Below are positions 1 to 64,000 of a DNA stretch of 64,000 nucleotides, piece by piece. Each line of letters begins with the position of its first letter. Positions within the stretch are counted from its first letter, which is position 1. A program made the position numbers and the translations under genes. The stretch is from Comamonadaceae bacterium OS-1 (lineage in GTDB: Bacteria > Pseudomonadota > Gammaproteobacteria > Burkholderiales > Burkholderiaceae_C). The notes beneath the pieces were generated by a model that saw only the letters and a list, made by a program, of their open reading frames with translations, ran no database searches and had not been told where the DNA came from. Location of the stretch: the NCBI GenBank assembly GCA_027923965.1, contig AP026969.1, positions 3,162,001 through 3,226,000 of the forward strand, in the 5' to 3' direction.

Positions 1-749
<749 letters not shown>

Positions 750-792
750 CTAAAATCAAATTTCCAGAAGCCTCTTGGGTGTCCCTGAAACA

Positions 793-820
793 CCGAAGCC
801 CCGACGAGGCGGGGCTTCGG
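793..820 (-). terminator. Hairpin after rpmA
   Basis: A perfect 10-bp stem (793-802 with 811-820) with an 8-base loop lies just past the rpmA stop on the minus strand. Only a short TGTTT follows, so it may attenuate rather than end transcription before obgE. Confidence 0.6.
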
Positions 821-850
821 GGGGATCCAAGCGATCTATTTAACCAGGGC

Positions 851-1111
851 TTAGGCCGCAGGTGTAATGACGACTTGGTGCTTGTTCATCGAACCCTTGA
901 TAGCGAAGGACACGTGGCCCGCCACCAAAGCGAACAAGGTGTGGTCCTTGCCAATACCGACATTGGTGCCGGGATGGAACTTGGTGCCACGTTGGCGAAC
1001 GATGATCGCGCCTGCGCTCACCAGTTCACCGCCGAACTTCTTCACACCCAGCATCTTGGGGTTGGAGTCGCGTCCATTTCGCGTAGAGCCGCCGCCTTTT
1101 TTCTGTGCCAT
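851..1111 (-). CDS. rpmA: 50S ribosomal protein L27
   Basis: An 86-residue ribosomal protein L27, a large-subunit protein whose N-terminus reaches towards the peptidyl transferase centre. It begins [16 protein letters not shown] and keeps the family core [12 protein letters not shown] and [10 protein letters not shown]. The length is normal. The start codon follows a short AGG about 4 bases upstream. It is 12 bases downstream of rplU and clearly co-transcribed with it. Confidence 0.98.
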
Positions 1112-1123
1112 GACCTGTGCCCG

Positions 1124-1435
1124 TTATGCTGCAATCACGCCGATTTGCAGTTCGGTGAACTGCTGGCGATGACCTTGGCGTTTCATGTAGTGCTTACGAC
1201 GGCGCATTTTGAAAATGCCCACTTTGTCGTGCTTGCCGTGAGCCACTACCGTGACCGTAACCGTTGCGCCGGAAACCAAGGGCGTGCCAACCTTGATCTC
1301 GCTGCCGTTGCCGACTGCCAGAACCTGATCAAACACAATCTCTTGGCCTACGTCCGCAGCAATCTGTTCTACTTTAATTTTTTCACCAGAAGCAACACGA
1401 TACTGTTTGCCTCCGGTTTTTATGACCGCGTACAT
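1124..1435 (-). CDS. rplU: 50S ribosomal protein L21
   Basis: A 103-residue ribosomal protein L21 that binds 23S rRNA. It opens [14 protein letters not shown], as in E. coli, and has the C-terminal basic segment [14 protein letters not shown]. An in-frame GTG at 1450 would add five residues, but AGAGG lies six bases before the ATG at 1435, inside that extension, so 1435 is chosen. It is the first gene of rplU-rpmA-obgE. ispB diverges from it upstream, a common arrangement in proteobacteria. Confidence 0.97.
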
Positions 1436-1483
1436 ACTTGACCTCTTCACTAAATCTGCAGACGGATTTCCACAGAGCCTTAG

Positions 1484-1513
1484 ATTCTAGCATTGTCTGG
1501 CGCTTACCACCAA
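1484..1513 (-). promoter_or_regulatory. Putative sigma70 promoter of rplU-rpmA
   Basis: Read on the minus strand, TTGGTG and TAGAAT are separated by 18 bases, about 50 bases before the rplU start. The match is good but rests on the motif alone. Confidence 0.45.
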
Positions 1514-1553
1514 TCACAGTGTTTTGGTGGGCAATTTGCGGCTGCGAACTTCC

Positions 1554-1559
1554 TATAAT
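1554..1559 (+). promoter_or_regulatory. Putative -10 box of ispB
   Basis: A perfect TATAAT lies 23 bases before the proposed ispB start. I see no good -35 at the right spacing. If it is used, the leader would be under 20 bases, which fits the lack of a clear Shine-Dalgarno. Confidence 0.35.
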
Positions 1560-1582
1560 TGCGTAACTAACCGTTTTTTACC

Positions 1583-2566
1583 TTGTCCGTCAATTCCTCC
1601 CGAACCGCCGCCGCCCTCGCCCTCATTGCCGATGACATGCGCGAGGTGGATCTTGTAATTGCACAACGCCTGGCCTCTGGCGTACCGCTGGTGGGCACCG
1701 TGTCGCAATACATCATTTCCGCTGGCGGCAAGCGCCTGCGACCGGCGATTTTGCTGCTGATGTGCGGAGCCCTGGGCTATACCGATGCGCAGCGCTTCAA
1801 TATGGCCGCCGTGGTGGAATTTATCCACACCGCCACCCTGCTGCACGACGACGTGGTGGACGAATCCACCCTGCGCCGGGGCCGCCCCACCGCCAACGAG
1901 GCCTTTGGCAACCCGGCCAGCGTGCTGGTGGGCGACTTTTTGTATTCGCGTGCCTTCCAGATGATGGTCGATGCCAAAGACATGCGCATCATGCAAATCC
2001 TGGCCGATGCCACCAATGTGATCGCCGAGGGCGAGGTAATGCAATTGGTCAACATGCACGATGCCTCGCTCGACGAAGCGGCCTACCTGCGCGTGATCCG
2101 CTCCAAAACCGCCAAGCTGTTTGAAGCCAGCGCCCGGCTGGCCGCCATCCTGTCGCACAGCACACCCGAGGTAGAGGCCGCCTGCGCCGCCTACGGCCAA
2201 GCCTTGGGCACCGCATTCCAGGTGATTGACGACGTGCTCGACTACGACGGCGATGCGGCCGAGATGGGCAAGAACCTGGGCGATGACCTGCGCGAAGGCA
2301 AGGCCACCCTGCCATTGATCGCCGCCATGCGGCGCGGCAGCCCGGAGCAATGCGCCTTGATCCGCAGCGCCATTGAAACCGGTGAAACCGAGCGCCTGGA
2401 CGAGATCATTGCGATTGTGAAAAGCACCGGCGCGCTGGACGTGACGCGCCAGGCCGCAGCCGCCGAAGCCCAGCGCGCGGTAGAGGCCACAAAGCACTTC
2501 CAGCCCAATGCCTACACCGATGGCTTGCTACAATTAGCCGCGCAATTATTGGAACGCCGCTCATAG
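1583..2566 (+). CDS. ispB: Polyprenyl (octaprenyl) diphosphate synthase
   Basis: A long-chain trans-prenyltransferase that extends farnesyl diphosphate with isopentenyl diphosphate to make the ubiquinone side chain. Both aspartate-rich motifs are present: DDVVD at residues 89-93, followed by RRGRPT, and DDVLD at 216-220. The 327-residue length fits the family. The frame opens at a TTG at 1583 without a clear ribosome-binding site; the next ATG (about 1637, MREVDLV) is an alternative. It diverges from rplU. Its product would feed the ubiquinone genes at 45-49 kb. Chain length (C40) is inferred from the lineage, not from the sequence. Confidence 0.93.
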   Translation: MSVNSSRTAAALALIADDMREVDLVIAQRLASGVPLVGTVSQYIISAGGKRLRPAILLLMCGALGYTDAQRFNMAAVVEFIHTATLLHDDVVDESTLRRGRPTANEAFGNPASVLVGDFLYSRAFQMMVDAKDMRIMQILADATNVIAEGEVMQLVNMHDASLDEAAYLRVIRSKTAKLFEASARLAAILSHSTPEVEAACAAYGQALGTAFQVIDDVLDYDGDAAEMGKNLGDDLREGKATLPLIAAMRRGSPEQCALIRSAIETGETERLDEIIAIVKSTGALDVTRQAAAAEAQRAVEATKHFQPNAYTDGLLQLAAQLLERRS

Positions 2567-2591
2567 ATTGCGGTGTCACCATCAGCTTTAT

Positions 2592-2668
2592 CGGGGTGTA
2601 GCTTAGTCAGGTAAAGCGCTACGTTCGGGACGTAGAGACCGGAGGTTCGAATCCTCTCACCCCGACCA
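2592..2668 (+). tRNA. tRNA-Pro (anticodon CGG)
   Basis: A 77-nt cloverleaf with an encoded CCA. The acceptor stem is CGGGGTG/CACCCCG, the anticodon arm CTACG-TTCGGGA-CGTAG places CGG at positions 34-36, and the T-arm loop is TTCGAAT. It follows ispB by 25 bases. No integrase or repeated 3' end lies nearby, so there is no sign that it serves as an attachment site. Confidence 0.96.
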
Positions 2669-2714
2669 AAAATTTCTAGGTAAATCAACAACTTAGAAAA
2701 ATGAAATTCAGTTA

Positions 2715-2735
2715 GTTGCTTAAAAGACAAGCAAC
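2715..2735. terminator. Short hairpin between tRNA-Pro and the GGDEF gene
   Basis: A perfect 7-bp stem GTTGCTT/AAGCAAC with a 7-base loop lies in the AT-rich gap where the tRNA and the diguanylate cyclase converge. No clear T-run follows on either strand, so the terminator role is a guess from position. Confidence 0.3.
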
Positions 2736-2777
2736 CAAGACGAATCTGCTCCGAATCTGTTACCCGGCCTCGGTAGC

Positions 2778-5678
2778 TCAGCGCCCACCTCCCGCCCGCC
2801 GCCCCCGCCCCGCCTGCTTGGCCTGGTACAGCATCGCGTCGGCGCGCGCCACCAGGTCTGCCACGTCTATTGACGCGTTGGCACTGAAAGCCACGCCGAC
2901 GCTGGCACCGAGCCGCAACGGCAAGGCACCTACATCAAACGGCTCTAGCGCCGCAGCGACCACTTTGTCGGCGACCATGCCCGCGTTGACTTCATCGCGG
3001 ATGCCAGACAACACAATCGCGAACTCGTCGCCCCCCAGTCTTGCCACCGCATCGCTGGGCCGCACCACGGCACGCAGGCGTTGCGAGAAGACCTGCAGAA
3101 CCTGGTCGCCCACGGGGTGCCCGTGCTGGTCGTTCACGGGTTTGAAATGGTCCAGATCGATGTATAGCAGGGCCAGCGAAGTCTGGGTGCCAGAGTGCGC
3201 CTGGTGGGCCATGTAGCCCTCAAAGCCGGCACGGTTCAATAGTCCGGTCAAAGGGTCCCGCTGGCTGAGTTGCAACAGGCGCTCTTCCTCGTTGCGGTGC
3301 TGGGTGATGTCTTGCGCGATCTGGACGAAGCCGTCCACGGTGCCGTCGTCCAGCCACAGCGGCACGTAGCTGATGGCCAGATGGGAATAGCTGCTGCGCC
3401 CGGGGTACTTGTTTTCGAAACTCACGGTTTCACCCACCCGCACGCGCGCGACCCACGGTCGGCTGCGCTCGTACTCGGCCTGGCCCAGGACTTCGGCCAT
3501 GGAGCGCCCGACGATCTGCTCCCGGGACGCGCCGCACCACCGCTCAAATCCACTGTTGGCAAAGCGGTAGAGGCCGTCCGTCCCCACCACGCCCACGATC
3601 ATGGGAATGGCCTCGGTGACGGACTTCAGCGTTGCGGTCTGTCGGAGCAACTGCTGCCGGGCATCCATCTCCGCAGAAATGTCCCGCATGACGGCCGAGT
3701 ACCGGTCGATGCGCCCATCCCGGTCCCGGTGGGCAATCACCATGTGGTTGACGGGCAACTCCCGCCCTCCTTCGACCAAAACCGTGGTGTCGCCCATCCA
3801 GCTTCCGCGCGCTTTGACGGCGGGAAGAATGGTGTCGATGAAGCGTTGGTTGGTGATGGGGGTATTGAACTCCGTGAAACTTCGGCCACCCAGACGGGCG
3901 TCGGGCGCGATCCCCACTGCGCGGCGAACTGCCGGATTCATGTACACCACTTCACCACGGTAATTCGACTGGACCACAAAGTCTGGCGTGGTGTCCAGAA
4001 TGGCAATCAACTCGTGCAGTGCACGCTCGGCCTCCTTGCGCACGGTGATGTCGATACCCGTCGAATAGAAGCCGCGGACCGCCCCATCCTCCGCAACATC
4101 GGGAACCATCCGGCTCTCGATGCGCCGCAACTGGCCGTTCACCATGTCGTCGTATTCGAAATGCTGGGGATGGCCGGCCAAGGCGGCATTGAGCCTGGGC
4201 TCGATCACTTCATCTGCGGATGTCTTCTTCAATTCGTCGCGTGTACGACCGATGATCTGCTCGCGGGGTACGCCAAGTCGCTGGCAATGCGCTTCGTTGA
4301 CAAACTGGAAGCGGCGCTGCGCATCCACGTAAGCGATGCGGATCGGCAAACCGTCCGAGACTTGCCGAACGAAACGCTCGCTTTCGGTCAAGCGTTGCTC
4401 CAGGCCCTTGCGCTCTGAGATGTCTTGAAAGGCCCCCACCAAGCGAACGGGCTGCGCATTTTCAAACTCCACTTCTCCAGAAGTGCGGACCCAGATCAGC
4501 CGCCCCCGCGCCGTGACCATCTGCAGCTCCAGGTCCCAGGGCAAGCCTTCGCGTATCCCGCGCTGCACCACATCCTCGATGGTCTGGCGCGCCTCCGGCA
4601 CATAGAACGCGATGGCGGTTTCCAATACCGGGACGAAGTCTTGGTCCACCTCGTGGATCCGACGGGTTTCGTCCGACCAGGTGATGGTGCCCGTCGCCAG
4701 GTCTACTTCCCATCCGCCCACACCGGCGACGCGGCCGGTCCGGTACAAAAATCCCTGGCTGGCGCGCAGTGCGTCTTCCACGCGTTTGCGGTCGGTAAAG
4801 TCCCGACCCACCGAGTGCAGCAATAGTTCGCCGTCCGCGCCCCGCTGCAGGCTGTTGGTCCAGGCGACCCAGCGCATGTGGCCATCGGGTCCGCGCATGC
4901 CGTTTTCGCTGGTGCGGACATCCCCGGTGGCAAACACCTCGGCAATCAGACGTTTGACGTTGTCCTGGGATGCGGCATCCACCTCTTCGAAGAGGTTGCT
5001 GCCCACCATCGCTTTCGGGTCGCGCTGGAACTGGCGCGCATAGGCCGGATTGACGTACACCAGCTCTCCATCGCGCCGGGCCAGAGAGACCAGTTCCGCC
5101 TGGTCTTCGATCAGTGCGCGGTGCCGGGCTTCGCTGTGGGCCAAGGCCTGCTCAAATTCGGTGCGGACAGACAAGGCCTTGCGGATGAGGTCTCGGCGCA
5201 TCTCCAGCCCCTGTGTGGCCAATCTGGCCAGGGATTGCAACATCTGGATTTGGGGTTCGGTCAGCTCACGGGGCGTGCGATCAATGACACACAGGGTGCC
5301 CACCCGGTCGCCGCTGGCCAGCGCCAGCGGCGCGCCTGCATAGAAACGGATGTGGGGATTGCCGGTGACCAGCGGGTTGTCCGTAAACCGGTCGTCGCGT
5401 GACGCGTCCGCCACGCTGAGCAAGGCATCACTCTGGATCGCGTGGGCACAAAAGGCCACGTCGCGCGGCGTTTCGTTGACGCCCGGCAGCCCGACGTTGG
5501 CCTTGAACCATTGGCGCTCGTCGTCAATGAGGCTGATCAAGGCGATCGGCACCCCACAGGTCAGCGCCGCGAGCCGGACCAACTCGTCAAACAAGGGCTC
5601 CGGCGCACTGTCCAACACCACCAACTCCCGCAACCGCGCCATGCGGGACGATTCGACGGATGCGTCCAAAGGATTCAC
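2778..5678 (-). CDS. GAF/multi-PAS diguanylate cyclase
   Basis: A cytoplasmic sensor enzyme that would make cyclic di-GMP from two GTP. An N-terminal GAF domain (about residues 25-165) is followed by about five PAS modules (roughly 180-800) and a C-terminal GGDEF domain. The active-site motif GGDEF is intact at residues 882-886. The inhibitory I-site RPSD lies five residues before it, so product inhibition is likely. No EAL domain and no membrane segment are seen. The frame can start at TTG 5696, but GGAG sits six bases before a GTG at 5678, which I prefer. The signal sensed cannot be read from the sequence. The gene stands alone between tRNA-Pro and lrgAB. Confidence 0.9.
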   Translation of the reverse strand: MNPLDASVESSRMARLRELVVLDSAPEPLFDELVRLAALTCGVPIALISLIDDERQWFKANVGLPGVNETPRDVAFCAHAIQSDALLSVADASRDDRFTDNPLVTGNPHIRFYAGAPLALASGDRVGTLCVIDRTPRELTEPQIQMLQSLARLATQGLEMRRDLIRKALSVRTEFEQALAHSEARHRALIEDQAELVSLARRDGELVYVNPAYARQFQRDPKAMVGSNLFEEVDAASQDNVKRLIAEVFATGDVRTSENGMRGPDGHMRWVAWTNSLQRGADGELLLHSVGRDFTDRKRVEDALRASQGFLYRTGRVAGVGGWEVDLATGTITWSDETRRIHEVDQDFVPVLETAIAFYVPEARQTIEDVVQRGIREGLPWDLELQMVTARGRLIWVRTSGEVEFENAQPVRLVGAFQDISERKGLEQRLTESERFVRQVSDGLPIRIAYVDAQRRFQFVNEAHCQRLGVPREQIIGRTRDELKKTSADEVIEPRLNAALAGHPQHFEYDDMVNGQLRRIESRMVPDVAEDGAVRGFYSTGIDITVRKEAERALHELIAILDTTPDFVVQSNYRGEVVYMNPAVRRAVGIAPDARLGGRSFTEFNTPITNQRFIDTILPAVKARGSWMGDTTVLVEGGRELPVNHMVIAHRDRDGRIDRYSAVMRDISAEMDARQQLLRQTATLKSVTEAIPMIVGVVGTDGLYRFANSGFERWCGASREQIVGRSMAEVLGQAEYERSRPWVARVRVGETVSFENKYPGRSSYSHLAISYVPLWLDDGTVDGFVQIAQDITQHRNEEERLLQLSQRDPLTGLLNRAGFEGYMAHQAHSGTQTSLALLYIDLDHFKPVNDQHGHPVGDQVLQVFSQRLRAVVRPSDAVARLGGDEFAIVLSGIRDEVNAGMVADKVVAAALEPFDVGALPLRLGASVGVAFSANASIDVADLVARADAMLYQAKQAGRGRRAGGGR

Positions 5679-5757
5679 GGGTATCTCCGGCAACAATTGC
5701 TTACGGTTATGCTGCCAGTCTATCGCAGGCAGAGGTAGAACACCGGGTGCAGAGCGC

Positions 5758-6474
5758 TCACCCCCACCAGCGAAACAGCAACGGCATCAAAAGCGATGAC
5801 AGCACCGCCTGCATGCCCAGCGCGATGCCCGCGTAGGCACCGGCATCGGGGTGTACCTGTAGCGCTCTGGCGGCCCCAATGCCATGGGCCGCCGTGCCCA
5901 GCGCAAAGCCGCGTACTGCCCAGGCATCGATTTTCAGCAGGTTGAACAAATACTTGCCCGACAAGGCCCCCACCAGCCCGGTCAACACCGCAAACACCGC
6001 CGACAGCGCGGGCACGCCACCGATGCGCTCGGCAATACCCATGGCCACCGGAGCGGTCACGGATTTGGGAGCCAGCGAACGCAACACATCGTCCGGCAGG
6101 TCCAGTGCCCAACCCAGCGCAAGCGCACTGCCCGCGGCGGCCAAGCCCCCCACCAACACGGCTACTGTCAGCGCCACACCGCGCTGGCGCACTTCGGCGC
6201 GGCGCTGCCACAAGGGCCAGGCCAGCGCCACCACCGCCGGGCCCAGCAGCACATGGATAAACTGGGCACCCGCAAAATACGCCGGGTACGGCGTGTGGGT
6301 CAGCACCAAAAAGCCACCCAACACCACCACCGACCACAGCACCGGGTTCGCCCACGGCGCGCGCTGCACGCGCTCGTACAGCGCCTGCACCGCCACATAG
6401 GTGAGCAAGGTGGCGGTCAAACCAAACAGCGGCGTGGCCGCCAAATACACCCAGAGTTGCACAAAGTCAGTCAT
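5758..6474 (-). CDS. LrgB/CidB family membrane protein
   Basis: A 238-residue, very hydrophobic inner-membrane protein of the LrgB family, the partner of LrgA/CidA in holin-like or metabolite-export systems. The C-terminal half carries the family stretch GIAERIGGVPALSAVFAV and the AHGIGAARAL segment. An in-frame upstream extension exists, but the ATG at 6474 overlaps the end of the lrgA homologue by eight bases (ATGACTGA), which shows translational coupling. Whether the pair affects autolysis or exports small organic acids is not known for this organism. Confidence 0.9.
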   Translation of the reverse strand: MTDFVQLWVYLAATPLFGLTATLLTYVAVQALYERVQRAPWANPVLWSVVVLGGFLVLTHTPYPAYFAGAQFIHVLLGPAVVALAWPLWQRRAEVRQRGVALTVAVLVGGLAAAGSALALGWALDLPDDVLRSLAPKSVTAPVAMGIAERIGGVPALSAVFAVLTGLVGALSGKYLFNLLKIDAWAVRGFALGTAAHGIGAARALQVHPDAGAYAGIALGMQAVLSSLLMPLLFRWWG

Positions 6475-6832
6475 GCCGACCTTTCGGCAGCGCGGGCTTG
6501 GGCAGCAGCCACTGCAGCACCCAGGCGGTGACAGCCAGGCCAATCCAGGTGGACAACACGATCACTGCCAGCAACTGCAATCCGTAGTGCGACACCAGTT
6601 GCAGGTGCGTCACCACGCCCACACCCACCGGTACAAACAGCAAAGACAAATGCGCCAGCAGCAATTCGGCCATCGCCGCCACCGGCTCGCGCACCCAGGC
6701 CCAATGCAGGGCGGGTAGCAGCAGCACCAGACCGACCACCGGGCCGGGAAACGGCAAGCCCAGCAATCGCGTCACACTCTCGCCCGCTGCCTGCAACAGC
6801 AGCAGAAACGCCAAACCACGCAGTGCCATCAT
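6467..6832 (-). CDS. LrgA/CidA family holin-like protein
   Basis: A small (about 121 residues) membrane protein with four predicted helices and the family segment LPFPGPVVGLVLLLPAL near its start. It forms an overlapping pair with the lrgB homologue. A purine-rich GGGGGA lies five bases before the ATG at 6832; the adjacent ATG at 6829 is equally possible. The LysR gene upstream ends 67 bases away on the same strand and could regulate the pair, but it more obviously faces hpaH. Confidence 0.88.
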   Translation of the reverse strand: MMALRGLAFLLLLQAAGESVTRLLGLPFPGPVVGLVLLLPALHWAWVREPVAAMAELLLAHLSLLFVPVGVGVVTHLQLVSHYGLQLLAVIVLSTWIGLAVTAWVLQWLLPKPALPKGRHD

Positions 6833-6899
6833 GGAAATCCCCCAAAAATCATCGCCAAACCAGCATAGCGGCAAAACGATGGGGCTGTGGCGGAACGGC

Positions 6900-7814
6900 T
6901 CAATGCCCGCGCCCGGGCTTGCCCAGCCGCCCCATCACATACTCGGCAAAGCCTTCGGTCGCGGGCGAGGCCACCCGGTGTGCAGACCGGTACAAACACA
7001 CCTGGCGCACCACCTCCGGGTCCACGATGCGGCGCATCACCAGCCCCTGGCGCTTGGCCCAGGGGGCCACGTAGGCGGGCGACACCGTAACGGCCAGGCC
7101 TGCAGCCGCCATGCCGAAGGCGGTAGAGATATGGTCCACCACCTCGCGGGGGCGGATGCGTTCTTCCTCGGGCAGGGCCGCGCCCATCTGCGCCACGCTG
7201 AGTTCATGGTCACGCCCGGCGGTCACCAGCGTATGGGCACGCACATCAGCCCACTGCAGTTGCGCCTGCGCCGCCAGCGGGTGGTCTTTGGCGCACCACA
7301 GCACCCAGGGGCTGCTGAACAACGGCGTGTGTAACACCGCGTCGCTGCCGGGACGGTTGGGGCCTATCGCCAGATCGACCTCGCCGCTGGCCACCACGTC
7401 GGTGAGCTGCTCCACCGCCGCATCACGGATGCGCACCACCAACTTGGGCCGCTCCCGCGTGTAGTCGCGGATCAGCGGCGGCAGGAGGGTGCTGGCGATC
7501 ACCATCGGTGCGGCAATGCGCACCAGCCCGGCGGCGCGGTTGCGCAAATCGGTGGCCGCCACCTCGGCCAGGTACAGGTGCTTGAGCACGGTTTGGGCCG
7601 AACCATAAAACTCCTTGCCCGCCGCAGACAAAGCCACCTTGCGCGTGCTGCGCTCGAACAGCTTGAAGCCCAGGCTGGACTCCAGCTCCACCACCAGTTG
7701 GCTCACGGCCGAGGGGGTCAGCGCCAGCCGGTCGGCGGCGGCGGTAAAGCTCAGCAGCTCGGCCACGGTCACAAAGGCATCGAGCTGGCGCAGGGTGTAA
7801 CGGGGCAAAGGCAT
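6900..7814 (-). CDS. LysR-type regulator, probable hpa regulator
   Basis: A 304-residue LysR-family activator/repressor. The winged helix-turn-helix is at about residues 8-66 (LDAFVTVAELLSFTAAADRL, then SAVSQLVVELE), followed by a periplasmic-binding-protein-like effector domain. The start at 7814 (MPLPRYTLRQLDAF) fits family length better than the upstream alternative. It diverges from hpaH across 121 bases, the classic position for a LysR regulator of the adjacent aromatic pathway. The effector is inferred to be an aromatic acid or pathway intermediate; the sequence does not show which. Confidence 0.9.
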   Translation of the reverse strand: MPLPRYTLRQLDAFVTVAELLSFTAAADRLALTPSAVSQLVVELESSLGFKLFERSTRKVALSAAGKEFYGSAQTVLKHLYLAEVAATDLRNRAAGLVRIAAPMVIASTLLPPLIRDYTRERPKLVVRIRDAAVEQLTDVVASGEVDLAIGPNRPGSDAVLHTPLFSSPWVLWCAKDHPLAAQAQLQWADVRAHTLVTAGRDHELSVAQMGAALPEEERIRPREVVDHISTAFGMAAAGLAVTVSPAYVAPWAKRQGLVMRRIVDPEVVRQVCLYRSAHRVASPATEGFAEYVMGRLGKPGRGH

Positions 7815-7935
7815 GGCTCTATTGTGAAGCAAAGCTAATCAATACCGCAATTTCTATCGCTTGTTGCCAGCCAGAGCCGCTTGCACACTCCGGCCTCACC
7901 CACCGCCCTCACCCACCGCCCCAGGAGACACCGGC

Positions 7936-8739
7936 ATGCTGACCCCCGATATCCACCAGGCACTGGCACGCGAACTGCACCAGGCCGAAAAAACCCGTAT
8001 CCAGGTGGAGCATTTCTCCAAACGCTACCCGGCCATGGAGATGGCCGACAGCTACGCCATCCAGCGCGCCTGGGTGCAGATCAAGCTGGACGAGGGCCGC
8101 AAGATCCTGGGCCACAAGATCGGCCTGACCTCGCGCGCCATGCAGATCTCGTCGCAGATCACCGAGCCCGACTTTGGTGCCATGACCGACGACATGCTGT
8201 TCCCCGAGGGGGCCGATATCCCGGTGCAACGCTTCATCCTGCCGCGGGTCGAGGTGGAGCTGGCCTTCATCCTCGGCAAACCACTGCGCGGCCCGAACGT
8301 GAGCATCTTTGACGTGCTGGCCGCCACCGACTACGTGGTGCCCGCGCTGGAGATCATCGACGCGCGCATCGAGCAGCTCGACCGCGTCACCAAGGCCCCA
8401 CGCAAGGTGCTCGACACCATCGCCGACAACGCCGCCAATGCGGGCATCGTCATGGGCGGCCGCCCGGTCAAGCCCGACGCGGTCGACCTGCGCTGGTGCG
8501 GCGCGCTGCTCTACAAGAACGGTGTCATCGAAGAAAGCGGCCTGGCCGCCGCCGTGCTGAACCACCCGGCCCACGGCGTGGCCTGGCTGGCCAACAAACT
8601 GGCGCCCCATGGCGAAGGGCTGGCCGCGGGCGAGGTGGTGCTGGGCGGCTCGTTCACCCGCCCGGTGGCCGGGGCGGCGGGCGACACCTTCCACGCCGAC
8701 TACGGCCCGCTGGGTGCCATCTCCTTCCGTTTCATGTGA
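7936..8739 (+). CDS. hpaH: 2-oxo-hept-4-ene-1,7-dioate hydratase
   Basis: This enzyme adds water to 2-oxohept-4-ene-1,7-dioate in the homoprotocatechuate meta-cleavage pathway. The 267-residue protein belongs to the hydratase/decarboxylase branch of the fumarylacetoacetase superfamily: [20 protein letters not shown] near the N-terminus, then the metal-site segment [13 protein letters not shown] and [16 protein letters not shown] lies nine bases before the ATG at 7936, which decides that start over an upstream TTG. It is the first gene of the hpa run, with hpaI 11 bases after it. Confidence 0.92.
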
Positions 8740-8750
8740 GACCACACCCC

Positions 8751-9551
8751 ATGCAAACCCCTGACAACCTGTTCAAACAAGCCCTGGCCCGTGGCGAGGT
8801 GCAAATCGGCCTATGGCAAGCCCTGGCCGACCCGTATGCCGCGGAACTGTGCGCGGGCAGTGGCTTCGACTGGCTGCTGCTCGACGGCGAGCACGCGCCC
8901 AACGACCTGCGCAGCCTGCTCGGTGCCCTGCAAAGCGTGGCCCCCTACCCTACCCACCCGGTGGTGCGCGTGCCGCACGGCGACGCGGCGCTGATCAAGC
9001 AGGTGCTGGACATCGGTGCCACCACGCTGCTGGTGCCGATGGTCGAATCCGCCGAACAGGCCACTGCCCTGGTGCGCGCCATGCACTACCCGCCGCAGGG
9101 CCTGCGCGGCGTGGGCAGCGCCATCGCCCGCTCGGCCCGCTGGTCGCGTTACCCGAACTATTTGCACGAAGCCAACGAGCGGGTATGCCTGCTGGTGCAG
9201 GTGGAGTCGCGGGCCGCCTTGCAGGAGATCGACGCGATTGCAGCGGTGGATGGCGTGGACGGCGTGTTCATCGGCCCGGCGGACCTGTCGGCGTCGATGG
9301 GCTACCTGGATCAGCCCACGCACCCCGAGGTGCTCGCAGCGATTGACCACGCCATCGGCCGGATCCTGCACGCGGGCAAAGCCCCCGGCATTTTGTGTGC
9401 CGACGAAACCCTGGCGCGGCACTACCTGGCGCGGGGTGCCCGCTTTGTGGCCGTAGGGGTGGACACCTCGCTGCTGGTGCGCGCCACCACCGCGCTGGCC
9501 GCGCAGTTCAAGACCACGGTGGCCGTGGCCGCCCCCGGCGGAGCGTACTGA
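8751..9551 (+). CDS. hpaI: 4-hydroxy-2-oxoheptane-1,7-dioate aldolase
   Basis: A class II pyruvate aldolase that splits 4-hydroxy-2-oxoheptanedioate into pyruvate and succinic semialdehyde, the last step of the pathway. The 266-residue protein has the HpcH/HpaI signatures: [15 protein letters not shown], the metal-ligand glutamate in [10 protein letters not shown], and the phosphate/substrate-binding segment [13 protein letters not shown]. The length matches characterised HpaI. It directly follows hpaH. After the stop comes an 86-base gap holding a palindromic repeat, so the genes downstream may be expressed at a different level. Confidence 0.93.
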
Positions 9552-9557
9552 GATGAC

Positions 9558-9636
9558 ACCCCCACGCTCATCGCCTCGCGTATCGCTGCCCCCCGAGGGG
9601 GCGCATCAGTGCCTTCGGGCGGCCGGGCGGCACTGA
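9558..9636 (+). repeat. Two-hairpin repeat (type K), copy 1
   Basis: The stretch has a C-rich/G-rich hairpin (CCCCCCGAGGGGG) followed by an 8-bp stem TCAGTGCC/GGCACTGA (9606-9613 with 9629-9636) around a GC-rich loop. A related copy lies at 51240-51318 inside a coding sequence, with a different but still complementary stem. Here it fills the gap between hpaI and the FAD oxidase and touches the oxidase start codon. Confidence 0.7.
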
Positions 9637-9637
9637 C

Positions 9638-11053
9638 ATGTTGCTTGAATCCTTGCGCGCCGCCTTCCACGGCCGCCTGCTCACCGGGGCCGAGGCCGCC
9701 CCATTTTTGACCGATTACCGCGGCAAATGGACCGGCCAGGCGCTGGCCGTGGCGCAGCCCGATAGTGCCGAAGACGTAGCCAAAGTGGTGGCCTGGTGCC
9801 ATCAAAATCACGTGCCGGTGGTGCCCCAAGGCGGCAACACCGGCCTGTCGGGCGGCTCGGTGCCAGAGGCCGCACCCGATCCGCTGCCCGTGCTGCTGTC
9901 CCTCAAGCGCCTGAACCAGATCCGCGCCATCGACCCGCTGAACAACACCCTGGTGGCCGAAGCAGGCGTGACCTTGCTGCAGGTGCAAGAAGCTGCCCAA
10001 GCCGCAGGCCGCCTGTTCCCGCTGAGCCTGGCTGCCGAGGGCACCTGCACCATCGGCGGCAACCTGGCCAGCAATGCGGGCGGGGTGCAGGTGCTGCGCT
10101 ACGGCAATACGCGCGAGCTGTGCCTGGGGTTGGAGGTGGTGACGGCAGAGGGCCAGCTCTGGAACGGCCTGCGTACCCTGCGCAAGGACAACACCGGCTA
10201 CGACCTGCGCGACCTGTACATCGGCTCCGAGGGCACGCTGGGCATCATCACCGCCGCCGTGCTCAAGCTGTTCCCACTGCCCGCCGCGCAGATGGTGGCG
10301 CTGGTGGCCGTACCCAGCCCGCAGCAGGCGCTGGACCTGCTGGCACTGGCGCAGGCGCGGCTGGGTGCGGGGTTGACCGCGTTTGAAATCCTCAGCCACA
10401 CCTGCGTGGAGCTGGTGCTGCAGCACATCCCCGGCACGCGCCGCCCCTTGGCTGATGCCTCGCCCTGGTATGTACTGCTGGAGCTATCGGCCACCACCGA
10501 CGAGGCACAGGCGGCAGCCGCCATGGAGAGCCTGCTGGAGACAGCCATGGAGAACGCCTGGGTGCTGGATGCCGCGCTGGCCACCAGCCTGGCCCAGTTC
10601 GAGGCGCTGTGGGCGCTGCGCGAAAACATTTCCGAAGCGCAGGCCGCCGAAGGCAAAGCCATCAAGCACGACATCGCGCTGCCGATCTCGCGCATCCCGG
10701 CCTTCATCGCCAGTACCGATGCGCAGATCGCCGCGCAGTTTCCCCAGGTGCGACAGGTCACGTTTGGCCACCTGGGCGACGGCAACCTGCACTACAACGT
10801 CTCGCCGTCGGCCCGAACGCCGGAGCACGCCGCCGAATTCATGGCGCTCGAAAGCCCGCTGAACCAGCTGGTGCACGACGCGGTGCATGCCTTTGGTGGC
10901 TCCATCTCGGCCGAGCACGGCCTGGGCGTGCTGCGCCGCGACGCGTCGGCCCGCTACAAGGCCCCGCTGGAGCTGCAGCTGATGCAGCGCATCAAGCAGG
11001 CGCTGGACCCGCTGGGGCTGATGAACCCCGGCAAGTTGCTGAAATTTGAATGA
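9638..11053 (+). CDS. FAD-linked oxidase, D-2-hydroxyglutarate dehydrogenase-like
   Basis: A 471-residue flavoprotein of the GlcD/D-2-hydroxyacid dehydrogenase family. The PCMH-type FAD-binding domain has VPVVPQGGNTGLSGG and the TIGGNLASNAGG loop at about residues 60-150. The FAD-linked oxidase C-terminal domain carries FGHLGDGNLHYN, with likely metal-binding histidines, and SAEHGLG. Such enzymes oxidise D-2-hydroxy acids and pass electrons to quinone or an electron-transfer protein. It lies within the hpa run but has no role in the textbook pathway. Its substrate may be a side product or a dead-end hydroxy acid; that is inference. The ATG at 9638 has no good ribosome-binding site. Confidence 0.85.
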   Translation: MLLESLRAAFHGRLLTGAEAAPFLTDYRGKWTGQALAVAQPDSAEDVAKVVAWCHQNHVPVVPQGGNTGLSGGSVPEAAPDPLPVLLSLKRLNQIRAIDPLNNTLVAEAGVTLLQVQEAAQAAGRLFPLSLAAEGTCTIGGNLASNAGGVQVLRYGNTRELCLGLEVVTAEGQLWNGLRTLRKDNTGYDLRDLYIGSEGTLGIITAAVLKLFPLPAAQMVALVAVPSPQQALDLLALAQARLGAGLTAFEILSHTCVELVLQHIPGTRRPLADASPWYVLLELSATTDEAQAAAAMESLLETAMENAWVLDAALATSLAQFEALWALRENISEAQAAEGKAIKHDIALPISRIPAFIASTDAQIAAQFPQVRQVTFGHLGDGNLHYNVSPSARTPEHAAEFMALESPLNQLVHDAVHAFGGSISAEHGLGVLRRDASARYKAPLELQLMQRIKQALDPLGLMNPGKLLKFE

Positions 11054-11104
11054 AATCGGCACTTAGCGCTTATTCCATAAGCGCAAGAAGCTACTAATTT
11101 AGGA
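11054..11104 (+). repeat. Palindromic repeat copy A, leader of hpaE
   Basis: The gap before hpaE is almost wholly a copy of the dispersed repeat: AATCGGCACTT, the stem-loop AGCGCTTATTCCATAAGCGC, then AAGAAGCTACTAATTT. The copy runs into the hpaE ribosome-binding site AGGAG, so this stem-loop would sit in the hpaE message just before translation starts. Confidence 0.8.
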
Positions 11105-11110
11105 GTAAAC

Positions 11111-12586
11111 ATGTCTATTGACACCCTCACCATCGCAGGCCACAGCGTCTCGCCCCACCACTACATCAACGGCCAGCGCGTGGCATCCGCCGAGCGGTTT
11201 GACCTGCACTGCCCCATCGACCAAAGCCTGCTGGGCCAGGTCAGCGAAGGCACGGCAGCGCATGTGGATGCGGCCATCACCGCAGCCCAGGCTGCCTTCC
11301 CGGCCTGGGCCGCCCTCACCGCCGCCGAGCGCAAGCCCTACCTGGACCGCTTTGCCGCCGAGATTGGCAAACGCTCCGAGGCGTTCTGCCAGGTCGAATC
11401 GAACGACGCGGGCATCCTGCTCTCGCGCATGCAGCACGGCGTGGTGCCGCGCGCCATGCTCAACCTCACATGGTTTGCCGAGCACGCGCTCACGCTGCAA
11501 GACCGCCCCATCGAGACCGAGCAGGCCACCCACATCGTGCGGCACGACCCGGCAGGCGTGGTGATCATCATCACGCCGTGGAACGCGCCGCTGATGCTGG
11601 CCACCTGGAAGCTGGGGCCCGCGCTGGCCGCAGGCAACACGGTGATCGTCAAGCCGCCGGAATGGGCGCCGCTGACCAGCAGCCTGCTGGCCGACTGCGC
11701 GCACGCTGCGGGCCTGCCGCCAGGCGTGTTCAACATCGTGCAGGGCAGCGGTGCCAACACCGGGGCCAAGCTGGTCAGCGACCCGCGCCTGGCCCGGGTG
11801 TCGTTCACCGGCTCGGTGCCCACCGCCAAGTGGATTGCCCAGGCGGCGGGCGCGAACCTGGTGCCCTGCAGCCTGGAGCTGGGCGGCAAGTCGCCCTTCA
11901 TCGTGCTGAAAGATGCCGACATCGACAACGCCGCCGCCACCGGCGCGCTGATGTACCGCAACGCCGGCCAGGTGTGCCTGGCGGGCACGCGCTTTCTGGT
12001 GCACCACCAGGTGCGTGACGCGTTTGTGGCGGCGATGCGCGGCTATGTGGAGAAGCTGCACGTCGGCGACCCGCGCGATACCGCCACCGAGATCGGCCCC
12101 ATCATCCATCCGCGCCAGGTGGAGCGGGTCAAGGGCTTCGTCGCACGCGCCCTGGCGGACGGCGCCGAGCTGCTGTGGGGCGGCAAGCCGCACCCCTTCG
12201 GCGCGCAGTATTTCGAGCCCACCATGCTGACAAACCTGCGGCAGAGCAGCGAAATCGTGCAGAACGAAGTCTTCGGCCCGGTGCTGACGTTGCAAACCTT
12301 TGCCAGCGATGCCGAACTGATAGCTCTGGCCAACGGCACCGACTACGGCCTGGGCGGCGTGTGCTACGGCGAAGTGGCGCACGCCACCGCCATCGCCGAG
12401 CAGGTGCGCACCGGCTTTATCTGGGTCAACAGCTTCGGCATCCGCGACCTGGCCGCCCCCTTTGGCGGCATCAAACGCTCGGGCGTGGGACGCGAGGGCG
12501 GCGACTGGAGCTTTGAGTTCTTTTGCGACGTAAAGGACGTGGTGGTGCCCAAAAAGCCTTTCCGCGCCAGCTTCAGCCATCGCTAG
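11111..12586 (+). CDS. hpaE: 5-carboxymethyl-2-hydroxymuconate semialdehyde dehydrogenase
   Basis: An NAD-dependent aldehyde dehydrogenase that oxidises the ring-cleavage product of homoprotocatechuate to the corresponding acid. The 491-residue protein has the Rossmann-type segment FTGSVPTAKW, the general base Glu256 in LELGGK and the catalytic Cys289 in NAGQVCLAG. The ALDH fold alone does not give the substrate; the assignment rests on its place between hpaI and hpaD and on length (E. coli HpaE is 488). AGGAG stands before the ATG, inside the tail of a palindromic repeat. Confidence 0.88.
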   Translation: MSIDTLTIAGHSVSPHHYINGQRVASAERFDLHCPIDQSLLGQVSEGTAAHVDAAITAAQAAFPAWAALTAAERKPYLDRFAAEIGKRSEAFCQVESNDAGILLSRMQHGVVPRAMLNLTWFAEHALTLQDRPIETEQATHIVRHDPAGVVIIITPWNAPLMLATWKLGPALAAGNTVIVKPPEWAPLTSSLLADCAHAAGLPPGVFNIVQGSGANTGAKLVSDPRLARVSFTGSVPTAKWIAQAAGANLVPCSLELGGKSPFIVLKDADIDNAAATGALMYRNAGQVCLAGTRFLVHHQVRDAFVAAMRGYVEKLHVGDPRDTATEIGPIIHPRQVERVKGFVARALADGAELLWGGKPHPFGAQYFEPTMLTNLRQSSEIVQNEVFGPVLTLQTFASDAELIALANGTDYGLGGVCYGEVAHATAIAEQVRTGFIWVNSFGIRDLAAPFGGIKRSGVGREGGDWSFEFFCDVKDVVVPKKPFRASFSHR

Positions 12587-12596
12587 ATATACAAAC

Positions 12597-12650
12597 CAAA
12601 ACAGCCTCTAGCGCTCTATCCATAAGCGCAACCAGCTACAAAATAAGGAG
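12597..12650 (+). repeat. Palindromic repeat copy B, leader of hpaD
   Basis: This copy reads GCCTCTAGCGCTCTATCC, ATAAGCGCAACCAGCTACAA, then AATAAGGAGTAAATC. It occupies the hpaE-hpaD gap and ends in the hpaD ribosome-binding site AAGGAG. Copies A and B stand in the same relation to the next gene and end in nearly the same bases (GGAGTAAA). Confidence 0.8.
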
Positions 12651-12656
12651 TAAATC

Positions 12657-13580
12657 ATGGGAAGCATCGTTGGCGCAGCCATCGTCTCGCACCACCCCGG
12701 CCTGATGCAGTGCGAGGAGTTTCGCCGCCTCATGGGCAACGGCGACGACTCGGACCTGATCCCCGGCTACGCCCGGCTGCGCCGCAAGATCGCCGCTGCC
12801 CGACCCGACGTGGTGGTCATCTTCGACAGCCACTGGTTTACCACCGGCTACCACCTGGTGGATGGCGCGGCCCACTATGCCGGCAACTACATCTCGGAAG
12901 AAATGCCCTGGTACCTGCACGGCGTGCCCTATGCCTACCGGGGCCACCCGGCGCTGGCGTTGGCCATTGAAGAAGCCTCGCGCGCCCAGGGCGGCTACAA
13001 CCGCGTGATCGACAACCCGGCGCTGGGCAAGCAGTACGCCACCATCAACCTGGTCAAGCAGTTGCGGCTGGAGCAGTCGGACACGCCGGTGCTCACGGTC
13101 AGCTCCTGCCAGAACTGCGACTGGCCGCACTTTGTGAAGTCGGGCGAAGCCATTGCCGAGGCGGTACGCCACAGCGGCCTGCGCGTGGTGCTGCTGGGCT
13201 CGGGCGCGCTGAGCCACAAGTTCAATGGCATCGACTGGAAGCCCACCCACCCGCGCATCTTCCACGAGAGTAACGTCTCGCGGCCCGAAAACATCGCCAG
13301 CGACAAGGCCGCCATTGCCCTGATGGCGCAAGGCCGCCACGACACCGTGCTGGAGCGCTGGAACGACGACTACCGCAAAAAGCCCTGGGAAGCCTTTGGC
13401 GCGCACTACCTGCAAATGCTGGGTGCCATGGGCGGGGCGGCCTGCCGCGCCAAGGGCGAAGCCCTGTCGGCTTACGAGAACGCCCGCGGCACCGGCAACA
13501 TCCATATCTGGTTTGAGGTCGGCACCCATGCAGATGCGGATGCACAGAGCAGCCCGTCCACAGCATTACAGGGAGCCTGA
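12657..13580 (+). CDS. hpaD: Homoprotocatechuate 2,3-dioxygenase (LigB type)
   Basis: A class III extradiol ring-cleavage dioxygenase of the LigB superfamily that would open 3,4-dihydroxyphenylacetate at the 2,3 position. His12/His13 in the N-terminal SHHPG and His59 in FDSHW are the likely iron ligands. The HpcB-like segments LLGSGALSHKF and YLQMLGAMGG are present. At 307 residues it is slightly longer than E. coli HpcB (283). It sits two bases before the NmrA-like gene. The neighbours hpaE, hpaG, hpaH and hpaI support the assignment; a related catechol substrate cannot be excluded. Confidence 0.87.
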   Translation: MGSIVGAAIVSHHPGLMQCEEFRRLMGNGDDSDLIPGYARLRRKIAAARPDVVVIFDSHWFTTGYHLVDGAAHYAGNYISEEMPWYLHGVPYAYRGHPALALAIEEASRAQGGYNRVIDNPALGKQYATINLVKQLRLEQSDTPVLTVSSCQNCDWPHFVKSGEAIAEAVRHSGLRVVLLGSGALSHKFNGIDWKPTHPRIFHESNVSRPENIASDKAAIALMAQGRHDTVLERWNDDYRKKPWEAFGAHYLQMLGAMGGAACRAKGEALSAYENARGTGNIHIWFEVGTHADADAQSSPSTALQGA

Positions 13581-13582
13581 CC

Positions 13583-14473
13583 ATGCGCACCATTGCCATC
13601 ACCGGTGCTGCAGGTAAGTTCGGGCGCGCCGTCCTCGACCAGCTTGGGCCACTGATTCCCGCTGGCGTGCACGTGCGGGCCTGCACGCGCGACCCCGCCC
13701 GGTTCGACCCGGGCCAAGCCCGCGTCGATGCAGTGCAGCGGGCGGATTTCGCCGACCCCGACGCGCTGGACACCGCATTTCACAATGTCGACACGCTGCT
13801 GCTGGTGTCGATCGAAGGCGAGGACGACTTGCGGATTCGCCTGCACGGGCAGGCCATCGCCGCGGCGGCACGCACCGGCGTGCGCCGCATCATCTACACC
13901 AGCTTCTTCGATGTGGCACCCGAGTCGCCCTCGGTGGTCGCGCGGGTGCATCGATTGACCGAAGAGGCCATCCTCCACTCGGGCTGTGCCTACACCTTTC
14001 TGCGCAATGGTCCGTATGTGGACAACATCGCCGTGTCCATCGCCGCCGCGGCGCGCACCACCGGCGTTTTCCCCATGGCCAGCGGTGCTGCGCGTATGCC
14101 GTTCATCGCGCGGGCCGACCTGGCCCTGGCCGCCGCAAGCGCGCTGACCGCCACGCCCGCAGGCAACGAGATCTACCAGCTCAGCGGCTCGGAGCTTTTG
14201 ACCTACCAGGCACTGTGCGACGAGATTGGCGCGGCTGTCGGCGCACCGGTGCGCCATGTCGCGACCACCGAGGAAGAGTACCGCGCCGAGCTGGATGCAC
14301 AAGGCTTGTCGCCCGCTCTGCGGGACCGCCGCATCGCCTACGTGCAGGCGATGCGCCTGGGCTTCATGACCGCGTTGACCCCCGATTTCCAACGGCTGGT
14401 CGGCCGCGCACCGCGCACCATGCACGAGGTGGTTCCCGTGCTGGATCTTTCGCCGGGCCAGGCTGCGCACTGA
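13583..14473 (+). CDS. NmrA-like NAD(P)-binding reductase
   Basis: A 296-residue atypical short-chain dehydrogenase of the NmrA/quinone-oxidoreductase-2 (YtfG) type. The N-terminal ITGAAGKFG is the dinucleotide-binding motif, and the hydrophobic TLLLVSIEG and IIYTSFFDVAP strands follow. Proteins of this group either reduce quinones or act as redox sensors. It begins two bases after hpaD, so it is co-translated with the ring-cleavage enzyme. One possibility is that it limits redox cycling of catechol-derived quinones; this is inference. The substrate is unknown. Confidence 0.83.
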   Translation: MRTIAITGAAGKFGRAVLDQLGPLIPAGVHVRACTRDPARFDPGQARVDAVQRADFADPDALDTAFHNVDTLLLVSIEGEDDLRIRLHGQAIAAAARTGVRRIIYTSFFDVAPESPSVVARVHRLTEEAILHSGCAYTFLRNGPYVDNIAVSIAAAARTTGVFPMASGAARMPFIARADLALAAASALTATPAGNEIYQLSGSELLTYQALCDEIGAAVGAPVRHVATTEEEYRAELDAQGLSPALRDRRIAYVQAMRLGFMTALTPDFQRLVGRAPRTMHEVVPVLDLSPGQAAH

Positions 14474-14509
14474 GCCCCCCGAGGCCACATTCTTAAAAAA
14501 GGAGACAAC

Positions 14510-15502
14510 ATGACATCGATCGACCGACGCCAATTCACCACCAGCCTGGTCGCCAGCGCAGCCGCGCTGGCCTGGCCTTCGCTAGGGCATGCGGAGGAAC
14601 CCATTGCCATACTCAAGATACTGTTTGGCTATCCACCAGGCGGGGTCAGCGAGCTGGTGACGCGCGGCATCGGCATGAAGATGACCCCCGGTTACGCCAA
14701 GGTCGCCATTGTGGACACCAAGCCCGGTGCGGCGGGCCGTCTCGTCATGGAATCGGTCAAATCCGTGCCAGCCGACGGCAGTGTGGTGCTGGTGACCCCC
14801 TCATCGGTCGTATCGATGTACCCCCATGTCTACAGCAAACTCCACTACGACCCGTTCACGGACATCACCCCGGTCAGCACCATCTGCGAATTCGTCCACG
14901 CACTGGCGGTGGGGCCAGGGGTGCCCGAATCGGTCAAATCGCTGGCCGACCTGGTGGCATGGTTCAAGGCCAATCCGGACAAAGCCAGCGTGGCCAACCC
15001 CGGCGAGGGCTCTTTGCCGCACTTCCTCACCATGCTGCTGTCCAAAGCCACGGGCGTGAAGATCGAGGCGATTGGTTATGCCGGTGGCCCGCCAGGCGTG
15101 AAGGACACGGTGGGTGGACAGGTGCCCGCCATGATCGCCAACGAGGCCCAGTTCATCAACCTGTACCGCGAGGGCAAACTGCGCTTGCTGGCCACCTCCG
15201 GGGCACAACGCTCCCCGTTTTCGCCCAACGTGCCGACCTTCGCTGAACAAGGTATCCGCAACATCCAGGTCAGCGAGTGGATTGGCATGTTCGTCCCCGC
15301 AAAAACGCCTGCGGCAGTGACGGCGCGCATCAGTATGGCCGTGCGTGCCGCGCTGGAGCAGCCTGATCTGGTGGAGAGTTTTGGCAAGTATGCGATCCGC
15401 CCGGTGTCCAGCACACCCGAAGAGCTTGGCAAACGCCTGCGGGCCGACTACGAGTATTGGGCTTCCACCATCAAGTCCACCGGATTTACACCCTTATCCT
15501 GA
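14510..15502 (+). CDS. Bug-family periplasmic receptor (TctC type)
   Basis: A 330-residue solute-binding protein of the Bug (Bordetella uptake gene)/TctC family. The leader MTSIDRRQFTTSLVASAAAL ends in GHA, with a pair of arginines before the hydrophobic stretch, so Tat export is possible. The family landmarks PGGVSELVTR, NPGEGSLPHF and MIANEAQFINLYREGKLRLL are present. Bug proteins bind carboxylates, often aromatic acids. No TctA/TctB membrane genes lie in the window, so this is an orphan receptor. AAGGAGA precedes the ATG. Confidence 0.9.
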   Translation: MTSIDRRQFTTSLVASAAALAWPSLGHAEEPIAILKILFGYPPGGVSELVTRGIGMKMTPGYAKVAIVDTKPGAAGRLVMESVKSVPADGSVVLVTPSSVVSMYPHVYSKLHYDPFTDITPVSTICEFVHALAVGPGVPESVKSLADLVAWFKANPDKASVANPGEGSLPHFLTMLLSKATGVKIEAIGYAGGPPGVKDTVGGQVPAMIANEAQFINLYREGKLRLLATSGAQRSPFSPNVPTFAEQGIRNIQVSEWIGMFVPAKTPAAVTARISMAVRAALEQPDLVESFGKYAIRPVSSTPEELGKRLRADYEYWASTIKSTGFTPLS

Positions 15503-15514
15503 GCAGGAGACACC

Positions 15515-16465
15515 ATGCACTTTGAATTCCCTTTAAAAGAACTGCCCACCGTGATGCGCGGCCCGCGTGTAGAGCGCCGCCGGGTGCTGGTGGGCGGCAG
15601 CGCCTACTGGGGCACTGTCATCGAAGACGGCCCCGACCAAGGCCTGCTGCGCCTGGACGATAGCCGTGTGGTCGATCCCGCCCACGTGCAGCACCTGCCG
15701 CCGGTAGCGCCCAGCAAGATCATCGCGGTGCACATCTCGTACAGCTCGCGCAGCTTCGAGACGCGCAACCAGCCCAAACCCACCGAAACCCCCACCTACT
15801 TCACCAAGCCACCCACCTCCATCAACGGCCACGGCTGCGAAATCCTGAAACCCGCCGACAGCCTGTACCTGAACTACGAAGGCGAGTACGCGGTGGTCAT
15901 CGGCAAAACCTGCCGCAACGTGCTGCCCGACGAGGCCTGGGACTACATCGAAGGCTTTTGCCCGGCGCTGGACATGGGCCTGCAAAACTACCGCGACACC
16001 GACCAGGGCAGCATGCTGCGCGTCAAAGGTGCCGACACGCTGTTGCCCATCGGCCCCGGCATCGTGCGCGGCGTGAACCTGTTTGACCAAACCCTGCGCA
16101 CCTACCGCAACGGCCTGGTGGTGCAAGAGGCACACATTGGCGACGAGACCATCTGGGGGCCGCACTACGTGATTGCCGACCTGGCCCGCCACATCACCCT
16201 GCTGCCCGGCGACGTGATCCTGATGGGCACGCCCTGCCATTCGCGCTCGGTCGATCCGGGGGACCTGGTGGAGTGCGAAATCACCGGCCTGGGCCGACTG
16301 GCGGGCACGGTGGTGGCCATTCCGGCCCCGCGCGCCTCGGCTCTGGGCGTGGGCCACCAGCCCAACGACAGCCCGGAAGTGCGCCGCGTCGCCTTTGGCT
16401 TTGACGAGCGCGTGCCCGAGCGCTTCAAGGCCAACTACCGCGCCAGCCCCCAAAGTCCTGTTTGA
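15515..16465 (+). CDS. hpaG: Fumarylacetoacetase-family decarboxylase/isomerase, HpaG-like
   Basis: A 316-residue member of the fumarylacetoacetate hydrolase superfamily, placed to decarboxylate and/or isomerise the 5-carboxymethyl-2-hydroxymuconate derivative between HpaE and HpaH. The fold starts at about residue 70 (APSKIIAVHISY), with FTKPPTSINGHG, the metal-site LNYEGEYAVVIGK, ALDMGLQNYRD and MGTPCHSRSVDPGDLVECE. E. coli HpaG (HpcE) has two such domains; only one is here, with a 65-residue N-terminal extension. No separate hpaF isomerase is in the window. AGGAGA precedes the ATG. Confidence 0.8.
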   Translation: MHFEFPLKELPTVMRGPRVERRRVLVGGSAYWGTVIEDGPDQGLLRLDDSRVVDPAHVQHLPPVAPSKIIAVHISYSSRSFETRNQPKPTETPTYFTKPPTSINGHGCEILKPADSLYLNYEGEYAVVIGKTCRNVLPDEAWDYIEGFCPALDMGLQNYRDTDQGSMLRVKGADTLLPIGPGIVRGVNLFDQTLRTYRNGLVVQEAHIGDETIWGPHYVIADLARHITLLPGDVILMGTPCHSRSVDPGDLVECEITGLGRLAGTVVAIPAPRASALGVGHQPNDSPEVRRVAFGFDERVPERFKANYRASPQSPV

Positions 16466-16502
16466 CCCCCGTTTTTCACACTACAACAAAGGAGACATTC
16501 CC

Positions 16503-17498
16503 ATGAAAACCCCACGCCCAGGCTCTCGCCGCGAACTGCTGCACATCGCCCTGGCCACCGCCGCAGGCAGCCTACCCTTGCTGGGCCGGGCGCAAAGCAT
16601 AGACACTGCCAAAGTGCTGGCGGGATTTGCGGCGGGCGGCACCGTGGACACGCTGGCGCGCCGGGTGGCGGCGCACCTGAACGGCAGCTACGCCCGTGCG
16701 GCGGTGGTGGACAACCGCACCGGCGCGGGCGGGCAGATCGCCATCTCGGCCCTCAAGGCCGCCGCGCCCGACGGCACCACCCTGCTGGCCACACCCATGT
16801 CGATGCTGGGCATCTACCCGCACACCTACAAAAAGCTGCCCTACGACCCGGTGGCCGACCTGGCCCCGGTATCGCTGGGCGTGGTGTTCGACATGGGGTT
16901 TGCCGTGGGCCCGCAGGTGCCCGCCTCGGTCAAGACCGTGCCCGAGTTTCTGGAGTGGTGCAAAGCCAACCCCACCAACGCCAACTTCGGCTCGCCCGCG
17001 CCGGGCTCGGTGCCGCATTTCGTGGGCGAGTTGATCGGTCGCGCGGGCAAGGTCGATTTGCGCCACATCGGGTTTCGCGGCTCGCAGCCCGCCATCCTGG
17101 ACATGCTGGGCGGCCAGATCGCTGCCGTCTCGGCCCCCGTGGGCGAGTTTTTGCCGCACCTGGGCGGCGGCAAGGCCCGCCTGCTGGCCACATCGGGGGC
17201 GGCACGCAACAAATTTGTCCCTGGCACCAGCACCCTGGTGGAGCAGGGTTTGAAAGACCTGGTCTACGGCGAATGGTTTGCGTTCTACCTACCGGGCAAA
17301 GCCAGCCCCGACGTAGTGCAAAAAGCCCATGCCGCCATCCACGCTGCACTGGCAGACCCTGGCGTAGTCAGTGGTCTGGCCGCCATGGGCCTGGAAGCCA
17401 AGTCCTCCACGCCCGCCGAGCTGGCAGCCCTGCTCAAGGCCGATACCGAGAAGTGGGGGCCGATCGTGAAGGCCATCGGCTTTACCGCAGAATCCTGA
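16503..17498 (+). CDS. Bug-family periplasmic receptor (TctC type)
   Basis: A 331-residue Bug/TctC solute-binding protein, second of three in this island. A leader with GSRRELLHIALATAAG ends near GRAQS; the arginine pair again allows Tat export. The core has AGFAAGGTVDTLARRVA, FGSPAPGSVPHF and a conserved acidic carboxylate-binding region. AAGGAGA precedes the ATG at 16503; a longer frame from 16395 would overlap hpaG and lacks such a site. It is only distantly similar to the copy at 14510, so this is not a recent duplication. Confidence 0.9.
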   Translation: MKTPRPGSRRELLHIALATAAGSLPLLGRAQSIDTAKVLAGFAAGGTVDTLARRVAAHLNGSYARAAVVDNRTGAGGQIAISALKAAAPDGTTLLATPMSMLGIYPHTYKKLPYDPVADLAPVSLGVVFDMGFAVGPQVPASVKTVPEFLEWCKANPTNANFGSPAPGSVPHFVGELIGRAGKVDLRHIGFRGSQPAILDMLGGQIAAVSAPVGEFLPHLGGGKARLLATSGAARNKFVPGTSTLVEQGLKDLVYGEWFAFYLPGKASPDVVQKAHAAIHAALADPGVVSGLAAMGLEAKSSTPAELAALLKADTEKWGPIVKAIGFTAES

Positions 17499-17531
17499 TG
17501 ACAACCTCACTTGCTTCACGTTAAGGCGAAC

Positions 17532-18506
17532 ATGAAAATTTGTATCTACGGCGCAGGTGCCATCGGCGGCTGGATCGGGGCGCGCCTGGCGGCCATGGGC
17601 GAACCGGTGAGCGTGGTGGCGCGCGGGGCCACGTTGGTGGCCTTGCAAACCCATGGTCTGCGTCTGCAGCATGCCAATGGGCTGCTGCAAGTTCCGGTGC
17701 AGGCCGCAGACAACGCGGCGGAATTAGGTGTGCAAGACCTGGTGGTGGTGGCCGTCAAGGCCCCGGCCCTGGCCGAGGTGGCGCGTGGCATCGCCCCGCT
17801 GCTGGGGCCGCACACCATGGTGCTCACCGCCATGAACGGCGTGCCGTGGTGGTTCTTCCAGGGCTTTGGCGGGGCCTATGCGGGCACCGCGCTCAAGGCG
17901 GTGGATGCCAGCGGTGCCATTGCGGCGGCCATACCGGCCCGGCACACCATCGGCTGCGTGGTGCACGCCAGCTGCGCCCTGCAAGCCCCCGGCCTGGTGC
18001 AGCACCACTTCGGCAACACACTGATTCTGGGCGAGCCATCGGGCACACAGACAGAACGCGTCAAGGCACTTTCAGCCTTGTTGCAAAGGGCCGGGTTCGA
18101 GGCCCCCTTGTCCGAGCAGATCCAGCGCGACACCTGGTTCAAGCTGTGGGGCAACATGACCGTCAACCCGGTCAGCGCCTTGACCGGAGCCACCACCGAT
18201 CTGGTTCTGGACGACCCGCTGGTGCGCGACTTCATCTCGCGGGTGATGCTGGAGGCCAAGGAGATCGGCGCCCGCATCGGCATCCCCATCGCCCAGCAAC
18301 CCGACGACCGGCATGCGGTGACGCGCAAGCTGGGCGCTTTCAAAACTTCGATGCTGCAAGACGTGGAGGCGGGCAAGCCCGTAGAGCTGGACGCGCTGGT
18401 GACCGTGGTGCAAGAGCTGGGCGCGCTGACCGGCGTGCCCACGCCGTTTACCGATGCGCTGCTGGGCCTGGCGCGGCTGCAGGCGCGGGTGCGGGGCTTG
18501 TACTAG
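17532..18506 (+). CDS. Ketopantoate reductase (PanE/ApbA) family protein
   Basis: A 324-residue NADP-dependent reductase-like protein. The N-terminal MKICIYGAGAIGGWIGARLA is the Rossmann motif. The C-terminal helical domain contains DTWFKLWGNMTVNPVSALTG, the PanE signature with its lysine and asparagine. Several PanE paralogues sit in catabolic operons and reduce other 2-oxo acids, so a true pantothenate role is doubtful. The last 59 bases overlap, tail to tail, the end of the LysR gene on the other strand. Confidence 0.85.
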   Translation: MKICIYGAGAIGGWIGARLAAMGEPVSVVARGATLVALQTHGLRLQHANGLLQVPVQAADNAAELGVQDLVVVAVKAPALAEVARGIAPLLGPHTMVLTAMNGVPWWFFQGFGGAYAGTALKAVDASGAIAAAIPARHTIGCVVHASCALQAPGLVQHHFGNTLILGEPSGTQTERVKALSALLQRAGFEAPLSEQIQRDTWFKLWGNMTVNPVSALTGATTDLVLDDPLVRDFISRVMLEAKEIGARIGIPIAQQPDDRHAVTRKLGAFKTSMLQDVEAGKPVELDALVTVVQELGALTGVPTPFTDALLGLARLQARVRGLY

Positions 18507-19413
18507 CAACCGGGCCGGTGGAGCAATTGGCCAAATGCTCCACCATGCGCCGCACCGCCGGTTGCAAACCCTCCAAACGCTGAAAGCACACCACAAACTC
18601 GCGTTGTGCCCAGGCGTCGGTCAGCGGAATCACCCGCAGGCCCAGCTGGGTGGCCAACGGGCCGCCCACTTCCACCGGGACCACGCTCACCCCCAGATTG
18701 GCCGCCACGCCCCGAAACGCAGAATCAAAGTTCGACACCATCACCCGGTACGACACCGTGCGGCCCACCCGCGCCGCCGCCCGCTGCAGCATGGTGTGGA
18801 CCGCCGTGGAGGGCGGCAAGCCCACGTGCTCGTAGTCCAGCGTCTGCTCGAAACGCAGTGACTTGCGCTGCGCCAGCGGATGCCCGGGGTGCACCGCCAG
18901 CGCCAACCGGTCATGCCGGTAGGGCCGGTGCTGCAGCCCGTCCAGTTCCACGTTGTCCCAGCACACCCCCACCGAGGCGCTGCCCTCGCGCACCATGCGC
19001 ACCAGGTCGCGCGACAGCCGCTCTTCGATATCCACCTTGATGTTGCGGTTGGCGGGCTCGCGCATAAAGACCGCAATGTCGTCCAGCAAAGACTCGGCAA
19101 TCGCCGAGGCGCTGGCGACCAGACGCACATGGCCCTTGACCCCGCTGCCAAACGCCGCCACGTCGGTGGCGATGCGCTCCATGGTGAACAGCACGTTGCG
19201 GGCGTGTTCCAGCAGCGTCACTCCCGCCGCCGTGGGCTGCACGCCCCGCCGGGCGCGCAGCAGCAAGGGCGTGCCCAAATCTGCCTCCAATTGGCTGATG
19301 CGCTTGCTCACCGCCGACGGTTCGATGTGCGCGTGTTCGGCCGCGCGGGCCATGTTCTGGTGGTCGCACACCGCCACGAACAGGCGCAGGGTTTTCAGGT
19401 CAAGGTCTCGCAT
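18448..19413 (-). CDS. LysR-type regulator
   Basis: A 321-residue LysR-family regulator: helix-turn-helix at about residues 6-63 (LRLFVAVCDHQNMARAAEHA, then SAVSKRISQLE), effector domain from about 90, and an unusual alanine/proline-rich C-terminal tail (SPAPAPAAAPGPAAHR). That tail is what overlaps the panE-like gene. It diverges from the HMG-CoA-lyase-like gene over 122 bases, which suggests it controls the lyase-CoA transferase-Bug set. The effector is unknown. Confidence 0.9.
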   Translation of the reverse strand: MRDLDLKTLRLFVAVCDHQNMARAAEHAHIEPSAVSKRISQLEADLGTPLLLRARRGVQPTAAGVTLLEHARNVLFTMERIATDVAAFGSGVKGHVRLVASASAIAESLLDDIAVFMREPANRNIKVDIEERLSRDLVRMVREGSASVGVCWDNVELDGLQHRPYRHDRLALAVHPGHPLAQRKSLRFEQTLDYEHVGLPPSTAVHTMLQRAAARVGRTVSYRVMVSNFDSAFRGVAANLGVSVVPVEVGGPLATQLGLRVIPLTDAWAQREFVVCFQRLEGLQPAVRRMVEHLANCSTGPVASTSPAPAPAAAPGPAAHR

Positions 19414-19535
19414 GGCTACATCATGGCAGATTCAGACATTCCGATTCTGCAACCCTGGACTTCCAAATTGCCACTGGATAGTTACATGGGCATGTCTAAA
19501 AATACTGCAACCACCGACAAACAGGAGACCCGCCC

Positions 19536-20468
19536 ATGCCCCAGTTCCCCGCCAGCGCCACCGTCCGCGAGGTCGGTCTGCGTGACGGCCTGCAAAGCAT
19601 CCAGACCATCCTGCCCACCGCGCACAAAAAAGAATGGATCCGCCGGGCCCATGCGGCTGGCCAGCGCGAGATCGAGGTGGGCTCCTTTGTACCCGCCCGG
19701 CTGCTGCCACAACTGGCCGATACCGCCGAGCTGCTGGCCTACGCCCAGACCCTGCCGGGCCTGCGCGCCTCGGTGCTGGTGCCGAACCTGCGCGGTGCCG
19801 AAAGCGCCATCGCCCAGGGTGCGCATCTGATGATCGTGCCCTTGTCGGCCAGCCACATGCACAGCCTGGCCAACCTGCGCAAAACCCCCGACGAGGTAGT
19901 GGCCGAGGTGGCCCGCATCCGCGCGGCCCGCGATGCGGCAGGCAGCAAAACCTTGATCGAAGGCGGTGTCGGCACGGCCTTTGGCTGCACCCTGCAAGGC
20001 CGGGTGGAACCCGCGGAAGTGCTGCGCCTGGTGCAGGCCTTGCTGGACGCAGGCGCCGACCGCGTGGGCATCGCCGACACCGTGGGCTATGCCGACCCGC
20101 GCCAGGTCAGCGAGCTGTTCGAAGCCGCCCTGAAGCTCGCCGGAGACCGCTTTAGCTGCGGCCACTTCCACGACACCCGTGGTCTGGCGCTGGCCAATGT
20201 GTGTGCAGCCCTGTCGCTGGGCGTGCAGCGCTTCGATGCCTCGCTGGCCGGTATTGGCGGATGCCCGCACGCGCCGGGTGCCAGCGGTAATGCCGCCACC
20301 GAAGACCTGGTCTACATGCTGGCCAGCATGCGCGTGGACACCGGCATCGACCTGCGGCAACTCTTGCAGCTGCGTGCCCAGGTCAGCGAATGGCTGGTCG
20401 GCGAAACCACCCACGGCACGCTCTGGCGCGCCGGACTCCCCACCACCTTTGCCGAGACCACCGCATGA
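19536..20468 (+). CDS. HMG-CoA lyase-family protein
   Basis: A 310-residue TIM-barrel carbon-carbon lyase of the hydroxymethylglutaryl-CoA lyase family, which splits an acyl-CoA into acetyl-CoA plus an oxo acid or similar. VREVGLRDGLQ holds the substrate arginine and metal aspartate, CGHFHDTRG the metal histidines, and AGIGGCPHAPGASGN the catalytic-cysteine signature. AGGAGA stands before the ATG. It overlaps the CoA transferase start by four bases. That pairing suggests activation of a branched dicarboxylate to its CoA ester, then cleavage. The true substrate cannot be read from sequence. Confidence 0.85.
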   Translation: MPQFPASATVREVGLRDGLQSIQTILPTAHKKEWIRRAHAAGQREIEVGSFVPARLLPQLADTAELLAYAQTLPGLRASVLVPNLRGAESAIAQGAHLMIVPLSASHMHSLANLRKTPDEVVAEVARIRAARDAAGSKTLIEGGVGTAFGCTLQGRVEPAEVLRLVQALLDAGADRVGIADTVGYADPRQVSELFEAALKLAGDRFSCGHFHDTRGLALANVCAALSLGVQRFDASLAGIGGCPHAPGASGNAATEDLVYMLASMRVDTGIDLRQLLQLRAQVSEWLVGETTHGTLWRAGLPTTFAETTA

Positions 20469-21598
20469 ACCCCCTCCCCCTCGCGGGCATCCGCGTCATT
20501 GAATTTACCCACATGGTGATGGGCCCGACCTGCGGCATGATCCTGGCCGACCTGGGTGCCGAGGTGATCAAGATCGAGCCCCCCGGCGGCGACAAAACCC
20601 GCAACCTGCCCGGCCTGGGCATTGGCTTCTTTCGCAGCTTCAACCGCAACAAGAAAAGCGTGGTGCTGGACATCACCACGCCCGAGGGCCAGGCCACCGC
20701 CAAAGAGTTGGCCGCGCAATGCGATGTGGTGCTGGAGAACTTCCGCCCCGGCCTGATGGACACGCTGGGTCTGAACTACGCCAGCCTGTCGGCCCTCAAC
20801 CCCCGGCTGATCTACGCATCGCACAAGGGCTTTCTGCCCGGTCCCTACGAGAACCGGCTGGCGTTGGACGAGGTGGTGCAGATGATGGGCGGCCTGTCGT
20901 ACATGACCGGCCCCGAGGGCCGACCGCTGCGCGCAGGCACTTCGGTCAACGACATCATGGGCGGCATGTTCGGTGCCATCGGCATCCTGGCCGCACTGCG
21001 TGAGCGCGACAGCACCGGCCAGGGCCAGGAGATCCAGAGCGCCTTGTTCGAAAACTGCGTGTTCCTCAGCGCGCAGCACATGCAGCAATTCCTGATGACC
21101 CAGCAACCGCCGCCGCCCATGCCTTCCCGCGTGTCGGCCTGGAGCGTGTACGACGTATTCACCCTGGCCCACGGCGAGCAGCTATTCATCGGTGCCGTGA
21201 GCGAAAAGCAGTGGCTGACGCTGTGCGATGTGCTGCAACGCCCCGACCTGGCCAGTGAGCCCGCCTTTGTGACCAACGCACAGCGCGTCGCGGTGCGCCC
21301 TGCCCTGTTGCAGCGCCTGGGCGAAATACTGCAGCACCACACCGCCGCCGAACTGTCGCCCAAGCTGGAGGCGGCAGGCATTCCCTACGCGCCCATCGTG
21401 CGGCCCGACCAGCTGGTCAACGATCCCCACCTCAAAGCCAGCGGCGGCCTGGTGCCCATGCAGACCGACGACGGCGGCAGCACCGAGGTCGTGCTGTTGC
21501 CCCTGACCCTGGGCGGTCGCCGCCCCGGCGTGCGCATGCCGCTGGCCGCGGTGGGTGAACACACCGAAGAAATCCTGGGCGCACTGGGCCAGCGCTGA
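20465..21598 (+). CDS. Class III (CaiB/BaiF) CoA transferase
   Basis: A 377-residue family III CoA transferase, which moves CoA between acids. It shows the family start GIRVIEFTHMVMGPTCGMIL, the loop EPPGGDKTRN, and ENFRPG before SLSALNPRLIYAS. The catalytic aspartate is expected in the segment around DEVVQMMGG. An ATGA overlap ties it to the lyase gene, so the two proteins probably act in sequence. The Bug receptor follows by 26 bases. The substrate is unknown. Confidence 0.9.
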   Translation: MNPLPLAGIRVIEFTHMVMGPTCGMILADLGAEVIKIEPPGGDKTRNLPGLGIGFFRSFNRNKKSVVLDITTPEGQATAKELAAQCDVVLENFRPGLMDTLGLNYASLSALNPRLIYASHKGFLPGPYENRLALDEVVQMMGGLSYMTGPEGRPLRAGTSVNDIMGGMFGAIGILAALRERDSTGQGQEIQSALFENCVFLSAQHMQQFLMTQQPPPPMPSRVSAWSVYDVFTLAHGEQLFIGAVSEKQWLTLCDVLQRPDLASEPAFVTNAQRVAVRPALLQRLGEILQHHTAAELSPKLEAAGIPYAPIVRPDQLVNDPHLKASGGLVPMQTDDGGSTEVVLLPLTLGGRRPGVRMPLAAVGEHTEEILGALGQR

Positions 21599-21624
21599 AC
21601 ACACACAACAACGGAGACACCCCC

Positions 21625-22602
21625 ATGCACACCCCCATCAGCCGCCGCACCACCCTGGCTTTGCTCGCATCCACCTGCACCGCCACCACCTGGGCGCAAA
21701 GCATGCCCGACAAGCCCTTGCGCGTCATCCTGCCCATCAGTGCGGGCTCCGGTGTCGACACCATCGCCCGCGTGTCGGTCGTGGCCCTCACCAAGGCCTT
21801 GGGCGGCCAGCCCGTCGTGATCGACAACCTGCCGGGCGCAGGCGGCATCACCGGGGCCTCGGCGCTGGCCAAGGCCGCACCCGATGGGCTGACCATTGGC
21901 ATGCTGTCCAACAACCACGTCATCAACCCCAGCGTGTACAAGAAGCTCCCGTTTGACACCATGAACGACTTCACGCCCATCAGCGTGATGGGCTCCACCC
22001 CGTTTGTGTTGGTGGTCAATCCGGCCAAAGTAGCCGCGCGCAATGTCAAGGAACTGGTGGCCCTGCTCAAGGCCAAGCCCGATGGCTACAACTACGCATC
22101 CTCGGGCAACGGCACCGTCATCCACTTGGCCGGTGCCATGTTTGTAGACGAAGCCCAGGTCGACATTCGCCACATCCCCTACAAAGGCACGGGGCCGATG
22201 GTGAACGACCTCATCGGTGGCCAGGTGGAGATGGGGGTGGTGGCCCTGCCTGCGGTGCAAGCCCACCTCAAAAGCGGTGCGCTGCGGGCCATCGGCCTGT
22301 GTGGCAGCGCCCGCACGCCTGCTGCACCGGACATCCCGACCATCGCCGAGCAAGGCTTGTCCCACTACAGCATCGAAGGCTGGTTTGCCGTGGTGGGCCC
22401 GGCCAAGTTGCCCGCCGAGCAGATCAAGCGCATCCATGAAGCCTTCGTGCTCGCCTTTGCCATGCCCGATGTCAGGGAAGCCATGGCCAAGCAAGGCAAC
22501 GACATCCACCCCAGTACGCCCGAGGCCGCAGCCCAATTCATGCGTTCCGAGATGGCCCGCTATGCCGTACTGGCCAAAAAATCGGGCATCAGCCTGGACT
22601 GA
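21625..22602 (+). CDS. Bug-family periplasmic receptor (TctC type)
   Basis: A 325-residue Bug/TctC solute-binding protein, the third in the island. The signal peptide MHTPISRRTTLALLASTCTA ends around TWAQS. Core landmarks are LPISAGSGVDTIAR, NLPGAGGITGASALAKAAPDG and SVMGSTPFVLVVNP. It ends the second operon, which suggests that the compound cleaved by the lyase/CoA transferase pair is a carboxylate bound by this protein. No membrane permease genes accompany it. Confidence 0.9.
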   Translation: MHTPISRRTTLALLASTCTATTWAQSMPDKPLRVILPISAGSGVDTIARVSVVALTKALGGQPVVIDNLPGAGGITGASALAKAAPDGLTIGMLSNNHVINPSVYKKLPFDTMNDFTPISVMGSTPFVLVVNPAKVAARNVKELVALLKAKPDGYNYASSGNGTVIHLAGAMFVDEAQVDIRHIPYKGTGPMVNDLIGGQVEMGVVALPAVQAHLKSGALRAIGLCGSARTPAAPDIPTIAEQGLSHYSIEGWFAVVGPAKLPAEQIKRIHEAFVLAFAMPDVREAMAKQGNDIHPSTPEAAAQFMRSEMARYAVLAKKSGISLD

Positions 22603-22738
22603 GCCTGTGAGTAGAGCAATGGGACTGATTTACGCTGAAAACCTGCGCAAATTCCCACATCCACGCAGCAAGTTGCATTAAAGCTGCGCACGCTTTGCGA
22701 AATGATTGCGCCATTCCTTTTTATAACGAGACAACACC

Positions 22739-23815
22739 ATGGCAGATTTGTTCGACAACCCGATGGGCCTGATGGGCTTTGAATTTGTGGAGTTCGCGTC
22801 GCCCACCCCCGACGTGCTGGAACCCGTGTTCGAGCGCATGGGCTTTACCCTGGTAGCCAAGCACCGCTCCAAAGACGTGGTGCTGTACCGCCAGGGGGGC
22901 ATCAACTTCATCGTCAACCGCGAGCCCAAAAGCGTGGCCGGTTTTTTCGCTGCCGAGCACGGCCCCAGCGCCTGCGGCATGGCGTTTCGGGTGAAAGATT
23001 CGCACCACGCTTACAAACGTGCGCTGGAGCTGGGGGCCCAGCCCATCGAGCTGCACCCCGGCCCCATGGAGCTGAACCTGCCCGCCATCAAGGGCATTGG
23101 CGGCGCGCCGCTGTATCTGATCGACCGGTTTGAGGACGGCAAATCCATCTACGACATCGACTTTGACTTCATCGAAGGCGTAGACCGCCACCCCGTGGGC
23201 CACGGCCTGCAACTGATCGACCACTTGACGCACAACGTTTACCGGGGGCGCATGGCGTTCTGGGCGCATTTTTATGAGCGTATCTTCAACTTCCGCGAGA
23301 TCCGCTTTTTCGACATCCAGGGCGAGTACACCGGCCTGACTTCCAAGGCGCTGACCGCGCCCGACGGCAAAATCCGCATCCCGCTGAACGAAGAAGCCCG
23401 CCAGGGCGGCGGGCAGATCGAAGAATTCCTGATGAAGTTCAGCGGCGAAGGCATACAGCACATCGCGCTGATTTGCGACGACCTGCTGGCCACGGTAGAC
23501 CGCCTGGCCCTGGCCGGCGTGCCGCTGATGACCGCGCCCAGCGACAGCTACTACGAGATGCTCGATGGCCGCCTGCCCGGCCACGGCCAGCCGGTGGGCG
23601 AGCTGCAAACGCGCGGTATTTTGATGGACGGCAGCACAGAAGGCGGCACACCCCGCCTGCTGCTGCAGATCTTCTCGCAAACCCAGCTCGGCCCGGTGTT
23701 CTTCGAGTTCATCCAGCGCAAGGGCGACGAGGGCTTTGGCGAGGGCAATTTCAAGGCGCTGTTTGAATCGCTGGAGCGCGACCAGATCACCCGCGGGGCG
23801 CTGGAGACCGTATGA
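22739..23815 (+). CDS. hppD: 4-hydroxyphenylpyruvate dioxygenase
   Basis: A 358-residue iron enzyme that turns 4-hydroxyphenylpyruvate into homogentisate, the committed step of tyrosine catabolism. It has two VOC-type halves. The iron ligands align with His162 ([10 protein letters not shown]), His241 (GIQHIALI) and Glu323 ([10 protein letters not shown]), close to the numbering in Pseudomonas HPPD. Length and ends are typical. Its stop overlaps the next start (ATGA), so the homogentisate genes are translated together. The 136-base upstream gap is AT-richer and probably holds the promoter. Confidence 0.96.
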
Positions 23816-24351
23816 AAATCGACCGCATCCACCACGTCGCCTACCGCTGCAAGGACGCCAAAGAAACCGTGCTGTGGTACCAAAAAATGCTGCGCATGGA
23901 CTTTGTGCTGGCGATTGCCGAAGACTTTGTGCCCAGTACCAAAGCCCCCGACCCCTACATGCACGTGTTTCTGGACGCGGGCCAGGGCAATGTGCTGGCA
24001 TTCTTCGAGTTGCCCACCCAGCCCCCCATGGGCCGCGACCCCAACACTCCCGCCTGGGTGCAGCACATCGCCTTCCGCGTCAAAGACCGGGCTGAACTGC
24101 TCGAATTCAAGTCCCACCTGGAGGCCAACGGTGTGGACGTGCTGGGCGTGACCGACCACGGCGCCTTCCACTCCATCTACTTCTTCGACCCCAACGGCCA
24201 CCGGCTGGAACTGGCCTGCCCCGACCCCGAAGAAACCGCCATGATCGCCCGGCTGGATGCCGTGAAGTGGGACATGCTGGAAGAGTGGTCCCAGACCAAA
24301 CGCGCCCCGCGCCACGCCGCGTTTTTGCACCACCGGGAGTCCGCAGCATGA
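23812..24351 (+). CDS. VOC (glyoxalase/extradiol-like) metalloprotein
   Basis: A 179-residue protein with two beta-alpha-beta-beta-beta modules of the vicinal-oxygen-chelate superfamily. Likely metal ligands are His8 (RIHHVAYR), Glu66 (LAFFELP), His85 (VQHIAFRV) and Glu133 ([11 protein letters not shown]). It overlaps hppD upstream and fahA downstream by four bases each, so it occupies the slot where homogentisate 1,2-dioxygenase would be expected. Family members include lyases, isomerases and dioxygenases; which it is cannot be decided from sequence. A role in tyrosine breakdown is strongly implied by coupling. Confidence 0.85.
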
Positions 24352-25598
24352 TCGCGGCGGATCTGCAAAGCTGGGTCGCCTCGGCCAATGACACGGCCAG
24401 CGACTTCCCCCTGCAAAACCTGCCATTTGGCCGCTTCAAACAGCACGGCGAATGGCGCATTGGCGTGGCCATTGGCGACCAGGTGCTGGACCTGCGCGCC
24501 GCCGGGCTGATTGACCACAGCGACATGCAGCGGCTGATGGCGCAGCCGCCGGATGCCCGCCGCAGCCTGCGCCAGGCCCTGGTGGACGGCCTGACGCTCG
24601 GCAGCCCCCAGCAAGCGCAATTCCAGGCCGCCCTGCACGCCCAGACGGAGGTGGAGCTGGGCCTGCCCTGCGAGATCGGCGACTACACCGACTTCTACAC
24701 CAGCATCCACCACGCCACCACCATCGGCAAACAGTTGCGGCCCGACAACCCGCTGCTGCCCAACTACAAATGGGTGCCCATCGGCTACCATGGCCGCGCC
24801 TCCAGCATCGTGCCCAGCGGCACGGCCTTCCACCGGCCCCACGGCCAGACCAAAGCCCCCGACCAGGCCACGCCCACCCTGGGCCCCAGCCGCAAACTGG
24901 ACTACGAGCTGGAGCTGGGCCTGGTGATGGGCCGCCCCAACCCGCTGGGCCAGCCCATCCGCATGGAGAGCGCCGAGGCGCATGTGTTTGGCGTGGCCCT
25001 GTTCAACGACTGGAGCGCGCGCGACGTGCAGGGCTGGGAATACCAGCCGCTGGGGCCGTTCCTGGCCAAGAACTTCGCCAGCACGCTCTCGCCCTGGGTG
25101 GTGACGCTGGAGGCGCTGGAGCCATTTCGCGAACCACACGTTCGCCCCGAAGGCGATCCTCTACCGTTAAATTACCTTCTCACGCCCGCCAATCAAGCGA
25201 GAGGCGCTATCAATATTGAACTTGAGGTGTGGTTGCAGACAGCGCAGATGCAGGCCGCTGGCCACGCGGGCGACCGCTTATCGCAATCCAACTACCGTGA
25301 CGCGTACTGGACCGTGGCGCAGTTGGTGGCGCACCACACGGTGAACGGCTGCAACCTGCGTGCGGGCGATCTGTTGGGCACCGGCACGCTGTCCGGTCCC
25401 CGGCCCGAGCAGGGCGGCTCGCTGATGGAGTTGAGCGCGGGCGGCAAGCAGCCTATCCGCTTATCGAGCGGCGAAACCCGCAGCTACCTGGAAGACGGCG
25501 ATACGGTGATTCTGCGGGCCTATTGCGAGCGCGCTGGCTATCGGCGCATCGGCTTTGGTGAATGCCGGGGCACGGTGCTGCCTGCGGTAGCGCTGTAG
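24348..25598 (+). CDS. fahA: Fumarylacetoacetase
   Basis: A 416-residue hydrolase that splits fumarylacetoacetate into fumarate and acetoacetate, the last step of the homogentisate route. The catalytic region DFYTSIHHATTIGKQLRPDN, the metal-binding YELELGLVMG, FNDWSARDVQGWEYQPLGPF and the GTLSGP loop are all present. The start at 24348 overlaps the VOC stop (ATGA); a longer frame would run inside that gene. Bases about 25140-25235 use noticeably more A/T-rich codons than the rest, though the protein stays family-like. maiA follows after two bases. Confidence 0.95.
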   Translation: MIAADLQSWVASANDTASDFPLQNLPFGRFKQHGEWRIGVAIGDQVLDLRAAGLIDHSDMQRLMAQPPDARRSLRQALVDGLTLGSPQQAQFQAALHAQTEVELGLPCEIGDYTDFYTSIHHATTIGKQLRPDNPLLPNYKWVPIGYHGRASSIVPSGTAFHRPHGQTKAPDQATPTLGPSRKLDYELELGLVMGRPNPLGQPIRMESAEAHVFGVALFNDWSARDVQGWEYQPLGPFLAKNFASTLSPWVVTLEALEPFREPHVRPEGDPLPLNYLLTPANQARGAINIELEVWLQTAQMQAAGHAGDRLSQSNYRDAYWTVAQLVAHHTVNGCNLRAGDLLGTGTLSGPRPEQGGSLMELSAGGKQPIRLSSGETRSYLEDGDTVILRAYCERAGYRRIGFGECRGTVLPAVAL

Positions 25599-25600
25599 CC

Positions 25601-26245
25601 ATGCTGGTCCTGCACACCTACTTTCGCAGCTCGGCCGCCTACCGGGTGCGCATTGCGCTGGCGCTCAAGGGCTTGGCCTACCAATCGGTGCCGGTGCATT
25701 TGCTGCGCGGTGGTGGCGAGCAGCACGGTGCTGCGTTTGCGGCGCTGAACCCGGCGGAACTGGTGCCGGTGCTGGTGGATGGTGATGTAACGCTGACCCA
25801 GTCGCTGCCCATCATCGAGTACCTGGACGAGCTGCACCCCAGCCCGCCCCTGCTGCCTGGTGCGCCCGCCGACCGGGCCCGGGTACGCGCCCTGGCCCAG
25901 CTCATCGCCTGCGAGATGCACCCGCTGAACAACCTGCGGGTGCTGCAGTACCTGCAAGGCCCGCTGGGGCTGGATGCGGCAGGCAAATCCGCCTGGTACG
26001 CCCACTGGTTGGGGCTGGGTTTCAAAGCCTTGGAGGCGATGCTGCAAGACCCGCGCACCGGCAGCTTCTGCCACGGTGAAACCCCTACGCTGGCCGACTG
26101 CTGCCTGGTGCCGCAGATCTACAACGCCGAACGTTTCCAGGTGGCTATGCACGACTACCCCCAGTTGCGGCGTATCGCCGAAGCCTGCCGGTCACTGCCT
26201 GCGTTTGTGCAAGCCGCCCCGGAGGCGCAGGCCGACGCTATCTGA
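25601..26245 (+). CDS. maiA: Maleylacetoacetate isomerase
   Basis: A 214-residue zeta-class glutathione S-transferase that isomerises maleylacetoacetate to fumarylacetoacetate using glutathione. The N-terminal YFRSSAAYRVRIAL contains the active-site serines, AALNPAELVPVL carries the cis-proline of the thioredoxin fold, and ETPTLADCCLVPQIYNAERF is typical of the helical domain. It follows fahA by two bases and ends the tyrosine operon, converging on the histidine kinase gene 18 bases later. Confidence 0.95.
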   Translation: MLVLHTYFRSSAAYRVRIALALKGLAYQSVPVHLLRGGGEQHGAAFAALNPAELVPVLVDGDVTLTQSLPIIEYLDELHPSPPLLPGAPADRARVRALAQLIACEMHPLNNLRVLQYLQGPLGLDAAGKSAWYAHWLGLGFKALEAMLQDPRTGSFCHGETPTLADCCLVPQIYNAERFQVAMHDYPQLRRIAEACRSLPAFVQAAPEAQADAI

Positions 26246-26271
26246 GCTCTGCGCAGGCTGACGCTACCTGA
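26225..26271. repeat. 26-bp tandem duplication at a convergent gene end
   Basis: GCGCAGGCCGACGCTATCTGA (first 20 bases at 26225-26244, ending at the maiA stop) is repeated with two changes at 26251-26271. The second copy contains the last codons and stop of the histidine kinase on the other strand. Confidence 0.6.
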
Positions 26272-29200
26272 CTTCGCAATCGCGCAACAGCCCCAGCGCC
26301 GCTTCAAAGTCAAAGCCCTGCACGGCATCGCGCAAGGCGGTAAAGCGGCCCGGAAACGCTGACTGCAGCAGGCTTGCGTGGGTGGCCAGCAGATCGACGG
26401 CATCGCCTTCGTCGTTCTCCAGCATGGCCACCAGCTGGTCGCACACGGCGCGCAGTTGCTCGGGGTCCACAGCCACCGGCGGTGCCGCCGCCACCGCAGG
26501 CAAGCGGCGCTGCAACTGGGTCAGGAGCGCGTGCAGTGGCTGCACCACGGCCAGTGCCAGCAGTTGCACGGTCTCCATCGCCACGCCTTTGCGCAAAGCA
26601 TCCTCCAGCTGGCCGGCGTGGGCTTGCAGGTCGCTGGCACCCAGGCTGCCCGACACGCCTTTGCAGGTATGGGCCAGACGCTCGGCCTGGGCGTAGTCGC
26701 CCGCGTTCAGGGCGGCCTGCAACTGGGTTTCCAGGTCTTTCTGGTTGCGTACAAACAGGCGCAACATTTCCAGGTAAACATGGGGCTTGCCGTTGGCGCG
26801 GCGCAGGCCCAGGGCGGTGTCCAGCCCGTCGATGTCGCCCATGTGGGCCAGCGCAGCCTGCTCGGGGGAGGACGCATGCAGCGGCGGGGCCGGGCTACTG
26901 GGCGCTGGCACGGGCACAGCGCGAACCACCCGCCGGTGCGGTGGCACCCAGCGCAGCAAGGCGCTCCACAGCGCATCGGGAGCGATGGGCTTGGTCACCA
27001 CGTCCCGCATGCCCGCGTCCAGGCAGGCATCCTTGTCCTGCTGCATGGCATTGGCGGTCATGGCGATGATGGGCAACTGGGCGAACGCGGGCAGTTGGCG
27101 GATGGCCCGGGTGGCGGTCACGCCGTCCATCACCGGCATCTGCATGTCCATCAGCACCACATCAAAGGCTGTGGCCTGCACCTTGTCGAGCGCGATCTGG
27201 CCGTTCTCGGCCACGTCCACCACAAACCCCGCCGATTCCAGCAGTTCACGGGCCACGTACTGGTTGAATTCGTTGTCGTCCACCAGCAGCACATGGGCTC
27301 CGATGATGGTGGCCAGGCGGTCGGCCAACGGGCCCACCGGATCTTGGTGCGGCAAAGGCGGGTGGGCCTCACCCTCCAGCGCAGCGCGCAACACCGCGTA
27401 CAGCGATGCGGTGTAGATCGGTTTGACGAGCACGCCGTCCACCTCGCCCGCCTGCATCTGCTGGCCCAGCTCGTCGCGGCCAAAGGCGGTGGCCATCACC
27501 AGCCGGGGGCGGGGCGAGAGCTGCAGAGCGTGGATGCGGCGGGCCGTTTCCAGCCCGTCCATGCCCGGCATCTTCCAATCCAGAAAAACCAGGTCTATCG
27601 CTCGTCCATTCAGCGTAGCAAGCTCTATTTTTTGTAGCGCCTCCGCACCCGATGCCGCGCTGTCCACCTGCAACGGCAGGCCCGCCAGCATGTCGCACAA
27701 CAGGCTGCGCGCATGGGGGTGGTCGTCCACCACCAGCACCCGGCAGCCTTGCAGCACGGCGGGGTTCCACACGCCGCTGTCGGGCAGGGCCTGGGCGGCA
27801 TCCACGGTGCCCAGATCGGCGGTAAACCAGAAGCTGCTGCCCTGCCCCGGGGTGCTGGTCACGCCCACCTGGCCGCCCATCAGCTCGGCCAGCTTTTTGG
27901 AGATTGACAGGCCCAGCCCGGTGCCGCCGTATTTGCGGGTGGTGGACGCATCGGCCTGGTGGAAACTTTGGAACAGGCCGTCGATCTGGGCCGGGGTCAG
28001 GCCGATGCCGGTGTCATTGACGGCAATATGCAACTGGATGCGGCCGTTCCGCGGCGGTGTCTGTACCCGCACCACCACGCAGATATCGCCTGACTGGGTG
28101 AACTTGACCGCGTTGTTGGCAAAGTTGATGATGATTTGTCCCAGCCGCAGCGGGTCGCCCAGCAACTGGCGGGGCACGTCGGAGGCCACGTCGAACAAAA
28201 ACTCCAGGCCCTTGTCGATGGCCTTGCCCGAAACCAGATTGGACACATTGGCCAGCAGCACATCCAGCACAAACGGCACCTGCTCCACTTCCAGCTTGTC
28301 GGCCTCGATCTTCGAGAAATCCAGAATGTCGTTGATGATGCCGAGCAGGTGCTGGGCGGAGATGGTCACCCGCTCGATGTACTGGAACTGGCGCGGATTC
28401 AGCTCGGTCTGCAGTGCCAGTTGCGACAGGCCGATGATGGTGTTCATCGGGGTGCGGATTTCGTGGCTCATGTTGGCCAGGAAAGACGACTTGGCCTTGG
28501 AACCCTCTTCGGCCAGCAGCTTGCTCTGCTCGACCTGGGCCATCATGTCCTGTTGCCGTTCGTAGGCGGCGCGCAGTTCCCCCGCCGACCGCTCGCCGCG
28601 CGCCAGGTCCTGGGCCAGGCGGTTGGCGATCAGCGCAAAGCTCTGGCCCACCTCGCCGAACTCGTCCTTGCGGTCGATGGGCAAGGCCAGCGGGGTGTTG
28701 GCATCGTGGTGGCCCGCCGCCCGCGTGAGGGCCTGCTTCAGGGCATCAATGGGACGCAGCACCAGCACCTGCATGCCGTAGGACAGGGCCAGCACCAGCA
28801 ACGCCACCAGCACCACCATTTCCAGCACCCGGGTCCACACCAGGCGACGCAGGGCGGTCTGGATTTCTTCGTGGGTGGTCACCACGGTCACAAACCCCAG
28901 CGCCTGCACCGAGCCATCGCGGTCGATGGACAAGGGGAATTCCAGCGTGTCTTCCAGGCTGGGGTGCTTGCCGGCCAGGCTGGACACAGCGCTGGCAAAC
29001 GGCACAGCCCCCTTCTCTTCACGTACCACGATGCTGAGCACCGGAGGGTGGATCTCGGCGGCCAGGTTGCGATCCAGGGTTTCCTTGTCCAGCCGCCACA
29101 TCGGCGAGGCCAGGTTGATCTCCAGGCGCTGCTGCAGCAGGGTGCGGCTGGCCTCGTAGCGCTCCAGCAATTGGGCGCGGCTGTCGGTGTACGACAGCAC

Positions 29201-29278
29201 GCCAAACACCCCCAGCAGGCCCGACACCAGCAGGGCAAACAGCAAGTTAAGCCGAAATCGGATGCTGTGTCGGTTCAC
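26264..29278 (-). CDS. Membrane hybrid sensor histidine kinase (HisKA-HATPase-REC-REC-HPt)
   Basis: A 1004-residue inner-membrane phosphorelay kinase. Two transmembrane helices (about 8-28 and 152-175) flank a periplasmic sensor region. A HAMP-like segment and coiled coil follow, then HisKA with His272 (SHEIRTP), the ATPase domain ([22 protein letters not shown]), receiver 1 with Asp567 (FLDWKMPG), receiver 2 with Asp711 ([10 protein letters not shown]), and a C-terminal HPt with His870 (AHTCKG). The start is a GTG. No response regulator lies nearby. The upstream gene encodes a periplasmic binding protein. A dispersed repeat is embedded in frame at residues about 547-563, in receiver 1. Confidence 0.93.
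27592..27640 (+). repeat. Palindromic repeat copy C, inside the kinase gene
   Basis: Read on the plus strand, GGTCTATCGCTCGTCCATTC, then AGCGTAGCAAGCTCTATTTT, then TTGTAGC matches copies F and G (GGCTCTAGCGCTNATCCATC, CAGCACAAGCAGCTA, TTCCGTAGC). It lies in antisense orientation within the kinase frame and encodes part of [16 protein letters not shown], just before the phospho-acceptor strand of receiver 1. Confidence 0.65.
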
Positions 29279-29335
29279 GTGGTTACGGCCCCGGTATCCC
29301 TCGGTTCGAGGAAGGTTTGAAATACCGTCATCCCA

Positions 29336-30106
29336 TCAGCGCGGTAACCCCAGGCGTTGCTTGAAATCGTTTTGCATCTTGTCGTACCGGCCACTGGCCT
29401 TGAGTTCCAGCAAGCCCGCTTCAAACAGGTCGGCCATGCGCTTGCCGTCGGGGTGGGCCTTGGAAAAGTTGAGCCAAAACCCGTCCTTGCTGATCAGGCC
29501 CACTTGCTTGACCTTGCCGGTCAGGCTGGCGTCGTTCTTGATGCGCAACATGCCTGGCATGGTGTTCAGGATGACGTACTGCACCCGCTTGGCCACCAGC
29601 ATCTTGAGCAAGTGCTCATCCGAGTTGGCTTCGAACTTCTTGATTTTCTTGTTCTGCATGAAGTCGGTGGGGTAGGTGTAGCCGGTGGTAATGCCCACGG
29701 TGCCGCCTTCCAGCCCCTGCGTGGTCAAGCCCGTCTGGGGGGTGTCCGACAAGGCAAAAATCGCCAGGCCTTCTTCAAAGATCGGGGTTTTGTGCCAGTA
29801 GAACTCGTCCTTGTTTTCTTCGGTGATGGTGGTGTCAAAACAGGCCACGGCCTTGGCGGTCTTGACCATTTGCAGACAGCGCACAAACGGCACCGCCACC
29901 AGCTTCACATCCACCCCTTTGAGCTTGAAAACCGCCCGAACCAGATCAGGCGAAAAGCCCTCCGGCCCCGACTTGTCGGCTTTCATGGACGAATAGGGAG
30001 CCCAGTCGTCTTCAGCGGCAATCGTGATGGTGGGGTTCTGGGCGCAGGCGGCACTGGCAAGACTCAAAGCACACAGACCGACCTGCAGGCGCTGGATGAA
30101 AGACAT
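29336..30106 (-). CDS. Periplasmic solute-binding protein, family 3 type
   Basis: A 256-residue secreted protein. The signal peptide (MSFIQRLQVGLCALSLASAA) ends CAQ, and the mature part opens TITIAAEDDWAPYSS, the usual start of amino-acid-type binding proteins. FSPDLVRAVFKLKGVDVKLV and GGTVGITTGYTYPTDF belong to the two lobes. AAGGAG precedes the ATG at 30106. No ABC permease or ATPase is nearby. The hybrid kinase begins 57 bases downstream on the same strand, so a sensing rather than transport role is plausible. The ligand is unknown. Confidence 0.86.
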   Translation of the reverse strand: MSFIQRLQVGLCALSLASAACAQNPTITIAAEDDWAPYSSMKADKSGPEGFSPDLVRAVFKLKGVDVKLVAVPFVRCLQMVKTAKAVACFDTTITEENKDEFYWHKTPIFEEGLAIFALSDTPQTGLTTQGLEGGTVGITTGYTYPTDFMQNKKIKKFEANSDEHLLKMLVAKRVQYVILNTMPGMLRIKNDASLTGKVKQVGLISKDGFWLNFSKAHPDGKRMADLFEAGLLELKASGRYDKMQNDFKQRLGLPR

Positions 30107-30247
30107 GGCGGACTCCTTGGCGCAGCACAAGAGTGCCTCCAGGCACCACCGATGCGGACCTTGGCACTACGCTGCTACCAAGCATTTTGTAACAATTTGA
30201 GACCAAATGGCAGTACTTTTACATGTTGGCCGCTGGTAATTGCGCGT

Positions 30248-31492
30248 TCATACGGGTACTGCGACCGTACGCCTTACTTTGCGAACGTTGAACGCGCTGG
30301 CGATCAGCACGCCCTGCACCACCGCCAGGCCGACAAACACTCCCGCAAACTGCCCGTGGTCCATCAAGCTGCCAAACAGCAGCGGCGAAATCGCCTGGCC
30401 GATGTCCAGCCCCGAATACACCACGCCATACACCCGCCCCGTGGCGTTGGCCGGTGCTGCACGTTTGACGATCAGGTCGCGCGACGGCCCACCGGTGCCT
30501 GCGGCAAAGCCCATCAGCCCGAACAGCACCGGCACGCTCCAGGCGGGCACGTCGGCAAAGCCCAGCGCCAGCGCAATCGACGCGGCAAACCCAAAGCCCA
30601 CGCCAATCACGCGCTCGCAGCGCGCCGGGTCTGCCGCCAGAAAGCCGCCCAGCACCATGCCGCCCGCGCTGCACAGCATGTAGACCGACAGGCACAGGGC
30701 CACCAGGTCCAGCGGCACGTTGTGCAACTGGCGCGCCGCCTCGGGGGCAAAGGCCTGCACCACGCTCAGGGCCATGGCGAAGCAAAAGAAGAAGCCAAAA
30801 CACATCCACACCGCCGGAATGCGCAGGAAACCCATGCTGCCGCCCTCCAGCTGGGGCGCATCGGACTTCGCCGCGGGCAGTACCGGCAAGGCCAGCCGGT
30901 CCCGGTAGACCCACAGCACCGCCAGCACCGCAAAGGCCAGCGCCCCCGCACAGACCAGCGCGTTGCGCCAGCCAAACGCCAGCGTCAGCGGCACCAGCAT
31001 GGCCGGGGCCAATGCCCAACCCAGGCTGCCGGTGATGCCGTGCACGCTGTAGGCATGGCCCAGACGCGGCGCGCTGATCTTGCGGTTCAGCAAGGTGTAG
31101 TCCACCGGGTGGAACACGCCGTTGCCAATGCCCGCCAGCACCGAGAAAGCCGCCAGCATCGCGTAACTGGTGCTGATGGAAAACCCAAACGCCGCCAGCC
31201 CCAGCAGGGCCAGCCCGCCAAACAAAATGGGCCGGGGGCCAAACTTGTCCACCACAAAGCCCGAAGCCATCTGCACCCCGCACGACACCACAAAAAAGAT
31301 GCTCATCAGCAGCCCCAGCTCGGCGTAGCTGGCATGGAAGTCGTCCTTCAGCCAGGGGAATAGCGGCGCCAACAGCAGCTGGCTGAAATGGCTGATCATG
31401 TGTGCTCCGCCCACCAGGCCGATCACGCCGGCCTCCTGGCGCAGGCTGGGGGATGGCGGGGCGGGGGGAAAGGGGGTGCTGGCAGTAGTCAT
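30248..31492 (-). CDS. Major facilitator superfamily transporter
   Basis: A 414-residue inner-membrane transporter with about 12 hydrophobic segments. The loop between helices 2 and 3 has GFVVDKFGPRPILFGG, the MFS motif, and the central loop (about residues 185-200) is hydrophilic. VFHPVDYTLLNRKISAPRLG resembles the fosmidomycin-resistance/oxalate-type branch, where a conserved FHP is common. It diverges from the AraC gene with 80 bases between starts, so that regulator probably controls it. Direction and substrate are unknown. Confidence 0.9.
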   Translation of the reverse strand: MTTASTPFPPAPPSPSLRQEAGVIGLVGGAHMISHFSQLLLAPLFPWLKDDFHASYAELGLLMSIFFVVSCGVQMASGFVVDKFGPRPILFGGLALLGLAAFGFSISTSYAMLAAFSVLAGIGNGVFHPVDYTLLNRKISAPRLGHAYSVHGITGSLGWALAPAMLVPLTLAFGWRNALVCAGALAFAVLAVLWVYRDRLALPVLPAAKSDAPQLEGGSMGFLRIPAVWMCFGFFFCFAMALSVVQAFAPEAARQLHNVPLDLVALCLSVYMLCSAGGMVLGGFLAADPARCERVIGVGFGFAASIALALGFADVPAWSVPVLFGLMGFAAGTGGPSRDLIVKRAAPANATGRVYGVVYSGLDIGQAISPLLFGSLMDHGQFAGVFVGLAVVQGVLIASAFNVRKVRRTVAVPV

Positions 31493-31572
31493 CCGGCTAT
31501 CGTAGAGGGGGCGGCAATTTTCTGGAATACTGCGTAAAGACAGTTTCCCGCGAATTTCAGACAAACCTGCCC

Positions 31573-32382
31573 ATGCCCCGCAAGCCCGCCACCCCACCGG
31601 TCAATCTGGACGACGCCAACAGCTTCGCCCCCTCGCCGCAACGCCCGCTGCGCAGCCGCGCCCGCACCCTGCCGGTGGACGCGCATTTCGAACCGCACCA
31701 GCACGCCTGGGCGCAACTGGCCTATTGCGACAGCGGGCTGATGCAGGTCACCGCCAGCGACGCGGGCCAGCACAACAGCTTCATCGTGCCGCCGTCGCGG
31801 GCGGTGTGGATTCCGGCCAACATGCCGCACGCCGTTACCGTGCTGGAGCACGCCCACCTGCGCACCGTGTACATGGACATCTCGGCCACGCCGCCGGGCT
31901 GGGCAGGCTGCCGCATGCTGGTCATCGCCCCGCTGCTGCGCGCGCTGATCCACGCGCTGGAAGACACCCAGCCCAGCCCCCGCGAAGACGCGCTGATGCT
32001 GCTGATTCTGGAAGAAATCCGCCTGGCCCACACCCACACCCTGCGCGTCAGCCTGCCGCAGGACAAGCGCCTGCGCGCCCTGTGCGACGCGGTATTGCGC
32101 GACCCGTCCCGCCAGGCCACCCTGGCCACCTGGGCCGCCGACTTTGGTGCCAGCGAACGTACCGTGGCCCGGCTGTTCCGCGAGCAGTTGGGCACTACGT
32201 ATCTGCAATGGCGGCAGCAGGCGGTGCTGGCCCACGCCCTGCCCCTGCTGGCGCGCGGCACCTCGGTGGGCCAGGTGGCGGTGGCCTGCGGCTACGCCAG
32301 CGACAGCGCCTTTGCCGCCATGTTCAAAGCCACCATGGGCCAGTCGCCCAGCCAATTCCAGGGCAGCACGCTGGGTGTGTAG
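31573..32382 (+). CDS. AraC-family regulator with cupin domain
   Basis: A 269-residue transcription factor. The N-terminal cupin (FEPHQHAWAQLAYCDSGLMQV and WIPANMPHAVTVLEHAHLRT) probably binds a small ligand. The C-terminal double helix-turn-helix has TLATWAADFGASERTVARLF and VAVACGYASDSAFAAMFKATMG. The organisation resembles E. coli NimR, which controls a divergent exporter gene; here an MFS gene is divergent, so self-contained efflux or uptake control is likely. That parallel is inference. Confidence 0.9.
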   Translation: MPRKPATPPVNLDDANSFAPSPQRPLRSRARTLPVDAHFEPHQHAWAQLAYCDSGLMQVTASDAGQHNSFIVPPSRAVWIPANMPHAVTVLEHAHLRTVYMDISATPPGWAGCRMLVIAPLLRALIHALEDTQPSPREDALMLLILEEIRLAHTHTLRVSLPQDKRLRALCDAVLRDPSRQATLATWAADFGASERTVARLFREQLGTTYLQWRQQAVLAHALPLLARGTSVGQVAVACGYASDSAFAAMFKATMGQSPSQFQGSTLGV

Positions 32383-32389
32383 CGCCGCC

Positions 32390-33013
32390 CTAGCCTCGGC
32401 GCTTGCGCGCTGCCACCATGCCTACCAGACCCAGCCCCAGCAGCGCCAGCGAACCGGGTTCGGGCACCGTGTTCGGCACCTCCAGCACCAGGTTGTCCAT
32501 CAGCATGCCGTAGGAGGCATACCCCGTGATATCCAGGCTACCCAGGTTGGTAAAACCTGTCAGCGTCTCGGTGGCCCACAGGTCGCCAGTGCCGAGTGAG
32601 GCCGTGACCGTACCGCCACCCAGCAGATGGCCCACCAGATCGACACGGCCGGCCACATCGCCCACCAGGCCATTGGTCAGGTCCAGGCGGTAGAGCGAAA
32701 AGGACGATGGACCCACCAGGCTGATAGAGGTGCCAGGGGCGCAATTCGGGCTGTCCACACTGCAAAAGGCATAGCCCGCGCTGCCGTTGGCATGCGCCTG
32801 GATGCTCGCGCCATAGACCACCGCGCTGTAGCTGCCCGCGGTGCTGGAAAACGTAAAGCCTTGGGTACTGAAGGGCGAGCCCGGAATGGCATTCAGGTCG
32901 CTCACCACGCCCTCGAAATCCAGGGTGACGGGGCTTGCCGCTGCACCGGCGCAGTGCAGGCCCCATACACATACGGCCAATGCAGCAAGGGAAATTTTTT
33001 TGAGAAAAGGCAT
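32390..33013 (-). CDS. PEP-CTERM sorted secreted protein
   Basis: A 207-residue exported protein with an N-terminal signal peptide (MPFLKKISLAALAVCVWGLH ending near AAAS). The C-terminal sorting signal VPEPGSLALLGLGLVGMVAA is followed by RKRRG. The body is rich in Gly/Ser/Thr with family openings such as VTLDFEGV, and has two cysteines (FCSVDSPNC). It should be processed by an exosortase (EpsH/XrtA type), but none lies in the window. Its function is unknown; such proteins are often tied to exopolysaccharide or cell surface layers. It converges on the AraC gene with seven bases between stops. Confidence 0.9.
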   Translation of the reverse strand: MPFLKKISLAALAVCVWGLHCAGAAASPVTLDFEGVVSDLNAIPGSPFSTQGFTFSSTAGSYSAVVYGASIQAHANGSAGYAFCSVDSPNCAPGTSISLVGPSSFSLYRLDLTNGLVGDVAGRVDLVGHLLGGGTVTASLGTGDLWATETLTGFTNLGSLDITGYASYGMLMDNLVLEVPNTVPEPGSLALLGLGLVGMVAARKRRG

Positions 33014-33193
33014 GTATTTTTAACGCTTTAGGGAAATAAAGAAGGATTCATGTGCGAGACCGGCTTGACACGCCGGTATTTTGCATGTGCTGCATGTCGG
33101 AAAAAACACAAATTCAATGTTTCAACCGCAGACAAAATGCAACTTGCGCGAATGCTCCGCCCCTGGCGCGCATGGGCCGACCCAATCCTCCGC

Positions 33194-35344
33194 CTACCGC
33201 AGCCCCGCCCCGCGTACCTCCAGCCGCACACTGTCGAGCACCGCGCCCTGGGCATTGCGGATCTGCACCACGTGGCGGCCGGGCCAGGGCAGCCACTGGG
33301 CAGACGGGCCCTGGGCGAAGGCCTTGCCGTCTATCCACCAGCGCAGGCCGGGGCCCTCGGCCAGCAGGTCCACGCGCTGGCGGTTGGGCGGGATGTCGGG
33401 GTCCAACGCGAAGATGGTGCCGGTGGCCGGGCTGGTGATGCGGGCGGGGCGATCTTGCAAGCTTTTGAGGCCGCTCGTGCCCACCCCGTCAGCGTGAACA
33501 GCTACGGAATGCATAGCAAACTGGTTCTGCTGCGTGCCCTGCACAAACCATTCGCTGCGGGCCGCCTCGGTGCCGCCGAAGGCTACGGCCTGCTGCACCA
33601 CGCCAGGGGGCGGCGCGGGCGCACGGCTGGGCTGGGTACGGTGCAGGAAGTGCATCACGGCGGCCCAGACGGGTGCGGCGCCGGTGGTGCCGCTCACGTC
33701 CCACATGGGCGCGCCGCTGGCGTTGCCCACCCACACGCCCACGGTGTAGGCCTGCGAGTAGCCCACGGCCCAGTTGTCGCGCATGTCCTTGCTGGTGCCG
33801 GTTTTCACCGCCGTCCAGAAACGCGTGGCCAGCACGCTGTCGCTGCCGAAGGTGCGGGCGCGGGCCAGGGGGTCGGACAGGATGTCGCCCACGATGAAGG
33901 CGGCACGCGGGTCGAGGGCGGGACGGAACTGGGGTTGGGAATTGACCGTGAACGTGGTGGCGCTGGCCCGCCCACCATTGGCCAGCGCCCGGTAGGCGTT
34001 GGCCAGGTTCAGCAGCGACACCTCGGCACTGCCCAGCGCCAGGCTGTAGCCGTAGTAGCCGCCGGATTCCCTGAGTGGCAGGCCCAGCGCCACCAGCTGG
34101 TCGTGGAAGGCATCGGGCGACACCATCACCAGCGTGCGCACTGCGGGCACATTCAGCGACGCGCCCAGCGCCGTACGGGCCGACACCCAGCCTTTGAACT
34201 GGTGGTCGTAGTTTTGCGGGATGTACAGGCCGCCTGCGGTGGGGATGTGGGTGCTGGCATCTTCCAGCAGCGACGCGGCGGTGATGCGGCGCTCGGCAAT
34301 CGCTTCGGCGTACAGAAAAGGCTTCAACGTGGAGCCGGGCTGGCGCAGCGCCGTGACACCGTCCACCTCGGCGGCTGCGCTGAGTGTGCCGCTGGAGCCC
34401 ACCCAGGCCAGCACCTCGCCGCTGGCGTTGTCCAACACCACGATGGCCCCGTCTTCCACATGCCGCCCCTGCAGCTCGCGCAGTTGCTGCTGCAAGGTCT
34501 GCACGGCGAACCGTTGCAAGGGAGCGCGCAGGCTGGTAGTGACGGTGCTGGGGCCTTTCGCCACCAGCCGGGCCAGGTGCGGTGCGATGCCCTCGCTGGT
34601 GTCGAAGGCCTTGCGCTGCAGGGAGGCGGTGGTGAATAGGTCCAGCCCCGTGCAATCCGCCTTGGCCTCCACCGCCTGCAACACACCGCAGGCCCGCTGG
34701 GTGAGCTGGGCCAGCTTGGCATTGGGTGCGCGCACCAGGGCCACGGCCACCGCCGCCTCGCGCGCGTCCAGCCCGTGGGCGGCCTTGCCAAACAGGGTGC
34801 GGCTAAGCGCATCGATGCCCACCAGCTCGCCGCGAAACGGCACCAGGTTCAGGTAGGCCTCCAGAATCTGGTCCTTGCGCCAGCCGCCTTCCAGTTGCTG
34901 GGCGGACACGGTCTGGCCGATTTTCTGCACCACGCTGCGCCCGCCCGCGCCGGGCTTGAGGTCGGCATCCAGCAGCCCGGCCAGCTGCATGGTGATGGTG
35001 GAGGCTCCCCGGGTTTTGCGGTTCCACAAATTACCCCAGGCCGCAGCAGACACGGCCTGCCAGTCCACCCCGCTGTGCGCATAAAAACGCTTGTCTTCGC
35101 TGAGCACCAAGGCCGAGCGCAAGGCGGGCGACACATCCGCCAGCCCCACCCACTGGCCGCGCCGCACCGAAGCGTCGGTGCGCAGGCGCTGCAGCAGTTC
35201 GCCTTGGCGGTCGAGGACCTGGGTGTCGGAGGGGCGGTAGCTGCTTTTTATAGCGTCAAAAGTAGGTGTAGCGCTTATTCCATCAGCGCAAGAAGCTATT
35301 AAAACCGCAGCAATTGAAAATCGACCAAACCACGCGTGCGTCAT
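33194..35344 (-). CDS. pbpC: Penicillin-binding protein 1C (glycosyltransferase-transpeptidase)
   Basis: A 716-residue bifunctional peptidoglycan synthase of the PBP1C type. The glycosyltransferase domain (about residues 50-220) has SEDKRFYAHSGVDW, with the catalytic glutamate, and RGASTITMQLAGLL. The transpeptidase domain has the serine motif PGSTLKPFLY, SLN (ASLNVPAV) and KTGTS. A C-terminal BiPBP_C domain follows. The N-terminus MTHAWFGRFSIAAVLIASCA is unusual: the hydrophobic run is short and ends in IASC, a lipobox-like motif encoded by a dispersed repeat. The ATG at 35344 overlaps the stop of a 33-codon ORF. It lies in the same neighbourhood and strand as the alpha-2-macroglobulin gene, its usual partner. 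Confidence 0.92.
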   Translation of the reverse strand: MTHAWFGRFSIAAVLIASCADGISATPTFDAIKSSYRPSDTQVLDRQGELLQRLRTDASVRRGQWVGLADVSPALRSALVLSEDKRFYAHSGVDWQAVSAAAWGNLWNRKTRGASTITMQLAGLLDADLKPGAGGRSVVQKIGQTVSAQQLEGGWRKDQILEAYLNLVPFRGELVGIDALSRTLFGKAAHGLDAREAAVAVALVRAPNAKLAQLTQRACGVLQAVEAKADCTGLDLFTTASLQRKAFDTSEGIAPHLARLVAKGPSTVTTSLRAPLQRFAVQTLQQQLRELQGRHVEDGAIVVLDNASGEVLAWVGSSGTLSAAAEVDGVTALRQPGSTLKPFLYAEAIAERRITAASLLEDASTHIPTAGGLYIPQNYDHQFKGWVSARTALGASLNVPAVRTLVMVSPDAFHDQLVALGLPLRESGGYYGYSLALGSAEVSLLNLANAYRALANGGRASATTFTVNSQPQFRPALDPRAAFIVGDILSDPLARARTFGSDSVLATRFWTAVKTGTSKDMRDNWAVGYSQAYTVGVWVGNASGAPMWDVSGTTGAAPVWAAVMHFLHRTQPSRAPAPPPGVVQQAVAFGGTEAARSEWFVQGTQQNQFAMHSVAVHADGVGTSGLKSLQDRPARITSPATGTIFALDPDIPPNRQRVDLLAEGPGLRWWIDGKAFAQGPSAQWLPWPGRHVVQIRNAQGAVLDSVRLEVRGAGLR
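35246..35306 (+). repeat. Palindromic repeat copy D, encoding the PBP1C N-terminus
   Basis: The plus strand reads TATAGCGTCAAAAGTAGGTG, then TAGCGCTTATTCCATCAGCG, then CAAGAAGCTATTAAAACCGC, a close match to copy A. On the minus strand it is translated within pbpC, covering residues about 13-33, including the IASC motif. Confidence 0.8.
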
Positions 35345-35442
35345 ACGCCGCCTGACCACGCCGTAGCACCGAAGCGGCCCGCTGGTTTATCCATCGTCAA
35401 CTTGCTGGGCTGGCCTTCTGGGGTCCGTGGGGCGTAAGACAT
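35341..35442 (-). CDS. Small ORF coupled to pbpC (33 aa)
   Basis: A 33-codon frame begins at an ATG preceded by AAAGGA at good spacing (the best ribosome-binding site in this area). It encodes MSYAPRTPEGQPSKLTMDKP and then AGRFGATAWSGGV. Its TGA overlaps the pbpC ATG (ATGA), so ribosomes finishing it could restart on pbpC, whose own start lacks a Shine-Dalgarno. No family is recognised; the peptide is polar with no membrane segment. It may be a leader whose main purpose is coupling. Confidence 0.5.
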   Translation of the reverse strand: MSYAPRTPEGQPSKLTMDKPAGRFGATAWSGGV

Positions 35443-35525
35443 GGATTCCTTTCGATGGTTTACATCCTAAGGCTTATCCGTGGTGGAGCCTGGGCGCTGG
35501 GACGGCAGACGCCAGCGCCGCCGGA

Positions 35526-35963
35526 TCAGTTCCCGATTTCCAGCTTGTAGACCTTCTCGGTACCGTTTTTTTCCGACTTGGTGGCGTAGTAGGCATCGCC
35601 ACTCTTGACGATGTAGCGGCACCATTCTTCGGTTTCTACGGTCTTCCATTCAAACAAAACGCAATAGCGGCCATCGTCGGACAGATGCCATTTGCCTTGT
35701 GCGGTGGAGTTCCGGGACTGGGTGGCCCGGTTGTCCGACGAGACGACGAAGCTGCCGCCAGGCTCGTTGCGCCAGTAGTGGGTATTCCCCTTCGCGGTGA
35801 CGCGGCTCATCTTGGCGTTGGGTATGAGCTTTTGCAGTTCTTCCGCCGTCAGCGTGACCCGGCCTTGCGCGTCCAGGTCGCGTAGAACAGCAGGCGTTTG
35901 GGCTTGGACGGCGGCGGCGAGCAGGAAACAAGTGCCAAGGGCGGCGCGGACGAGTGATGGCAT
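35526..35963 (-). CDS. Small secreted protein, DUF995-like
   Basis: A 145-residue protein with a signal peptide (MPSLVRAALGTCFLLAAAVQ, ending AQT). The mature region, with LTAEELQKLIPNAKMSR, then HYWRNEPGGSF and GKWHLSDDGRYCVLFEW, resembles the DUF995 group as I recall it; two cysteines (YCVLFEW and EEWCRY) may form a disulfide. GGAG lies six bases before the ATG at 35963; a longer frame from 36107 lacks this. It sits between the alpha-2-macroglobulin and pbpC genes on the same strand. Function unknown. Confidence 0.75.
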   Translation of the reverse strand: MPSLVRAALGTCFLLAAAVQAQTPAVLRDLDAQGRVTLTAEELQKLIPNAKMSRVTAKGNTHYWRNEPGGSFVVSSDNRATQSRNSTAQGKWHLSDDGRYCVLFEWKTVETEEWCRYIVKSGDAYYATKSEKNGTEKVYKLEIGN

Positions 35964-36104
35964 GGCGATCTCCGTGATGGGTGGGTGACCAGCATCCACC
36001 TTAGCCAGCCACGCCCCGCTGCGCATCCTCCAAACGGGGGGCGCGTCCTCCTTTTGGGGGATGTTCTGGGTGCTGTCCGCCCTACCCCATGCTCCTATTT
36101 TTAA

Positions 36105-36162
36105 CATCTATAAAAGGAGCACCCTACGACGGTGGAATAAGCACAATCGGTCTATTTGATGC
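36105..36162 (-). repeat. Palindromic repeat copy J, degenerate
   Basis: On the minus strand CATCAAATAGACCGATTGTG, then CTTATTCCACCGTCGTAGGG, then TGCTCCTTTTATAGATG aligns over its length with copy E in the alpha-2-macroglobulin gene, including ATCAAAT and GCTTATTCCA. It lies just after the alpha-2-macroglobulin stop in the gap before the DUF995-like gene. Confidence 0.5.
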
Positions 36163-36176
36163 ATAAAAAAATAGGC

Positions 36177-39100
36177 TTATTTTTCAGATTTAGCCCCCAC
36201 CACCTTCACCCGCACATTCGGCCATTCGCCAAACATCTCCGGCGCGTACATCGCTTCCACCCGGCTGGGCGGCAGCGCGAAGTCGCCTACGTTGTTCAGC
36301 CGGATGGTGTATTCCATCTTCACCACGCCCTTGGGCAAATACTCGTAGTAGCTGCGGAAGGACTCGAAGCTGCGTTCCTCGAAGGCGGGCCAGCCGCTGC
36401 CGCTGCGCTTTTCGCCCTGGGTGGCTATTTCGGAGTCACGGCCCAGGCCGCTGCCGAGGATGGTGGCACCGCCGGGCACGGGGTCGGTGATGGCGACCCA
36501 GGTCATGTCGGCGCTGGCATTGACTTCCAGGGTGATGCGCAGCACGTCGCCACGGGTGTACTGCCCTTTCACTGCCTGCTCCACCGGTTGAATAGTTTTC
36601 TTGATCTGGTAGCCCGCGTTGAACGGGGCTTTCAGGGCTATGGCGGCCACGGATTGCAGGGTGAGCCAGGGCTTGCCAGTGCCCTGTTGCGTCACGCTCA
36701 AAGTGTCTTTGCTCCAGGGCAGGAACATGCGGTTGTTGCGCAGGTTGCCCGGCGTTGCAGGCGCACCGAAGGCGGTGGTCTGGTGCGGGGTGTCGGTGGC
36801 CGGCACGCGGTCTACCTTGCTCCAGTCCACGCTGGCCGTGGCGGCACCCAGGGCGGCCTTGGTGACACCGGCCACGGGGGTGGCTTCAAACTGGGCGCTG
36901 AACTTCTCCAGCGCCAGGCCGCCCCAGAGGTTGGCGGTGGTGGTGCTCCAGGCACCATGCTGCTGGCGGCTGATGAAGCCGTTGGCCAGGCGGCCCATGT
37001 CTTGTTTCCAGGCCGGGTCGGTCAGCACGGCCAGGATCAGGCGGGCGGTGTTGTCGTCGCCGTTGTGCATCAGCCACCACCAGTAATCGTCTTGCTCGGT
37101 GCTGAAGACCATCTTGGTGCCCTGGAAGCTCAGGCGGGCGCGCAGGATTTGCTGGGCCTCGGCCAGGCGCTCGTCGCGCTTCGGGATATCGGTGACGCGC
37201 TTCAAGATGTTCAGCCAGTCGATCACCGCGTGGGTAGGCCACTGGTTGGGGGCGATGGTGATGCTGCCCAGCATGCGGGCCTGGGCCTTGCCGTAGCGCG
37301 ACAGGGCCTCAATGGCGGCGAGTTTGCGCACATCGAGATCCTTGCGTGGACTCCAGAATTCGCGCTGGATCTTGCCTTCCACAAATGCGATCAGGCCGCG
37401 CTCCATGGGTGCACGCACCTCGTCACTCAGGGCGAAGGCAGGGTTCAAGCCGCCCGCCTCGTCCGAGGCTGCGAGCAGGTAGGCCGTGAGGGTGTCGCTG
37501 CCCCGGTTGGCCTCGCCATCGCGCGGCGGGAAGTAGCTGGCCAGGCCGTCGCTGTCGAGGTAGCTGGGGATCTGGGCGACCACGGTTTGCCACAGCTTGG
37601 CATCGCGCAGGCCGATGGCCTTGCTGGTTTTTTGCTCCAGGCAGGCGAACGGGTAATTGGCAAACCAGTCCCGTACTCCGGGTAGACCCTCCGCCAAGGT
37701 GGGCTGCAGGGCCAGGCGCAAACCGCCCCGGCCTGGCAGCGCATCGGCGGGCGGCGCAACCGGCAGCGTGAACGTACCGTCCACCTGCACCAGGGTGGCC
37801 TGCTGCACCGTCAGGGGCACGGCGGGGATGATGCGTTGGCGGATCTTCAGGGCATCGCGGGCACCGCCCAGGGTGTCTTTGGCTTCCACCTCCCACAGGA
37901 TGGCCTCGGCGCGGGTTTGCGCGAGCTGCGCCGGGGCGGTCACGGTCCATGCGACCTCTTTGGCCTCTCCCGCCGGTATATCCACGGTTTGTTGCTCTAG
38001 ATTTAGTAGCGTAGCACGCGGGGCAACCAGCACCTTCATGGCCTTTTGCGTGGTGTTGCGCAGGGTGATCTGGGCGCGGAACTGGTCGTCTTCGCGCACC
38101 AGGGGCGGCAGGCCGCTGATGATTTGCAGGTCTTGCGTGGCGTGGATGCTGGTGGAGCCGGTGCCAAACAGGCCGGTGGAGGCATCGGCCACGGCGACGA
38201 TCTTGAAGGTGGTGAGCGCGTCGTTCAGCGGCACGGCAACAACAGCCTGGCCGTTGGCATCCAACTGCACTTTGGGGTTCCACAGCAATAGCGTTTCCAG
38301 CAGCTCGCGGGTGCCGCTGTGGCCCCCGCCGCCGCCTGCGGCCACGGCTTTGCGGCCATAATGGCGGCGACCAATGATTTCCATCTGCGCGGTGGAGGTT
38401 TCCACGCCCCAGGCGCGGCGCTGCAGCATCGCGTCGAGCAGGTTCCAGCTGCTGTTGGGCATGAGCTCCAGCAGCGCCTGGTCAACGGCGGCCAGCGCCA
38501 CTTCGGCGTGGGCGGCGGGCTGGCCGTTGGGCAGCTTGACGTTGATCGTCACTTTGGCCTGGCCGCGCACGGGGTAGCTTTCCTTGTCGGCCTTGACGCT
38601 CACGTCGAGCTGGTGGGCTTGGGTGCCCACACGGATTTCGGCCACGCCCAGGCGGAAGGCGGGTTTGCTCAGATCCACCAACGCAGTGGGGGCCACGTAT
38701 TCACGGCCCTCGTACCAGAAGCTGGTCCACCATTCGCGCGGAGCCTTGTAGCCCCAGGTGAAGAAGCTGTACCAGGGCACCTCGCGCAGGCGGCCGCGCA
38801 GCGCCAGCACGCTCACATACACATTGGGGCCCCAGCCTTCCTTGATCTGCACACGCACGGTGGGGTCTTGGCCGTTGAGCTGCACCACCTGGGTCTGGAT
38901 GATGCCTTCGCGCTCCACGGCCACCAAGGCGGTGGCAAAGCGGAACGGCATGCGCACCTGGAACTGGGCGGTCTCGCCGGGCTGGTAGCTCTTTTTCTCG
39001 GGCAGCAGGTCCATGCGGTCGTGGTTCTCGCCGCCAAACCACAGCTCACCCTGCTTGGTCACATACACCGACGCGGCGGCCTGGATGCGGTTGCCCGCCG

Positions 39101-42095
39101 CGTCTTTGGCGGTGACGACCAGCTCCACCTCGCCCGCCTCATTCAAAGCGGCTTCGCACAGCAGCAGGCCGCGGCTGTCGCTCTTTCCGCTGCACACCGC
39201 GCCCAGGTCCTTGGTGCTGGTTTTGTTGTCGTAGGTGTAGAAGCCGCCCACCATGCGCTTGCGGCTGGTGGTGACGATGCGGGCGGTGGCGCGCACTTCC
39301 AGGGCCACGTCGGCCTGCGGCTTGCCCGTCAAGTCCAGCGCCAGGGCCTGGAACTTGAGCTTCTGGCTGGTCGATACCCAACCTTCGGTCTTGATGCCTG
39401 CAATGACGGCGGCGGGCCACAACGTTTGGGTGCTGCGGATGGTTTGCACCTCGCCGTTGGGGTCGGAATAGCTGGCTTCGAGCAGCAGGTCCTGCGGCTG
39501 CGGGCTGGGCGTGAGTTTGTCGATGGTGGTTTTGCCCGCGCCATTTTTGTCCAGCGTGAGCGCCAACTTGTCGGCCACCACGCGGCTGTCTTCGCTGGCG
39601 GTGGCTTCTTCTTCTTCGCCCTCGCCTGCTGCCTCGCGCTTGCCGCGTGGGGCGGCAAAGCTGAAAGCCTCGAAGTCGCTGTAGCTCAGATATTTGCCGC
39701 GCACCAGGGCCGACACGCGCACCGGCAGGTTGGCCGCGCCGCCCCCGGCCACGTAGTTGATTTGCACATCCACCGGCACGCTGGTGGCGTGGACCAGCGG
39801 CTTTTTGTCGCTGGGGCTGACGCGGCCCTCCAACACCGGCAGGCGGAACTCTTCGACCCGGAACTGGCCGGTGCTGAAGGTTTTGTCATCGCCCGGGCCT
39901 TTCAGCTCCACGCTGTACACGCCCAGCTTGGCGGTGGGCGGAATGCTCCAAGTGCTCTCGGCACTCTGCCCGCCGGTGGCGGTCTTGCGCCAGGCCAGGG
40001 GCTGGCTGGTCTGCTGGCCGCTGCCAACGTGGGTGATGACCAGGGTGTCGGGCTGCGTGTCGGCCAGACCAAAGCCTTTGCGGGTCTCGGTGCGCAGCAG
40101 GTGCTTCATGGAGACGGTTTCGCCCGCGCGCAGCAGCATGCGGTCGAAGACGGTGTGAGCGCGCTCGTCCGGCTCTGCGCTGCGGCTGGTGGGCAGGTTG
40201 AAGCGCCAGGGCTCGATGCCGCGGTTCCAGTCGCTCCAGGTGAAGGCCATGTCTTCCACCCCACCCTGTGTGCTGCGGGCGCTGACGAAATAGGCCTGGC
40301 TGTAATGGCCCTCGTCCTGGCAATTCGGGGCCTCGGGGGGGATGTCGGGCACATAGGCAATGCCCTGGGCGTTGGTGGTGGCGTGGCCCAGCGCGTTGCC
40401 GCGGCAGTCGGACACCTGCACCTGGGCGTTGGCCACGGGCAGGCCTTTGTCCAGGGTGGTGACCCAGGCCAGCGCGTTCTCGCGGCCCAGCTTGAAGTGC
40501 ACGCCCAGGTTGGTCACCAGGGCCGAGGTGCGAACGAACATGGTGCGTTTGCCGCCATGGCGCTCGTCCAGCAGCGAGGCACCCAGCTTTTGCGAGGCGA
40601 TTTCGACCACGTGGAAGCCGGGGGTCAGCGGAATGCCCACCACCTCGAAGGGGCGCGGGTCACCGCTCGCAGGCTGGGGCAGGTCCAACGTCTTCACGCC
40701 CGGCTGGCCTTGCAGCAGGGACAGCATGCGGCTTTGCACATAGCCCTTGCCTTCATCGGGCAGCACCTTGGGCAGCGGGCCTTTGACCTGGGCGGCGGCC
40801 AGCTTGCGGCTGACGTTGTAGCTGTCGAACTGCTGCACTTTGGCGTACCAGGCGATGATGTCTGCATCGCTGCGCGGCTGCAGGGTGCTGACCTTGCCAG
40901 CAGCGTTCAGGGCCTGAATCTTCAATTGCGCCTCCACATTGCGCAGCGTCACCGGCAGCAGGGCCACGCCATTGGGCTCGGCAAAGCGCTCCACGATGCC
41001 AAACGGCGACGCGGCAAACTTGGCCAGCGGCGGCATGGCCCCGGTGCCCACCTGCAGGGGGAAGCTGGCGGCGTTGGCCAGGCTGCGGCCCGACGCGTCT
41101 TTGAAGCCCGCGGGCAGGGCCAGCGTGTACCGGGCCTGCTCGGCAAACGGGCTTTTGAAGCTGATGCTGCTGACCACGGCCTCGCTGTCGCTGTCTTCCT
41201 CGTCAAAGGTGGGCGCAACCGTGTCCTTGCCCGAGGTGAGCTTGATGCCTTCCAGCAGCTTGCGGGCCACGGGCGCGTTGAAGGCCAGGCGCATGGGGCG
41301 GATGGGCAGGCAGGCGCTTTGGGCGTTTTCGCGCTCGCAGCTGAAGTTGGCGGCAAACGGCGCACGCACGGTGTAGTCGAAGCGTTTTTCCACCGTGTTG
41401 GGCACGCCGCTGGGGGTGGCCACGCCTTTGCCGTAAACCAGTTGCACGGTGGCACTGGGCGGCAGGCGGCGGTTGCAGGCCAGGGTGAGGTAACGCAACG
41501 GCTCCTTGGCGGCGGCCTTGTCCAGGCCCTGGGCTTTGAGCAGGTCGGCCCGGTCCTTGCCGTCCAGCAGCCGCACGGCCACGCGCTCGCCCAGGCCGTC
41601 TACTGCGCACCACATGTTCGCCTGCACGCTGGCCAGCGTGGCCGCGCCGTTGAGCGTGAGGGTGAAGAACTGTTCTTCGTCGATCTGGTCACCGCCGTCA
41701 TAGGGGCGGATGTTTTGCACAAACGGGCCACCACTATTTAATTTATAGCTACTCACGCCCTTGGAATAAGCGCTGGGTGCCGATTTGATACCTAAAACGG
41801 GTTGCAGCGTGCAGCGCACACCGGGCGGCAGGTCGTTGGCAAATTCAAACGCCCATTCGCGGTCGCTGGTCCAGCGGCCCGTGCCCTGGCTGGCCTGCGC
41901 ATCATTGCACTGCAAAGTGGCCGGAGCCGGGGCCTTGGGGTCGCCGAAGTTGACGGCGCTGCCATCAAACTGCACCACCACCTGGCGGATACGGGCCACC
42001 TCGCCCTGGGGGGAGACACGGGTGATCTGGGCGGCATGCGCAACGGCAGCGGTAGCCAACAGGCAGCAGGCGATGAAGAGGGTATGGATACGCAC
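36177..42095 (-). CDS. Bacterial alpha-2-macroglobulin with thioester
   Basis: A 1972-residue secreted protease trap of the YfhM-type bacterial alpha-2-macroglobulin family. The signal peptide MRIHTLFIACCLLATAAVAH ends in AA without a strict lipobox. Repeated macroglobulin-like domains fill the N-terminal two thirds. The alpha-macroglobulin domain around YGRKAVAAGGGGGHSGTREL leads to the thioester motif CLEQ with Cys1485, followed by the alpha-helical thioester domain. A C-terminal domain with FRSYYEYLPKGVVKMEYTIR is receptor-like. Attack by a protease would trigger the thioester and trap it in the periplasm. The GTG start has GGAG upstream. pbpC lies downstream, as in many proteobacteria, suggesting joint defence and repair of the wall. 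It is longer than E. coli YfhM (about 1650). Confidence 0.93.
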   Translation of the reverse strand: MRIHTLFIACCLLATAAVAHAAQITRVSPQGEVARIRQVVVQFDGSAVNFGDPKAPAPATLQCNDAQASQGTGRWTSDREWAFEFANDLPPGVRCTLQPVLGIKSAPSAYSKGVSSYKLNSGGPFVQNIRPYDGGDQIDEEQFFTLTLNGAATLASVQANMWCAVDGLGERVAVRLLDGKDRADLLKAQGLDKAAAKEPLRYLTLACNRRLPPSATVQLVYGKGVATPSGVPNTVEKRFDYTVRAPFAANFSCERENAQSACLPIRPMRLAFNAPVARKLLEGIKLTSGKDTVAPTFDEEDSDSEAVVSSISFKSPFAEQARYTLALPAGFKDASGRSLANAASFPLQVGTGAMPPLAKFAASPFGIVERFAEPNGVALLPVTLRNVEAQLKIQALNAAGKVSTLQPRSDADIIAWYAKVQQFDSYNVSRKLAAAQVKGPLPKVLPDEGKGYVQSRMLSLLQGQPGVKTLDLPQPASGDPRPFEVVGIPLTPGFHVVEIASQKLGASLLDERHGGKRTMFVRTSALVTNLGVHFKLGRENALAWVTTLDKGLPVANAQVQVSDCRGNALGHATTNAQGIAYVPDIPPEAPNCQDEGHYSQAYFVSARSTQGGVEDMAFTWSDWNRGIEPWRFNLPTSRSAEPDERAHTVFDRMLLRAGETVSMKHLLRTETRKGFGLADTQPDTLVITHVGSGQQTSQPLAWRKTATGGQSAESTWSIPPTAKLGVYSVELKGPGDDKTFSTGQFRVEEFRLPVLEGRVSPSDKKPLVHATSVPVDVQINYVAGGGAANLPVRVSALVRGKYLSYSDFEAFSFAAPRGKREAAGEGEEEEATASEDSRVVADKLALTLDKNGAGKTTIDKLTPSPQPQDLLLEASYSDPNGEVQTIRSTQTLWPAAVIAGIKTEGWVSTSQKLKFQALALDLTGKPQADVALEVRATARIVTTSRKRMVGGFYTYDNKTSTKDLGAVCSGKSDSRGLLLCEAALNEAGEVELVVTAKDAAGNRIQAAASVYVTKQGELWFGGENHDRMDLLPEKKSYQPGETAQFQVRMPFRFATALVAVEREGIIQTQVVQLNGQDPTVRVQIKEGWGPNVYVSVLALRGRLREVPWYSFFTWGYKAPREWWTSFWYEGREYVAPTALVDLSKPAFRLGVAEIRVGTQAHQLDVSVKADKESYPVRGQAKVTINVKLPNGQPAAHAEVALAAVDQALLELMPNSSWNLLDAMLQRRAWGVETSTAQMEIIGRRHYGRKAVAAGGGGGHSGTRELLETLLLWNPKVQLDANGQAVVAVPLNDALTTFKIVAVADASTGLFGTGSTSIHATQDLQIISGLPPLVREDDQFRAQITLRNTTQKAMKVLVAPRATLLNLEQQTVDIPAGEAKEVAWTVTAPAQLAQTRAEAILWEVEAKDTLGGARDALKIRQRIIPAVPLTVQQATLVQVDGTFTLPVAPPADALPGRGGLRLALQPTLAEGLPGVRDWFANYPFACLEQKTSKAIGLRDAKLWQTVVAQIPSYLDSDGLASYFPPRDGEANRGSDTLTAYLLAASDEAGGLNPAFALSDEVRAPMERGLIAFVEGKIQREFWSPRKDLDVRKLAAIEALSRYGKAQARMLGSITIAPNQWPTHAVIDWLNILKRVTDIPKRDERLAEAQQILRARLSFQGTKMVFSTEQDDYWWWLMHNGDDNTARLILAVLTDPAWKQDMGRLANGFISRQQHGAWSTTTANLWGGLALEKFSAQFEATPVAGVTKAALGAATASVDWSKVDRVPATDTPHQTTAFGAPATPGNLRNNRMFLPWSKDTLSVTQQGTGKPWLTLQSVAAIALKAPFNAGYQIKKTIQPVEQAVKGQYTRGDVLRITLEVNASADMTWVAITDPVPGGATILGSGLGRDSEIATQGEKRSGSGWPAFEERSFESFRSYYEYLPKGVVKMEYTIRLNNVGDFALPPSRVEAMYAPEMFGEWPNVRVKVVGAKSEK
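41734..41790 (-). repeat. Palindromic repeat copy E, inside the alpha-2-macroglobulin gene
   Basis: The minus strand reads TATCAAATCGGCACCCAGCG, CTTATTCCAAGGGCGTGAGT, AGCTATAAATTAAATAG. It is translated as IKSAPSAYSKGVSSYKLNS (residues about 102-121), between two family-like segments near the protein start. Confidence 0.75.
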
Positions 42096-42161
42096 ACGGG
42101 CTCCGGTTGGGGAGCCGCAAGAGTAGCCGATGCCCGCAGGCCGCCGCCACCTCCAGACGCA

Positions 42162-42189
42162 AAAAGGGCTGGCAAACGCCAGCCCTTTT
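42162..42189 (-). terminator. Rho-independent terminator of aspS
   Basis: A perfect 12-bp stem AAAAGGGCTGGC/GCCAGCCCTTTT around a 4-base loop, followed on the minus strand by a T-run. It lies 26 bases after the aspS stop and separates it from the alpha-2-macroglobulin gene. Confidence 0.88.
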
Positions 42190-42214
42190 GGGGAAGCTTA
42201 CGAAACGTTACCGC

Positions 42215-44023
<1,809 letters not shown>

Positions 44024-44097
44024 GGCTGTTTTTTTCTGGCGCCTCTTGGGGCGCGTGGGTTGAAAGGAAAAGCGCAGGGCCGCAACGGCCCGCGGTG

Positions 44098-44745
44098 CTA
44101 GCTGGATTGGATAGGCTTGGCGGGTTTGGGAGGGGACGGAGCCACGCCGTGGGGCACCACCACGCCCATGGAGACGATGTATTTCAACGCCTCGTCCACG
44201 CTCATTTTCAGCTCGATGCAGTCGCTGGCCTTGAGCATGATGAAGTAGCCGCCGGTGGGGTTGGGCGTGGTGGGCACGTAAATGCTGAGGTACTCGCCTT
44301 GCAGGTAATTGGCCGCATCGCCCCCGGGCACGCCAGTCACAAAGGCAATGGTCCAGGCACCTTCACGCGGCCACTGGATCAGCACGGCTTTGCGAAAGGC
44401 GTTGCCGCTTTCCGAAAACAGCGTGTCCGACACCTGTTTCACACCCGAGTAGATCGAGCGCACGATAGGAATACGGTGCAACAGGTTGTCCCACCAGCCG
44501 ACCAGTTTGCGGCCCACAAAGTTACTGGCTACCGCGCCCACCACCAACAACGAACCCAGCGCCAGCAGCACGCCAAAGCCGGGGATGTGGAAGCCCAGCA
44601 GCTTGTCGGGCTGCCAACTATCGGGCAGGATCAGCAGGGTCTGGTCCAGAAAATTAAGCACCCATTGCAGCACCAGCAAGGTGATGGTCAGCGGCACGAT
44701 GACCAACAGGCCCGACAGCAGCCATTTGCGGATAGAAGCCATCAT
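44098..44745 (-). CDS. DUF502 family membrane protein
   Basis: A 215-residue inner-membrane protein of the DUF502 family. Helix 1 is at about residues 8-30 ([20 protein letters not shown]), and helix 2 at about 55-75 ([20 protein letters not shown]). The family motif [18 protein letters not shown] follows. The C-terminal part ([20 protein letters not shown]) is soluble and ends in a Pro/Ser tail. It lies between fmdB and aspS, an arrangement common in betaproteobacteria. The function is not established. Confidence 0.92.
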
Positions 44746-44750
44746 GGATG

Positions 44751-45101
44751 TCAGGCCGCCGGGGTGCTGCCGCCGGGCGATGCGGGGGCTGGTGCCGGGG
44801 CGGGTGCAGGCGCAGCCGCCGGGGCTGCCGTGGTTTCAGCAGGTTTGGCCGCCGGGGCATCGGTGGCAGGTTTGCCGTCTTCGGCCTTGGGGGGCGGGAC
44901 CACCGCCGCGCCACCACTGCCGTTGCGGAAGTCGGTGACGTACCAGCCCGAGCCCTTGAGCTGGAATCCGGCCGCAGTGACCTGTTTTTGCAAAGCGGCG
45001 GCGTGGCAGCTAGGGCAATCGGTCAGTACCGCGTCGGACATTTTTTGCAGTACGTCGAATGCGTGCCCGCAGGACTCGCATTTGTAAGCGTAGATAGGCA
45101 T
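44751..45101 (-). CDS. FmdB-type zinc-ribbon protein
   Basis: A 116-residue protein with an N-terminal FmdB/CxxC zinc ribbon: Cys8, Cys11, Cys29 and Cys32 should hold one zinc. It opens MPIYAYKCESCGHAF and ends in a long Ala/Pro-rich tail (from about residue 72) that is probably disordered. The family may act in regulation, but its role is unclear. It is five bases ahead of the DUF502 gene, with a possible promoter (TATAAT) upstream. Confidence 0.9.
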   Translation of the reverse strand: MPIYAYKCESCGHAFDVLQKMSDAVLTDCPSCHAAALQKQVTAAGFQLKGSGWYVTDFRNGSGGAAVVPPPKAEDGKPATDAPAAKPAETTAAPAAAPAPAPAPAPASPGGSTPAA

Positions 45102-45138
45102 GGCGTAGAAAGCTCGGGTTGAAGTCGCAAAACCTATG

Positions 45139-45166
45139 ATTATAAGATGGCAGGGTGAAAACCCTG
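45139..45166 (-). promoter_or_regulatory. ubiB-fmdB gap: GAAA-loop hairpin and -10 box
   Basis: CAGGGT-GAAA-ACCCTG (45151-45166) is a 6-bp hairpin just after ubiB. On the minus strand a perfect TATAAT (45144-45139) follows, about 38 bases before the fmdB start. The hairpin may end ubiB transcripts while the box starts fmdB-DUF502-aspS; no convincing -35 is seen. Confidence 0.35.
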
Positions 45167-45172
45167 AGCGCT

Positions 45173-46762
45173 CTAGAACAGGAAGGGAGACACCAGCAGC
45201 ACGCGCATGGCCAGCAGGCCCAGGCCGAAACCGATGGCACCGTAAATCAGGCCGTGCAGCAGCCGGTTGGTGCGTTTGTGCTCGGCCAGCAGCTCTTCCA
45301 TGAGCTTGCGCTGGTCGGTGTCCCGCTCTCCCCTGCCACTGCCGCCTTGCTTCAAAAAGTCCACCAGCAGGCGAGGCAGCTCGGGCAGCAGCTTGGCGTA
45401 GCGCGGGGCTTCGTTTTTCAGCTGCTCGATGAAGGCCTTGGGGCCGATCTGCTCCAGCATCCATTTTTCCAGGAAGGGCTTGGCGGTGTTCCACAGGTCC
45501 AGCTCGGGGTCGAGGTCGCGGCCCAGGCCTTCGATGTTGAGCAGGGTTTTCTGCAACAGCACCAGTTGCGGCTGGATCTCGACCTGGAAGCGGCGCGAGG
45601 TCTGGAACAGGCGCATCAACACCATGCCCAGCGAGATTTCCTTCAGGGGCCGGTCAAAGTACGGCTCGCAGACGGCGCGGATGGCGGCCTCCAGCTCGTC
45701 TACCCGGGTGGTGGCGGGCACCCAGCCGGACTCGATGTGCAGCTCGGCCACGCGCTTGTAGTCGCGGCGGAAGAAGGCGGTAAAGTTTTGCGCCAGGTAC
45801 TCTTTGTCGTACTCGGTGAGCGTGCCGACAATGCCGAAATCCAGCGAGATGTAGCGGCCAAAGGTGGCGGGATCAACCGACACCTGGATGTTGCCCGGGT
45901 GCATATCGGCGTGGAAGAAGCCGTCGCGGAACACCTGGGTGAAGAAGATGGTGACCCCGTCGCGGGCCAGCTTCTGGAAATCCACGCCCGCGGCGCGCAG
46001 GCGCTCGGTGTGGCTGATGGGGATGCCCACCATGCGCTCCATCACGATGGCTTCAGTGGCGCACAGGTCCCAGAACATCTCGGGGATCAGCACCAGGTCC
46101 AGGCCTTCCATGTTGCGGCGCAGCTGGGCGGCGCTGGAGGCCTCGCGCACCAGGTCCAGCTCGTCGTGCAGGTATTTGTCGAACTCGGCCACCACTTCCA
46201 GCGGTTTCAGGCGCTTGCCGTCTTCCGAGAAGCCGTTCACCCAGCCCGCCATCATGCGCATCAGGCCCAGGTCTTTTTCGATCGCGGGCAGCATGTTGGG
46301 GCGCAACACCTTGACCGCCACGTCGCGCAGCCGCCCGTTGCGGTCTTTGAGCACCGCAAAGTGCACCTGGGCGATGGACGCACTGGCCACCGGCTCCTGG
46401 TCAAAGCTTTCAAAAATTTGGCCTAAGGGTTTGCGAAACGCCCGCTCGATCGTCGCCACCGCGATGGACGAGGCAAACGGCGGCACCCGGTCCTGCAGGC
46501 GGGCCAGCTCGTCCGAAATGTCGGGCGGCAGCAGGTCGCGGCGGGTGGACAGCACCTGGCCGAACTTGACGAAGATGGGGCCGAGACGCTCCAGCGCCTC
46601 GCGCAGACGCTCGCCGCGCGGGGCATCCAGGTTGCGGCCCACGGACAAGATCCGCGACACTACCGCCAGCCAGGGCTTGTTGAAGCTGGTCAGGACCAGC
46701 TCGTCCAGACCGTAGCGCAGGACGATCCAGACGATATACGCGCCCCGAAACATCCGGCTCAC
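45173..46762 (-). CDS. ubiB: Ubiquinone biosynthesis ABC1/UbiB kinase-like protein
   Basis: A 529-residue atypical kinase/ATPase needed for ubiquinone synthesis in the inner membrane. The KxGQ motif ([19 protein letters not shown]) is at about 66-69, [10 protein letters not shown] is the alanine-rich loop, and [11 protein letters not shown] with LDFGIVG are the catalytic and metal loops. Two C-terminal hydrophobic helices ([20 protein letters not shown]) anchor it. The start is a GTG whose last bases overlap the ubiJ stop (GTGA), showing coupling. The family role is to help early ubiquinone intermediates leave the membrane and reach the Ubi complex. Confidence 0.96.
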
Positions 46763-47301
46763 GCAGCGGCCTTGTCGGCACCGGGGCGCTTAGCTATGAA
46801 GCCACGCAAGGCCGCCACCGCACTGCGCACCACATTGCCCACGGTGTGGGCGGTGGTGTCACCCACCACGCGCGACAGGTCTTCTTCCAGATCCCAGCGC
46901 ACATGGTCCACCAGCCAGTTGACCTCGGCGGCCAGTTGCACATCGCCCTCGATGCGCACGCCGGGCTTGCCGCTGCTGAGCGCCTGCTGGGCCAGGGCGA
47001 AAGGCGAGGTTTCAGTGATGGTGAGCGTAAGGTCGGCGCGCATGCCGGGCGTGGCACGGTCCAGCAAGCCCGCAGGCGTGGCCACCAGGGCCATGTGGAA
47101 GCTGCGCCACTGCATCAGCACCACGCGGCCCTTTTGGCGGGCCAGGCGGGCGGTGGCTTCGGGTTCTTGCTGCAGCACGTGGTTGAGCAGCAGGACGATG
47201 CGGTTTTGCACCTCGTCCACCACCCAGGGGGGCGGCTGCAGCGTGGCGCTGGCGCGGGTGAAGAGGTTTTCGAGCAAAGAAAAAGGGGACTGTGTTGCCA
47301 T
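46759..47301 (-). CDS. ubiJ: Ubiquinone biosynthesis accessory factor UbiJ (SCP2 domain)
   Basis: A 180-residue lipid-binding protein. The N-terminal SCP2 domain (about residues 10-120; RNPxx-type [16 protein letters not shown] and [15 protein letters not shown]) would bind ubiquinone intermediates for the soluble Ubi complex. The C-terminal helix is rich in Val/Ala/Arg. It sits directly before ubiB, as in E. coli ubiE-ubiJ-ubiB, except that a Tim44-like gene is interposed after ubiE here. The overlap with ubiB is GTGA. Confidence 0.93.
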
Positions 47302-47367
47302 AGTCCCCCATTATCCGGGATAGTTACTTGACTCCGGGACGCAAGCGCCCTTGACCAATCGCTGTTG

Positions 47368-47429
47368 AGGGCTTACGCAAGTCCCCTTGTGCGCCCGGCG
47401 GGCGACACAAGGGGCGCTGCGTAAGCCCT
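47368..47429. repeat. Long imperfect hairpin between Tim44-like gene and ubiJ
   Basis: Two 24-base arms (47368-47391 and 47406-47429) pair at 21 positions around a short GC-rich loop that itself contains CGCC/GGCG. It starts five bases after the Tim44-like stop. No T-run follows, so it could stabilise the upstream message or be a mobile palindromic unit rather than a classic terminator. Confidence 0.7.
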
Positions 47430-47433
47430 GTCG

Positions 47434-48396
47434 CTATTGCAGGGCTTGTACGCCCGCCACCAGCCAGCCGCTGGCACCGCTCTTAGGTTTGGTCATGTTC
47501 CAGACCTCGCGGAACGGGCTGGGGCCGGAGGACGGGTCTTCGCGGATCATGCCGGAGAACTCGACGCTGGCCATGTAGTCGTTGCCCAGATCTTCGATGC
47601 CCAGCAGCTGGGCATCCAGCATCACCACATCGGTTTTGTTGGTGTGACCGCCGGTGTGGGTTTCGCGCTCGGTCAGCTGGGACTGGATTTCGCCCAGCAT
47701 GGTGTCGGTCATCATGGCGCGCAGCGACGCGATGTCGGAGCGGTCCCAGGCCGATTGCAGGGTGATGAAGTTGTTTTTGGCCGCGCGCAAAAAGCCTTCG
47801 GAATCAAAGCCCGCCGGTGCGCCCCAGCCCTGCGGACCGGCCAGCGCCGAGCCGATCATGGAACCGCCAGACTCCAGCGGAGCCATGTGGCTGCTGCGCT
47901 CAAAGGGCCGCGCCGACGCGTCGTTGCCCACGTGGTCGGGCGAATAGCTGGGTGCGGCGGCCGGGGCTGCCGCACCCTGGTAGGCAAACGGGCTCGCAAC
48001 GACGGCGGGTGCCTTGCGCGATCGGATAAAGCCCCACAGCAGCATGCCGCCCATCACCAGCAAGGCAATCATCAGGAACTGGCCCATCTCGGCACCCAGG
48101 CCCAGGGAGTGCGCCAACCAGGCCAGGCCGACACCGGCCGCCAAACCACCCAGCATGGCACCCCATGGACGTTTGGGTGCCACTGCGGGTGCGGCTGCAG
48201 GTGCTGTGGCAGGAGCCGGACGGGCGGCGTTGGTGGCGTTTTGCGTGGGTGCCACGGGTGCGGGGGCCGCCTGGCGCTGCGTCACATTGCTGGACTGCCG
48301 ACCCATCGAACGGCCACCGCCCAAACGCGCAGCCTCGGCATCGAAACCTGCGGCCAAGACCATTGTGGCGGCCAAAACCAATGCCCAAACTTTCAT
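47434..48396 (-). CDS. Tim44-like domain membrane protein
   Basis: A 320-residue protein with a signal peptide or N-terminal helix (MKVWALVLAATMVLAAGFDA) and an Ala/Pro-rich linker (about 40-75). Two adjacent membrane helices come next (about 78-125, GAMLGGLAAGVGLAWLAHSL and FLMIALLVMGGMLLWGFI). The C-terminal Tim44 fold (about 195-320, FLRAAKNNFITLQSAWDRSD to the end) binds lipids or partners in related proteins. GGAGG lies before the ATG. It lies between ubiE and ubiJ, a conserved betaproteobacterial order, which hints at a link to quinone synthesis without proof. Confidence 0.9.
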   Translation of the reverse strand: MKVWALVLAATMVLAAGFDAEAARLGGGRSMGRQSSNVTQRQAAPAPVAPTQNATNAARPAPATAPAAAPAVAPKRPWGAMLGGLAAGVGLAWLAHSLGLGAEMGQFLMIALLVMGGMLLWGFIRSRKAPAVVASPFAYQGAAAPAAAPSYSPDHVGNDASARPFERSSHMAPLESGGSMIGSALAGPQGWGAPAGFDSEGFLRAAKNNFITLQSAWDRSDIASLRAMMTDTMLGEIQSQLTERETHTGGHTNKTDVVMLDAQLLGIEDLGNDYMASVEFSGMIREDPSSGPSPFREVWNMTKPKSGASGWLVAGVQALQ

Positions 48397-48435
48397 ACTG
48401 CCTCCGTTATTGTTATAGATTAAACCGGACTACGC

Positions 48436-49167
48436 TCAACACTTGATCCCCACGTGCAAGGCCACCATACCCCCGGTAAGGTTGTGGTAGTCGACGTGGC
48501 CAAAGCCTGCGGCCTGCATCATGGTTTTCAACTCTTTCTGGCCAGGGTGCATGCGGATGGACTCGGCCAGGTAGCGGTAGCTGGCATCGTCGCCTGCCAC
48601 CAGCTTGCCCAGTTGCGGCAGCACCTTGAAGGAATACCAGTCGTAGACCTTCTCCAGCGGCTGGGCCACCTTGGAGAACTCCAGCACCAGCAGCTTGCCG
48701 CCGGGCTTGAGCACGCGGCACATCTCGGCCAGGGCCACGTCTTTATGGGTCATGTTGCGCAGGCCAAAGGCCACGCTGACGCGGTCAAAGCTGGCATCGG
48801 GGAACGGCAGTTTTTCGGCATCGCAGACCATGGTGGGCAGCACCACGCCCGCGTCCAGCAGGCGGTCGCGGCCGGTGCGCAGCATGGCTTCGTTGATGTC
48901 GGTGTGCACCACCCGGCCGGTGGCACCGACCTTTTTGGCAAACGCCATGGCCAGGTCGCCGGTGCCGCCGGCGATGTCCAGCACCTGGTGGCCTTCGCGG
49001 ATATCGGCCACCAGCACGGTGTAGGCCTTCCAGGTACGGTGCAGACCCGCCGACATCAGGTCGTTCATCAGGTCGTATTTGGAGGCTACGGAATCGAACA
49101 CGCCGCGCACATGGCGGGCCTTTTCGCTCTCGTCAACCGACTGGAAACCAAAGTGGGTAGTGCTCAT
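48436..49167 (-). CDS. ubiE: Ubiquinone/menaquinone C-methyltransferase
   Basis: A 243-residue SAM-dependent methyltransferase for the C-methylation step of ubiquinone. It has the UbiE signatures [20 protein letters not shown] near the start and the SAM motif [12 protein letters not shown] at about residue 62. The sequence [20 protein letters not shown] and the C-terminal [14 protein letters not shown] are typical. Length and ends are normal. In a ubiquinone-only betaproteobacterium only the ubiquinone reaction would be used. Confidence 0.97.
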
Positions 49168-49235
49168 GTTTGTATACTAAATCAGAATAGTGGCGCACCA
49201 CAACGACAACCCTGCGCCGCACAGGGAATTTAAAG

Positions 49236-49301
49236 AAAATCGGGCTCTCGTGCTCATCCATCCAGCACAAGCAGCTATATTTTCCGTAGCAAACCGATTT
49301 T
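49236..49301 (+). repeat. Palindromic repeat copy F
   Basis: The copy reads AAAATCGGGCTCTCGTGCTC, ATCCATCCAGCACAAGCAGC, TATATTTTCCGTAGCAAACC, GATTTT. Its outer ends AAAATCGG/CCGATTTT form an 8-bp stem, and GTGCT/AGCAC an inner one. It covers the stop codon of the DUF971 gene and could act as that gene's terminator or as the leader of ubiE. Confidence 0.8.
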
Positions 49302-49713
49302 AGTGGCTGCCGCAACCCTTGGCGGCTTTGCCGGGCATGGGCGTATCGCGGCTGGCACCGGCTGCGGCCAGGCGGGCTTCGTAGTCGGCCCACAGCTTGT
49401 CTTGCTCCCTACCCAAAAAGTACAGGTACTCCCAGGTGAAGATGCCGGTGCTGTGGCCGTCGGAGAACGCAGGCTGCACGCCGTAGTTGCCCACCGGCTC
49501 CAGGCCGACCAGGGTGACTTCGCGCTTGCCGGTTTGCAGGGTTTCCTGCCCCGGGCCGTGGCCCTGCACCTCGGCCGACGGTGAGTACACGCGCATCAGC
49601 TCGAACGGGATGCGGAACACCGCGCCGTCGGAAAACGTGACTTCCAGCGCCCGCGACAGGCCGTGGACGGTAATATCTTTAGGGGTAGGCGCGCCCGCCT
49701 TCAAGCCCGCCAT
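49300..49713 (-). CDS. DUF971 family protein
   Basis: A 137-residue protein with the DUF971 fold (the N-terminal domain of gamma-butyrobetaine hydroxylases): ITVHGLSRALEVTFSDGAVF, then IPFELMRVYSPSAEVQGHGP and FTWEYLYFLGREQ. It ends with a short cysteine-containing tail (AAKGCGSH) that could bind metal. Its start overlaps the stop of the FAD/Fe-S gene by one base (TGATG). It lies ahead of ubiE, as in many betaproteobacteria. The function is not established; a Fe-S or quinone link has been suggested for relatives by context only. Confidence 0.9.
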   Translation of the reverse strand: MAGLKAGAPTPKDITVHGLSRALEVTFSDGAVFRIPFELMRVYSPSAEVQGHGPGQETLQTGKREVTLVGLEPVGNYGVQPAFSDGHSTGIFTWEYLYFLGREQDKLWADYEARLAAAGASRDTPMPGKAAKGCGSH

Positions 49714-52700
49714 CAGACTAAAACCCGCTCAATGCCACCATGGTTGGCTTGCGCCACGTAGGTGGGTAGCCAGTCCTTGCCCAGGATCTGGTTGGCCATC
49801 TCGACCACGATGTAGTCGGCCTCCAGCAGACCGTTTTGCAGGTCGTTGCCGTAGCGGCTCAGGCCCTGCAGGCAGCTGGGGCAACTGGTGAGGATTTTCA
49901 CGTTGTCCTTTTCAGCCAGGTTACCCATGGCGCGCAGCTTGGTTTCGTCGTTGCGCAGCTCTTCTTCCTTGCGGAAGCGGATTTGCGTGGAGATGTCGGG
50001 CCGGGTCACGCCCAGGGTGCCGGACTCGCCGCAGCAGCGCTTGCTCTCCAGCACCTGGTCGCCCAGCAGTGCTTTGACCGTCTTCATGGGCTCCTGCAGC
50101 TTCATGGGGGTGTGGCAGGGGTCGTGGTAGAGGTAGCTGCCACCGTTGTCCAGCGTAATGCCCTTTTCCAGCAGGTATTCGTGGATGTCGATGATGCGGC
50201 AGCCGGGGAAGATCTTGTCGAACTCGTAGCCTTGCAGCTGATCAAAACAGGTGCCGCAGCTCACCACCACGGTCTTGATGTCCAGGTAGTTCAGGGTGTT
50301 GGCCACGCGGTGGAACAGCACCCGGTTGTCGGTGATGATCTTGTCGGCCTTGTCGAACTGGCCGCTGCCCTTTTGCGGGTAGCCGCAGCACAGGTAGCCC
50401 GGCGGCAGCACGGTTTGCACCCCGGCATGCCACAGCATGGCCTGGGTGGCCAGGCCCACCTGGCTGAACAGGCGCTCGGAGCCGCAGCCGGGGAAGTAAA
50501 ACACCGCCTCGGATTCGCTGGTGGTGGCCACCGGGTTGCGGATGATGGGCACGTAGTCGCTGTCTTCGATGTCCAGCAGGGCACGGGCGGTCTTTTTGGG
50601 CAGGTTACCCGGCATCTTCTTGTTGATGAAGTGGATCACCTGCTCCTTGATGGGCGCAGTGCCCACCGTGGCGCGGGGCGCGGCGGTCTGCTTCTTGGCG
50701 AAGCTGCGCAGCAGGTCGTTGGCCAGGCGCTGGGCCTTGAAGCCCACACCCACCATGGCCGCCCGGGCCAGCTTGATGGTCTCGGGATTGGTGGCATTCA
50801 GGAAGAACATGGCGGCGGCATTGCCGGGGCGGAAGGTTTTCTTACCCATCTTGCGCAGCAGGTTGCGCATGTTCATGGTCACGTCGCCAAAGTCGATCTT
50901 CACCGGGCAGGGGGTCAGGCACTTGTGGCATACGGTGCAGTGGTCGGCCACGTCCTCGAACTGCTCCCAGTGCTTGATGCTCACGCCGCGGCGGGTCTGC
51001 TCTTCGTACAAAAAGGCTTCCACCAGCAAGGACGTGGCCAGAATCTTGTTGCGCGGGCTGTACAGCAGGTTGGCGCGCGGCACGTGGGTGGCGCACACGG
51101 GTTTGCATTTGCCGCAGCGCAGGCAGTCCTTCATGCTGTCGGCAATCGCGCCGATATCGCTTTGCTGCATGATCAGCGACTCGTGGCCCATCAGCCCGAA
51201 GCTGGGGGTGTAGGCATTGGTCAAATCGGCAAAAATAGAGCCCCCACGCTCGGCACTGGCGTGTCCTCCCTGCCCCCCATGGGGGCGCATTTCACCTTGG
51301 GGCGGCCCGGCGGTGAAACCTAGAGCCAAATTTGGCTCTAGCGCTGATCCATCCAGCACAGGCAACTGCGAATTCCGTAGCAACTTGCCTTTATTGAAGC
51401 GGCCTTCGGGATCGATGCGCTGCTTGTAGTCGGTAAACGGCTGCATCTCGGCATCGCTCAAAAACTCCAGCTTGGTGATGCCGATGCCGTGCTCGCCCGA
51501 GATCACGCCGTCCAGGGATCTAGCCAGCGCCATGATGCGCTTGACGGCACCGTGCGCGGTTTGCAGCATTTCGTAGTTGTCGCTGTTGACCGGCAGGTTG
51601 GTGTGCACATTGCCATCGCCCGCGTGCATGTGCAGGGCCACCCAGACCCGGCCCTTGAGCACGGTCTTGTGGATGGCGGTGCACTCATCCAGGATGCCCT
51701 TGAAGGCCGCGCCGGTGAAGATGTTTTGCAGGCCTGCACGGATCTGCGTCTTCCAGCTGGCGCGCAGCGTGTGGTCTTGCAGCTGCGGGAACAGGGTTTC
51801 CACCCCGTCCAGCCAGCCCTGCCACAGGGCGCGGGTCTCGGCCACCAGGGCTAGGGCCTGCGCAACCCGCTCTTCCAGCAGCTCAGGCGAGGGAATATCG
51901 CCCTCCTCGTCACCCTTGCCCAGCGGCAGGTTGCCTTTGCTGAAAAAGTCTTGCAGCGCATCGCACAGCTCCAGCTTGTTCTTCAGGCTGAGCTCGATGT
52001 TGATGCGCTCGATGCCGTCGGTGTACTCGGCCATGCGCGGCAGCGGGATCACCACGTCTTCGTTGATTTTGAAGGCGTTGGTGTGGCGGCTGATGGCGGC
52101 GGTTTTCTTGCGGTCCAGCCAGAATTTCTTGCGCGCCTCGGGGCTGATGGCGATGAAGCCTTCGCCGGATCTTGAGTTGGCAATGCGCACCACCTCACTG
52201 GTGGCGCGGGCTACGTCGTCGGCGTTGTCGCCCGCGATGTCGCCAAACAAGGCCATCTTGGGCAGGCCGCCGCGCTTGGACTTGGTGGTGTAGCCCACGG
52301 CTTTCAGGTAGCGGTCGTCCAGATGCTCCAGCCCGGCCAGCAGCACGCCGGTGCGCTTTTGCTCGGCGAACATGAAGTCTTTGATCTCGACGATGCTGGG
52401 CACCGCGTTCTTGGCATCGCCAAAGAACTCCAGGCACACGGTGCGGGTGTGCGCGGGCATGCGGTGCACCACCCAGCGGCCGCTGGTGATCAGGCCGTCG
52501 CAGCCTTCTTTCTGGATGCCGGGCAGGCCGCTGAGGAATTTGTCGGTCACATCCTTGCCCAGGCCCTCCTTGCGGAAGGTGCGGCCCGGGATGTCCAGGC
52601 GCTCGGTGCGGATCTTGGTTTTACCGTCGGCCTCGAAGTACTGCAGCTCGAAGCTGGCCATTTCCACGTCGTGGATCTTGCCCAGGTTGTGGTTCAGGCG

Positions 52701-53696
52701 GGTGACTTCCAGCCACTGCGCGTCAGGGGTCACCATGCGCCAGGAAGCTAAATTGTCCAGCGCCGTACCCCACAGCACGGCCTTTTTGCCACCGGCGTTC
52801 ATGGCGATATTGCCGCCGATGCAAGAGGCTTCGGCCGACGTGGGATCGACCGCAAACACGTAACCACCGCGCTCAGCCGCATCGGCCACGCGCTGGGTCA
52901 CCACACCGGCTTCGCTGAAGATGGTGGCCACGGGGTGGTCCACGCCGGGCAGCATGCGCATCTCCACCTCGGTCATGGCTTCTAACTTTTCGGTGTTGAT
53001 GACCGCGCTGTTCCAGGTCAGCGGAATCGCGCCGCCGGTGTAGCCGGTGCCGCCGCCACGCGGAATGATGGTCAGGCCGAGTTCGATGCAGCCCTTGACC
53101 AGTCCGGCCATTTCGGCCTCGGTGTCGGGGGTGAGCACCACAAACGGATATTCGACGCGCCAGTCGGTGGCATCCGTCACATGGCTCACGCGGCTCAGGC
53201 CGTCGAACTTGATGTTGTCCTTGGCAGTGAGCTTGCCCAGCACGCGGGCGGTCTTGCGGCGCAGGTCGTAGGTCTGGGCGAATGTCTTGTAGAACTTATC
53301 CACCGCCTCTTTGGCCAGCACCAGCAGCTCGCCCACCAGGGCGTCGCGCTCCTGGTCCTGCTCGGGGGTGCGGCGTTTGCCCACTTCGTCCAGCCGGTGG
53401 TGCAAAGCGTCGGCCAGTTGCTTGCGGCGCTTGGGGTTGTCCAGCAGGTCGTCTTGCAGGTAGGGGTTGCGCTGCACCACCCAGATATCGCCCAGCACTT
53501 CGTACAGCATGCGGGCAGATCGGCCGGTGCGGCGCTCCTGGCGCAGGCCGTTCAGGACATCCCAGGCGCGTGTGCCCAACAGACGGATGACGATTTCGCG
53601 GTCGGAAAACGAGGTGTAGTTGTACGGGATTTCGCGCAGGCGAACGGCTTCAGGGGCCTGCGCCAGCAGGGTGGACAACGCGGTGGGAGCATTCAT
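49713..53696 (-). CDS. DUF3683/FAD-oxidase/Fe-S/CCG fusion oxidoreductase
   Basis: A 1327-residue flavo-iron-sulfur protein. The N-terminal DUF3683 part (about 1-160, [20 protein letters not shown]) is followed by a PCMH FAD domain ([14 protein letters not shown] near 216, then [14 protein letters not shown]), a FAD-oxidase C-terminal domain ([20 protein letters not shown]), and two 4Fe-4S sites ([11 protein letters not shown] and [11 protein letters not shown], about 856-930). Two CCG domains come last ([11 protein letters not shown] near 1101, [10 protein letters not shown] near 1220). It resembles D-lactate or D-2-hydroxyacid dehydrogenases that feed quinone, but the substrate is not proven. 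Residues about 772-819, between oxidase and Fe-S parts, are encoded by two repeats. The start at 53696 is preferred over 53729. Confidence 0.9.
51240..51383 (+). repeat. Adjacent repeats K (copy 2) and G inside the FAD/Fe-S gene
   Basis: Type K (51240-51318) has CCCCCACGCTC, a CCCCCCATGGGGG hairpin and a 7-bp stem TTTCACC/GGTGAAA. Copy G (51323-51383) follows: the palindrome GAGCCAAATTTGGCTC, then TAGCGCTGATCCATCCAGCA, CAGGCAACTGCGAATTCCGT, AGC. Both are translated antisense as an inter-domain linker of about 48 residues rich in Gly, Pro and Ala. Confidence 0.8.
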
Positions 53697-53815
53697 TGGG
53701 GGAAAACCTGGGGTGGGCACAGCGCCCATGGGCCTGGGATGACAGTCGGATAGCGATTTTAGGGCAGCGGACTTTCACCCTGCCGACAGCGGGTTGTCGG
53801 GAAACGACGGCTACA

Positions 53816-55045
53816 TCAGAACAGCACGCGGCTGCGGATGGTGCCGGGTACCTCGGCCAGCTTTTCCAACGCCAAATCGCTAGACTCCGCGTCGATATCG
53901 ATCACCACATAACCAATCTTCTCGTTGGTCTGCAGAAACTGGGCGGCGATGTTGATGCGGTTGTCGCTGAACACCTGGTTCACCGCCGACAGCACGCCGG
54001 GCACATTGTGGTGGATGTGCAGCAGGCGGTGCTTGCCGGAATGGCTGCTGAGGGCCACCTCGGGGAAGTTGACCGACGAGGTGGAAGTGCCGTTGTCGCT
54101 GTACTTGACCAGCTTTTCCGCCACTTCCAGGCCGATATTGGCCTGCGCCTCGATGGTGGAGCCGCCCACGTGGGGGGTGAGGATCACGTTGTCCAGGCCG
54201 CGCAGGGGCGACTGGAACTCGTCCTTGTTGCTGCGCGGCTCTTCGGGGAACACGTCGATGGCGGCGCCCAGCAGCTTTTTGGATTTAAGGGCGGCCGCCA
54301 GCGCATCGATATCAACTACCGTGCCGCGCGCGGCATTGATGAAAATGCTGTCCTGCTTCATGGCGGCGAACTCTGCTGCACCAATCATCCACTGGGTGGC
54401 GGCGGTTTCGGGCACGTGCAGGGTGACGATGTCGCTCTGGCCCAGCAGATCGTGCAAATTGCCCACCTGGCGCGCATTGCCCAGCGGCAGCTTGGTCACC
54501 ACGTCGTAAAAGCAGACCTGCATGCCCATGGCCTCGGCCAGCACCGACAACTGCGTGCCAATGGAGCCGTAGCCCACGATGCCCAGGGTTTTGCCGCGGA
54601 TCTCGTACGAATTCTCGGCCGACTTGAGCCAGCCGCCGCGGTGCGCCACCGCGCTTTTCTCGGGAATGCCGCGCAGCAGCAAGATCGCCTCGGCCAGCAC
54701 CAGCTCGGCCACCGACCGGGTGTTGGAAAACGGTGCGTTGAACACGGCGATGCCGCGCTCGCGGGCGGCCTCCAGGTCCACCTGGTTGGTGCCAATGCAA
54801 AAGCAGCCCACGGCCACCAGCTTGTGTGCCTGGGCAAACACTTCTTGGGTGAGCTGGGTGCGCGAGCGGATGCCGATGAAGTGCGCGTCGGCGATTTTTT
54901 CCTTCAGCTGCTCTTCGGGCAAAGCGCCGGGCAGGCTCTCGATCTGGGTGTAGCCCGCGTTGCGCAGCACCTCCAGCGCCGAAGGGTGCACGCCCTCCAG
55001 TAAGAGAAACTTGATCTTGCTTTTGTCCAGAGAAGTCTTGCGCAT
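53816..55045 (-). CDS. serA: D-3-phosphoglycerate dehydrogenase (ACT type)
   Basis: A 409-residue enzyme that starts serine synthesis by oxidising 3-phosphoglycerate with NAD. It closely follows the E. coli type: KIKFLLLEGVHPSALEVL at the start, NQVDLEAARERGIAVFNAPF, the NAD motif GIVGYGSIGTQL, the catalytic arginine in INAARGTVVD, the catalytic histidine in LTPHVGGSTIEAQ, and a C-terminal ACT domain (about 335-409) for serine feedback. The ATG at 55045 gives MRKTSLDKSKIKF, aligned with E. coli; longer frames (55063, 55129) are less likely. It is 119 bases upstream of the FAD/Fe-S gene. Confidence 0.95.
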   Translation of the reverse strand: MRKTSLDKSKIKFLLLEGVHPSALEVLRNAGYTQIESLPGALPEEQLKEKIADAHFIGIRSRTQLTQEVFAQAHKLVAVGCFCIGTNQVDLEAARERGIAVFNAPFSNTRSVAELVLAEAILLLRGIPEKSAVAHRGGWLKSAENSYEIRGKTLGIVGYGSIGTQLSVLAEAMGMQVCFYDVVTKLPLGNARQVGNLHDLLGQSDIVTLHVPETAATQWMIGAAEFAAMKQDSIFINAARGTVVDIDALAAALKSKKLLGAAIDVFPEEPRSNKDEFQSPLRGLDNVILTPHVGGSTIEAQANIGLEVAEKLVKYSDNGTSTSSVNFPEVALSSHSGKHRLLHIHHNVPGVLSAVNQVFSDNRINIAAQFLQTNEKIGYVVIDIDAESSDLALEKLAEVPGTIRSRVLF

Positions 55046-55144
55046 ACGGTGCCCGGCTGTCATAGGTGAAGGGGGTGGCGATGCTAGCATGCTGCGCCGC
55101 AGCAAATGGCCTCCCACCCCATGCGGCACTTCCCCTAGCAGGGG

Positions 55145-58100
55145 CTATTTGAAATCCCGGCTGGTGGTGGCCAGGCTGCCGAGCAAGGGGGTCAGGTCCA
55201 CCAGCTTCTGGGCGATCAGATTCATCACATCGCCTTCGCGCTGCCAGCGGCCCAGCACCGCCAGCAGCCGGGACTGCAGCAGTGCGGCGCGCTGCGTCTC
55301 GCGCACGGCCTTCCAGCAAATCACCTGCACCACGCCGGTTTCATCTTCCAGGGTGATGAAGGTCGTGCCCTTGGCAGTGGGCGGCTGCTGGCGCAGCGTG
55401 ACGATGCCGCAGTGGCGCACCATGCGGCCATCGGGCACGTCCAGCAGGTCCCGCGCCGACATCAGCCTGCGCCGGGCCAGTTGGGGCCGCAGCAGCGCCA
55501 GCGGGTGGCTGCGCAGGGTCAGGCCCAGGGACGCGTAGTCCCACTCCACCTCCTCCCCTTCCAGCGCGGGCGGCAATTCCAGCACATCTTCTTCCACCGG
55601 CGCATCCCGCAGCAGCAGCGGCGTGGAACGCAGGGCCGAGGCATCCCAGACCTGCTGCCGCCGGTGGCCGGACAGGCCCGCCAGCGCATCGGCCGCGGCC
55701 AGGGTTTGCATCTCGTGCTGCTCCAGGTGGGCGCGACGGGCCAGGTCTTCGGCGCTGTCGAACGGTGCTTCGGCCCGTGCCTGCACGATGCGCTGTGCCG
55801 ACTTTTTCTGCAGCTTGTCGATGAGGCGCAGGCCCAGCCGCACGGCCGGGGGGTGCGGCAGGTCTTCCAGGGTGCAGTCCACCTGGCTGTGCAGCACATC
55901 CGGGGGCCGCACCTCCACCCCATGGCGCTGGGCATCCTGCACCAGCTGCGAGGCCGAGTAAAAGCCCAGCGGCTGGCTGTTGAGCATGGCGGCCAAAAAT
56001 TCGGCCGGGTGGTGCCGCTTGATCCAGCAACTGTTATAGACCAGCAAGGCAAACGATGCCGCATGGCTTTCGGGAAAGCCATACTCGCCAAAGCCCTTGA
56101 TCTGCTCGAAGATGTTCTGGGCAAACGCCTCTTCATAGCCGCGTGCCGTCATGCCGCCGACGATTTTGTCGTAGTACTTTTCCAGCCCGCCCTTGCGCTT
56201 CCAGGCGGCCATGGCCCGCCGCAGCCCGTCGGCCTCGCCTGCGGTAAAACCGGCGGCCAGGATGGAAATCTGCATCACCTGCTCCTGGAATATCGGAATG
56301 CCCAGGGTGCGGCCCAAGGCCTCTTCCAGCGCAGCGCTGGGGTAGGTGACGGGCTCGATGCCCTGGCGACGGTTCAGGTAGGGGTGCACCATGCCACCCT
56401 GTATGGGCCCGGGCCGCACGATGGCCACCTCGATCACCAGGTCGTAGAAGCAGCGGGGTTGCAGCCGAGGCAGCATGCCCATTTGCGCCCGGCTCTCGAT
56501 CTGGAACACACCCACGGTGTCGGCCTGGCAAATCATGTCGTAGGTGGTGCTGCACTCGGGCGGGATGTCCTGCATCGCCATGGTCTGGCCGGTACGCTGC
56601 CCAATGAAATCCAGCGACTTGCGGAGGGCGGTGAGCATGCCCAGCGCCAGGCAGTCCACCTTGAGCAGGCCCACGGCATCCAGGTCGTCCTTGTCCCACT
56701 CGATCACGGTGCGGTTGGGCATGGCGGCGTTTTCGATGGGGACCATGCGCGCCAGCGGGCCTTGGGTGAGCACGAAGCCCCCGGTGTGCTGGGACAGGTG
56801 GCGCGGAAAGTCCAGCAAGGCCGTGGTCAGCTCCAGCAGCTGCTGCACCGCCAGGTCGTCAAGACGCAGGCCTGCTTCCTGCAGTCGCTCGGGGGCGATG
56901 GCCTGGCCGTCCCACCAGTGGTGGCCCTTGGCCAGCAGCTCCAGTGTTTCCAGCGGGAAGCCCAGGGCCTTGCCCACGTCCCGGATGGCCGACTTGGGTC
57001 GGTAGCAGATGACCACGCCGGTCAGTGCCGCGCGGTCCCGGCCGTATTTGGCGTACAGGTACTGCAACACCTCTTCACGCCGCTCGTGCTCGAAGTCGAT
57101 ATCGATGTCGGGCGGCTCGTTGCGCTCGCGGCTGATGAAGCGCTCGAACAGCATGCTCATGCGCGCCGGGTCCACCTCGGTCACCCCCAGGCAGTAGCAC
57201 ACCACAGAGTTGGCCGCCGACCCCCGGCCCTGGCAGAGGATGTGCTGGCTGCGGGCGAAACGCACGATGTCGTAGACGGTCAGAAAGTAGTGCTCGAAGC
57301 GCAGGTCGCCAATGAGTGCCAGTTCGTGCTCGATCTGCTCCTGCTCCTTGGCGGCCATGCCCTGCGGCCAGCGCCGCCCTGCCCCCTCGTAGGTGATGCG
57401 GCGCAGATAGCCCATGGGCGTTTCGCCCGCCGGCACGACTTCATCCGGGTACTGGTAGCGCAGTTCGTCCAGAGAAAAGTGGCAGCGTGCAGCGACCTGC
57501 AGAGTTTCATCCAGCAGATCCGGGGGGTAGGTCTGGGCCAGGCGCAGCCGGGTGCGCAGATGCCGTTCTGCATTGGGCTGCAAGGCCAGGCCGCAGGCGG
57601 TCAAGGGCTGGCCGATCCGGGTGGCGGTGAGCACATCCTGCAGCGGCTTGCGGGAGCGCACATGCATGTGCACGTCTCCAGCGGCCACCAGTGCAATGGC
57701 GGTAAGCGCGCTGACCTGGCGCAGCTGGTACAGCCACATCTCGTCGCCCAGCACGCGCAGCATCTGCACCGCCAGCCAGCAGCGGCCGGTAAAGGCACCG
57801 AGCAGCCAGCGGGCCACGGATTCCAGTTGCGCGCCAGTGGAGCGCCGGTCTGGCGCGGCCAGCACCACGCAGTCGGCCAGGGCCTGCGGGTCTATGGCCT
57901 CGCGGCTGAGGTGGTAGCTGCCCTTTTGCGCCGACCGGCGCAGCCCGGTAATGAACTCGCACAGATTGCCGTAACCGTTGAGGTTGCAGGCCAGCACGAT
58001 GAAGGTAAACGGTGCCTCGCCATCCACCTGGAACTGGCTGCCCACCAGCAGCGGCAGGCCCTGCTCCTTGGCGGCCACGTGGGCGCGCACGATCCCGGCC

Positions 58101-58255
58101 ATGGAGCATTCGTCGGTGACCGCCAGGGCAGCATAGCCCAGTTTTTGGGCACGTTCCACTAGCTCGGCGGGTTGGCTGGCACCACGCAAAAAGGAGAAAT
58201 TGCTCAGGCACCACAGCTCGGCATAGGCAGAAATGGTCGGTGGAACAGACAGCAT
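55145..58255 (-). CDS. dnaE2: Error-prone DNA polymerase DnaE2 (ImuC)
   Basis: A 1036-residue alternative C-family polymerase alpha subunit used in damage-induced translesion synthesis. The PHP domain is N-terminal (YAELWCLSNFSFLRGASQPA). The catalytic aspartates are in PDIDIDF (Asp383, 385, 387). The helix-hairpin-helix and OB-fold regions are C-terminal (FITLEDETGVVQVICW). It is slightly shorter than replicative DnaE (about 1160), as usual for DnaE2. It ends the imuA-imuB-dnaE2 cassette, four bases after imuB, so it falls under the LexA box at 60357. Confidence 0.96.
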   Translation of the reverse strand: MLSVPPTISAYAELWCLSNFSFLRGASQPAELVERAQKLGYAALAVTDECSMAGIVRAHVAAKEQGLPLLVGSQFQVDGEAPFTFIVLACNLNGYGNLCEFITGLRRSAQKGSYHLSREAIDPQALADCVVLAAPDRRSTGAQLESVARWLLGAFTGRCWLAVQMLRVLGDEMWLYQLRQVSALTAIALVAAGDVHMHVRSRKPLQDVLTATRIGQPLTACGLALQPNAERHLRTRLRLAQTYPPDLLDETLQVAARCHFSLDELRYQYPDEVVPAGETPMGYLRRITYEGAGRRWPQGMAAKEQEQIEHELALIGDLRFEHYFLTVYDIVRFARSQHILCQGRGSAANSVVCYCLGVTEVDPARMSMLFERFISRERNEPPDIDIDFEHERREEVLQYLYAKYGRDRAALTGVVICYRPKSAIRDVGKALGFPLETLELLAKGHHWWDGQAIAPERLQEAGLRLDDLAVQQLLELTTALLDFPRHLSQHTGGFVLTQGPLARMVPIENAAMPNRTVIEWDKDDLDAVGLLKVDCLALGMLTALRKSLDFIGQRTGQTMAMQDIPPECSTTYDMICQADTVGVFQIESRAQMGMLPRLQPRCFYDLVIEVAIVRPGPIQGGMVHPYLNRRQGIEPVTYPSAALEEALGRTLGIPIFQEQVMQISILAAGFTAGEADGLRRAMAAWKRKGGLEKYYDKIVGGMTARGYEEAFAQNIFEQIKGFGEYGFPESHAASFALLVYNSCWIKRHHPAEFLAAMLNSQPLGFYSASQLVQDAQRHGVEVRPPDVLHSQVDCTLEDLPHPPAVRLGLRLIDKLQKKSAQRIVQARAEAPFDSAEDLARRAHLEQHEMQTLAAADALAGLSGHRRQQVWDASALRSTPLLLRDAPVEEDVLELPPALEGEEVEWDYASLGLTLRSHPLALLRPQLARRRLMSARDLLDVPDGRMVRHCGIVTLRQQPPTAKGTTFITLEDETGVVQVICWKAVRETQRAALLQSRLLAVLGRWQREGDVMNLIAQKLVDLTPLLGSLATTSRDFK

Positions 58256-58259
58256 GGCT

Positions 58260-59585
58260 TTAGGCGAATATGCCGTGCAGGAACCAGGCGGTGTCTTCGT
58301 TGGCCAGCCGGGTCTGGTAGATCCACAGCACGCCCGCGTGCGCGCTCAGGGCCACCCAATAGTCGCGCACCACCGTCTGGGCGTGGGTGCCGGTGTCGTC
58401 GCTGAGCCGGTGCCACCAGCCGCCTTCAATACGGTGCGGGCCCGATAGCAGGTGCAGCATGCCCTGGTACAGCGGCCGGTCCGCCTGCACCGCCAACGGC
58501 AAGGGATGCGGCAGTACGAAGCTGGGCTGGGGCAGCGTGTACGGTGCAGAGGGCGCACCAGGGCTCTTGCGTGGCAGCGGGGCCGGGGCCGGTTGCCAGT
58601 GGACGGTCCACTCCAGGCGGTGGTCCTCCTGCAGCACCGGGCGCAGAACCCGCTGCGGCCCCAGCCGAGCGGCAATGCGCTCCAGCGCCAGGGCCAGCGA
58701 CTCGCCGTCTTGCTGGCTGTCGGGCAGCAAGGACATGGTGGGGGCCTCGAACGCCCGCACCTCCACGGCCAGCAGCTCCAGGTCTCCCACCGGGGCCTGC
58801 AACTGCACTTTGGCCAGGTTTTCAACGAGCAGCCGCGCCAGATGCTCTACGCTGCGCGTGGGCTCTGCCGTGCGGATGGTCAGCTCTCCACCGTCTCCGG
58901 CAGTTTTGGAGCGCATGGCATCGTGGCACCAGCGCAGGGTGAAGGCCGTAACACCGCAGCGCCGGGCCGCCAGCCAGCCGCAGAGTTGCAGCAGCAGGCG
59001 GCGCGCACCAAACAGAATGGCCGGGGCGTGCTCGACCCGCGACATCAGCTCCAGCCTGGCGTGGAACTGCTCGGGCAGCGCCACCCAGGCGTGGGCACTG
59101 GGGCGCAGGCCATAGGCCTGGTCCAGGGCCACCAGCAGTTCTTTGTCGAAGCGGCGGCTAAGCCCGCCGCGTGGCAGCGCCCGGACCTGGCCCAGGGTGG
59201 TGCAGCCCAGGCGCGCCAGCATCGGCGCGTGGGCCGCCACCGCCGCCACAGATGCCAGCGGCAAGCCATCCAGCAGTACAGCCAGCGGTTGCGCAAAGCC
59301 GTTGCGCACGCCGCAGCGCGCCAGGGCCAGCGCGGCCAGGCTGGTGGGGGCCCAGGCCAGAAAAACCACGCCCAGCGCCGCAGATTCCGTACGCACCTGC
59401 GCCGCCAGCGCGCGCCTGCCGCCAAACAGGCGCTCGCTGCCCTCCACTTCCATCAGCACGGCAGCTTCCGTTATGGCCACACGGGGGGTGAATTGCAGAC
59501 ACCACACCGCCAGGCCCTGGAGCGCCTCAGTGCGGGACGGGTTGGGGGATGGGTGTGCTTCGGGGAGCAAGGCGGCCCACAGCAT
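58260..59585 (-). CDS. imuB: ImuB, Y-family polymerase-like mutasome protein
   Basis: A 441-residue relative of Y-family polymerases that acts as the hub of the ImuA-ImuB-DnaE2 mutasome and binds the beta clamp; ImuB proteins are known to lack polymerase activity. The N-terminal MLWAALL and MEVEGSERLFGG segments mark the family; the acidic active-site pattern of active Y polymerases is not seen. LGCTTLGQVRALPRGGLSRR is the thumb-like helix-hairpin-helix. Its first 59 bases overlap the 3' end of imuA in another frame, an unusually deep overlap. The C-terminus is less conserved. Confidence 0.93.
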   Translation of the reverse strand: MLWAALLPEAHPSPNPSRTEALQGLAVWCLQFTPRVAITEAAVLMEVEGSERLFGGRRALAAQVRTESAALGVVFLAWAPTSLAALALARCGVRNGFAQPLAVLLDGLPLASVAAVAAHAPMLARLGCTTLGQVRALPRGGLSRRFDKELLVALDQAYGLRPSAHAWVALPEQFHARLELMSRVEHAPAILFGARRLLLQLCGWLAARRCGVTAFTLRWCHDAMRSKTAGDGGELTIRTAEPTRSVEHLARLLVENLAKVQLQAPVGDLELLAVEVRAFEAPTMSLLPDSQQDGESLALALERIAARLGPQRVLRPVLQEDHRLEWTVHWQPAPAPLPRKSPGAPSAPYTLPQPSFVLPHPLPLAVQADRPLYQGMLHLLSGPHRIEGGWWHRLSDDTGTHAQTVVRDYWVALSAHAGVLWIYQTRLANEDTAWFLHGIFA

Positions 59586-60345
59586 GGGGACTTTCGCGGG
59601 GAAGAAAAAACTGGCTGGGGCACAGCAAGCGCGGTGTCAGCACCGATGCCAGCCCACCGGGTACCGAAGGCAGCGTGACCAAACCCGTGTGCACCGGGCC
59701 GCGGCGCTTGAACACCTGCACGCGCAGCTCCCAATCCAGGCCCAAACTGGCATGCACCCGCAGCGGCGCAGCGGAAGCCTCATGCTGCGCAGCCTCGGGA
59801 CGGCACAGAAACACCAGGCCCGCACAGCTTTGCGCACACACCTGCAGGCGGCGGATCTGCTCCTGCCGCGCCTGCGGCACCCAGGCCACCAGGGCACCGG
59901 CGGAGCCGGACTTGATGAGCTGCTCGGTCACCCACAGCCGCTCTGCGGGGGTATCGGCCTGGATCCAGACCAGTTGGCGCGGGTCCAGCCCCGCATGCAC
60001 CAGGCCCGGCAGGTGCGGCTCCCTGGGCGGGGCGACCACCACCACCTGGCCGCCCTGGGCCACCACCTGGCGCAGTGCCGGCCCCAGCAGCCGCCATTCC
60101 AATACCGCCGGCTGCGGGCTCAGCACCTCGGCCAGCGCATAGCAGGGCCAGCCACCACCGGGCAGTTCCTGGTCCAGCAGCGCCCAGCCGGACGCCACCA
60201 CCGAGGCCACAGGCGTGCCCAGCTCGGAGCCCCGCCAGACGGCAGCCGCCACTGCGGGCGGCAGTTGGCCGAGTCCTTGCGGAGGGCGTGGAGGTGGCAC
60301 GGGCGCTGTGGGGGGCGCTTCGTGCCATGCGGGTTGGGCTTGCAT
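59527..60345 (-). CDS. imuA: ImuA, SOS mutasome recombinase-like protein
   Basis: A 272-residue RecA/SulA-like accessory of the mutasome. It has a proline-rich start, VWRGSELG, and ASGWALLDQELPGGGWPCYA, a degenerate P-loop region; QVVVVAPPREPHLPGL is a core strand. The ATG at 60345 (MQAQPAWHEA) is used; a TTG at 60354 would add three residues. The LexA box ends only 12 bases upstream of the ATG, so the promoter and operator overlap the leader. It is the first gene of the cassette, on the same strand as cdhB. Confidence 0.92.
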   Translation of the reverse strand: MQAQPAWHEAPPTAPVPPPRPPQGLGQLPPAVAAAVWRGSELGTPVASVVASGWALLDQELPGGGWPCYALAEVLSPQPAVLEWRLLGPALRQVVAQGGQVVVVAPPREPHLPGLVHAGLDPRQLVWIQADTPAERLWVTEQLIKSGSAGALVAWVPQARQEQIRRLQVCAQSCAGLVFLCRPEAAQHEASAAPLRVHASLGLDWELRVQVFKRRGPVHTGLVTLPSVPGGLASVLTPRLLCPSQFFLPRESPHAVGRLAPRSTPIPQPVPH

Positions 60346-60356
60346 ATGTGTCAAAA

Positions 60357-60376
60357 TACTGTTTATAAATACAGTA
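60357..60376 (-). promoter_or_regulatory. LexA (SOS) box of imuA-imuB-dnaE2
   Basis: TACTGTTTATAAATACAGTA is a perfect palindromic CTGT-N8-ACAG operator matching the E. coli-type SOS consensus. It lies 11 bases from the imuA ATG. LexA bound here should repress the cassette until DNA damage. Confidence 0.95.
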
Positions 60377-60398
60377 TACGCACATAGTCTCCGCCCCG

Positions 60399-60884
60399 CT
60401 AGCTTGTAGGCCGTGCTCCGGGCAGTTGCATCACCTTACCCACCAGGATGGGCACGGGCAGCGAGTAGTGTGCCGCCGCGATGCTCTGCACCCGGGCCAG
60501 CACGTCGGCGGGAAAAGCCGCCGACCGGGGGCCGCGCATGTCCACATGCAGCAGCATCTGCTCGCACACCGCCACCGGCTCAGCCCTATCCGGCAGCAGC
60601 AGCTTCAGAAAAATATGCAGCCGCTTGGCATCATGGCCCAGCAACTGCAGTTGCACCTGTACCTCGGCCCCCAGCTTCACCTCGTACAGGTAGTGGATGT
60701 GGCTTTCCAGCGTGAACAGGCTGCCGTGGGTGCGGGCGCGGCCCGCGGCATCCAGGCCGATCTGGTCCATCAGCGCGTCGGTGGCGTAGCTGCAGATCAG
60801 GCCGTAATAGGCATCGCGCAGGTGACCGTTGTAGTCCACCCACTCGGGCGGCACTTTGGCGGTGTACAGGGGGTCAGATGCCAT
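60399..60884 (-). CDS. cdhB: Hot-dog thioesterase, CdhB-like
   Basis: A 161-residue 4HBT-type thioesterase. [20 protein letters not shown] holds the aspartate/asparagine of the family active site, and [20 protein letters not shown] is the central helix-strand. In carnitine breakdown CdhB hydrolyses betainyl-CoA, made by CdhC, to glycine betaine. Context fits: its start overlaps the cdhA stop by 11 bases, and cdhC lies two genes upstream. A general acyl-CoA thioesterase is the alternative from the fold alone. Confidence 0.82.
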
Positions 60885-61827
60885 GGCGGGCTTTGGCGGC
60901 TTCCACGGCGGCCATCACGCTTTGAATGGCATCGTCGCGGTAGCGTTCCAGTTGCTTGATGCTGTGCGTGCCGAGCTGGGCGGTGGTGCCCTCCACTACG
61001 CTGTCGATCAGCGCATCGGTGAGTTGGGGGGCGACCAGCTTGGTCCAGGGCAGCTCCAGGGCCGGGCCAAACTGCGCCATGAAGTGCCGCATGCCCGCAT
61101 CGCCTCCGGCCAGGGTGTAGGTCAAAAACGTGCCCATAAACGACCAGCGGATGCCCGCGCCATAGCGAATGGCATCGTCGATCTCGCCGGTGGTGGCCAC
61201 GCCGTCGTTGACCAGGTGCAGGGCCTCGCGCCACACGGCTTCCAGCAGGCGGTCGGCGATAAATCCGGGGATTTCCTTGCGCACGTGCAGGGGCCGCATG
61301 CCGAGTGCGCTATAGATTTTGATAGCGGCGGCAATGGCTTCGGCCGAGGTTTTTTCGCCGCCCACCACTTCCACCAGGGGCAGCAGGTACACCGGGTTGA
61401 ACGGGTGGCCGACCACGCAGCGCTCGGGATGCGTGGCGCTGGCGTAAAAGTCGGTGGGCAGCAGGCCCGAGGTGGACGAGGCGATGATGGCATCGGGCCG
61501 GGCGGCCGCGCTGATTTGGGCATGCAGCGACAGCTTGAGGTCTTGCCGCTCGGGGGCACTTTCCTGGATGAAATCGGCATGCTGCACGCATTCGGCGATG
61601 GTGGCCACAAAACGCAGGCGCTCCATGGAGGCCCCTGCGGCCAGGCCTTGCCGTTCCAGCGCGGGCCAGGCATTAGCCACGTTGGCGCGCAGTTGCTGTT
61701 CGGCCCCGGCAGCCGGGTCCCAGGCGACGACATCCAGCCCGTGGGCCAGTGCGCGCGCAACCCAGCCGCTGCCTATAACGCCTACGCCCAGGGCGGCGAA
61801 GGTCTTGATGGTGGTGGTGATAGTCAT
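60874..61827 (-). CDS. cdhA: L-carnitine dehydrogenase (3-hydroxyacyl-CoA dehydrogenase fold)
   Basis: A 317-residue NAD-dependent dehydrogenase that oxidises L-carnitine to 3-dehydrocarnitine. The Rossmann motif [17 protein letters not shown] is near the N-terminus, [16 protein letters not shown] and [18 protein letters not shown] are the active-site strand, and [20 protein letters not shown] opens the C-terminal dimer domain. The length matches carnitine dehydrogenases rather than the longer fatty-acid enzymes. Neighbours cdhB and cdhC give strong support. Confidence 0.9.
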
Positions 61828-61836
61828 GGTGAAAAT

Positions 61837-62454
61837 TTAAGAGATTGTTGGGTTGGAAAACCACCAGGCGGGCCAGGCCAACACCCGGTCGGCCACCAGT
61901 TGGTAGCCCGCAGCCCCCGGATGGCAACCGTCGCTGGCGGCCACGTCGGCCCGCCAGAGTGCACTGGCGGTCAAAAAGCGCGCCACCGGCAGGTACGGCA
62001 CGCCCAGGGCCTGGGCGCGTTCGGCGTACTGCGGGCACAGGTCCAGGATACGGGCATCCTGCGCGGCCTCGCCCACCGGGAACGGGCCTAGCACCACCGT
62101 GGGATGCAGCGCCTGGGCCTCGGAGACGGTGCGGGTAAAGCACTCCACGCTCTGCGCCACCGCCACCCGCAGTCCGTCGCCCAGCGGGGTCATGTCGTTG
62201 GCACCGAATGAAAACACCAGGTACTTGCGGCATTCCGCCTGCAGGCGCACTGCCGACTCGGCCTGCCAGCGCGCCGCAACGCCCTGGCTGGTGTCGCCAC
62301 GGATGCCCAGGTTGTGGGCGGTTACCGCATAGCCAGCGGCCCAGGCCGCCGCGCTGACACGGCCCGGCCAGCCCAGGCAAGTGGGGTCGCTGGTGCCCTG
62401 CGTCATCGAGTCGCCGATGAAGCAGATGCGGTGGTCGTTGGCCAGATCAGCCAC
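61837..62454 (-). CDS. SGNH/GDSL-type hydrolase within the carnitine operon
   Basis: A 205-residue serine esterase of the SGNH family. Ser16 lies in FIGDSMTQG, the oxyanion Gly and Asn86 in RGD and GAND, and Asp175/His178 in DGCHPG, so all catalytic positions are present. There is no signal peptide; it should be cytoplasmic. The GTG start overlaps the cdhC stop by eight bases, and it is 9 bases before cdhA. An esterase in this slot could remove acyl groups from O-acylcarnitines to release carnitine; this is inference. It is not part of the textbook cdhABC set. Confidence 0.88.
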
Positions 62455-63337
62455 GCTTCTTCAGCCCCAGCTTCTGGCGGCCTTCTTCGGGGGTGAGCGT
62501 GCGTGCGCCCATCATGCTGATGATGCTGCGCGCCCGCTCCACCAGCGAGCCGTTGCTGGCGGGCACGCCCTTGTCCAGCCAGAGGTTGTCTTCCAGGCCC
62601 ACACGCACATTGCCGCCCAGCAGCACGGCTTGCGCCACCATGGGCATCTGCATGCGGCCAATACCAAAGCCAGCCCAGGTGGCACCCGGCGGCATGTTGT
62701 CGGCCATGGCTTTCATGGTGGTGGTGTCGGCAGGTGCACCCCAGGGGATGCCCAGGCAGACCTGGAACAGCGGCGCATCGCCCAGCAGGCCTTCTTTCAG
62801 CAGTTGCTTGGCAAACCACAGGTGGCCGGTGTCGAACACCTCCAGCTCGGCTTTCACGCCCAGCTCCAGAATGCGCTTGGCCCCGGCGCGCAACTGGGCG
62901 GGGGTGGAGACGTAGATGTAGTCGCCATCGCCAAAATTCAGCGTTCCGCAGTCCAGCGTGCAGATTTCGGGCAGCAGCTCTTCGATGTGGATCAGCCGCT
63001 CCAGCCCGCCGACCAGGTCGGTGCCGGGGCCGAACTGCATCGGGTTTTCGCCCGCGCCGATCTCCAGGTCGCCACCCATACCGGCCGTCAAGTTCAGCAC
63101 CATGTCCACGCCACTGGAGCGGATGCGATCCACCAGCTCGCGGTACAGCGCCGGGTCGCGGCTGCCCTTGCCGGTGGCCGGGTCGCGCACATGGCAGTGC
63201 ACCACGGTGGCCCCGGCCTTGGCGGCCTCTACCGCAGCTTCGGCGATCTGTTGGGGGGTGACGGGAATGGCCGGGTGGCGGCCAACGGTGTCGCCCGCGC
63301 CGGTCACGGCGCAGGTCAGGATGACATCATGGTTCAT
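62447..63337 (-). CDS. cdhC: 3-dehydrocarnitine cleavage enzyme (BKACE family)
   Basis: A 296-residue beta-keto acid cleavage enzyme. With acetyl-CoA, CdhC splits 3-dehydrocarnitine into betainyl-CoA and acetoacetate. Zinc ligands are His47 and His49 in [26 protein letters not shown] is the substrate loop; [16 protein letters not shown] and [15 protein letters not shown] are family landmarks. The start [17 protein letters not shown] is normal. The BKACE fold covers several substrates; the carnitine assignment rests on cdhA, cdhB and the upstream receptor gene. Confidence 0.88.
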
Positions 63338-63349
63338 GTACGGCTTTCT

Positions 63350-64000
63350 TTACAGACCGAGGGAGGTGCGCACAGCAGGCAGGCCGTCTTTGCCATCATA
63401 GGTTTTGACACCCGCCAGCCATTTGGTCAGCAGCTCGGGGTTTTGCTTCAAAAAGTCTTTGGCGGCGGTAGCGGGCAGCACCTTGGCCATGATGGGCACC
63501 ATCAGGCGGTTTTCCACGTCGGTGCTGAAAATCAGGTTGGACACCAGCTTGCCCGCGTTCGGGCAGCGCTCCAGGTAGTCGGTGGCCACCAGGGTCTTGA
63601 CCTTGGCTTCGCCAAAATTCGCGCCAAAGTAGGCATCGCCCCCGGTCAGGTAGCTGATCTGCATCTGGATGTTCATGGGGTGCGGCTCCCAGCCCAGAAA
63701 CACCACCAGCTTCTTCTGCCGTATCGCGCGCTGCACTTCGGCCAGCATGCCCGCTTCGCTGGACTGCACCAGCTTGAAGCCGCCCAGGCCCAGCTCGTTC
63801 TTGTCGATCATCTGCTGTACCTTGGCGTTGGCGCTGCTACCGGCTTCGATGCCGAAAATCTTGCCATCCAGCTCTTTCTGGAACTTGGCAATGTCGGCAA
63901 AGCTCTTCAGCCCCGCCTCATTGGCATACGCGGGCACGGCCAGGGTGGCCTTGGCACCGCTGAGGTTGGGGGTGGGCAGCACCACCAGGTTTTTGGCCTT
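63350..64000 (-). CDS. Carnitine/choline/betaine-type receptor, 5' part cut by window edge
   Basis: The C-terminal 216 residues of a substrate-binding protein of the glycine betaine/proline/choline (OpuAC) family. LPTPNLSGAKATLAVPAYAN, the aromatic-box tryptophan in FLGWEPHPMNIQMQISYLTG, and ERCPNAGKLVSNLIF are typical of choline and carnitine receptors (ChoX/CaiX). The signal peptide and first part lie beyond base 64000. Twelve bases separate it from cdhC, so it would be the receptor serving this operon; carnitine is the expected ligand. Confidence 0.85.
   Translation of the reverse strand, partial: KAKNLVVLPTPNLSGAKATLAVPAYANEAGLKSFADIAKFQKELDGKIFGIEAGSSANAKVQQMIDKNELGLGGFKLVQSSEAGMLAEVQRAIRQKKLVVFLGWEPHPMNIQMQISYLTGGDAYFGANFGEAKVKTLVATDYLERCPNAGKLVSNLIFSTDVENRLMVPIMAKVLPATAAKDFLKQNPELLTKWLAGVKTYDGKDGLPAVRTSLGL

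Follow-up and report, generated by a model that had tools for sequence, protein, structure and literature searches.

How REP-like repeats persist, whether through transposition, selection, or gene conversion, is an old question, and gene conversion was put forward as the motor of REP evolution in the 1980s. The repeat family that we analyzed was first noticed in a window of 64 kb (the whole stretch of DNA studied, from genome G000) and comes close to several described systems. REPs and their RAYT genes, in the parts of PMC2817692 and PMC8049555 that characterize them, form many short palindromes that are mostly intergenic, genome-specific in sequence, and accompanied by a single-copy Y1 gene, and our family is like them in these respects; it differs in its length of ∼65 bp, in having 41 of 180 copies in genes, in the lack of a convincing Y1 link, and in concerted change at shared sites. 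The palindromic repeats (RPEs) of Rickettsia, as portrayed in part of PMC10969869, are likewise translated in frame within unrelated genes, but they belong to another bacterial class and measure ∼150 bp, whereas ours, compared with them by description, is shorter, mostly intergenic, read in several frames, and in some copies adds no length. The BRE, from what is set out in part of PMC3110155, is also a dispersed betaproteobacterial repeat with some copies in coding sequence and with hosts that include Comamonadaceae. It is ∼90 bp long with a mean GC of 69% in Bordetella, often tandem, and limited to 29 copies or fewer per genome; our repeat is set apart by description, at ∼65 bp, 34–62% GC (R1-type matches examined in the G000 window and in G003), and a single copy in 132 of 134 occupied gaps.

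The core had already appeared in print in 2017, as an Acidovorax motif without an explanation. In A. ebreus TPSY the motif pair GCTTAT(N)5AAGCG, an exact fit to our core GCTTATTCCATAAGCG, has 114 copies, of which 107 are intergenic and 44 lie between convergent genes, mostly <50 bp from gene ends, and it was classed among potential novel motifs (PMC5217627, Table 7). The section of that paper dealing with it is confined to the 16-bp spaced motif and does not extend to the full element, the frames of the five in-gene copies, dialects, or the distribution in the family. The same part of PMC5217627 gives ATAGCT(N)22CAAAAG for Polaromonas naphthalenivorans CJ2 (125 copies, 18 in genes, 34 convergent); by description, ATAGCT plus 22 bases agrees with our layout as read on the other strand, but the Polaromonas motif ends in CAAAAG where our element has CTAGAG. 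In a literature search that covered subscription journals thinly, we recognized no description of the element beyond PMC5217627, and the papers listed for strings of the core look unrelated by title.

Layout of the repeat and its copies in the window

The first-pass annotation had proposed a dispersed palindromic family with at least eight copies of 50–60 bp in the window. The family and its layout are established: in each element of ∼65 bp, a conserved left part is followed by a palindromic core of 21 bp and then by AGCTAY-N7-TAGC. With up to three mismatches, the core pattern matches 194 times forward and 189 times in reverse across the genome, against 1 and 0 for the backward control; the pattern is nearly self-complementary, so the two counts largely describe the same places. 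A covariance model (R1) applied to G000 listed 150 copies (of 3090 candidates, 150 were scored), the weakest with E = 2e-8. A pattern built on the flanks only returned matches in eight of nine genomes and none in the control, and all 105 matches listed were 54 nt long although 44–61 were permitted; under a looser matrix, the core had its standard length of 21 in 141 of 171 copies. Reversed DNA totaling 976 kb contained no place scoring 16 or more, and outgroup and noncarrier DNA totaling 144 kb none scoring 12 or more.

Copy totals run to many hundreds of sites, the per-genome figures being extrapolations. We counted 74 copies in 480 kb of G003 and 99 in 432 kb of G002 (reversed control 0), the latter density being possibly high since the G002 contigs were picked for earlier matches lying there. 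Among the genomes searched, matches were confined to the family of the window (Comamonadaceae by the named records): an exact 31-base pattern occurred in four records of named genomes (Comamonas, Giesbergeria, Acidovorax, and a Comamonadaceae bacterium), and a search of a plasmid collection yielded two records.

Within the window (Table 1), copies were scored by a position matrix trained on 131 copies from the same genome, with A and D in the training set and the other seven window copies outside it. All eight copies of the annotation stand out from the window background (best nonmember place −10.5) and from the reversed window (best −37.3), and a ninth was added; their size and limits needed correction, the element being ∼65 bp and the limits having been off by 3–16 bases. 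C is the weakest of the nine by the full matrix, and neither C nor J was found by an R1 search of the window at E ≤ 10. An Rfam search of the window at the gathering threshold returned one tRNA only and no match for the repeat.

Table 1 The nine copies of the repeat in the window, with R1 scores (bits) and full-matrix scores
Copy	Position	Strand	Location	R1	Matrix
A	11044..11108	+	Intergenic, upstream of gene at 11111	72.9	93.9 (training member)
B	12589..12653	+	Intergenic, upstream of gene at 12657	51.3	71.3
C	27576..27640	+	Decayed; in frame in hybrid histidine kinase gene 26264-29278 (minus)		15.7
Ninth	33455..33519	+	In frame in PbpC gene 33194-35359 (minus)	23.0	27.9
D	35249..35313	+	PbpC N-terminus, signal-peptide-like (by eye)	58.4	67.8 (training member)
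J	36102..36166	-	Decayed; adjoins alpha-2-macroglobulin-like gene		26.3
E	41731..41795	-	In frame in alpha-2-macroglobulin-like gene 36177-42095 (minus), residues 101-122	50.2	63.6
F	49228..49292	+	Intergenic, between ubiE 48436-49167 and gene 49300-49713	41.7	66.1
G	51319..51383	+	In frame in DUF3683/FAD/Fe-S protein gene 49713-53729 (minus), residues 783-804, linker	23.7	25.5

The right end of A provides AGGAGT ahead of the ATG of the gene at 11111, and the AGGAGT before the gene at 12657 comes from the right end of B. C falls, by eye, in a receiver-like stretch of the histidine kinase, in which Pfam finds two Response_reg stretches, one at residues 663–773. The ninth copy lies between the transpeptidase and BiPBP_C matches of PbpC; its orthologous place in G003 scores 63.9 bits with R1 and shows no length difference, and the place of G in G003 scores 33.9 bits. 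The site of F is occupied in both G002 and G003, where the aligned cores differ, and the stretch holding J has no match in G003 (a synteny gap).

Gene context and stem pairing

A scan with the core masked, based on the outer parts only, yielded 180 copies, of which 137 are intergenic, 41 lie inside called genes, and 2 are at sequence ends (gene calls from a simple codon-usage script, without an annotation pipeline). The family thus agrees with REPs as a high-copy dispersed palindrome of single units and departs from them in having copies inside genes. Among the 140 of the 150 R1-chosen G000 copies that were listed with their gene context, 43 were in ++ gaps, 41 in --, 39 in +-, 12 in -+, 4 inside genes, and 1 at an end. 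The share inside genes is only 4 of 140 for R1-chosen copies but 41 of 180 when the core is masked, so that the coding copies would appear to be the more diverged ones.

Intergenic copies crowd behind genes, with a median distance to the stop codon of 9 bp (≤20 bp in 118 of 165), and they occupy 46 of 79 convergent gaps and about one in five codirectional gaps. Such placement would suit transcription terminators or mRNA 3′-end hairpins under selection, an improbable reading in our judgment given that the 41 copies within called genes include those in gluQ, mutL, and a pccA-like gene, that orientation shows no preference (38 same, 35 opposite), and that covariation backs the stems weakly. A two-hairpin structure on 29 seed copies, picked by their palindromic pattern, was not above shuffles. 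Pairing in the inner stem slightly exceeded that of re-dealt arms in G002 (0.694 vs. 0.665, 0 of 1000 as high) and was not clear in G003 (0.812 vs. 0.798, 64 of 1000), and pairing in the second hairpin was not above re-dealt arms in either genome (930 and 568 of 1000 as high, respectively). A fixed RNA structure was consequently rejected, the stems being weakly supported by covariation and the shuffles not being exceeded.

These could also be ordinary REPs that owe their mobility to the RAYT-type transposase (Y1) present in single copy in these genomes. Y1 has one match each in G000, G002, G003, G004, and G006, and in G000 and G003 a copy of the element sits at the Y1 stop codon. On the reverse strand, the hairpin foot carries [A/G]TAGC, with A in about two-thirds and G in about one-third (140 copies, 9 of them in the wrong orientation), and this [A/G]TAGCT before the hairpin resembles the GTAG tag of REPs as given in part of PMC2817692. 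We nevertheless regard mobilization by Y1 as rather unlikely. Genomes G008 and G014 own the same gene type without any R1 match, G007 has 131 R1 matches without a Y1 match (in an assembly 71% complete), and the Y1 gene is bordered by a GGGGTCAGA-type motif of its own. A copy at its stop codon says little when about one in five codirectional gaps is occupied anyway, and 41 of 180 copies are not extragenic as REPs would be. Y1 is a weak candidate for the partner, noncarriers possessing it and its border motif being its own.

Copies in coding sequence

In-frame coding copies exist in a betaproteobacterium. The annotation had read C, D, E, and G as translated in frame, and these frames are open both in the window and at the orthologous places of G003, that of D being open in G002 as well. 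Its likening of the family to a coding repeat of the Rickettsia type holds for being in frame within protein-coding genes and is not supported for the majority, 137 of 180 copies being intergenic and near gene 3′ ends in the manner of REPs. A single preferred reading frame, which it had suggested looking for, did not emerge: the 41 coding copies are spread over five of six frames (sense 0, 16; antisense 1, 11; sense 1, 6; antisense 0, 6; sense 2, 2; antisense 2, 0; orthologous copies counted separately).

Clean insertion relative to repeat-free orthologs, also expected there, was borne out in GluQ alone among the coding copies aligned. The gluQ and pccA-like loci were fetched from 30 of 60 genomes searched, and 14 of the 30 GluQ orthologs contain an in-frame copy. 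Alignment with four genomes of other families shows the repeat-bearing GluQ to be 21–22 residues longer, an element-sized gain, and the extra residues are predicted to form a disordered loop, in keeping with the proposed location of coding copies in surface loops. The GluQ repeat is present in 12 of the 13 genomes with at least 24 R1 matches and a fetched gluQ (the exception is G005) and in none of the eight genomes with 0–2 R1 matches. No empty site was seen in a close relative.

At the other coding sites aligned, the copies add less or nothing. In most other families the linker that holds G is ∼12 residues shorter; this net gain is smaller than the element, and the length of the linker also varies among family members without a match. 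The length at C is unchanged relative to the G003 ortholog in alignment. At E, proteins of other families (L080, L083, and L085) align gap-free with no element-sized change, and three members of the family differ by 1–3 residues; the PccA-like protein of G028, from another family, also aligns gap-free with no element-sized change, and that of G055 is ∼6 residues shorter. Gap-free alignment of E and the PccA-like protein to repeat-free orthologs is what coding sequence resembling the repeat by chance would give, a reading that we consider extremely improbable: no place reached the above thresholds in 976 kb of reversed and 144 kb of outgroup and noncarrier DNA, and in five genomes the left half of the core at E takes the form most frequent in that genome. 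By the annotation's own refuting condition, copy E is not an insertion, and yet it is not chance.

Core dialects at conserved sites

Orthologous sites defined by both flanks were occupied in 19 of 19 cases in G003 and 13 of 14 in G002 (in the fourteenth the flanks gave no joint place), with flanking DNA ∼78–96% identical, and the alignments thus show conservation of sites among the three congeners. The core behaves differently from the outer parts. In 18 G000–G002 pairs, identity of the outer parts was 0.780 and 0.795, compared with 0.583 and 0.653 for re-paired copies (0 of 2000 each), whereas that of the core was 0.608, compared with 0.582 (20 of 2000). When cores in these pairs were scored by dialect, 17 of 18 G002 copies had the G002 dialect and 17 of 18 G000 copies the G000 dialect. 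Between G000 and G003 the dialects overlap: 17 of 22 G000 copies scored as G000 dialect, and the 22 G003 copies comprised 12 of G003 dialect, 9 of G000 dialect, and 1 near zero, with orthologous cores retaining shared memory (0.771 vs. 0.677, 0 of 2000). The G000 copies of the pairs came from a model that includes the core and are thereby biased to the G000 dialect; for their partners in G002 and G003, the search masked the core. By these comparisons, the core dialect is genome-specific at shared sites and the outer parts descend with their own site.

Near-identical cores occur beyond column shuffles (14 pairs vs. 2.0 in G002 and 43 vs. 3.0 in G003). Since the outer left part shows the same excess (26 vs. 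0.5 in G002 and 6 vs. 0.1 in G003), these pairs may reflect subfamilies instead of core copying. No donor–recipient tract was caught in the paired copies. Differences from the nearest-neighbor core averaged 3.9 bases in G002 and 3.3 in G003, and column preferences were shared.

Cores that differ by several bases from their nearest neighbor and yet share column preferences would also be seen if the copies were recognition sites of a host DNA- or RNA-binding protein or of an uptake machinery, with the dialect tracking a changed specificity through selected point mutations. The conservation of sites fits this as well, as does the resemblance to the repeat at E and in the PccA-like gene without an element-sized insertion. 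We hold it to be unlikely: hundreds of sites would each have needed several fixed changes while their flanks stayed ∼78–96% identical, the copies are long and diverged, and an element-sized gain as in GluQ is unexpected for a binding motif.

On balance we lean toward an old REP/RPE-like repeat that is fixed in place and undergoes concerted renewal of its core, probably through copying from one copy to another. A high-copy, nonautonomous palindromic repeat of ∼65 bp would have spread long ago in part of one family and would now be fixed at orthologous sites, tolerated where harm is small, i.e., behind stop codons, in convergent gaps, and in in-frame loops, linkers, and N-termini. Renewal of the core would amount to gene-conversion-like copying from other copies, perhaps started by the hairpin, and the same copying might overwrite similar host sequence without added length, as at E and the PccA-like site. 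A bolder version, which we offer tentatively and with less confidence, is that the family persists by overwriting in place more than by transposition, hairpin-triggered copying swapping the 21 bp at the center of fixed copies in their hundreds, giving rise to species dialects and occasionally capturing look-alike host sequence.

With its high copy number, the family provides a betaproteobacterial parallel to the palindromes that encode protein in Rickettsia. Several close relatives can be compared at the same sites, where the outer parts record vertical descent and the core reports renewal, and the question of persistence therefore becomes testable by sequence alone. If overwriting in place is true, both intergenic DNA and the amino acid sequence of protein segments would be rewritten without a base being added.

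Definition and distribution of the repeat

We modeled the element with R1, a covariance model of 65 positions built from 29 seed copies. Among the eight window copies listed by the first-pass annotation, R1 gave strong matches for A, B, D, E, and F and a weak one for G; a ninth copy also matched weakly. A full position matrix, trained on 131 genome copies with A and D included, scored the lowest member (C) at 15.7, against −10.5 for the highest nonmember and −37.3 for the best hit in the reversed window; all eight copies proposed as one family (8/8), plus the ninth, are thereby set apart from all else in the window. Copies C and J have decayed. Over 140 copies, information content drops to the background level beyond columns of about −2 and 68. 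From left to right the element consists of wTTTATAAnAAATnGGCCTCT, a 21-bp palindromic core, and AGCTAY-N7-TAGCAA. The right ends of A and B, both just 5′ of gene starts, read AGGAGT, now an apparent Shine-Dalgarno site of the next gene in each case.

R1 found at least 150 copies in G000, the genome of the window. In a scan of contiguous DNA with the core masked, so that copies were not selected by their core, there were 99 copies in 432 kb of the congener G002, 74 in 480 kb of the congener G003, and 7 in the window, versus none in the same DNA reversed, so the family proposed at first pass exceeds control expectation. Outgroup and noncarrier DNA (144 kb) gave no copy, lower threshold included. 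By extrapolation, the copy number per genome would range from several hundred to roughly a thousand.

The profile search suggested at first pass, run on the own genome and its relatives, returned R1 matches in 17/40 relatives (G000 counted): all seven other members of the genus (in one, whose assembly is incomplete, just one weak match), 9/16 further family members, and none of 16 genomes of other families. An order-wide R1 search with stricter filters matched 2/200 genomes, G000 and one other family member; among the genomes listed, three other family members had no match (the families of 178 nonmatching genomes are not shown). Names among matching records were Comamonas, Giesbergeria, Acidovorax, a Comamonadaceae bacterium, and Diaphorobacter. 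Among the potential novel motifs of PMC5217627 are the core, with 114 copies in Acidovorax ebreus, and a motif resembling it, with 125 copies in Polaromonas naphthalenivorans; in the literature listings searched, no further work on this element was recognized, and six betaproteobacterial terms looked for in PMC3733652, on tagged palindromes, were absent.

Position relative to genes

The 180 copies lay between co-directional (73), convergent (46), or divergent genes (18), inside called genes (41), or at sequence ends (2). When gaps of at least 20 bp were counted, a copy occupied 46/79 convergent, 71/345 co-directional, and 17/119 divergent gaps. The median distance was 9 bp to a flanking stop codon (≤20 bp in 118/165) and 71 bp to a flanking start (≤20 bp in 28/109), and orientation relative to co-directional genes was even (38 to 35).

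The unshared stretch that separates copy D from the alpha-2-macroglobulin-like gene is ~0.9 kb in G000, ~7 kb in G002, and ~40 bp in G003; an insertion hot spot may lie here, next to the element. Separately, synteny with G003 stops where a tRNA gene ends; nothing in 80 kb of the corresponding G003 DNA matches two stretches beyond it, and the region is likely a G000-specific island.

Locations of features (window coordinates, except for locus L302; window = G000:C1:3162001-3226000, on the 5.12-Mb chromosome)
Feature	Location	Basis
tRNA gene	2592-2665	
Stretches without match in G003	2669-5757 and 6835-22733	
Likely G000-specific island	2669-22733	
AGGAGT of copy A	11101-11106	
AGGAGT of copy B	12646-12651	
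PbpC gene	33194-35359 (minus)	
Ninth copy, in PbpC gene	33455-33519	
Copy encoding signal-peptide-like N-terminus, PbpC	35249-35313	by eye
Copy D to alpha-2-macroglobulin-like gene	35305-36193	
SCO1-like protein of G003 with copy-encoded, signal-peptide-like N-terminus	L302:152-763	by eye

Copies inside coding sequences

Instead of the single preferred reading frame considered at first pass, the 41 coding copies (E and G each entered for three genomes, the ninth copy's site for two) used mainly two, sense 0 (16) and antisense 1 (11), followed by sense 1 and antisense 0 (6 each), sense 2 (2), and antisense 2 (0). Among 135 nongenic copies of G002 and G003, antisense 1 was open in 74, sense 1 in 34, sense 0 in 32, and antisense 2 in 28, while each of the other frames was open in a single copy; because openness differs in this way, frame choice is partly explained. 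A Pfam scan of ten host proteins included glutamyl-Q synthetase, MutL (where the copy sits between domains), a PccA-like carboxylase, CobU, a competence protein, SelO, and SCO1. Two independent copies encode signal-peptide-like N-termini.

GluQ gives the clearest length gain. Its site matches both R1 and the core-masked matrix in 14/30 fetched orthologue loci (scores 24.9 to 67.8), with 23–38 residues between flanking motifs, versus 10–19 in 12 loci without a match; G050, G048, G041, and G012 have 28–44 residues there but no match, and these stretches may be decayed copies or something unrelated. Among genomes with a known R1 count, the repeat was in gluQ in 12/13 with at least 24 matches (exception G005, with 25) and in 0/8 with 0–2. 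In four genomes of other families (G025, G026, G034, and G056) the flanking matches lie 6 bases apart versus 23–24 residues in the query, a difference of 21–22 residues (63–66 bases). In the AlphaFold2 model of G000 GluQ (mean pLDDT 87.1), all 19 residues below 50 lie at 154–172, within the element-encoded stretch (about 152–173).

Site G is less clean as an insertion. In 7/8 outgroup loci, GKLL or GKLM is followed by 2–3 residues and then by a conserved [AG][DN]L stretch; G030 has 6 residues before this stretch and G003 has 14. The linker of G003 is longer than in these outgroups, but it gains about 12 residues net, short of the 22-residue footprint of the repeat, which overlaps conserved residues on both sides. 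The linker is 6–11 residues in family members L112, L115, and L120, none with a listed repeat. R1 scores were 33.9 bits in G003, 29.5 in G017, and 29.3 in G019. In G000, another 35 residues adjoin the site.

No clean insertion was seen at E, where three other-family loci (L080, L083, and L085) align ungapped; within the family, L072 has 3 more residues and L077 and L086 one fewer each. R1 scores at E were 50.2 bits (G000), 48.7 (G002), 45.1 (G007), 44.4 (G003), 32.7 (G022), and 31.3 (G017). Aligned orthologues of the PccA-like protein showed no element-sized difference: in other families, G028 is ungapped and G055 lacks about 6 residues, and differences of a few residues occur in some family members. 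These two proteins fit plain insertion worst.

Conserved sites and changing cores

Orthologous sites of G000 copies for which both flanks were found were occupied in 19/19 cases in G003 and 13/14 in G002; single-flank sites (13/32 and 15/29) were excluded from these counts, although 3 and 5 occupied ones, respectively, entered the pair comparisons. In 18 G000–G002 pairs, identity of the outer parts was 0.780 and 0.795 versus 0.583 and 0.653 when re-paired, and core identity was 0.608 versus 0.582 (20/2000 shuffles as high). Outer parts thus keep site identity while the core hardly does. Each partner had its own genome's core dialect in 17/18 pairs, the G000 side being biased by selection with a core-containing model and the partner side free of that bias. 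G003 is nearer to G000 than G002 is, and there the core retains site memory (22 pairs; 0.771 versus 0.677; 0/2000 shuffles as high). The two dialects overlap: G003 copies scored as G003 (12), G000 (9), or near zero (1), and 17/22 G000 copies, picked with the same bias, as G000. At site F the outer parts are nearly identical and the cores are of three different kinds. At E, G000 and G003 have CTTAT as the left half of the core, and G002, G004, and G007 have CATAT; these are the common forms of the respective genomes.

If cores were copied from other copies, they would become uniform within a genome and different between genomes. Near-identical cores are in excess, which leans toward copying but does not settle the matter, since near-identical pairs are also overrepresented in the outer left part. 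A partner protein whose change exerts selection would account for most copies differing from one another. The single-copy Y1 (RAYT-type) transposase gene is a candidate only. At loci L313–L322 a long same-strand gene follows the Y1 gene, mostly within about 180 bp, and in most of them the Y1 gene is bordered by its own GGGGTCAGA / TCTGACCCC-type motifs. The element was gained in gluQ long ago, as several genera share it there; core renewal postdates the split of the congeners.
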